Positions 1 to 29,428 of a stretch of 29,428 bases of DNA are shown here, piece by piece. The position numbers were made by a program, and so were the translations under genes. This DNA is from a virus. Positions within the stretch are counted from its first letter, which is position 1, and each line of letters starts with the position of its first letter. Where the stretch lies: positions 1 to 29,428 of IMG/VR virus record IMGVR_UViG_3300031251_000977; one strand, 5' to 3'. A model generated the notes under the pieces. It saw nothing but the letters and a program-made list of their open reading frames with translations, made no database searches and was not told the origin of the DNA.

Positions 1-165
1 GCCTCGTTGTTCCCGAATCTGACCTATCAGCCCTATCTCAAGATGATGAACCAGACCACGAAAGTCTGGCATGTCGAAGCTGTCTCTCCGGCCTGCCGCA
101 CATTGCGGGAGGCCATCCAAGAACGATTTGGCGGACGGGATTTTTCAATCCGCGCCATTGCCTGA
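1..165 (+). CDS. C-terminal fragment of an unidentified protein
   Basis: Frame 1 is open from the first base to a TGA at 163-165, giving the last 54 residues of a protein whose start lies left of the window. It ends with ...FGGRDFSIRAIA and has no membrane segment or motif I recognise. The gene runs in the same direction as the early block and is followed 37 bases later by the next start, so it probably belongs to the same transcript. Function unknown. A short independent protein starting at one of the two ATG codons at 43 and 46 is possible but less likely, because the frame is open to the edge. Confidence 0.55.
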   Translation, partial: ASLFPNLTYQPYLKMMNQTTKVWHVEAVSPACRTLREAIQERFGGRDFSIRAIA

Positions 166-202
166 AACCACCACTACCCACCCATCACCAGATCCTAATC
201 TT

Positions 203-538
203 ATGAGTCCAAAAACTGACGTTGTCCTCCACGGCGAATGCATGTGCTTCGCCTCCGAAATCCCCGCCGCCGCGACACCTCTCGTGGTGGACGGCCCTTA
301 TCTCATCGTGGCCGACAGCGAGACCACGGGAAACCATCACGTGGTGGACCGCAAGAAAGGCGTCGAGTTCCTGGAACACGAAGGCCGGCGGTTCATGCGC
401 AACACCGTGCCAACCAAGATCCGCTGCCTCCACCCGCAGCGGCACGATGAAATTACCCTGGAGCCCGGCCAGTGGGAATTCGGCACCCAGCAGGAATACG
501 ACCCCTTCGCTGAGAACATGCGGAACGTGCGCGACTGA
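203..538 (+). CDS. Hypothetical early phage protein (111 aa)
   Basis: I place the start at ATG 203 (MSPKTDVVLHGEC...) rather than at the in-frame ATG 71, because the longer version would overlap the end of the preceding gene and adds a low-complexity Ser/Pro/Thr stretch. The protein is soluble, with two Cys near the N-terminus (GECMCF) and a conserved-looking core around residues 25-85 (VVDGPYLIVADSETTG, then KIRCLHPQRHDEITLEPGQWEF). No enzyme motif is evident. It precedes the ASCH-like and helicase-methyltransferase genes, so an early DNA-metabolism or host-takeover role is plausible, but I do not recognise the family. Confidence 0.65.
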   Translation: MSPKTDVVLHGECMCFASEIPAAATPLVVDGPYLIVADSETTGNHHVVDRKKGVEFLEHEGRRFMRNTVPTKIRCLHPQRHDEITLEPGQWEFGTQQEYDPFAENMRNVRD

Positions 539-565
539 GACTGAAACCCATCACCCGACAGCCCC

Positions 566-946
566 ATGCGAAATATCTCCTTCTCCCTGACGGAACGCCA
601 GTTCCTGGACCACTCCAAGGACGTGACCCGGCGGCTTGGCTTCCTGGACGCGAAACCTGGCGAACTACTTCGAGCCATCCGCAAGGGCATGGGCTTGAAG
701 AAAGGGGAGAAGGTGGAACCGCTGGGGCTGATTCGGATCGTGTCACTCGTGGTGGAACCACTCAACCGGATGACGGAAGAGCCGATCTACGGGGATGAGG
801 AATGCCGACGCGAAGGCTATCCGGAAAAGACCCCTGCCCAATTCGTGAAGCTGTTTTGCCAAGCCCAGAACTGCAAACCGGAGACGGAAATCACCCGGAT
901 CCAGTTCGAACACGTCACAGGAGAAAGGAGCACCAATGCCTCGTGA
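566..946 (+). CDS. ASCH-domain-like protein
   Basis: This 126-residue protein has the pattern of small phage ASCH/PUA-like proteins: an N-terminal FSLTERQFLDHSKDVTRRLG helix that usually reads as R..L....KdvTRR, then a KGMGLKKGEK loop, a strand block PLGLIRIVSLVVEPLNRM, and a C-terminal GYPEKTPAQFVKLFC segment that matches the family's g(f/y)....eFv..f pattern. ASCH domains are thought to bind RNA or modified nucleic acid. The last 11 bases overlap the start of the helicase-methyltransferase gene, and that gene's ribosome site lies inside this one, so the two are translationally coupled. Pairing with a DNA-modifying enzyme suggests a role in nucleic-acid handling; this is inference. Confidence 0.6.
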   Translation: MRNISFSLTERQFLDHSKDVTRRLGFLDAKPGELLRAIRKGMGLKKGEKVEPLGLIRIVSLVVEPLNRMTEEPIYGDEECRREGYPEKTPAQFVKLFCQAQNCKPETEITRIQFEHVTGERSTNAS

Positions 947-3599
947 ACTGAAACTACCGCTCAAGCGCCAGGATGAACCGGAGTTTTTCGCCCGCTTGGA
1001 TGAGCAGACTTCGGGGAATGACCGATACCTGCAGTTCCTAAAGGGCAAGGTCAAGCCGGTCGAGATGTGCGGCTTCGTGATCGATGAGGCCGAAGTGAAT
1101 CCCATCCTCAAGCCCCACCAGCGTGCGATCGTGAAATGGAATGTGGCCGGTGGCCGGCGCGCCTGCTTCGCGGCATTCGGGCTGGGTAAGAGCATCATCC
1201 AACTCGAAACGGTGCGGCTCACCCGCCAGCGTGCCGGCGGATTCGGCCTGATCGTGATACCCCTCGGTGTCCGCTACGAGTTCGCCCGCGATGCCGCCAT
1301 GCTGGGAGTGCCGGTGAAGTTCATCCGTTCCTTTGACGAGGTGGAGGACCAGGAGACGATCTATCTCACCAACTACGAAACCATCCGGGACGGGAAGATC
1401 CACCCGACTCTGTTCACGGTGGCTTCGCTGGACGAGGCGAGCGTGCTCCGCGGCTTTGGTGGCACGAAAACCTTCCGGGAGTTCATGCGCCTGTTTACGG
1501 GCGACAGCGGCCCCACCCGGAAGGAAACCACCGGCCGGCGCGTCATTCATCGCTTCGTGGCCACGGCGACGCCCTCGCCGAACGACTACATCGAGCTTCT
1601 GGCCTATGCGGCGTTCCTCGGCATCATGGATGTTAGCCAGGCGAAGACGCGGTTTTTCAAGCGCGACTCGACCAAGGCCGACGTGCTCACGCTGCATCCG
1701 CACAAGGAGCGGGAATTCTGGCTGTGGGTTTCATCGTGGGCGATCTTCGTCCAGAAACCTTCTGACCTCGGGTTTTCCGATGATGGCTACGACCTGCCAC
1801 CGCTGGAAATCCACTGGCACGAGGTCCAGACCGACCACAAGGGCGCTGGCTATGATCGGAGCGGCCAAGGCCGGCTAATCCGCGATGCCGCCGCCGGGCT
1901 CCAGGAAGCGGCTAAGGAGAAGCGTGACAGCCTGCCGGCCCGGATCGCCAAGATGATGGAACTGCGCGAGATCGATCCCGCGGCGCATCGGATCCTCTGG
2001 CACGATCTGGAAGCGGAGCGTGAAGCGATCGAGGCCGCGATCCCTGGCATCACGACCGTGCGCGGCGCCGACACCGATGATCACAAGGAGCAATCCATCA
2101 TTGGCTTTTCCAACGGTGACTTTCCCGAGCTGGCCGGAAAACCCTGCATGCTCGGCTCCGGGGTGAACTTCCAGCGCCACTGCGCATGGGCGATCTACAC
2201 GGGGATCGGCTTCAAATTCAACGATTTCATCCAGTCGATTCACCGCCTGCTGCGGTTCCTGCAGCTTCGCCGGGTGCGGATCGATCTGATCTACACGGAG
2301 GCCGAGCGCGGCATCCGCAAGCAGCTCGAACGGAAGTGGGCACAACACATCAAACAGGTTCAAGTCATGACCGACATCATCAAGGAATTCGGCCTTTCAC
2401 AGGCGGCAATGGCAGAGACTCTCACCCGCAAGCTGGGGGTGGAACGCGTGGAAATCACCGGAGAGCGGTATCGCCTGGTCAACAATGACTGCATCCTCGA
2501 ATCGAAAGGCGTACCAACCGACAGCGTCGGCCTGGTGCTGACATCGATCCCGTTCTCCACCCAATACGAGTATTCCCCGAACTACGCCGACCTCGGCCAC
2601 AGCGACGGGAATGTGGAGTTTTTCAAGCAGATGGATTTCCTCACGCCCGAGCTGCTGCGGATGCTGAAGCCCGGGCGGGTCGCCGCCATTCACGTGAAGG
2701 ACCGCATCGTGCCAGGCGGCATGACCGGCCTCGGCTTTCAGACGGTCTATCCGTTCCACTGCCGGTGCATCGAGCACTACGTGGCCCATGGCTTCGCCTA
2801 CCTCGGCATGAAGACGATTGTCACCGACGTGGTCCGGGAAAACAACCAGACCTATCGGCTCGGGTGGACCGAGCAATGCAAGGACGGGAGCAAAATGGGC
2901 GTGGGCATGCCGGAATACCTGCTGCTGTTCCGCAAGCCGCCGACTGACACCTCCAACAGCTACGCGGACGAACCGGTGCTGAAAGCCAAGAAGAAGTGGA
3001 ACGACGAAACCGGCGATTGGGACAACGCCGCCGGCTATTCACGCTCCCGGTGGCAGGCGGATGCCCATGGCTTCTCCCGATCGAGTGGTGACCGGCTGCT
3101 GACGCCCGAGGAGCTGATGGCGCTATCACATTCCGATATCTTCAAGGTGTTCCGGGATTACTCGCTGAGCGATGTCTATAACTTCGAGCATCACGTGAAG
3201 ATCAGCGAGGAGCTGGAAAAGACCGGTCGCCTGCCCTCGAATTTCATGCTGCTGCAACCGCAAAGCTGGACTGATGAGGTATGGACCGACATCACGCGGA
3301 TGCTCACGCTGAATGGTGCCCAATCCGCCAAGGGCAAGGAAGGCCACCTCTGCCCGATGCAGTTCGACCTGGCTGATCGGGTCATCGAGCAATTCAGCAT
3401 GCCTGGCGAGACCGTACTGGATCCCTTCGGCGGTCTGATGACGGTCCCCTACCGGGCGATCCTGAAAAAGCGCTTCGGGATCGGCTTCGAGCTTTCTCCG
3501 AGCTACTTCATCGACGGTGCCAACTACTGCGCGGCCGCTGCTGCCGAGGTGGACATGCCCTCGCTGCTTGACCTGTTGGATGAAAGGGGTGCGGCGTGA
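936..3599 (+). CDS. SF2 helicase fused to DNA methyltransferase
   Basis: An 887-residue two-part protein. The N-terminal half is a superfamily-2 ATPase: a Walker A-like AAFGLGKS at 79-86, a DEAS box at 166-169 in place of DEAH, TATPSPND (motif III) at 210-217, and QSIHRLLRFLQ at 433-443 resembling the arginine-finger motif VI. The C-terminal half is an N4-cytosine/N6-adenine methyltransferase with permuted order: the catalytic motif reads TSIPF at 536-540 rather than SPPY/W, LLRMLKPGRVAAIHVKD follows at 573-589, and the SAM-binding DPFGG at 829-833 comes near the end, followed by GIGFELSPSYF. A strong purine-rich site (ggagaaaggag) precedes ATG 936. Such fusions occur in phages and may modify phage DNA or remodel replication forks; substrate and activity cannot be read from the sequence. 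Confidence 0.88.
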   Translation: MPRELKLPLKRQDEPEFFARLDEQTSGNDRYLQFLKGKVKPVEMCGFVIDEAEVNPILKPHQRAIVKWNVAGGRRACFAAFGLGKSIIQLETVRLTRQRAGGFGLIVIPLGVRYEFARDAAMLGVPVKFIRSFDEVEDQETIYLTNYETIRDGKIHPTLFTVASLDEASVLRGFGGTKTFREFMRLFTGDSGPTRKETTGRRVIHRFVATATPSPNDYIELLAYAAFLGIMDVSQAKTRFFKRDSTKADVLTLHPHKEREFWLWVSSWAIFVQKPSDLGFSDDGYDLPPLEIHWHEVQTDHKGAGYDRSGQGRLIRDAAAGLQEAAKEKRDSLPARIAKMMELREIDPAAHRILWHDLEAEREAIEAAIPGITTVRGADTDDHKEQSIIGFSNGDFPELAGKPCMLGSGVNFQRHCAWAIYTGIGFKFNDFIQSIHRLLRFLQLRRVRIDLIYTEAERGIRKQLERKWAQHIKQVQVMTDIIKEFGLSQAAMAETLTRKLGVERVEITGERYRLVNNDCILESKGVPTDSVGLVLTSIPFSTQYEYSPNYADLGHSDGNVEFFKQMDFLTPELLRMLKPGRVAAIHVKDRIVPGGMTGLGFQTVYPFHCRCIEHYVAHGFAYLGMKTIVTDVVRENNQTYRLGWTEQCKDGSKMGVGMPEYLLLFRKPPTDTSNSYADEPVLKAKKKWNDETGDWDNAAGYSRSRWQADAHGFSRSSGDRLLTPEELMALSHSDIFKVFRDYSLSDVYNFEHHVKISEELEKTGRLPSNFMLLQPQSWTDEVWTDITRMLTLNGAQSAKGKEGHLCPMQFDLADRVIEQFSMPGETVLDPFGGLMTVPYRAILKKRFGIGFELSPSYFIDGANYCAAAAAEVDMPSLLDLLDERGAA

Positions 3600-4306
3600 A
3601 AGAAGACCAACCCCTTCACGAAAGGAAACCCTTCGGTTACCCATTTCCAGCGGCAGCCCTTGAGATGTTCGTGCATCCCGGTGGCGAACCTGAGCTTGAA
3701 TCGGCATTTTCGATCGCTGGAGTGACGTATGGGTTCAATGGCTTTCTCGCCCTGCGGGTGCACAGCCACCTGGCCGAGCAACCACTGGAGAATCCCTCGG
3801 CCGCGTCGCGGGTGCTGGCGCTCCCATGGGCACGGTTGGAGGCACTGCCCGACAAGTCGCCGCGCTGGTCGCCGCTCGACGATGCCAGCGGCCCGCTGTG
3901 GCGCTACGGCCCACGGCCGATCTGGGAACGCACCACGCGCCGGTATCACCTGCGGACACTGCCAGCGGTGGAAGTGGGTTTAGCGGCCGTGACGACGCTG
4001 CCACTGATGCAACTGCTGGCCCGGCTGCCGCGTGCCCGCGTGTGGACTGACAACAAGCTCACCGATCCGATCTTTTGCCGGTGGAACGGTGGCGACGCGA
4101 TCATCCTGCCGCTGCCGGATTTCGTGGAAAGCCGGATGTTCCCGAGCTTCCGCATCCTTTCGCCACCAAAGGACTATGCAACCGGTGCGGCGAAGTATCC
4201 CGACCCACTGCCACCAGGGCGACCGTTGGCCGGCTCGAAACCGACGCCGCCGGCGAAGCCATCGGAAATCCACTACGACGATCTCCCGACCATTGTCCAC
4301 GACTGA
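3596..4306 (+). CDS. Hypothetical early protein (236 aa)
   Basis: The gene starts with GTG at 3596, overlapping the TGA of the helicase-methyltransferase gene (GTGA), so translation is likely coupled. The protein is soluble and Trp/Pro-rich. It has an N-terminal half with PFGYPFPAAALEMFVHPGG and GVTYGFNGFLALRVHSH, and a compact block DNKLTDPIFCRWNGGDAIILPLPDF around 153-177. That block faintly resembles the last strands of sliding-clamp proteins, but too weakly to name it. The final 50 residues are Pro-rich and probably disordered. Function unknown; the tight coupling suggests it works with the upstream fusion enzyme. Confidence 0.7.
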   Translation: MKEDQPLHERKPFGYPFPAAALEMFVHPGGEPELESAFSIAGVTYGFNGFLALRVHSHLAEQPLENPSAASRVLALPWARLEALPDKSPRWSPLDDASGPLWRYGPRPIWERTTRRYHLRTLPAVEVGLAAVTTLPLMQLLARLPRARVWTDNKLTDPIFCRWNGGDAIILPLPDFVESRMFPSFRILSPPKDYATGAAKYPDPLPPGRPLAGSKPTPPAKPSEIHYDDLPTIVHD

Positions 4307-4310
4307 GCAG

Positions 4311-4796
4311 ATGAACGACCTTTTCAAATCGAGCGACGCGCGTTTCAGCCTCTGTCGGAAATACCGGTATGAGCTTTGGCGACGCTGGGATTCCAGCCAG
4401 CCCTACGCCCTCTTCATTTGCCTGAATCCAAGCACAGCGGATGAGAACGTGAATGATCCCACCGCCAGGCGCTGCATGCGCTACGCGGCTGATTGGGGTT
4501 TCGGTGCCTTGTGCATCGTCAACCTGTTCGCCTACCGGGCTACGAAGCCGGAAGAGATGACATGCGCCCGCGAGCCGGTCGGCGAGGGCAACGATGAAAC
4601 GCTATTGCGCCTGGCCGCTGGTGCCGGCGTGATCGTCGCCGCGTGGGGTGCCCATGGCACGCATCAAGGCCGGGATGCCGAGGTGCTCAAGCTTCTCGCT
4701 GGCCAGCGGCTCCAATGTCTCGACAAGTGCCAAGGTGGCCAACCCAGGCACCCGCTCTACATGAGCAAGACGGCAGTGCTTCAACCTTATCCATGA
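4311..4796 (+). CDS. DUF1643 family protein
   Basis: I take ATG 4311, just after the previous stop at 4306, rather than the long upstream extension, which is a shadow of the previous gene. The 161-residue protein shows the DUF1643 signature: RYELWRRWD, then FICLNPSTADENVNDPT, RRCMRYAADWGFGALCIVNLFAYRATKPEEM, and GVIVAAWGAHGTHQGR. Members occur in phages and mobile elements; their biochemical role is not established. It lies in the early block, four bases after the preceding gene and one base before the next start, so it is part of one operon. Confidence 0.88.
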   Translation: MNDLFKSSDARFSLCRKYRYELWRRWDSSQPYALFICLNPSTADENVNDPTARRCMRYAADWGFGALCIVNLFAYRATKPEEMTCAREPVGEGNDETLLRLAAGAGVIVAAWGAHGTHQGRDAEVLKLLAGQRLQCLDKCQGGQPRHPLYMSKTAVLQPYP

Positions 4797-4797
4797 C

Positions 4798-5685
4798 ATG
4801 GCAGATCTTCCTTTCATTCAATTTTTCGTAGCGGACTGGCTCCGCGATACCCGTGTGCTCACCTGCGAAGCAAAGGGCGCATGGGTGGACCTGATTTGCT
4901 ATTCGTGGACCGCGCCTGAGCCGGGCGTGCTCTGCTTGCTGCCCGAGGCCTACGGGCGCATGCTTGGCCTCGATAAGAAGAAAACCACGGTGGTGTTAGA
5001 CGAATTGGCATCCCTCGGCGTGTGTGATCGTGAGGATCTTCCCGATGGACGGATCAAGATCACGTGCCGGCGCGTGGTGAACGATCACTTCGAATTGCTG
5101 TCGACCAAGCAGGCACAAAGCGATGCCGGAAAGCGAGGGGCGGAGAAGAGATGGGGAAAGGGTGGCGATAGGCCACCTAATGGGGACCCTAATAGCCCCC
5201 CTATTCGCCACCCCAATAGCAATTCAGAATCCATAATTCAGAAACCAGAGGGGAGAAGATCAGAGCGCGCAAGCGCGCCGCCCCCGCCCCCAATTTCAGA
5301 TTTGATTTCCGGAGGCCTGGCGAGGATGTGGCATGATGCCCCAACCGAACTCGACCCGTATGAGCTGACGTTAGCCGCTGCCGCGCTCCCGGTGCTTTCG
5401 CAGATCACCGAGGACGAATGGGACGGATGCGCCGCGTTCACCCGTGCTGACAACCGCAGCCGGGATCAGGACAAACTGTGGCCAAGGGATCGAGAGGACT
5501 TTCTCAAAAAGCCCGCCTCAGCGATCGCAAAGATTCGCAAGTGGTGGCGGAAGCAACCGAAAGCAAAGGCATCGGCTCCGGACAACATCGTGACGCTGCC
5601 ACCGGCGGAGCAGGAGAGACCGGCCACACCTGACGAAATCAAGGAGATGCTCGCCGTGGCAAAGCGGCAAGGGAGGCCAGCATGA
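4798..5685 (+). CDS. DUF1376 phage replication-type protein
   Basis: The N-terminus MADLPFIQFFVADWLRDTR followed by EAKGAWVDLICYSW is the hallmark of DUF1376, a winged-helix-like domain found at the N-terminus of phage replication initiator or loader proteins. The domain spans about residues 1-100. Residues 100-165 form a low-complexity Gly/Pro/Ser/Asn linker, and residues 165-295 carry a C-terminal helical part with Trp-rich ends (ITEDEWDGCAAF, IRKWWRKQPK). That linker-plus-C-terminal layout is typical of phage primosomal proteins. The start lies one base after the upstream stop. A role at the phage origin is likely from family and context; the exact activity is inferred. Confidence 0.8.
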   Translation: MADLPFIQFFVADWLRDTRVLTCEAKGAWVDLICYSWTAPEPGVLCLLPEAYGRMLGLDKKKTTVVLDELASLGVCDREDLPDGRIKITCRRVVNDHFELLSTKQAQSDAGKRGAEKRWGKGGDRPPNGDPNSPPIRHPNSNSESIIQKPEGRRSERASAPPPPPISDLISGGLARMWHDAPTELDPYELTLAAAALPVLSQITEDEWDGCAAFTRADNRSRDQDKLWPRDREDFLKKPASAIAKIRKWWRKQPKAKASAPDNIVTLPPAEQERPATPDEIKEMLAVAKRQGRPA

Positions 5686-5870
5686 CCGTCTCACCGATGC
5701 CGTGCGAATGTTGCGGAGAGGAAATCCCCGCCGGCTCGATCTTCGGGATCGATAAGGCCATCGGCACGGTATGCTTCGATTGCATGGAGGCTCTGGACGG
5801 TGTGCCCGCCGCGCTCCTACAGGCAGGCATGGAGCGTATCTACTTGAGCCCGTGCCCGGATAACGATTAG
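5682..5870 (+). CDS. Small Cys-rich, zinc-ribbon-like protein (62 aa)
   Basis: The ATG overlaps the preceding TGA (ATGA at 5682-5685). The protein has two cysteine knuckles, CECC at residues 8-11 and CFDC about 20 residues later (IGTVCFDCMEAL), spaced as in a treble-clef or zinc-ribbon fold. It is followed by a short helix (VPAALLQAGMERIYL). Such small proteins are common in phage early regions and may bind DNA or a host protein. No closer assignment is possible. Confidence 0.75.
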   Translation: MTVSPMPCECCGEEIPAGSIFGIDKAIGTVCFDCMEALDGVPAALLQAGMERIYLSPCPDND

Positions 5871-5885
5871 AAACGACCATCCGAT

Positions 5886-6251
5886 ATGGGATACTTTTTC
5901 ACATGGGATCCGCCTCCACGTTCGCAGCCTGCCAGCGTGCCACTTTCAGTGGCCGCGTGGTGCAATAAGGAATTGGCGCAGCCGATCAAGAGTGACGGTC
6001 CCGTTCTGCGCGCTAGACCGGAAGATTGCAGTGTTGGCGACTTCATTCCTTTTGAAGCTCTTCCGGGACCACAACACTACTCCCATTATTGTTTCATGCC
6101 ACCTTGGAAGGCCTCGCCGAAGTGGGATGATTTTAGCTCGGGTTATTCGCAAGCTGAATCCCCTGCCATGCCGCCCTGGCATTTCGTCAAGGAGTCGTTG
6201 CAAGTGGCCGAAGATGGGCGGTCTATGTGGGTCTGGAAGCGCATCGCATAG
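5886..6251 (+). CDS. Hypothetical protein (121 aa), atypical composition
   Basis: An open frame from ATG 5886 to TAG 6249-6251 encodes a soluble, Trp- and Pro-rich protein (MGYFFTWDPPPRS..., then YSHYCFMPPWKASPKWDDF, ending WVWKRIA). It has no recognised motif. By eye its base composition is closer to 50% GC than its neighbours, suggesting a different origin. It is the last gene before the 186-base gap that separates the early block from the packaging genes. It could be an anti-host protein or a moron; nothing in the sequence decides this. Confidence 0.6.
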   Translation: MGYFFTWDPPPRSQPASVPLSVAAWCNKELAQPIKSDGPVLRARPEDCSVGDFIPFEALPGPQHYSHYCFMPPWKASPKWDDFSSGYSQAESPAMPPWHFVKESLQVAEDGRSMWVWKRIA

Positions 6252-6288
6252 GCCCCTGGCCTTAGCGTTCCCGCCCACCACACCCCCA

Positions 6289-6307
6289 AGGATGGGCGTT
6301 GCATCCT
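6289..6307 (+). terminator. Weak hairpin followed by a T-containing tract
   Basis: AGGATG and CATCCT form a 6-bp stem around a 7-base loop (GGCGTTG). An AT-rich run, AATTATTTT, follows three bases after the stem. It is placed 37 bases after the last early gene, as a weak intrinsic terminator would be. The stem is short, so it could be incidental. Confidence 0.3.
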
Positions 6308-6326
6308 GCAATTATTTTGGGTCCTT

Positions 6327-6345
6327 CCGGGGGTATGACCCTCGG
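6327..6345 (+). other. GC-rich hairpin
   Basis: CCGGGGG pairs with CCCTCGG (one G-T wobble) around the loop TATGA. No T run follows, so it does not look like an intrinsic terminator. It may be a protein or terminase recognition structure, or a transcript feature in the leader of the packaging operon. Confidence 0.35.
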
Positions 6346-6415
6346 GGTGTCCTGTCCCGCGACAAATCCCTAGCGCCAGGGTTGCCCGTTTCCCCACACA
6401 CATGGAGGGCTCCGG

Positions 6416-6421
6416 TTGACA
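6416..6421 (+). promoter_or_regulatory. TTGACA start-proximal motif (terminase small)
   Basis: TTGACA lies exactly 16 bases before ATG 6438. Here no upstream gene ends nearby, so the hexamer is not a by-product of a stop codon. The 16-base spacer has only a weak purine stretch (gggtgg). Confidence 0.5.
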
Positions 6422-6437
6422 GCCGGGTGGCTTCCAA

Positions 6438-6839
6438 ATGGAGGCCTGGACGATCGCTCAATGGGCTCGTGAGGTCGGAGGAGACCGGCACGAGTGGCAA
6501 AAACGCGTCGCTGCCGCCGAGATCGCACCGGTCGGAGAGTCCACCGGTAAGGCATCCGGCGGGAAAACCTACCGCGTCCGGGACCTCTTCAACGTCGCAG
6601 TCGGCGGCGACATCGAGCGTGAGCGTCTCCGCAAAACCAAAGAGGAAGCCGACAAGCTCGCCCTCGGCAACGCCAAGATGCGCGGCGAGCTGGTGGAAAT
6701 CGAGGTGGTCAAGCGCCTCGGCGAGCGCGTGTTCGTCGCCCTGCGCAACCGCATTCTCAACCTGCCGCTGCTCGACGAGGAAAAGGACAAATGCCTCCGT
6801 GAGATCCTCGCGCTTGGCGAGATCGACTGGAGCAAATGA
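6438..6839 (+). CDS. Terminase small subunit (Nu1-like)
   Basis: A 133-residue protein with an N-terminal winged-helix-like DNA-binding segment (MEAWTIAQWAREVGGDRHEW ... KTYRVRDLF) followed by a long charged helix RERLRKTKEEADKLALGNAK around 67-86 and GELVEIEVVKRLGERVFVALRNRI. This is the layout of lambda Nu1-type small terminases: HTH for packaging-site recognition, then a helical assembly region. Its length is somewhat shorter than lambda Nu1. It is followed by the large terminase in an ATGA overlap. It should recognise the packaging site, probably in the gap just upstream, and load the large subunit. Confidence 0.85.
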   Translation: MEAWTIAQWAREVGGDRHEWQKRVAAAEIAPVGESTGKASGGKTYRVRDLFNVAVGGDIERERLRKTKEEADKLALGNAKMRGELVEIEVVKRLGERVFVALRNRILNLPLLDEEKDKCLREILALGEIDWSK

Positions 6840-8755
6840 GCGACGAGCAGGCATCCCCGCTCGAACGCACCCAGGCGGCTGAAGCCGTCCGGACGATCAC
6901 CGGCTATTGGTTCGGAATCTTCGAGCCGCCACCGCGCATGACCGTCTCGGAGTGGGCGAATGAGTTCCGCTATCTCAGCCCCGAGTCCTCCTCCAACTCC
7001 GGCAAGTACTCGTCCGACATGACGCCCTATGCCATCGAGTGGATGGACAGCGTCAACGACCCGGAAGCGACCGGCACCATCCTCATGGTGGCCTCCCAGC
7101 TCGGCAAAACCGAGGTGATCAACAACGTCGTCGGCTACTTCATCGATATCGAGCCCGCCCCGATCCTGTTGGTGCAACCGACGATCGAGCTTGCCGAGTC
7201 ATGGTCGAAGGAACGCTTTGCCCCGATGATCCGGGACACGCCCGTGCTCACGGCGAAGGTGGCGGACTCGCGATCGAGGGACAGCGGCAATACCATTCTC
7301 CACAAGAGCTTTCCAGGCGGCAACATCGCCATGGCCGGTGCCAACGCACCCGCAGGTCTCGCCGGTCGTCCCCGCCGCGTGGTCCTCATGGACGAGGAAG
7401 ACCGCTATCCCGCCAGCGCCGGCACCGAGGGCGACCCGGCCTCGCTGGCCATTCGTCGTACGGACACCTTCTGGAACCCAGTCGTCTTCGAAACGTCCAC
7501 GCCCACGGTCAAAGGCCTGTCGCGTATCGAGGCCCGCTATGAGGAAAGCGACATGCGCCGGTGGCATTGCCGCTGCCCGCGCTGCACCTTCCAACAGGTC
7601 CTCACGTGGAACCAGGTGCGGTGGAAGGCAAAGGACGGTTCCGATGCCTCCTACGAGTGCGCAGGCTGCAAGGAGCAACTTACCGATGATGAACGCCGCA
7701 TCATGGTGAAGGGTGGCCAGTGGATTGCCGAGTTCCCCGAGCGGACCTTGCGCGGCTACCACCTCAATGGCATTGCCTCACTCTTCCGCCACAAGAAGGG
7801 CTACAAGTCCCGCCTCCACCAGATGGTGGCGGAACACCTGTCCGCGAAGAAGAAGGGGAAGGAAGCCGAGCGCACGTGGGTGAACACGTTCCTGGCGGAA
7901 ACCTACGAGGAGGAAGGCGAGGCCGTCGAGTGGGAGCCGCTCATGAAGCGCCGAGAGGCCTTCGGCGACAAGCTACCGCTCCGCGTTCAGGTCATCACGG
8001 CCGGTGTCGATTTCCAGGGAGACCGCATCGAGCTCGAAATCGTCGGCTGGAACGAGGACGAGGAATCGTGGTCGCTCGATTATGTCGTGATCGTCGGCAA
8101 TCCCGAGAACAAGGCGACGCTCGAAGAGCTCGACCGGCACCTGAAACGAAAGTGGATCCATCCCTCCGGCGTGGAGATCGGCATCACGGCCGCGCTGGTG
8201 GACTCCGGGCACAAGACGAAGGTAGTTTACAACTTCTGCCGGCGCCGTGCCATGCGCCGCATCTTCGCGGTGAAGGGTGTCGGCGGTCCCGGCCTGCCCG
8301 TGCTGTCGCGGCCGAGCCGCATCGGCAGCCCGCGCACCACGCTCTACAAGGTCGGCACCGACACCGCGAAAGACTCCATCTATTCCCGACTCACCCTGCC
8401 CGAGCCCGGCCCTGGCTACTGCCACTTCCCCCACGATCGGGAGGAGGACTGGTTCCGCCAGCTCACCGTGGAGCGTCGCATCACGTCCTACATCAACGGC
8501 GTGCCATTCTCGCGCTTTGCCAACCCGAGCAAGGCCCGCAACGAAGCGCTCGACTGCCGCGTCTATGCAATGGGAGCTCTTGCCCAGGCGAACCCGAATT
8601 GGATCGCCATTGCCGAAAGCCTGGCCTTCGAGGCACCTCCGGAAGACCCAGGCTCGGCCGATCCCCCACCCCAGCCTCAGCTCCCTCTGATGCCGCCAGC
8701 TTCACCCCCACGGCGTCGCGGCGGAGGTGGCGGCGGCTTCGTGAACAACTGGTGA
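6836..8755 (+). CDS. Terminase large subunit (GpA family)
   Basis: A 639-residue packaging motor and nuclease of the lambda gpA family. The ATPase domain shows the deviant Walker A VASQLGKT at 85-92, Walker B VVLMDEED at 182-189, and the coupling segment ETSTPTVKGLSRI at 219-231. A zinc-knuckle-like insert, CRCPRC (245-250) with CAGC (275-278), is typical of GpA. The nuclease domain begins near ITAGVDFQGDRIELEIVGW (387-405), where D392 is the likely metal ligand, and continues with ALVDSGHKT. The C-terminal tail is Pro/Gly-rich (PPRRRGGGGGGFVNNW), as expected for a portal-contacting tail. Lambda gpA is of similar length. It cuts concatemers, probably at cos, and pumps DNA into the prohead. 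Confidence 0.97.
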   Translation: MSDEQASPLERTQAAEAVRTITGYWFGIFEPPPRMTVSEWANEFRYLSPESSSNSGKYSSDMTPYAIEWMDSVNDPEATGTILMVASQLGKTEVINNVVGYFIDIEPAPILLVQPTIELAESWSKERFAPMIRDTPVLTAKVADSRSRDSGNTILHKSFPGGNIAMAGANAPAGLAGRPRRVVLMDEEDRYPASAGTEGDPASLAIRRTDTFWNPVVFETSTPTVKGLSRIEARYEESDMRRWHCRCPRCTFQQVLTWNQVRWKAKDGSDASYECAGCKEQLTDDERRIMVKGGQWIAEFPERTLRGYHLNGIASLFRHKKGYKSRLHQMVAEHLSAKKKGKEAERTWVNTFLAETYEEEGEAVEWEPLMKRREAFGDKLPLRVQVITAGVDFQGDRIELEIVGWNEDEESWSLDYVVIVGNPENKATLEELDRHLKRKWIHPSGVEIGITAALVDSGHKTKVVYNFCRRRAMRRIFAVKGVGGPGLPVLSRPSRIGSPRTTLYKVGTDTAKDSIYSRLTLPEPGPGYCHFPHDREEDWFRQLTVERRITSYINGVPFSRFANPSKARNEALDCRVYAMGALAQANPNWIAIAESLAFEAPPEDPGSADPPPQPQLPLMPPASPPRRRGGGGGGFVNNW

Positions 8756-8761
8756 TTGACA
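8756..8761 (+). promoter_or_regulatory. TTGACA start-proximal motif (gpW-like gene)
   Basis: The hexamer begins immediately after the terminase TGA (8753-8755) and ends exactly 16 bases before ATG 8778. The spacer also ends in a Shine-Dalgarno-like ggcgggga, so the two signals coexist here. Confidence 0.5.
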
Positions 8762-8777
8762 TACACGACGGCGGGGA

Positions 8778-9311
8778 ATGACCCGCTGTCTTCCCGCCCA
8801 ACTCGTCACCGGCGATACCTGGAAATGGTCGCAGTCCCTCTGCGACTACAGCCCCAATCAGGGATGGGGTCTGGCCTATTCCTTCCGCGGCGGCTCACAG
8901 CTCGACGTCACCGGTACGCCGAATGGCTCCGGCGGCTGGGATTTCACCGTTTCTGCCGGCGACACGGCCGCGCTCGTGCCCGGCCAATACGCCTGGCAGG
9001 CGAGGGTAGAGCTTGATGGCGAGACCTACACGGCTGCCTCCGGAGTGATCACCCTGAAGGCCGGCCTAGCCTCGGTCACCACCCCGTTCGATACCCGCAC
9101 CTCGGCCGAGAAGCAGCTCGCCGCCGTTGAGTCCGCCTTGGAGTCCCTACTCAGCAAGCAGAACGCGTCCGTCTCCTTTGGAGACCAGAGCTACTCCCTC
9201 CAGGACGTCGAGAAGCTGATGAACGTACGCGATCGCCTCCGCACCCAGGTAGCAGCGGAGAACGGCAACAGCAGGCCCAAGCAGATCCTCGTCACCTTCA
9301 CGCGCCCATGA
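8778..9311 (+). CDS. Head-tail joining protein, gpW-like C-terminus with N-terminal beta domain
   Basis: A 177-residue protein between large terminase and portal, the position of lambda W. Residues about 10-95 look like an immunoglobulin-like beta-sandwich (GDTWKWSQSL, LAYSFRG, VPGQYAWQARVELDGETYTA). Residues about 108-165 match the gpW pattern: a helix SAEKQLAAVESALESLL, a beta hairpin NASVSFGDQSYSL, and a second helix VEKLMNVRDRLRTQVAAENG. Lambda gpW is only about 68 residues and lacks the N-terminal part. The last bases overlap the portal start (ATGA). It probably stabilises the packaged head at the portal; the beta domain may add a surface or binding function. Confidence 0.65.
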   Translation: MTRCLPAQLVTGDTWKWSQSLCDYSPNQGWGLAYSFRGGSQLDVTGTPNGSGGWDFTVSAGDTAALVPGQYAWQARVELDGETYTAASGVITLKAGLASVTTPFDTRTSAEKQLAAVESALESLLSKQNASVSFGDQSYSLQDVEKLMNVRDRLRTQVAAENGNSRPKQILVTFTRP

Positions 9312-10765
9312 GCATCCTGTCCCGCATTTCCGACTACTTCCGCCGCGGCAAGGCCACGCGCAATTTCGATGCCGGCGTCTCCAACCGCCTCACGGCGGAT
9401 TGGATCGTGGCGCCACTCTCCGCGGATGCCGCGATTGCCGGCGGGCGGCTGAATACCATCCGCAACCGCACCCGCGATCTGGAGCGGAACAACGAATGGG
9501 TGCGCGGCTTCCTGCGGATGCTGGAAAACAATGTCCTCGGGGAAAAAGGCATCGGCCTTCACATGCGGATCAAGGACCCGACCGGCAAGCCCGATCTGCT
9601 TGCCAATGACATGGTGCTGTCCGCCTTCATCCAGTGGGCGAAAACCGGTAACTGCACGCTGGATCGCCGTAGCTCGTGGCGGGATGTGCAGCGAATCGTC
9701 CTGCGCACCATCGCCCGCGATGGCGAGGTGCTCGTGCGCCGTGTCCGCACCAAGCTCGGCCTGCGTCTGCAGGTCATCGAGCCTGACTTGCTCGATCAGG
9801 ATTACAGCGGCCTCTCGCCGGATGGGAATGAGATCCGCTTCGGCGTCGAGTTCGATTCCGACCGGGCCGTGGTCGCTTACTGGCTCCTCGGCAGCCATCC
9901 GGGAGACCTGATGTATTACAAGCAGCCGACCTATCAGCGCATCAGGATCCCCGAGAATGAAATTTACCATCTCTTCATTCCAGATCGCGTGGACCAGACG
10001 CGCGGTTTCCCCTGGCTGATCGCCTCCATGAAGGGGCTCCGGATGCTCGATGGCTACGCCGAGGCCGAGCTGGTCGCCGCCCGCACCGCTGCCAGCAAGA
10101 TGGGCTTCTTCACCAAGAAGACGCCGGATGGCTACGCCGGTTATACCGGGAAGAATGGCGATCTTTCCATGAACGCCTCGCCCGGCGCGATCGAGGAATT
10201 GCCCGAGGGTGTCGAGTTTAAGGACTGGAATCCCACGCACCCGAATAGCGCTTACAATGACTTCGTGAAGGGTCGGCTCCGGGGCGTCGCCACCTCGCTT
10301 GGTATCTCCTACAACACCCTCGCCAGCGATCTGGAGAACGTGAATTTCTCCTCGATCCGCGCCGGACTGCTGGAAGAGCGTGAGCTTTGGAAAGCCCTTC
10401 AGCGCTGGCTGATCGAACACTTTTGCGAGCTCGTCTTCACCGACTGGCTTGAACTCGAATTGCTCCGCGGTGCCCTACCGCTGCCGTTCGCGAAGATGTG
10501 GAAGTTCAACATGCCGGAGTTCCACGGCCGCCGCTGGTCTTGGGTCGATCCGGAGAAGGATGTGAATGCGAACATTCTCGCCGTGCGCGCCGGCTTCACC
10601 TCCCAACGGCGGGTCATCGCCGAACAGGCCGGAGATATCGAAGACGTCTTTGAAGATCAGCAGGCCGATCAGGCCCTCGCGAAATCGAAGGGGCTCGTCT
10701 TCGTGGAGCTCACGGATCCGGCGAAGCCCGGCCCGCCGCCACTCGTGAAGCCAACCGCCGGTTGA
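9308..10765 (+). CDS. Portal protein (lambda gpB family)
   Basis: A 485-residue protein with the lambda-type portal signature: an N-terminal RTRDLERNNEWVRGFLRMLENNVLG block at 54-78 (RaRdl.rNn..a.g...), DGEVLVRRVRTK, VIEPDLLDQDY, EIYHLFIPDRVDQTRGFPWL at 218-237, and ASKMGFFTKK. The length fits the family (lambda B is 533 residues). It would form the dodecameric ring at the head vertex. It starts inside the end of the gpW-like gene (ATGA), and its TGA lies inside the next TTGACA. The C-terminus (KPGPPPLVKPTAG) is disordered. Confidence 0.96.
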   Translation: MSILSRISDYFRRGKATRNFDAGVSNRLTADWIVAPLSADAAIAGGRLNTIRNRTRDLERNNEWVRGFLRMLENNVLGEKGIGLHMRIKDPTGKPDLLANDMVLSAFIQWAKTGNCTLDRRSSWRDVQRIVLRTIARDGEVLVRRVRTKLGLRLQVIEPDLLDQDYSGLSPDGNEIRFGVEFDSDRAVVAYWLLGSHPGDLMYYKQPTYQRIRIPENEIYHLFIPDRVDQTRGFPWLIASMKGLRMLDGYAEAELVAARTAASKMGFFTKKTPDGYAGYTGKNGDLSMNASPGAIEELPEGVEFKDWNPTHPNSAYNDFVKGRLRGVATSLGISYNTLASDLENVNFSSIRAGLLEERELWKALQRWLIEHFCELVFTDWLELELLRGALPLPFAKMWKFNMPEFHGRRWSWVDPEKDVNANILAVRAGFTSQRRVIAEQAGDIEDVFEDQQADQALAKSKGLVFVELTDPAKPGPPPLVKPTAG

Positions 10766-10767
10766 CA
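10762..10767 (+). promoter_or_regulatory. TTGACA start-proximal motif (protease-capsid gene)
   Basis: The portal stop codon is embedded in this hexamer (gGTTGACAa). It is 18 bases before the GTG at 10786 that I choose as the start, the widest spacing of the set. The TTG of the hexamer is itself in frame and could be mistaken for a start codon. Confidence 0.45.
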
Positions 10768-10785
10768 AGGAATCGCTTCGCAACG

Positions 10786-12924
10786 GTGAAACGACGCCCC
10801 TCCAATCCCTTCACGCGGTCACAGCCACAAGTGGTGGTCCAGACTCGCGCCTTGCCTCAGTCCGGGGAGACCTTCACCCGTGATTTTGAGATCGATTCGA
10901 ACGCGATCGATATCCAGGCGCGCACCGTCGAGCTGTCGTTTTCGAGCGAGGCCCCGGTCGAGCGCTGGTTCGGCACGGAGATCCTCGATCACGGCCCGGG
11001 CGCGGTTCGCATGGCTCGGATCAACAACGGTGGACCACTACTGTTAGGCCACGATCTGGACGATCAGATCGGCGTCACCGTCACCGCCAGCATCAATAGC
11101 AAGACCAAGCGTGGCAAGGCCACCGTGCGCTTCAGCCGCTCCGCGCATGCGGAAGAGATCTTCCAGGACGTGATCGATGGTATCCGCCGATTGGTTTCGG
11201 TCGGCTACCGCATTTTCAAAACGGTAACCGAGACCAATGGCGGCGTGGAAACCGTCCGGGCGGTCGATTGGGAGCCCTATGAGATCAGCATCGTCCCGGT
11301 GCCTGCTGACGATTCCGTGGGAGTCGGCCGCAGTGATTCGAATCCCGCGAACCATAACCCCAATTCCACTTCGTTTATGAATCGCGCCCAACTCATCGCG
11401 GCCCTTCGCGCCCGCGGCATTTCCTTCTCGGACTCCGCAACCGATGCGGAGCTTCAAGGCCTCCTCAATCGCTCGCTTGCGACCGATCCCGTCGATCCTC
11501 CGACCCCGGCGGATCCTCCGACCCCGCCCAATCGCGGCCCCCCCGCCGAGCCCGTCACTGGCCAGCGTAACTTGGCCACGAATCCGACAGCGGTCGTGGT
11601 CAGTGAAGCGCCGCCCGCACCCTCTGGTGATTACACCTCCCATGCGAACCGGGCCATTGCCGCGGAGCGCCAGCGTTGCGCGGACATCCGCACGACTGCC
11701 GATGCTCTCACCCGCAACGGCATCACGATGGATGCCCAGCGCGCCATCAATGACGGCGTGTCCGCCGCTGAGTTCCAGCGCCAGGCCTTCGAGGCCCTGA
11801 CCACCCGCCAGACCTCCTACGCCCCCGGGCGTGTGAGTGAAGGCGAGCGTCGGGATCTCGACCGCTTCTCGATCGTCCGCGGCCTCGGCCTGCTCATGCA
11901 GGGCCGTGCGCTCGACGGCATCGAAGGGGAACTGCAGGTGGAAGCCCAGAATGAAGCCCGCGCCAGCGGCATCAATCTGGAAGGTAACTTCCATATTCCG
12001 TCGATCGTGCTCAATCACGGCCGCCGCGACATGACGGCCACCGGTACCACCTCCACCACCGGTGACCAGGGCGGCACTACGATCCAGACCAACCTTGGTT
12101 CGTTCATCGAACTGCTCTACGCCCGCCTCGTGCTCCGAGGCCTCGGCGCACAGGTCCTGACCGGCCTGGTGGGGAACATCGACCTGCCACGCTTCGTCAC
12201 CGGCGCCACCGTGGCCAACGCGACGGAAAATGCCACGGCTACCGAATCCAACCCCACCACCGGCCTGCTCAGCTTGCGCCCGCACCGCGCCACTACCTTC
12301 GTGGAAGTGTCGCAGCAGCTCATGACGCAGAGCAGCCAGTCCGTGGAAGGTTTGGTCCGCAATGACCTGCTGACCGCCCTGGCGCTCCTCATGGAAGCCC
12401 GTGCGATCAATGGTTCCGGTTCGTCCAATCAGCCGCTTGGCATCCTTGGCACCTCCGGTATCGGTTCCGTGGTCGGTGGCACCAATGGTGCGGCTCCTGA
12501 CTGGAGCCACATCGTCGCCCTTGAAACGGCCGTCGCCACCAGCAATGCCGACATCGGCTCCCTTGGCTATCTCACCAATACCAAGGTCCGCGGCACGCTC
12601 AAGAACACCGCCAAGATGGGCAATACCACCGGCCTGGCCGTGTGGGGAGAAGGCTCCACCCCGCTCAATGGCTACGGCGCGGCCGTTACCACCCAGGTCC
12701 CGAGCGGACTCACCAAGGGCACCGCCTCCGGTAACTGCTCCGCGATCATCTTCGGAAACTTCTCCGACCTGATCCTCGCGCAGTGGGGCGGCATCTCGAT
12801 CATGGCGAACCCCTACATCAAGGATACCGAGGGGCTCGTCCGCCTCACGATCAATGCCTACCACGATAACATCGCGCGCCGCCCGGCCTCGTTCTCGGCG
12901 ATGCTCGATGCCCTCGCCGGTTAA
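10786..12924 (+). CDS. Prohead protease fused to HK97-type major capsid protein
   Basis: A 712-residue fusion. The N-terminal part (to about 190) is an S78/U35-type prohead protease: TFTRDFEI, ILDHG, LLLGHDLDDQIG with likely catalytic His89, RLVSVGYRIF with likely Ser138, and EPYEISIVPVPAD. A linker rich in Pro, Asp and Thr follows, and from about 285 comes the HK97-fold capsid protein: a helical scaffold-like delta segment (ANRAIAAERQRCADIR...), a cleavage-prone stretch near 350-370, then LRPHRATTFVEVSQQLM and LLMEARAINGSGSSNQPLGIL. An in-frame ATG at 11377 (MNRAQLIAALRARG) could allow separate production of the capsid part. The start is GTG 10786 (MKRRPSNPF), not TTG 10762. The protease should cleave itself and the scaffold part during head maturation. 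Confidence 0.92.
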   Translation: MKRRPSNPFTRSQPQVVVQTRALPQSGETFTRDFEIDSNAIDIQARTVELSFSSEAPVERWFGTEILDHGPGAVRMARINNGGPLLLGHDLDDQIGVTVTASINSKTKRGKATVRFSRSAHAEEIFQDVIDGIRRLVSVGYRIFKTVTETNGGVETVRAVDWEPYEISIVPVPADDSVGVGRSDSNPANHNPNSTSFMNRAQLIAALRARGISFSDSATDAELQGLLNRSLATDPVDPPTPADPPTPPNRGPPAEPVTGQRNLATNPTAVVVSEAPPAPSGDYTSHANRAIAAERQRCADIRTTADALTRNGITMDAQRAINDGVSAAEFQRQAFEALTTRQTSYAPGRVSEGERRDLDRFSIVRGLGLLMQGRALDGIEGELQVEAQNEARASGINLEGNFHIPSIVLNHGRRDMTATGTTSTTGDQGGTTIQTNLGSFIELLYARLVLRGLGAQVLTGLVGNIDLPRFVTGATVANATENATATESNPTTGLLSLRPHRATTFVEVSQQLMTQSSQSVEGLVRNDLLTALALLMEARAINGSGSSNQPLGILGTSGIGSVVGGTNGAAPDWSHIVALETAVATSNADIGSLGYLTNTKVRGTLKNTAKMGNTTGLAVWGEGSTPLNGYGAAVTTQVPSGLTKGTASGNCSAIIFGNFSDLILAQWGGISIMANPYIKDTEGLVRLTINAYHDNIARRPASFSAMLDALAG

Positions 12925-12940
12925 TCCCAACTCCAACCCC

Positions 12941-12968
12941 GCCGCCGGTCTCCCACGAGACCGGCGGC
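12941..12968 (+). terminator. Strong hairpin after the capsid gene
   Basis: GCCGCCGGTCTC and GAGACCGGCGGC form a perfect 12-bp stem with a 4-base loop (CCAC), 16 bases after the capsid stop, followed by TTGCTTCC. The T tract is poor, so it is either a partial terminator or an mRNA-stabilising structure. Such elements after the capsid gene let head-protein message accumulate above that of later genes. Confidence 0.7.
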
Positions 12969-12993
12969 TTGCTTCCAACTCGAATCCGAAAAA

Positions 12994-13368
12994 ATGAAAA
13001 CCATTCTGATCACAGCCGCCTGCCTCATCGCCGGAGTCCATCACGATGCCGGTGAAGTCGTCATTGTCGATGAATCCAACGGTGACAGCGTCATCTCTGG
13101 CAACAAAGGCCGCCAGGTGCCGGACGGCAGCAAGCCCGAGGACTTCATCACCAACCGGGATACCCCCCCGGAGACTCGTGATCCGGTCGTTGCGCCGCCC
13201 GCTGCCCCACCCACCGGCAAGGGTGGCAAGGGAGGCTTGAAAGCCCAGCCCGACCCGGTGCCGCCCACCGATCCCGCCCCCGCCCCGGAACCAGCACCCG
13301 AGGCTCCAGCCGATCCGGCGTCTGACCCGGCTGAGGCGCCCGTGAATGACACGCCGCCCACGGTGTGA
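12994..13368 (+). CDS. Small Pro-rich head-region protein
   Basis: A 124-residue protein. The first 45 residues (MKTILITAACLIAGVHHDAGEVVIVDESNGDSVISGNKGRQV) resemble the small beta-barrel proteins that follow capsid genes in many siphoviruses and begin with k....i...G....G.v..vd...a..li..gka. The remainder is disordered and Pro/Ala/Asp-rich. The N-terminus could pass for a signal peptide, but the resemblance to the head-protein pattern is a better explanation. The end overlaps the next start (GTGA). It may be a head-completion or decoration component; this is inferred from position. Confidence 0.7.
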   Translation: MKTILITAACLIAGVHHDAGEVVIVDESNGDSVISGNKGRQVPDGSKPEDFITNRDTPPETRDPVVAPPAAPPTGKGGKGGLKAQPDPVPPTDPAPAPEPAPEAPADPASDPAEAPVNDTPPTV

Positions 13369-13676
13369 GCGTCCACGATGACTTGAAACAGGCCTACCTC
13401 GAACTGCGCTCGCAGTTTGGGGTAGGCATTACGTTTGGCACGGCCCCCGAAATCCAGGCGCTTGTCAGTGAAGCCGCCATGTCCCGTGAGCTGGTCACCG
13501 GCGGTGCCCAGGAGTCGGTGGACTATATCGCCCGCGTCCTGATCGAGGATCTTCCCGCAGAGCCTGTGTTAGGCTCGCCAGTGACCTACAGCGGCCTGCC
13601 CTTGAAGATTCACAAGCGCCTCAATCCCCAGAATCACCCCATCGGGGAATTCATGCTGATCTCGACCCGCCGTTAA
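13365..13676 (+). CDS. Probable head-tail connector (103 aa)
   Basis: GTG 13365 overlaps the previous stop. The protein (MSVHDDLKQAYLELRSQFG...) has an N-terminal helix, a beta-rich middle (ESVDYIARVLIEDLP) and a C-terminal strand pattern LKIHKRLNPQNHPIGEFMLI. Size and position match the small stopper or connector proteins (lambda FII position) that join the head to the tail. The family is not recognised with certainty. Its TAA overlaps the TAA of the convergent gene on the other strand in the palindrome TTAA at 13673-13676. Confidence 0.65.
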   Translation: MSVHDDLKQAYLELRSQFGVGITFGTAPEIQALVSEAAMSRELVTGGAQESVDYIARVLIEDLPAEPVLGSPVTYSGLPLKIHKRLNPQNHPIGEFMLISTRR

Positions 13677-14326
13677 AGCTCGCCGATCAGCTCCAACAGC
13701 GGAGCCAGATCATCCTTGAGCGCCGCCAACTGATCCTCATCCATGCCCGGCATGGTCTTCCGCAGCACGGTCACCAGCCGCGAGAGATGCGGGATGTGGT
13801 TGTCATGCCCCACGGCCGTTCCACGCTGCACAATCTCCTCCGGAGGCACGATCCGTGGCCGGTCACTGGCGATGCGGATCGAGGCCCGCAGCCTTCTAAC
13901 CGACACCGGCCGCTCGTCGTTCACTCGTGGCGACACGAGCGAACCCCACTCGTCACGCTTCTCTTTCGGCAGCGGCGCAAGCGCCCGATGGTGTTCGAAA
14001 GACAGCAGCGGATTGCGTTCCTCAATCGGAATCGCCCTGGCCACCCAAGCATAGTTGTGCAGCGTCGTGCGGTCCAGACCGGTCGAATCGATCGCCTGAT
14101 CATAGGCCTCGCTCGCATCCTTGCGGAACTTCCGGTCGCCGAAAATCAGCCAGTCACCGATACAGAACGCGGCAGCCCGCAGGCCGGTCCCAAATTGCTT
14201 GCCCATGTCCCGCCACGATTCGAACGGCGTGTCGGCAGGGAGGGCGAGGCCAAGCGAAAGGGCGGCGGAATCGGCGGCTTGAATCGGGAGCATGCCGTCC
14301 CCCATCACGTCAAACGGGAGAATCAT
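13673..14326 (-). CDS. LmbU-like / ParB-HTH-like DNA-binding regulator
   Basis: On the minus strand, ATG at 14326-14324 overlaps the TGA of the next minus-strand gene (ATGA), which fixes the start; the 217-residue protein begins MILPFDVMGDGML. The core at 56-130 (CIGDWLIFGDRKF ... EAYDQAIDSTGLDRTTLHNYAWVARAIP ... NPLLSFEHHRALAPLPKEKRDEW) matches proteins related to LmbU and to the helix-turn-helix part of ParB-type regulators, which bind DNA. The rest is charged, with a C-terminal helical tail (DEDQLAALKDDLAPLLELIGEL). It runs against all surrounding structural genes, so it probably has its own promoter and regulates phage genes. The target is unknown. Confidence 0.75.
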   Translation of the reverse strand: MILPFDVMGDGMLPIQAADSAALSLGLALPADTPFESWRDMGKQFGTGLRAAAFCIGDWLIFGDRKFRKDASEAYDQAIDSTGLDRTTLHNYAWVARAIPIEERNPLLSFEHHRALAPLPKEKRDEWGSLVSPRVNDERPVSVRRLRASIRIASDRPRIVPPEEIVQRGTAVGHDNHIPHLSRLVTVLRKTMPGMDEDQLAALKDDLAPLLELIGEL

Positions 14327-14703
14327 GATTTCGCGATGCTTCGTAGCCTGGCCACCCGGCACCGTGCCCGGTTTTTCACCGGCCGCATCGCTCTAACCGG
14401 CGGGATGCCGAAGGTATCGCACAGCTCCACACAGCGCTTGGAGACCGCCGCGCGGGTCACTCCGTGAGTGCGGGCGATGTCCGCCATCGAAGACCCCTGG
14501 TAGCCGATCCCGGTCACCAGCGCCATGCATTCCACCCCCAGCGCCGGGTGCGGATCGGCTAACAGTTGACCCACGATCCGCCTTACCATCACCAGCGCGG
14601 AACGCTCCTGGCGCGCTCCCGTCTCGTCCTCCTCCGGCCGCGCTTGCGTCACCGGCACCCGTTGCCCGTTCTCCCAGCCGCTCCGCGCTGCTTGACACTC
14701 CAT
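14323..14703 (-). CDS. Small helix-turn-helix regulator
   Basis: A 126-residue minus-strand protein. Residues 44-105 (IVGQLLADPHPALGVECMALVTGIGY, then SMADIARTHGVTRAAVSKRCVELCDTFGI) form a helical domain with a sigma-region-4-like helix-turn-helix at about 72-94. The C-terminus is basic (RPVKNRARCRVARLR). The first 38 residues are poorly structured, and an alternative start at ATG 14589 is possible. With the longer form only 9 bases separate its start from the divergent start at 14713, so each gene's promoter would lie inside the other. It is coupled to the LmbU-like gene by an ATGA overlap, and the pair probably act together as a control switch. Confidence 0.7.
   Translation of the reverse strand: MECQAARSGWENGQRVPVTQARPEEDETGARQERSALVMVRRIVGQLLADPHPALGVECMALVTGIGYQGSSMADIARTHGVTRAAVSKRCVELCDTFGIPPVRAMRPVKNRARCRVARLRSIAKS
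14692..14697 (+). promoter_or_regulatory. TTGACA start-proximal motif (gene at 14713)
   Basis: The hexamer lies 15 bases before ATG 14713 and inside codons 3-4 of the longest form of the divergent minus-strand gene (TGT CAA there). Its presence here, despite overlapping another gene's codons, argues for selection. A GGAG-like sequence (gcggaga) is also present. Confidence 0.45.
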
Positions 14704-14712
14704 GCGCGGAGA

Positions 14713-15432
14713 ATGGCTGCAAAGGTCCGCGGACTCAATAGTAAAGCGATCTTACAGGTCGAGGAGGACGGTGATATCGACCGCTACGGCGTCCACACGA
14801 TCACCCGCGTCGAGATGGTCCCCGCCGAGCTCTTCGGAGACCTCCTCCGCCGCGTCGGCACGCTGCATCCTCGGTGGACTTCCATGGCGCTTTCAAAGGC
14901 CACCTGGAAGCTCGTGGAGGCCGGCACGTTCTATCGGATCACCTACATTTATGAGGGCTTCATTGGCTCGATTCCCGATGCTACCTATGAGTTCACCGGC
15001 GCACTCAGTGAGGAGCCAATTCAGACGCATGTGAATTTCGCGGACTTCGCGGGCACGCCTGCGTCCCCCTTGAATGGTGCCATCTTCCTGGATCCTGATA
15101 CCGGAAAGCCCACCACGGACAACGCCAAGGGCGTGTTCTTCGAGTTCGCCGCGATGAGTGGCGATGCGACGAACGATCTCGCGGGCGTCTCCAGCTACGA
15201 AAGCCGCGGTGGCACCTTCACGGAAGTCTCGTTTGCCACCAACCGCCCGAGCGACCTTGGCAATCTAGGCACCATCGCTACTCCGTCCGGTCCCCATCCC
15301 TCCGGTGGTGCCGGCCGGAACTACCTCTATGCCGAGATATCCTACCGCCAACGCGGCTTCATTTTCGAAATCCGCAAGAGCTGGAAACTCTCCGGCCGCA
15401 ACGGATGGAACACCAAGATCTATAACTCCTGA
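14713..15432 (+). CDS. Virion protein of unknown function (239 aa)
   Basis: I start at ATG 14713 (MAAKVRGLNSKAILQVEEDG) because the longer frame is antisense to the HTH gene. The protein is mostly beta (YGVHTITRVEMVP, FYRITYIYEGFIGS, FFEFAAMSG, YLYAEISYRQRGFIFEIRKSW) with no membrane segment. It is the first of three adjacent genes (to 17394) with short spacing and no recognised family. Position between head completion and tail genes suggests a virion component, perhaps of the tail tip or an adsorption structure, since no other tip genes are found. The function is not known. Confidence 0.7.
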   Translation: MAAKVRGLNSKAILQVEEDGDIDRYGVHTITRVEMVPAELFGDLLRRVGTLHPRWTSMALSKATWKLVEAGTFYRITYIYEGFIGSIPDATYEFTGALSEEPIQTHVNFADFAGTPASPLNGAIFLDPDTGKPTTDNAKGVFFEFAAMSGDATNDLAGVSSYESRGGTFTEVSFATNRPSDLGNLGTIATPSGPHPSGGAGRNYLYAEISYRQRGFIFEIRKSWKLSGRNGWNTKIYNS

Positions 15433-15435
15433 TCC

Positions 15436-16026
15436 ATGTTCCACGATCTACATCGCCGTAAAGGTCAGGGGCCGATCACGAATGACGACTTCAACCTTCT
15501 TCTAAGGCGGCTGCAGGGCACTGTCATCAGTCCCGGCCCCGGCATGTTCATGCGCCGCTCCGAGCATGGCACCACTCTCTGGACGAAACCGCCCTGGATG
15601 CTCGCCGGCCGATCCACCTCGTGCCCGTTTGGCGATGTCTACAGCAAGGTCGCGGATGGTGATACCGATCCGAGCCCGTTTCTACGCGGCGGCATCGTAT
15701 CCGGCGGCACCGGGAATATCACGGTCGATGACTTCAACCTTGGCACCGACCCGATGGAGGATGGGCTGCGGTTCTGGGTGAAGGTATCGTTTACGGCACT
15801 GGTGGACTCCGGAGTGCTACTGATAGGCGGCAATGTCACCGCGGCTGAAATCGATTTCGGCGACTCCCTGCCCGATAACGACCCATGCACCAAGGATGCT
15901 CCCGCCGGCACCTACTACGTGGATTTGGGCGACTGGCAAAACCAAATCTTCCGCCCCTCATCCTGCGGAAACATTACCAGCTTCACCCAGTGCAAGGGCA
16001 CACCGGGCTGGGCGCGTGGAGTCTGA
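15436..16026 (+). CDS. Virion protein of unknown function (196 aa)
   Basis: It starts three bases after the previous stop (MFHDLHRRKGQGPITNDDF). The protein is beta-rich and contains several Cys (TSCPFGD, NDPCTKD, SSCGNITSFTQCKG), so disulfides or metal binding are possible in a virion setting. The strand pattern GLRFWVKVSFTALVDSGVLLIGG is compatible with a jelly-roll or tail-type beta-sandwich. I do not recognise the family. Tight spacing to both neighbours implies that they are made and used together. Confidence 0.7.
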   Translation: MFHDLHRRKGQGPITNDDFNLLLRRLQGTVISPGPGMFMRRSEHGTTLWTKPPWMLAGRSTSCPFGDVYSKVADGDTDPSPFLRGGIVSGGTGNITVDDFNLGTDPMEDGLRFWVKVSFTALVDSGVLLIGGNVTAAEIDFGDSLPDNDPCTKDAPAGTYYVDLGDWQNQIFRPSSCGNITSFTQCKGTPGWARGV

Positions 16027-16029
16027 TCC

Positions 16030-17394
16030 ATGGAAGACATCGAGACGCTCGACGACTGGAACGCTTACGACACCGCCTGCGGCTGTTGCCCGATGCCGGC
16101 TTGTCCGGCCCCGGTTCTCCAATGCGAGATTCACGCCCTGGAGATCTATCCCTGCGGTGTTCAGATTGCGTCGTTCCTGATCCCGAACAAGCCATCGAAC
16201 TGCGTCATTCTCTCGCAGTTTTTCAAAACGTTCGTTCACACGATCACTTACAACCGCACCAAAACGGTCATCTCCTCATTCGGCGGGATCACCAATACCA
16301 CCACGGAAGTCTGGGAAAGCGTCTGCAAAACCACCGATACCTATGCTTATGGCACCCGGCCATCGTCCGGTTCGGATTCAGGGTCGGGCATGGATGGCGG
16401 CGGTGTTACCTCAAGTTCGTCGGATGATTCACGTGCCTGCTATTTCACGCGCCTGATCGAACCAGGCACCGCCTTCAGCGACTATAGCTACAATTACGAC
16501 TATTCCGGTGATCCGACCGACCTTCCCACGGGGACCAAGCTGACCCAAAATGACCATCGGACTCAGAGCTACCACGGTGATCCGGTTTTCAACCGCCACA
16601 CCGGCTGCGAGTCGAGTAATACCATCAGCTACCACGGTGCGCCATCGTGGACCGATCACGTTCACAACCGGTGCCCCGACTGCGGCCCACAAGGGCTCGG
16701 TGAGCGGCTTATCGAAGGCACCACCATCACTTACACCAGCACGACGCATGAACACACCGGTGACACGTCGAACGGCACCACGGATGAAACGGCAGTCTCC
16801 GATTCCTATGAGTTTTCGAACCCGGTTACGGTCGGAGACTTGGAAGCTGAGTTGAATTTGAGGTTTGCGGCCTGGTTCTACACGGGGACGCCTACAGGGG
16901 GCGGTTGTTCCGCAGATCGGCACCTCACTCTTGCCACTTGCGACACGGATTCGGATTCCGAAAATGAATCGGTTTCGGACGGTGACGAGACAGGCCTTCT
17001 CGACTGCCCACAGGCCTTGTCGGCTTCGCGGATGAAATACCGCCACATGATCCCCATCGAGCACACCGGGGATATCATGAATATGGACTGGCAGGAGGTG
17101 CGCTTTCCCGAGGGCTACGATCCGACCGACCGGAGTTCTCCTCAGCCCTCCAGGAGTGAGGCCGTGGACAAGCACTATGTGTGGCATGGCCCAGCCTCTG
17201 GCGACCAGTCGGACCCATCCTGGTATACCCCGTGGTCCAATGAAATTTCCATCGACAGCGGAAACGGCTCGATCCGCATCGTGAATCTGCGGATCACCTG
17301 CTACAATTCACCGTTTGGGGTGAAGCCCCAGTATATCGGAGAGCAATACATCTGGGATGACACGGATTCAGATTCTGATTCCGATGGAGACTGA
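16030..17394 (+). CDS. Cys-rich, Asp-Ser-tailed virion protein (454 aa)
   Basis: The start is three bases after the previous stop. The N-terminus has a Cys cluster (CGCCPMPACPAPVLQC at 18-33), the middle another (NRCPDCGPQG), and there is a repeated SYHG[DA]P motif. Two acidic low-complexity runs, DTDSDSENESVSDGDE around 312-327 and a terminal DTDSDSDSDGD, resemble Ca-binding or linker segments. The first run lies between two more ordered parts, the latter containing EHTGDIMNMDWQEVRFPEGY. No family is recognised. Its end overlaps the glycosyltransferase start by 11 bases. A tail-tip or adsorption role is a guess from location. Confidence 0.7.
   Translation: MEDIETLDDWNAYDTACGCCPMPACPAPVLQCEIHALEIYPCGVQIASFLIPNKPSNCVILSQFFKTFVHTITYNRTKTVISSFGGITNTTTEVWESVCKTTDTYAYGTRPSSGSDSGSGMDGGGVTSSSSDDSRACYFTRLIEPGTAFSDYSYNYDYSGDPTDLPTGTKLTQNDHRTQSYHGDPVFNRHTGCESSNTISYHGAPSWTDHVHNRCPDCGPQGLGERLIEGTTITYTSTTHEHTGDTSNGTTDETAVSDSYEFSNPVTVGDLEAELNLRFAAWFYTGTPTGGGCSADRHLTLATCDTDSDSENESVSDGDETGLLDCPQALSASRMKYRHMIPIEHTGDIMNMDWQEVRFPEGYDPTDRSSPQPSRSEAVDKHYVWHGPASGDQSDPSWYTPWSNEISIDSGNGSIRIVNLRITCYNSPFGVKPQYIGEQYIWDDTDSDSDSDGD
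16567..16639 (+). repeat. 13-bp direct repeat in the Cys-rich gene
   Basis: AGCTACCACGGTG occurs at 16567-16579 and again at 16627-16639, 60 bases apart and in the same reading frame, encoding SYHGDP and SYHGAP. The following codons differ, so this is an old internal duplication of about 20 residues rather than a fresh one. Confidence 0.6.
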
Positions 17395-19003
17395 TCCCTT
17401 CGCCCCGCCGCCCGGGCACGTGCCGCTGCCACTTGCCAAAAAACTTCCGGCCAATCGGCCGGCCATGGTCCGCATGCGGCTGAAGGGGTCAGCCAACGAG
17501 GGTCATCTTTACCGTGGCCAGCACCTTCACACGCCATGCATCGGGTGCGGGGGAAGGGCGCCATCCAGTTCGTCATCCACCGGGATTTTTCGTCCAACGA
17601 TTTCCGGGGAAGTCTCCAAGTCTCTGAAAACCCTCGTCTACACGCTTCGTTACGGTGAGCCGGATTGGATCCTCGCCTGTGCCCCAACCCTTGATGTGTG
17701 GTGCTCCCGGCACCATCTCCCGTTGAAAGTGGTCTCCACCTGGCCGGAGGACTACCCCAGTTCGAAATTCGTTTATGTGGACCTCTTGCGCGAGTTTCTC
17801 GCCAGCACGGCTGATCGGGCACTCTTCATCGATGCGGACGTCTACATTCATCCGCTCGCGCCGATGATGGCGCTTGAAGCACCCGGACTGCACGCTCGCG
17901 CCGATCTTCCAGCCTCGACCCCACGATGGGCTGACTGGTTGGCACGTCACTATACCGGGCAGGACTTCTCAACCCACACTTACCGGCAGGCCGGCGTCTG
18001 GTCCTGTGATCGGGAGTCGGCTCGGATGATCCTGGCAGAGGCTGATTCTTCCTCAATGATCAAGGGATTCATGGAGCAACACCAGTGGAACGTGTGGCTC
18101 GCCCGGGCTGCAGCGAAGGGGATGCCGCTAGTGACGCTGCCCGATGGCTGGAATCGCCTGCCCCATCGTGAGCATGATCCTGCCTGGTTCTTTCACCTGG
18201 CTGGATCGACCAAAATGCAGGACCTGCAGTCCGTACGCGATCGCCATCAGCTTCCGGCGGTTCCCGAACCGGTGAGGCGGATTGAGAATCCTCCAGACGA
18301 TCCCCTGGCCATCGTCTACCCTTGGCTTTCAACTGCCGCTGATTGGGACGAACTTCGGTATTCCCTTCGATCCGTGGAAGCTCATTTTACTGATCAGGAG
18401 TGCCCGATCTACATCCTCGGCGACAAGCGGCCCGATTGGTTGGCAGCGAAGAGCGGCCGCGTCAGATTCATTGAGTCTCCGACTTACGCCGCCGCCCTCG
18501 AAACCGGACTTCAGCTCGCGCGACAAGTCATCTGGATGAACGATGACATTTATCTGCTCAAAGAGTGCTCGGCTGAATACCTTGGCACGCCACTGGTTCG
18601 AAAAACCGACCGCGTTGGAGACGCTCTCCGGTGGGCGCATGGGCGGAATGCCTATCGCCGTGGCAAGGCTCGTGTTGTGCTCGCGCTCCATCATCTTGGC
18701 ATGGATCGGGTCGCTGATTTTTCGACCCATACCCCCTATTTGTATGAAAGGGGAAAGGCTATCCAGACATTGGAGGCTATCGGGCTGTTTCATAAGATAC
18801 CCTTTGAAACCGCCTACTATAATCACCATCGGATCACTGGCCGGGATCAGGGTTCGGCCAAAACGGATAACCTGACCAATGCGGCTGCCCGCTATCTCAA
18901 TCACAGTGGCCGCACTCTCAACGCCGTGCTGAAGCTGGGCATTCAACGCCTGTTTCCCACCCCGTCCCCATGGGAGACGGTTGACGCCCCCGCGTCCCCA
19001 TGA
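17384..19003 (+). CDS. Two-domain glycosyltransferase / Stealth-like transferase
   Basis: I start at ATG 17384 (METDPFAPPP), overlapping the previous gene by 11 bases; ATG 17357 or 17465 are alternatives. Numbering from 17384 (539 aa), residues about 80-260 form a GT-A-like domain: KFVYVDLLREFL, then ALFIDADVYIHP with the DxD-type DAD at 150-152. The second half contains WDELRYSLRSVEAHF at 320-334, PIYILGDKRPDWL and VIWMNDDIYLL with NDD at 386-388, then a DFSTHTPYL motif near 445. These match the CR2/CR3 features of Stealth-type sugar-phosphate transferases. A membrane segment is absent. It could glycosylate virion proteins or alter host surface sugars; the acceptor is unknown. Finding it inside a phage tail region is unusual. 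Confidence 0.75.
   Translation: METDPFAPPPGHVPLPLAKKLPANRPAMVRMRLKGSANEGHLYRGQHLHTPCIGCGGRAPSSSSSTGIFRPTISGEVSKSLKTLVYTLRYGEPDWILACAPTLDVWCSRHHLPLKVVSTWPEDYPSSKFVYVDLLREFLASTADRALFIDADVYIHPLAPMMALEAPGLHARADLPASTPRWADWLARHYTGQDFSTHTYRQAGVWSCDRESARMILAEADSSSMIKGFMEQHQWNVWLARAAAKGMPLVTLPDGWNRLPHREHDPAWFFHLAGSTKMQDLQSVRDRHQLPAVPEPVRRIENPPDDPLAIVYPWLSTAADWDELRYSLRSVEAHFTDQECPIYILGDKRPDWLAAKSGRVRFIESPTYAAALETGLQLARQVIWMNDDIYLLKECSAEYLGTPLVRKTDRVGDALRWAHGRNAYRRGKARVVLALHHLGMDRVADFSTHTPYLYERGKAIQTLEAIGLFHKIPFETAYYNHHRITGRDQGSAKTDNLTNAAARYLNHSGRTLNAVLKLGIQRLFPTPSPWETVDAPASP
18981..18986 (+). promoter_or_regulatory. TTGACG variant of the start-proximal motif
   Basis: TTGACG lies 13 bases before ATG 19000 and codes for part of the end of the glycosyltransferase (V-D). 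It is a five-of-six match with shorter spacing, so it is a weaker case. Confidence 0.3.
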
Positions 19004-19797
19004 TCTCGGCCAAAGTCGATTGCTCCGGCATGTTGGATGCCATGGGAGACTTCGCGAAGCTCACCCGCAAGGACATGCAGGTAGAGATGCGCGCCCAGGC
19101 TGGCATGCTCATCGGTCACGTGATCGCCCTCACGCCCCCGGGAGGTGGAAAAGGCCAGGCAATGAGCATTCAGGGCGGGGTGAACATCAGCGCCAAGCAG
19201 CACGGTGAAAAGAGCATCGCGGCCGATATCGCCCGGATATTCCCGACCACCAAGGCCTCCGAAGCCGAGGTCCGCGGCTGGATCAAGAACGGCGTGAAAG
19301 TCAGCATCGGCAGCAACAAGCGCGCCGTGCTGGTGAAGGACATCGCCTTCTCGATTGCAAAGATGAAACAAGTCCACCAGCTCGCCCGGAATCCAAGGTC
19401 CGGACGCGTCACGGTTGCCGGGGGCGACAACTGCGCATTCACCACCAGCGCCCTGCTCAAGCAATACACCAAGATCGAGCAGGCGAAGGCCGGCAAGCTC
19501 GCCGCTGGCTGGCTGGCAGCGGCGGATGAGCTGCGTACCTCGAAGCGCTACATGCCGGCGTGGATCACCCGCCAGGGGCGACGCCCGGGCGGCGTGGAAG
19601 TCATGGAGCGGGACGCCGGCACCGTCATCCACATGCACAACGATCAGACCTGGTTCCCAGGCGATATGACCGTTCGCGTCCAGTTCGCCCTTGATCGCCG
19701 GGAGAAAGGCATCCGCAAGGCGATGGACGCGATCATCGAGCGCCGCGGCAAGGCTGCCGAGAAAAAGCAGGGCGCCGGCGGCGTGAAGGGCGGTTGA
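19000..19797 (+). CDS. HK97 gp10/lambda Z-like tail or neck protein
   Basis: ATG 19000 overlaps the glycosyltransferase TGA (ATGA). The 265-residue protein begins with FAKLTRKDMQVEMRAQAGMLIGHVIALTPP at 18-47, the pattern of gp10-like neck and tail-completion proteins (helix, then ...v...TP), and continues with a longer helical middle than the usual 120-190 residues. The C-terminal portion is Lys/Arg-rich with helices (DRREKGIRKAMDAIIERRGKAAEKKQ). In the lambda order it would correspond to Z. It should cap or join the tail to the neck; the assignment rests on the N-terminal pattern and position. Confidence 0.65.
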   Translation: MISAKVDCSGMLDAMGDFAKLTRKDMQVEMRAQAGMLIGHVIALTPPGGGKGQAMSIQGGVNISAKQHGEKSIAADIARIFPTTKASEAEVRGWIKNGVKVSIGSNKRAVLVKDIAFSIAKMKQVHQLARNPRSGRVTVAGGDNCAFTTSALLKQYTKIEQAKAGKLAAGWLAAADELRTSKRYMPAWITRQGRRPGGVEVMERDAGTVIHMHNDQTWFPGDMTVRVQFALDRREKGIRKAMDAIIERRGKAAEKKQGAGGVKGG

Positions 19798-19799
19798 CA
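19794..19799 (+). promoter_or_regulatory. TTGACA start-proximal motif (gene at 19816)
   Basis: The preceding gene's TGA is embedded in the hexamer (GGT TGA CAA). It ends exactly 16 bases before ATG 19816, and the spacer has no Shine-Dalgarno-like purine run, so the motif is the only visible signal here. Confidence 0.5.
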
Positions 19800-19815
19800 A
19801 GCGATCGCGCGGTGT

Positions 19816-20694
19816 ATGCGCCTCTTCGTCGATCTCGATCTTCTCCAGCTCGTCCGCGCCCAGAATGACCGCCAGCCGGTCACCAATCTGGAATATAAGC
19901 GCGGTGATACCACTCCATTGGAAATCGGCTTCGTGCGCTCCGGCGTCCTCACGGCTCTGCCGACTGATGCTGTCCTGACCTTTGCCCTGAAAGTGAAAGG
20001 CCAGTATGACTCGGATCCGCTGGTCCTTTTCAATGACTTTACCGCCGGCACCGACCCGATCACCTACACCGGTGCCCCGAGCTTTAACACCGTCGAGCTC
20101 AACACGGCGTTGCACGTCGATAGTGACGGGACCAACGATCTGGCGTTCATCGATCTGATGGGCGAGCTGTCGTGGGCAGTGGCCGATGTGGATCCGGTTT
20201 CGATCAAGACGTTCACTGCCCGGGTGAACAACGATGTCGTCCGCGGCGATGAGGGGCTGCCCGTCAAATTGCCTGGACCGGCTGAATCCCGCATGCTCAA
20301 GCGAAAGGTCACCACGGATGAGACCACCACCGCCCTCACTCTGGATGGTCTGGACCTCAACGAGGACAACATGATCCCGCTCCCGGCCAATCAGGCGGTC
20401 CTGATCACCGGCACCGTTCATGTCCGCCATAGCTCCGGATTCACACGCGCCTGGAGCCTCGCCGCCCTCATCAACCGCGGCGATGGCGACGCCGTGTTCG
20501 TCGGCGACCCTACCCCTACCCTCATCGCGGGAGACGCCACTACCGACACCTACGATCTCGCCTGCGAGATCTCCGGCAGTGGCGATCGCTTCTTCATCGC
20601 GATCGAATCCAACAAGGCCCAGTGGTTTGCCAATCTGACCATCGTCCGGAATTCCTACGATGTCGCCACCGATCCCGACAGCGGCGGAGTCTAA
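19816..20694 (+). CDS. Putative baseplate/tail-fibre base protein (292 aa)
   Basis: The N-terminal half (VTNLEYKRGDTTPLEIGFVRSG, AVLTFALKVKGQYDSDPLVLFNDF at 21-75) has a beta-sandwich pattern seen in BppU-like or upper baseplate and fibre attachment proteins of phages. The second half is a further beta domain (ITGTVHVRHSSGFTRAWSLAALINRG, DTYDLACEISGSGDRFFIAIE), like a virion-bound head or knob domain. It sits directly before the large tail fibre gene, 12 bases apart, so it is likely the fibre's adaptor. The exact family is not certain. Confidence 0.65.
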   Translation: MRLFVDLDLLQLVRAQNDRQPVTNLEYKRGDTTPLEIGFVRSGVLTALPTDAVLTFALKVKGQYDSDPLVLFNDFTAGTDPITYTGAPSFNTVELNTALHVDSDGTNDLAFIDLMGELSWAVADVDPVSIKTFTARVNNDVVRGDEGLPVKLPGPAESRMLKRKVTTDETTTALTLDGLDLNEDNMIPLPANQAVLITGTVHVRHSSGFTRAWSLAALINRGDGDAVFVGDPTPTLIAGDATTDTYDLACEISGSGDRFFIAIESNKAQWFANLTIVRNSYDVATDPDSGGV

Positions 20695-20706
20695 ATTTCC
20701 TAATCC

Positions 20707-23073
20707 GTGATCCCGCAACTCCCCACCTCGATCCCGACCAGCTTCACGCCCGATGATCCCGCCTTGCATCGGTTGATCAGGGCGGGCGTCATTTCTTCGG
20801 TCCGGAATTTTAGTTTCGCCTCTTCTCTGCCATCCGGCGCCACTCTCACCCGTGCGACTACCGGCACCCGTGTGAATTCCTCAGGCGTCGTCGTCACCGA
20901 GGCCATCGACGTTGCCCGCTTCGATTACGATCCCGGCACCCACGCCGCTCTCGGCCTGCTGGTCGAGCCATCCGTCACCAATCTCTGCCTCCAGTCGAAT
21001 TCCTTCGATAGCGCTACCTGGCAGAAATCCCACGGTAGTGCGGCAGCCAATACCGTTGCCTCGCCCTCCGGTGCCACCGATGCCGACACGCTGACCCTCT
21101 CGACCACCGCCTACGACCTTTACCAGGCATTTACCGGCCTTACCCCCGGCGCGTTCTACACCCTCGCCCTCTGGGTCAAGCTCGGCACCGCTACCAACTT
21201 CGCCACGGTGGTCAATGATACCACGGCCTGGAATACCATCGCCGGATCCAAGACCTGGACTACCGCCGATGGTCTTTCCACCAGCGCCTGGAAGCGAATC
21301 AGCATCCGCATCATCGGCCCTGCCAATGGTAAGCTGAACTTCCACTTGGGTGCCCATGGCAACAGCGATGCTGCCCAGCAAACCGCTGGCACCGTCTTTG
21401 CGTGGGGCGCCATGCTGGTTACTGGCTCCATCGTCCCGCCGGACATCGCCACCACGACAGCAGCGGTCACCCGAGCGGCCGATATCCTCACACTGCCGCT
21501 TTCGGACGGGGTCTATCAAATCACCTACACCGATGCCAATGGTAGCCAGACCGCCGTCGATACCGTCATTTCCGGCCGCGTCTACCCTCGCGATGGCCAG
21601 AACCATCTCACCGGTATCACTGCCCTCCGCCTCCGCGCCGAGCCCGCGCTTGATACCGACGCCGCCACTTTCATCGCCGCCAATGGCCTCCGCCGTGCCG
21701 ATGCCCGTGCCGCCCTCAGTGCCTTCGCCGTCGCGGTAAAAGCCTCCACCGTCCCATGGTCCGACGTCGTCGCCTGGCCGCTTGCCCCGCAGCGGAACAA
21801 GCTCACCGGAGCCACCATGGCCCCCTTCGGAGGCTGGACGGCTGCTCTCCAGACGGCCTCACTCAGCAATGAGTCATTGATGCGCACCGGCGATACCTAC
21901 GGCCTCTACACCAACGACGGAAGCACGACTACCGCGTCCACGATGACGCGAGTCTCCATCCCCTCGCTGCCGCTCTCTGGGGATTACGGCTTCATTCAGC
22001 TCTGCCGCCCCCTCGGCAATCCGGCGGCCAATCGGGCCACCTATCAGGTGGGCAACATCTACGCCCTCCAGACCGGCTCCTGGACGAATTCGCTGCTGAC
22101 CGACTTCGATTCCACCTTTACGCGCTCCTCGTGGTCCTCGCAGTGCAATGCGTATGGTCATGTCATGATCGGCTCTGGCCCGGCCGTAATGCTGGCCGAA
22201 TACGGCAGCCGCCGTACGATTGCGGCCAACGATCACGGCACATTTACCGCCTATCTCGGCTCAAAGGCTGTCGCGGGAGCCGTTGGCAATAGCGACACCA
22301 CCGGCTACCCGGAAATTATTCTCGAAGGAGCGGTGCTTCTCAACAACGCCACCGAAGCGAAGTGGAACACCCTCGCCGCCATCGCGAAGGCGACCCTCGC
22401 CGTTCAGGACAATAGACAACAAAATTTCCTGATCCAGCTCGGCCAGAGCCAGCCGGAAATCAACATGGCCATGCACTTCGATCGGCAAATTGCCATCGAT
22501 TCCGATTGGCGCGGGCGAATGACGGTGGACTATTATTCCCGCAGCAATCAGCCCCTTTCCCAATGGATCGGGGCTGCACCATACGCACGCACCGGCTACT
22601 ACCTCACCGATGTTTACAAGGGCGATGGAACATCCCTCATGGAGCTGCAAATTGCCCATGAAACACGCAGCAAGCGCCGCATCGTTCTTCTGCTTTGGCA
22701 CGGTGAAGCGGGTGCTGGTTACGTGCAATCCGGAACCGATGCGGACAAGGATTTTCAGGCCAACACCTATCAGGATCAACTGAATGCCTTTCTCGGCTTC
22801 ATCCGAGCGGACGTCGCGGCGATGGGGATGGAACTGAAAATCATCCTGTGCCAGATCGCCTGGATCACCGCCACCGGAAACGACCTGACCCGCACCAACA
22901 CGGTGCGCGCCGCCCAGGCCGCTGTCGTCGCTGCCAATCCCGCCGACATGGTCCTGGTCGATACCACTCAATTCGAGCGCAATACCACTGATAACATGCA
23001 CCTTGATGGAGTGGGTCGCCAACAGTTCGTCTCCACCGTCTGGCCTATCGTGAAATCCCTGTTGCCGCCCTGA
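20707..23073 (+). CDS. Tail fibre/spike with C-terminal SGNH (SASA) esterase domain
   Basis: A 788-residue receptor-binding-type protein starting at GTG 20707. The N-terminal part has a phage particle-attachment/lectin-like segment: HAALGLLVEPSVTNLCLQSN at 79-98 and AWKRISIRI..., a jelly-roll pattern common in fibres. A middle part (about 300-570) is a lectin/LamG-like beta region. The C-terminus (about 574-788) has the SGNH hydrolase blocks of sialate O-acetylesterase-like (SASA) enzymes: GQSQ at 579-582 with Ser581, WHGE at 664-667, and DNMH with Asp762 and His765 (DxxH). It likely binds and de-acetylates a host surface polysaccharide. The substrate is unknown. Confidence 0.85.
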   Translation: MIPQLPTSIPTSFTPDDPALHRLIRAGVISSVRNFSFASSLPSGATLTRATTGTRVNSSGVVVTEAIDVARFDYDPGTHAALGLLVEPSVTNLCLQSNSFDSATWQKSHGSAAANTVASPSGATDADTLTLSTTAYDLYQAFTGLTPGAFYTLALWVKLGTATNFATVVNDTTAWNTIAGSKTWTTADGLSTSAWKRISIRIIGPANGKLNFHLGAHGNSDAAQQTAGTVFAWGAMLVTGSIVPPDIATTTAAVTRAADILTLPLSDGVYQITYTDANGSQTAVDTVISGRVYPRDGQNHLTGITALRLRAEPALDTDAATFIAANGLRRADARAALSAFAVAVKASTVPWSDVVAWPLAPQRNKLTGATMAPFGGWTAALQTASLSNESLMRTGDTYGLYTNDGSTTTASTMTRVSIPSLPLSGDYGFIQLCRPLGNPAANRATYQVGNIYALQTGSWTNSLLTDFDSTFTRSSWSSQCNAYGHVMIGSGPAVMLAEYGSRRTIAANDHGTFTAYLGSKAVAGAVGNSDTTGYPEIILEGAVLLNNATEAKWNTLAAIAKATLAVQDNRQQNFLIQLGQSQPEINMAMHFDRQIAIDSDWRGRMTVDYYSRSNQPLSQWIGAAPYARTGYYLTDVYKGDGTSLMELQIAHETRSKRRIVLLLWHGEAGAGYVQSGTDADKDFQANTYQDQLNAFLGFIRADVAAMGMELKIILCQIAWITATGNDLTRTNTVRAAQAAVVAANPADMVLVDTTQFERNTTDNMHLDGVGRQQFVSTVWPIVKSLLPP

Positions 23074-23077
23074 CCTG

Positions 23078-23083
23078 TTGACA
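23078..23083 (+). promoter_or_regulatory. TTGACA start-proximal motif (gene at 23100)
   Basis: The hexamer follows the fibre stop by four bases and is exactly 16 bases before ATG 23100. The spacer (gcgccatcccccgatt) is pyrimidine-rich with no Shine-Dalgarno sequence at all. Confidence 0.5.
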
Positions 23084-23099
23084 GCGCCATCCCCCGATT

Positions 23100-23360
23100 A
23101 TGGCCAGCGAACTCTATAACGCCACCGTTGCGGCGGGCGCCTATTCCACGGACATCACGGTCACTTCCAACGGCCTCGTCGGGGTGGTTTCTGATACCCC
23201 CATCCAGATCCATGATGTGAGCACGCTCGGTGGTGTCGAAAAGCTCACGCCCCTGCTGAAAACCCCGGCCGCCGGCGCGTTGTTCGTGCTTTCCGTCTCC
23301 GGCACCATCCGGATCTATTCGCTCGGCTCTTCGGCCTCCAAGGTGAAGGTGAACGCATGA
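23100..23360 (+). CDS. Small beta-rich virion protein (86 aa)
   Basis: The 86-residue protein (MASELYNATVAAGAYSTDITV...) is made of short strands and turns (FVLSVSGTIRIYSLGSS) with no hydrophobic helix. Its end overlaps the tail-terminator-like gene (ATGA at 23357). It follows the fibre gene, so it could be a fibre partner, chaperone or small decoration protein. No recognised family. Confidence 0.65.
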   Translation: MASELYNATVAAGAYSTDITVTSNGLVGVVSDTPIQIHDVSTLGGVEKLTPLLKTPAAGALFVLSVSGTIRIYSLGSSASKVKVNA

Positions 23361-23782
23361 ACATTCGCCCCGCGATCATCGAGGCGGTGGCAGCATGGCT
23401 GGCCAATGGCTACACCGGCCCGGTATCGATCCGGAGCGAAGTCGCCGGCGAGCTGCTCGCGCCACCCTATGGCGTGGTCCGCATCGGCACGGCCGCGCCG
23501 CTGGCCCCCGGTGAACCGGTCTGGGAAGTCACCGTGCTGATCGCGGTCTTTCACGATTACGATTTCAGCACCGCTGCCGATGCCGAGGCCCAATCCGGCG
23601 TGCTCTTCGCGAAGATGGACGAGAAGGATGCAGATGGTGGCGACCAGTACGCCGCCTTCGTGGAATTCTGCGAAGGCCGCGGCCTGGCGGTCTCGATGAT
23701 GCAGCCGGTGGAATCGAACTTCAGCACGACTGAGGACCGCTGGCAAAACGTGCTCGGCGTGCAGATGATCGCCTGTTTGTGA
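23357..23782 (+). CDS. Tail-terminator-like protein (141 aa)
   Basis: ATG 23357 overlaps the previous stop. The protein starts with a helix (RPAIIEAVAAWLANGY), followed by PVWEVTVLIAVFHDYDF and a C-terminal strand pattern (RWQNVLGVQMIACL), consistent with the alpha/beta fold and length of siphovirus tail terminators (lambda U position). It comes right before the tail-tube-like gene, as expected. The sequence similarity is weak, so the assignment leans on gene order. Confidence 0.6.
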   Translation: MNIRPAIIEAVAAWLANGYTGPVSIRSEVAGELLAPPYGVVRIGTAAPLAPGEPVWEVTVLIAVFHDYDFSTAADAEAQSGVLFAKMDEKDADGGDQYAAFVEFCEGRGLAVSMMQPVESNFSTTEDRWQNVLGVQMIACL

Positions 23783-23783
23783 T

Positions 23784-23789
23784 TTGACT
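23784..23789 (+). promoter_or_regulatory. TTGACT variant of the start-proximal motif
   Basis: TTGACT begins one base after the TGA at 23780-23782 and is 15 bases before ATG 23805. The TTG is itself in frame with the gene and could be read as a start, so this site is ambiguous. Confidence 0.35.
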
Positions 23790-23804
23790 CCGTTTGCCCG
23801 GGAT

Positions 23805-24200
23805 ATGTCAGCGAGCATCAAAGGCAGAATAGTATCGTTTGGGATCCCGGGTAGCCTCGCTACCAAGGCCCACACCGTGACCACCTCCGGCATCCTTCAG
23901 GGAGCCTCCGTCAATGGCGGCGGGGAAACCGGCACCGTCCAGGACGAGGGGAACGACACCGTTACCCGCATCGATTCCAAGGCGGAGAACAAGATCAACT
24001 TCGAAATTCTCTGCGAGCCGGATACCGAGATGCCCGCCAAGGGGCAGGAAGTGACCGGCCTCGGCACGATCGACGGGATCGACTTCGACGCCGGCCGCGT
24101 TTTCGTGGACGATCCGAAAACCGACTACAGCAACAACGCGGTGAAGAAGATGTCCTTCGCCTGCACGCATTACCCGATGATGCCGGCTGACACGGATTGA
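23805..24200 (+). CDS. Tail-tube-like protein (131 aa)
   Basis: I choose ATG 23805 (MSASIKGRIVSFGIPGS) over the in-frame TTG 23784. The protein is beta-rich (RIVSFGIPGSLATKAHTVTTSG, TVTRIDSKAENKINFEILCEP, KGQEVTGLGTIDGIDF) with an order resembling short tail-tube proteins. It lies between the terminator-like gene and the tail chaperone genes, which is where the major tail protein belongs. At 131 residues it is shorter than lambda V (246) but comparable to minimal tube proteins. Function is inferred from fold pattern and context. Confidence 0.6.
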   Translation: MSASIKGRIVSFGIPGSLATKAHTVTTSGILQGASVNGGGETGTVQDEGNDTVTRIDSKAENKINFEILCEPDTEMPAKGQEVTGLGTIDGIDFDAGRVFVDDPKTDYSNNAVKKMSFACTHYPMMPADTD

Positions 24201-24205
24201 TCGTC

Positions 24206-24640
24206 ATGACCAATCTCGAAGTCATCGCGGCGGCGGCTGAGGAAGCCGGCCGCCGCACGCCTCCTACCGTGCTGGAAGCCTTCGCGGGTGCCACACCGAG
24301 AGTCTTCGGCCGCCCGATCCGCCCGGTCTCGCTCGGGGCTTGGATCGCGTTTGAAATGATCGGCCATCCTTTCGTGATGGGGAACGAGGCCGTCGAGATG
24401 TATGACTTCGCCTGTGCCCTCTACATCCTGAGCGCTCCGTCCGAGGAAGTGCTCGATGCGATCCAGGCCGGAACCTTCCGCCACCAGGTGCTGCAGGTGG
24501 CCGATGCCGTGCAGGTGACCGACCTTGAGGTTTCCCTCGATCTGCTGAAAAGCCACCTCGCCAAGGCCTTTGGCACGGCCATGCCGATGCGCCAACCCGG
24601 CGAAGCTCAAAAAAAAACGGCGGATTCGGATTCGTCCTGA
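24206..24640 (+). CDS. Tail assembly chaperone, zero-frame product (gpG-like)
   Basis: A 144-residue protein from ATG 24206 (MTNLEVIAAAAEEAG); TTG 24197, overlapping the previous TGA, would add three residues. It is alpha-helical (WIAFEMIGHPFVMGNEAVEMYDFACALYIL, VLDAIQAGTFRHQVLQVADAVQVTDLEVSL), as expected for G-type chaperones. Past the A-run at 24609-24617 the zero frame ends quickly (TADSDSS then TGA). It lies between the tube-like gene and the tape measure, the fixed place of the chaperone pair. It would coat the tape measure during tail assembly, with a minor frameshifted form. Confidence 0.8.
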   Translation: MTNLEVIAAAAEEAGRRTPPTVLEAFAGATPRVFGRPIRPVSLGAWIAFEMIGHPFVMGNEAVEMYDFACALYILSAPSEEVLDAIQAGTFRHQVLQVADAVQVTDLEVSLDLLKSHLAKAFGTAMPMRQPGEAQKKTADSDSS

Positions 24641-24834
24641 CACTCCTCACCAATAGCTGTGCCACCTTCGGCTGGACCGTGCGGTACGTGCTCCATCAGG
24701 TGCCCCTGCTCCAGCTTTTCGCGCTCTCCGCCTGCCACGCCTGGAGCAAGGGCCTCGAACCCGAGGGCGAGAACTACGAGGACCGGGAAATCTGCCGCCT
24801 CGTGACCCTGGCCAAGGCCGCGCGCGTTGACTGA
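24206..24834 (+). CDS. Tail assembly chaperone, -1 frameshifted product (gpGT-like)
   Basis: This is a spliced reading: codons from 24206 to 24616, then a -1 slip and continuation at 24616 with AAC, 72 residues to a TGA at 24832-24834, giving about 209 residues. The added domain reads NGGFGFVLTLLTNSCATFGW, then a helix VRYVLHQVPLLQLFALSACHAW, and ends LVTLAKAARVD. The downstream frame has no well-placed start of its own, so frameshifting is the only plausible way to express it. As in lambda, the minor GT product would bridge the tape measure and tail-tube subunits. The frameshift rate cannot be read. Confidence 0.8.
24610..24616 (+). other. Programmed -1 ribosomal frameshift site (A_AAA_AAA)
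   Basis: Nine A residues at 24609-24617 contain the perfect zero-frame slippery heptamer A AAA AAA (third base of CAA, then two AAA codons). The gene before is in frame 2 and the open frame after is frame 1, exactly a -1 shift. No stop separates them. This is the standard arrangement for siphovirus tail chaperones. Confidence 0.85.
24827..24832 (+). promoter_or_regulatory. TTGACT variant of the start-proximal motif
   Basis: TTGACT covers the end of the GT extension (GTT GAC TGA) and lies 14 bases before the tape measure ATG 24847. The spacer (gatcccgtttcccc) has no purine-rich ribosome site. Confidence 0.35.
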
Positions 24835-24846
24835 TCCCGTTTCCCC

Positions 24847-27036
24847 ATGGCTGGCACCAACATCACCATCGGCGCGGATCTATCGGTTTTCGCCCGCCTC
24901 AAGGCCAAGGCCTCCGAGACCGCCAAGCACGTTCAGGACGCCTTTGTGTTCCGCGCGGGCCAGAAGATCTTCGACGGTGCCCTTGAGCAGGTGAAGAAGC
25001 TCCCTGACGCCATCAAGGAGGCCGTCGACATGGGAGCCAAGCTGCAGGACATGATGAACCGCACCGGGGCCAAGGGGCAAGGCCTCGTGGTCCTCCAGCA
25101 GATGTTCAAGAACGCTGGCAGCGAGGCCGAGGCCGTTCCGAAGGCGCTCAACAAGATGCAGAAGGCCCTCGCCGGCGTGAATGAGGACGGCGAGCCGACC
25201 GGCAAGGTCTTTGCGGAAATCGGCCTGTCCGTTTCCGAGCTGATGGCCATGGATCCCGCCCTGGCATTCGGCAAGGTTGCGGAAGCGATCGCCCGCATCG
25301 AAAACCCAGCTAAGCGCTCGGAAGTGGCGATGCGGATCTTCGGCAAGACCGGCGGCGAGCTCCTCGCGGTGATGAACAATCCCGAGGCCTTCGCGGAAGC
25401 GCAAAAGCAGGTCGGAGGCTTGGCCGATACTCTCACGGAAAATGCCGCCGAGTTCCACCGCCTCAAGGACAATGTCGAGGCCCTGCACATCAAGGTCCTC
25501 CAGCTAGCGGCCGGACTCATGTCGGAGCTGGCACCCGCCCTCGATGGAGTTGGCAAGAAAGCGGCCGGCACGGACCTGACCGGTTATGGCAAAGGCATCG
25601 GCACCGCCGTGAAAGCCACGGTTGAGGGTGGGGCGGATATTGTGAAGTTTCTGGACAAGGTTTCGGGCGTGAATCTGATCCCGGCCATTCATGGCATCGT
25701 ATCCGATCCGGCTGGAGCCATCTCGTCCCAGAATCAGAAAAACCGGGACGATCTCGATCCTGCCAAAATCGCCAAAGAGGCGGTGAAGCCGGAAGACATT
25801 GCGAAAAAGCTCGAGGAGTTGGAAAAGAAGCGGGCTGAGCTGAAAGAGCTGGCGGCTCAGGTGATGAACAATCCCGATGTCGATCCGGCCGAGATCTCCA
25901 ACGCGAAAGTGTCTCTGGAAAGCGGGCTGACTGAACTCGACGCGATCGCCAAGAAGCTCCGCGGGGTGACGAAAGAGCAGATGGCCGCGAACCAGGCAAC
26001 GCGTGACGCCGCGATGGCGGAGGCCGAACATGCAGCCCTGATCGATAAAACTGTGAAGGCTTACGAGGCGCTTTCCCAGCGGCTCGAAGAGGCCAAAAAG
26101 AAGACGATCGAGCGCGCCGGCAATCGTGAATCCTCGGACACCGGGCAGGTGACCGAGGCGCAGATGAATGCCGCGAAAAAGGAGCTGGCCGACGTGCAGG
26201 CGAAGTTCAGCCAGCCGGTCAAGGACCTGATGGGTGCCGGGTTTTCCGGAACTGGCATTGCCGACTCGATCAAGAACGATCCCGATCCGGTTCGCCGCGA
26301 TAGCGACACCAAAAACCTCATTCAGGCGATGGAGGCTGCCGATCGGCTGGCCGATCTCCAGAAAAAGCAGGCAGACGAGGCCGCGAAGCTCGCGAAGAGC
26401 CGTGAGGAAGCCACGGCCACGTACGCGTCGGAACTGGCGATCCTCCAGGCGGATATCGCCGGCAGTTCCGAAAAGGTCCGCCAGCTCAAAAAGGAGGAAG
26501 AAATCCGCACCAAGATTGCCGAACTGGTGAAGGCGGGGATCGCTAACACCTCGGTTGATGGAAAGGACGGCGAGGCTACTCGCCGCGCCAAGGCCCTTGC
26601 CGATGCCAAGGAGCAAGCGGTGCGCGCCGGCGCGGTGCGCGCCGCCCAAGGAACTGTTCTGGATGCGGAAGCCCTTGCCAAGGGCACCCGCAAATCCCTC
26701 GGGATGAAAAACCCTCTCGATTTCTCACCGGAGGAAAAGCGGGCGATGGAAAAGCGTTCCAAGGAACTCTTCGACTCGGGTGGACTATCAAAAGACGAGT
26801 CCGACAATGCCGCCCGGAATGAGAACCTGCTCGATAAGCTCAAGGAGGTTCGGTCCAAGTCGGACGGCCTGCAGGTGCGGTCCTCGGTTAGCGCGGTCGA
26901 TAGCATGCAGCGCATCGGCGGCGGCGGCGGCGTGGCCTCTAACGGTCTCGACTACGCCAGGCAGATGGCCGACTACCAGCGCCAGACGGTGGAGATCCTC
27001 ACGGCCATGCACGGCAAGATGCCGGGGCCGATCTGA
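24847..27036 (+). CDS. Tape measure protein
   Basis: A 729-residue, strongly helical protein (MAGTNITIGADLSVFARLKAKASETA...) directly after the chaperone pair, its expected position. The early part has the common tape-measure segment (DMGAKLQDMMNRTGAKGQGLVVLQQMFKNAGSEAE..., then RIFGKTGGELLAVMNNPEAFAEA, around 60-200). The central and C-terminal parts are long Lys/Glu coiled coils (KKLEELEKKRAELKELAAQ, LADLQKKQADEAAKLAKSREEA). It ends with GGGGG and a helical tail. A rough length rule (1.5 angstrom per residue) would give a tail of about 0.1 micrometre, if most of it is helical. No peptidase domain is seen. Confidence 0.88.
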   Translation: MAGTNITIGADLSVFARLKAKASETAKHVQDAFVFRAGQKIFDGALEQVKKLPDAIKEAVDMGAKLQDMMNRTGAKGQGLVVLQQMFKNAGSEAEAVPKALNKMQKALAGVNEDGEPTGKVFAEIGLSVSELMAMDPALAFGKVAEAIARIENPAKRSEVAMRIFGKTGGELLAVMNNPEAFAEAQKQVGGLADTLTENAAEFHRLKDNVEALHIKVLQLAAGLMSELAPALDGVGKKAAGTDLTGYGKGIGTAVKATVEGGADIVKFLDKVSGVNLIPAIHGIVSDPAGAISSQNQKNRDDLDPAKIAKEAVKPEDIAKKLEELEKKRAELKELAAQVMNNPDVDPAEISNAKVSLESGLTELDAIAKKLRGVTKEQMAANQATRDAAMAEAEHAALIDKTVKAYEALSQRLEEAKKKTIERAGNRESSDTGQVTEAQMNAAKKELADVQAKFSQPVKDLMGAGFSGTGIADSIKNDPDPVRRDSDTKNLIQAMEAADRLADLQKKQADEAAKLAKSREEATATYASELAILQADIAGSSEKVRQLKKEEEIRTKIAELVKAGIANTSVDGKDGEATRRAKALADAKEQAVRAGAVRAAQGTVLDAEALAKGTRKSLGMKNPLDFSPEEKRAMEKRSKELFDSGGLSKDESDNAARNENLLDKLKEVRSKSDGLQVRSSVSAVDSMQRIGGGGGVASNGLDYARQMADYQRQTVEILTAMHGKMPGPI

Positions 27037-27037
27037 A

Positions 27038-27043
27038 TTGACA
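27038..27043 (+). promoter_or_regulatory. TTGACA start-proximal motif (spanin-like gene)
   Basis: The hexamer starts one base after the tape measure stop and ends exactly 16 bases before ATG 27060. Directly after it comes GGGAGG, ten bases from the ATG, so a Shine-Dalgarno-like sequence is also available. Confidence 0.5.
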
Positions 27044-27059
27044 GGGAGGCTCTCGCATC

Positions 27060-27728
27060 ATGAGGGCCTTCCTGCTTCCGATCCTTGCCGCCGTGGCCGT
27101 CGCCATCCCCGCCTGCGTCACGTCGTGCAGCCCTCTCGGCAATCCCCCACCGCGGGCGATCATCGTTCCCAAGGCCTCCAAGCCCGTGAACCTCGCTCCC
27201 GCCGTCGCCAGCGCCGCCAAGGCCAGCGCCCAGGGTAAAGCCGCCGGCGATGCCATCACGTCCACCGGCAAGGCCGTGCAGGACGCGGACGCTGCCATCG
27301 AGAAAGCCCAGCCGCTGGCCGATGGCAACAGCGAGTTGATCGGCCTCCTCGCCGCCGCCCGCGCTGAAATCGCGATCGCCCGTGCCTCGACCGATCAGGC
27401 TGCCGGCCAGATCCGGCAGCAGGCTGTCACGATCGAAAGCCTCGGCCAACAGTTGCAGACGGCCTCGACCGATCTGGCGGCCCGTGATGCCGAGCTCGCC
27501 CAATACCGGCAGGCGCTGCCCCAGGCCAATGCCACGATTCGCGACGACGCGAAGGTTCAAAAAGCCATCCCCGGCCTGATCGCGGGCAAGGCCGCGAATG
27601 GCGTCTACAAACACGCGATCTGGTTCGTGGCCGGCGGGATCGTGATCCTGCTGCTGATCTATCTCGGCCTCAAGGCCGCACAGGCCTCCGCCCAGGTGGC
27701 GGCCAAAACCATCGCGCCTCCGCTGTGA
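27060..27728 (+). CDS. Putative unimolecular spanin (lipoprotein plus C-terminal TM)
   Basis: A 222-residue protein with an N-terminal lipoprotein-type signal (MRAFLLPILAAVAVAIPACVTSC): the best lipobox is VTSC with Cys23 as lipid site; IPAC (Cys19) is poorer. The middle (about 50-160) is Ala/Gln/Asp-rich and helical, with a coiled-coil-like stretch (QAAGQIRQQAVTIESLGQQLQ). A hydrophobic segment at about 187-206 (WFVAGGIVILLLIYLG) spans the inner membrane. Lipid at the outer membrane plus TM at the inner membrane is the layout of u-spanins, which fuse the two membranes during lysis. It is next to holin and lysozyme genes. A structural lipoprotein is the alternative. Confidence 0.7.
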   Translation: MRAFLLPILAAVAVAIPACVTSCSPLGNPPPRAIIVPKASKPVNLAPAVASAAKASAQGKAAGDAITSTGKAVQDADAAIEKAQPLADGNSELIGLLAAARAEIAIARASTDQAAGQIRQQAVTIESLGQQLQTASTDLAARDAELAQYRQALPQANATIRDDAKVQKAIPGLIAGKAANGVYKHAIWFVAGGIVILLLIYLGLKAAQASAQVAAKTIAPPL

Positions 27729-27817
27729 AAAATCTCCTGCACCTGATCTGGTTCATCCTTCGGCTTCGTGCCGGAGAGCTGGAGAAGGCCCCACCTGAAA
27801 CTGAACCGAAACATTGA
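27725..27817 (+). CDS. 30-codon small ORF with a hydrophobic N-terminus
   Basis: GTG 27725 overlaps the previous TGA (GTGA). The 30-residue peptide begins MKNLLHLIWFILRLRAG and ends in a charged tail (GELEKAPPETEPKH). The next gene's ATG at 27819 follows its TGA by one base. Coupled start and stop on both sides make it a plausible real microprotein. The hydrophobic N-terminus suggests a membrane-associated holin or antiholin helper, but it could be translational filler. Confidence 0.45.
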   Translation: MKNLLHLIWFILRLRAGELEKAPPETEPKH

Positions 27818-27818
27818 T

Positions 27819-28319
27819 ATGTCCGACCCCGTTCCAACTCCCATCCCGGCACCCGCTGCCGCTCCTACCATCGTCACCCCCAGCGGTGTGATTGCGGCAC
27901 CAGCTGGCCCCGTCGCCAAGCCATCCCTGATCGGCGGCATCGTCACCGGCATCAAGAACGACGCCGAGCGCACCGATGCCTTCCTGAAGAAGATCCCCCT
28001 CGTCAGCTACGTCCGCCGCTACTGGCTGATCCTCGTGCTCCTCGCCGGTGCCGGCTATCTGGCCCTCGACGACAAGCTCTTCGCCTTGATCGGCACCGCC
28101 ATCTACGCGCCGGCTCTCGTGCTGATCGCTGCCCTCGCCGGCCTGCTGATCCGTCACATCATCAATGCCGACACGGCGGATCAATGCATCCATTCCGGGG
28201 AATACGATACGACCTGGAAGACCGTTCTCACTGCCAAGGAGCGCCTCATCATCACGGTCGTCCTCGGCATCGTCTATTTCCTTGGCGCGTGCCTGATCGT
28301 GGCCGCCGTCGCCAAGTAA
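27819..28319 (+). CDS. Putative three-TM holin
   Basis: I choose ATG 27819 (MSDPVPTPIPAPAAAP), one base after the microORF stop, over the longer frame. The 166-residue protein has a Pro/Ala-rich N-terminal tail of about 35 residues, then likely transmembrane segments at about 69-83 (WLILVLLAGAGYLAL), 88-111 (ALIGTAIYAPALVLIAALAGLL) and 142-163 (LIITVVLGIVYFLGACLIVAAV). Size, membrane topology and place between spanin-like and endolysin genes fit a class I-type holin. The long N-terminal tail is unusual. No conserved holin family is recognised, so the assignment is by topology and context. Confidence 0.65.
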   Translation: MSDPVPTPIPAPAAAPTIVTPSGVIAAPAGPVAKPSLIGGIVTGIKNDAERTDAFLKKIPLVSYVRRYWLILVLLAGAGYLALDDKLFALIGTAIYAPALVLIAALAGLLIRHIINADTADQCIHSGEYDTTWKTVLTAKERLIITVVLGIVYFLGACLIVAAVAK

Positions 28320-28323
28320 CAAC

Positions 28324-28393
28324 CGCGGGGAGCAGGCGCACGGACGGCCCCATGTGCCGCCCGGTCCGGGTTCGATCCCCGACCCTGCAACCA
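28324..28393 (+). tRNA. Initiator-tRNA-like element with CAT anticodon and CCA end
   Basis: This 70-nt stretch fills the gap between the holin and endolysin genes (stop 28319, start 28408). The 5' strand CGCGGGG (28324-28330) pairs with CCCTGCA (28383-28389): six pairs with the C1-A72 mismatch that marks bacterial initiator tRNA. A73 and an encoded CCA (28391-28393) follow. The T loop TTCGATC (28371-28377) is flanked by CCGGG and CCCGA (four pairs). An anticodon-like arm CGGC/GCCG (28345-28348, 28356-28359) holds the loop CCCATGT with CAT at 28351-28353. Oddities: C instead of U at position 33, G at 37, and only about 14 nt between acceptor and anticodon stem, too few for a normal D arm. It is therefore a divergent or decayed tRNA; an att-like relic is an alternative. 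Confidence 0.5.
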
Positions 28394-28407
28394 CAGTCCG
28401 CTTTCCT

Positions 28408-29052
28408 ATGACCGCCATCCTCAAGCTCCTGGTCGCCGCGCTCGTCATCGCCGGCGTTTCCCATCTGCCACCGGTGAAGTCGCACCCGGCGACGCTAAAT
28501 GAGCAGCGCTGGGCCTCGGCACGGATCCGCCCGGCCTGGACGATCTCGCTCGACAAGGCCGTCTTCCGTTTCCAGCGGGATCGTGCCCGGTACCACACCA
28601 TCGAGGCGATGCGCCCCCACGGCATGCCCGCCGCGGTGATCTTCGGCCTCCACGGCCGCGAGAGCTCGTGGGACTTCTCGAAGCACCTCCACGAGGGCAG
28701 CCCGCTCACCCATCGCACCCGCGACGTGCCCAAGGGCCGGCCGCTCGGCAATCCACCCTTCACCTTTGAGCAGAGCGCGGAAGATGCCCTCTACATCCTC
28801 AAGCACGAGGACCGGGTGACCTGGTCGAGCATCGATGCCGCCCTTTCCGCGATCGAGGCCTACAACGGCACCGGCTACCTGCGGTATCATCCCACGGTGC
28901 CGAGCCCGTACCTCTGGTCGGGCACCCAACTCTACGGCCGCGGCAAGTATGTGTCCGATGGCCGCTTCAGTTCCACCGCCGTGGACGAGCAGCCCGGCGT
29001 CGCCGCCATCCTCATCCGCATGCGTGACCGTGGAATCCCCCTGCCTTTCTGA
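28408..29052 (+). CDS. Endolysin, lysozyme-like
   Basis: I take ATG 28408 (MTAILKLLVAALVIAGVSHL), which gives an N-terminal hydrophobic segment (residues 3-18) usable as a signal peptide or a signal-arrest-release anchor. The longer frame runs into the tRNA-like element. The 214-residue protein has a lysozyme-like core: AAVIFGLHGRESSWDFSKHL with the likely catalytic Glu85, GSPLTHRTRDVPKGRPLG, FEQSAEDALYIL, then AIEAYNGTGYLRYHP and PSPYLWSGTQLYGRGKYVSDGRF. This matches phage lysozyme-type endolysins that cleave the glycan strand of peptidoglycan. It lies after spanin and holin candidates. The exact glycosidase class is not certain. Confidence 0.8.
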   Translation: MTAILKLLVAALVIAGVSHLPPVKSHPATLNEQRWASARIRPAWTISLDKAVFRFQRDRARYHTIEAMRPHGMPAAVIFGLHGRESSWDFSKHLHEGSPLTHRTRDVPKGRPLGNPPFTFEQSAEDALYILKHEDRVTWSSIDAALSAIEAYNGTGYLRYHPTVPSPYLWSGTQLYGRGKYVSDGRFSSTAVDEQPGVAAILIRMRDRGIPLPF

Positions 29053-29065
29053 CGAGCCCGAGCCA

Positions 29066-29428
29066 ATGACCCAGGACTCCCGCCTTACCAAACTGGAAAG
29101 CGCCGTCGCCGGTCTGGCGGATGGCCTGAAGCAATTCGTGGATGAGTCCCGGGAATACCGGTCCCAGCAACGCGAGGAGAGTAAGGCCATGTGGGAACAC
29201 GTGGAAAAGGGCCGGGCACGCATCACCTGGCCGCTGATCGTCGGCATCGGCGGTTTCGTGCTCGCCGCCGTCTCAGCCGCCGCCAGCGTCGGCCATGCCT
29301 TCATGGAGTCCCGCGCCAAGCAACTCGAAATCCGCGAGGAATACGCCGAAAATGAACGCGAGCAACTCCGCCACCAGATCGAGCGCCTCGAAGACCGTAA
29401 CGCGGCAATGATCGCAAAAGCGCCTTAA
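29066..29428 (+). CDS. Coiled-coil/TM protein of the lysis region
   Basis: ATG 29066 (MTQDSRLTKLESAVAGLADG) starts 13 bases after the endolysin stop; the TAA is the last codon of the window. The 120-residue protein has an N-terminal amphipathic helix (LTKLESAVAGLADGLKQFVDE), a transmembrane segment at about 53-75 (ITWPLIVGIGGFVLAAVSAAASV), and a C-terminal coiled coil (RAKQLEIREEYAENEREQLR...). This layout resembles phage holin-associated or i-spanin-like proteins. With a u-spanin upstream, an antiholin or holin helper is also possible. Function is inferred from topology and place. Confidence 0.65.
   Translation: MTQDSRLTKLESAVAGLADGLKQFVDESREYRSQQREESKAMWEHVEKGRARITWPLIVGIGGFVLAAVSAAASVGHAFMESRAKQLEIREEYAENEREQLRHQIERLEDRNAAMIAKAP

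Follow-up and report, generated by a model that had tools for sequence, protein, structure and literature searches.

The window analysed here is the whole of IMG/VR virus record IMGVR_UViG_3300031251_000977 (29,428 bases). It contains the late module of a tailed phage, marked by terminase, portal, head-tail joining and capsid-protease fusion genes. Inside this module, between the capsid gene and gp14713, sits a pair of antisense genes, p126 and p229 (window 13673-14703, - strand). Also encoded are a helicase fused to an N6/N4 DNA methyltransferase (936-3599), a 548-aa protein with weak similarity to Stealth CR2 (glycan phosphotransferase-like) that is inserted in the late module and is a possible moron (17357-19003), a tail protein with a C-terminal sialic-acid acetylesterase-like (SASA) domain (20707-23073), and, ahead of the tape measure gene, a probable tail assembly chaperone pair that is likely joined by frameshifting (24197-24834).

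The nearest relatives are an IMG/VR contig (G003, capsid 68% identical), a contig within a Verrucomicrobia MAG (G001:C128), G004, and a prophage located at ~494-516 kb of a 1.15 Mb chromosome contig of genome G312, from a Verrucomicrobiota sample. A terminase-profile scan identified ~50 more related contigs with terminases 60-70% identical, and these family members range from 42 to 64% GC. One related phage (L295) has a tRNA gene in its late region (17849-17921). The host is assigned to the Verrucomicrobiota on the basis of a single integrated prophage and a single MAG contig.

Table 1. Motif copies before start codons and the antisense gene pair in the window. Nx, number of nucleotides between hexamer and start codon.
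Feature	Position	Strand	Spacing and start	Gene and remarks
TTGACA	6416..6421	+	N16 to ATG 6438	Terminase small subunit, 6438-6839 (terS by PHROG 57)
TTGACA	8756..8761	+	N16 to ATG 8778	Head-tail joining protein, 8778-9311; kept in 5/5 reference phages
TTGACA	10762..10767	+	N18 to GTG 10786	Major capsid/protease fusion, 10786-12924; kept in 5/5 reference phages
TTGACA	14692..14697	+	N15 to ATG 14713	gp14713, 14713-15432; TTGAC(A/T) in 5/5 reference phages
TTGACG	18981..18986	+	N13 to ATG 19000	gp19000
TTGACA	19794..19799	+	N16 to ATG 19816	gp19816; kept in five phages
TTGACA	23078..23083	+	N16 to ATG 23100	
TTGACT	23784..23789	+	N15 to ATG 23805	gp23805; TTGAC(A/T) in 15/15 orthologues
TTGACT	24827..24832	+	N14 to ATG 24847	gp24847, 729 aa; probable tape measure protein, from size and position
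TTGACA	27038..27043	+	N16 to ATG 27060	
p126	14323..14703	-		Conserved antisense helix-turn-helix protein; weak sigma-70 region 4/KorA resemblance
p229	13673..14362	-		Conserved antisense partner of p126; weak ParB/Noc/SopB-like helical fold

Placement of TTGACA in the Window

TTGACA occurs seven times in the window, always on the + strand and always shortly before a start codon (Table 1), and our recount returned the positions and distances reported in the initial annotation. Dinucleotide shuffles gave an expectation of 9.4 copies over both strands. The hexamer is thus not over-abundant, and it is its placement that is unusual, as had been argued. Positions at N13-18 of called starts make up 0.57% of the + strand, so that placement of seven out of seven has P ~2e-16 before correction for 4096 hexamers and for the choice of spacing. 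TTGACA ranked first for N13-18 placement among all hexamers of the window (7/7) and TTGAC first among 5-mers (10/13), and the control pattern, read backwards, had 0 occurrences in the window. The placement of TTGACA before starts is far beyond chance.

The TTGACT and TTGACG copies that had been included as variants fit the pattern, and the two TTGACC that had been set aside (3568 and 14566) do fall outside it. The gp19000 orthologues show either TTGACG or TTGACC at N13-14, and the degenerate copy at 18981 is therefore real. The start codons tested are correct, with N-termini conserved from residue one (e.g., MRLFVDLD / MRLTVDLD / MRFVIDLD). At 10762 the TGA within the hexamer terminates the portal gene, at 19794 it likewise terminates the upstream gene, and the copy at 14692 overlies the 5' end of p126, which is antisense.

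Conservation in the Phage Family

The initial annotation had staked its proposal on conservation in related phages and on a spacing peak, and both were found. The hexamer is kept at the same genes. In the G312 prophage, all seven TTGACA (7/7) lie 14-15 nt before an ATG or GTG, and the opposite strand of the stretch that was scanned has 0. Among 12 orthologous gene starts compared in five phages, eight groups retained TTGACN at N13-18 in all cases in which the gene was uncoupled, and its flanks were unalignable across the same phages. One of these genes, gp19816, has been relocated in two of the five (it has different neighbours in G001 and G004) and retains the motif. Recombination at module boundaries, an option raised initially, is rejected because the motif travels with this gene when its neighbour changes.

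Counted over the family, as related phages and not as independent events and with near-identical contexts collapsed, there are 121 distinct TTGACA on the + strand vs 22 on the - strand, a bias part of which may be due to codon use. The spacing from TTGACA to ATG peaks at 13-17 nt with a mode of 15 (30 sites). In the family, TTGACA is the top-ranking hexamer among all 4096 (z 24.7), and TTGACT is third. Capsid relatives outside the family showed no enrichment of TTGACA (rank 3511 and 1912), and other Verrucomicrobiota prophages gave no TTGACA signal.

Beyond the hexamer, the sites of any one phage have no sequence in common. No signal of RNA structure was detected around the motif, and Rfam gave no match apart from the tRNA in L295. 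A boxA/nut-like RNA and an RNA hairpin were discarded, the former for absence of conserved flanks and the latter for absence of a structure signal. Strand bias of Type III restriction sites was also rejected, as it leaves placement before start codons unexplained.

Distance to the Start, Gene Coupling, and Late-Only Use

The motif is tied to the start codon and not to the end of the upstream gene. Family-wide, the distance from hexamer to start is 14.0 +/- 1.4 nt vs a standard deviation of 64 nt for stop to hexamer, and the former is uncorrelated with the size of the intergenic gap. Where 40-400 nt separate a gene from its upstream neighbour, 25 sites were at N13-17 and 0 at N18-63. The earlier observation that sites mark non-overlapping genes extends to the whole family: the motif precedes 2 of 102-103 overlapping genes vs 39 of 46 genes with gaps of 16-40 nt, and 42 of 52 when gaps of 9-40 nt are taken (Fisher P 1e-25 vs overlapping genes), with gene calls made by simple ORF and homology rules and some gaps wrong, chiefly the very large ones of the orthologue gap comparison. 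Orthologues of gp23357 lack the motif when coupled (0/9) and have it when a gap of 15-16 nt is present (6/6); at the level of sequence comparison, this group is a natural experiment on coupling.

The hexamer is retained even when it falls within the upstream coding region, as for MCP (gaps of 2-7 nt), and the upstream gene ends at the TGA of TTGAC in 16 of the 76 genes with a motif. Two uncoupled late genes of the window, 12994 and 20707, are without the motif, as are the orthologues of 12994 in GC-rich phages (0/9). Use of the motif is restricted to late genes, with 71 start-linked sites in 163 kb of late region vs 1 in 111 kb of early region (15 phages).

Host Genome and 16S rRNA

A scan of the host genome, proposed initially as a check, showed that the G312 chromosome does not use TTGACA before starts. 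In 460 kb there were 33 TTGACA and no peak at N13-17. The whole-genome count was 57 vs 43 for the reversed control, with 7 of the 57 within the prophage and the remainder near control. The motif was absent from the ribosomal-protein genes and operon sampled. Many Verrucomicrobiota genomes have an excess over the reversed-pattern control, which was not start-linked where checked (the spacing scan of G083 was flat), and a host-wide signal was thus rejected in favor of a composition effect.

Sequences resembling Shine-Dalgarno precede ~5% of genes in G312 and in the family phages vs ~20% in control phages, and the G312 16S tail retains CCUCC. A Shine-Dalgarno site is complementary to the 16S 3' tail and lies 5-9 nt before the start; TTGACA lies 13-18 nt upstream of the start and shows no pairing with GAUCACCUCCUUUCU. 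Pairing of the hexamer with 16S rRNA, which the initial annotation proposed to look for, is not supported: it has no complementarity to the 16S tail, GUCAA is absent from G312 16S, and the only match is UGUCA near the E. coli 434 region, which has five bases and leaves the invariant first T unexplained. In chromosome samples of G312 and G001, C occupies position -1 before 51-53% of host start codons and position -2 before 43-45%, and Shine-Dalgarno sequences before these starts are rare.

Discussion

Judged from sequence, the motif is conserved, oriented, held at a fixed distance from starts, dependent on coupling, restricted to late genes, and absent from host genes. Fixed distance, single strand and coupling dependence together point to mRNA and to initiation. 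A plain ribosome preference is not enough to explain a motif that is missing from host genes and early phage genes alike, and a late, probably phage-encoded factor is proposed for this reason. We therefore favor, with confidence that is evenly balanced, TTGAC(A/T) being a phage-specific translation-initiation element that would act at the RNA level on uncoupled late genes and be read by a possibly phage-encoded factor. In such a mechanism UUGAC(A/U), a linear element centred ~17-20 nt before the start codon, would act in the mRNA of a host mostly without Shine-Dalgarno sequences. Read by a phage-encoded or phage-induced factor, it would recruit the 30S subunit and let ribosomes start on late genes that are beyond the reach of termination-reinitiation from an overlapping upstream gene. 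Of the three options offered by the initial annotation, a translation-initiation signal fits best (fixed spacing, uncoupled genes only), whereas 16S pairing and the recombination option are not supported.

Several observations stand against this reading. The host ribosome apparently ignores the signal on host genes, which calls for an additional factor or for a different explanation, and near-absence from early genes is unusual for a general ribosome signal. The lack of complementarity to the 16S tail and the uncoupled late genes without the motif also count against it. The broader picture is possible but doubtful: a phage lineage may have its own start code, with UUGAC ~14 nt before the start and a late phage factor redirecting the ribosomes of a low-Shine-Dalgarno host to uncoupled viral late genes. 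The motif would then be a virus-specific ribosome-binding site without anti-Shine-Dalgarno pairing.

The antisense pair is a candidate for the trans-acting reader of the motif. Both p126 and p229 are present, alongside the motif, in every family locus covering their region, and outside the family there is a single weak match to p126 (L289) and none to p229; shared ancestry alone could explain this co-occurrence. The start of p126 overlies the TTGACA of gp14713, and ~10 nt separate the starts of these divergent genes. The top PDB matches are weak (E ~0.1-1; KorA/ArdK/sigma4 for p126 and ParB/Noc/SopB for p229) and the names are tentative. The two proteins probably are more like DNA-binding than RNA-binding proteins.

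The pair is central to an alternative that we consider unlikely, in which p126, perhaps with p229, would recognise the asymmetric TTGAC site on DNA, always in the same orientation, and keep late genes from being transcribed, either in the lysogen or in the early phase of infection. Its co-occurrence with the motif would fit. Single orientation with respect to transcription (seen here in the family strand bias), location at gene boundaries, phage specificity, asymmetry and the existence of temperate members are shared with the stoperators of cluster A mycobacteriophages such as L5 and Bxb1 (PMC9283540, PMC6550527). The likeness, suggested in the initial annotation, is closer than first apparent: the coding strand of Bxb1 (L376) reads CTTGAnnCGTAAC in 31 of 33 sites, in the same orientation as here. 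This strand carries CTTGA(CA); read in the direction of transcription, the stoperators begin CTTGA, and in several of them its TGA doubles as the stop codon of the gene upstream. However, a DNA-bound repressor has no reason to keep its distance to the start codon within the narrow range observed, and in Bxb1 the distance from site to next start varies widely (mean 50, sd 45 nt), with six sites located inside genes. Cluster A stoperators, where a bound repressor stops elongation, are near-identical sites of ~13 bp, loosely positioned and found in all regions (in both arms of Bxb1), whereas TTGAC has 5-6 bp, with no identity past the hexamer within any phage, and is late-only. A site of this length without wider identity is insufficient to single out the phage in a 7.5 Mb genome.

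Phage late promoters, such as those of T4, recur before many late genes, and their distance to the start codon is not fixed. A late promoter is quite unlikely here, although TTGAC resembles those of T4 in being recurrent and late-specific with a short core. A phage factor would direct RNA polymerase to start transcription just before or at the start codon, downstream of TTGAC, and produce near-leaderless late mRNAs. A need for near-leaderless late mRNAs would account for the fixed distance, the gap rule would also be satisfied by a single signal for each translation unit, and the motif is late-only and phage-only. However, in GC-rich phages the bases separating hexamer from start are themselves GC-rich (logo), which is poor for strand opening, and there is neither a -10-like AT-rich zone nor a second upstream box. 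No RNA polymerase and no clear sigma factor were found. In addition, a gap change of 20 nt, as in gp23357, should not require a new promoter. A sigma-70 promoter was discarded, and the initial dismissal of a -35 box was right: a TATAAT-like box is absent ~17 nt after TTGACA, and transcription would start inside genes with conserved N-termini.

Processing of late polycistronic mRNA by a nuclease cutting at UUGAC to leave short leaders would also predict fixed distance and a single strand, but with no nuclease candidate and no structured element it is very unlikely. An origin by chance, or as a side effect of composition or codon use, has negligible probability; the hexamer is indeed not over-abundant in the window, but the uncorrected placement probability and independent recurrence in ~50 relatives of widely different GC have already refuted it.

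The rules by which bacteria without Shine-Dalgarno sequences choose their start codons are poorly understood. In the present case, the late genes of a virus of such bacteria are labelled by a signal that is exact, conserved and movable and that is not in use in host genes. If the signal acts on translation, it would provide a compact handle on non-Shine-Dalgarno initiation and on its possible take-over by viruses. If it acts on DNA, it would represent a system of the stoperator or late-promoter type that is linked to start codons and found outside mycobacteria. No description of a TTGACA signal in Verrucomicrobia or in translation was found in the open-access literature searched.

For the translation-initiation element favored here, known systems offer partial parallels. 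In Bacteroidota, initiation without Shine-Dalgarno sequences involves a Kozak-like A-3 and an anti-SD sequestered by bS21 (PMC6847099, PMC9976891). The G312 host similarly has mRNAs mostly without Shine-Dalgarno sequences despite CCUCC in its 16S, but the Bacteroidota preferences are diffuse, single-base and genome-wide and come with low structure, whereas here the signal is a phage-only hexamer. The "epsilon" enhancer of T7 gene 10, a short element in phage mRNA, raises initiation from a position upstream of the zone where ribosomes usually dock (PMC8748333), and TTGAC would be comparable if it acts in mRNA as proposed. Unlike epsilon, which is A/U-rich, works with Shine-Dalgarno and tolerates being moved, TTGAC is exact in sequence, fixed in position, and placed, without Shine-Dalgarno, before about ten genes.
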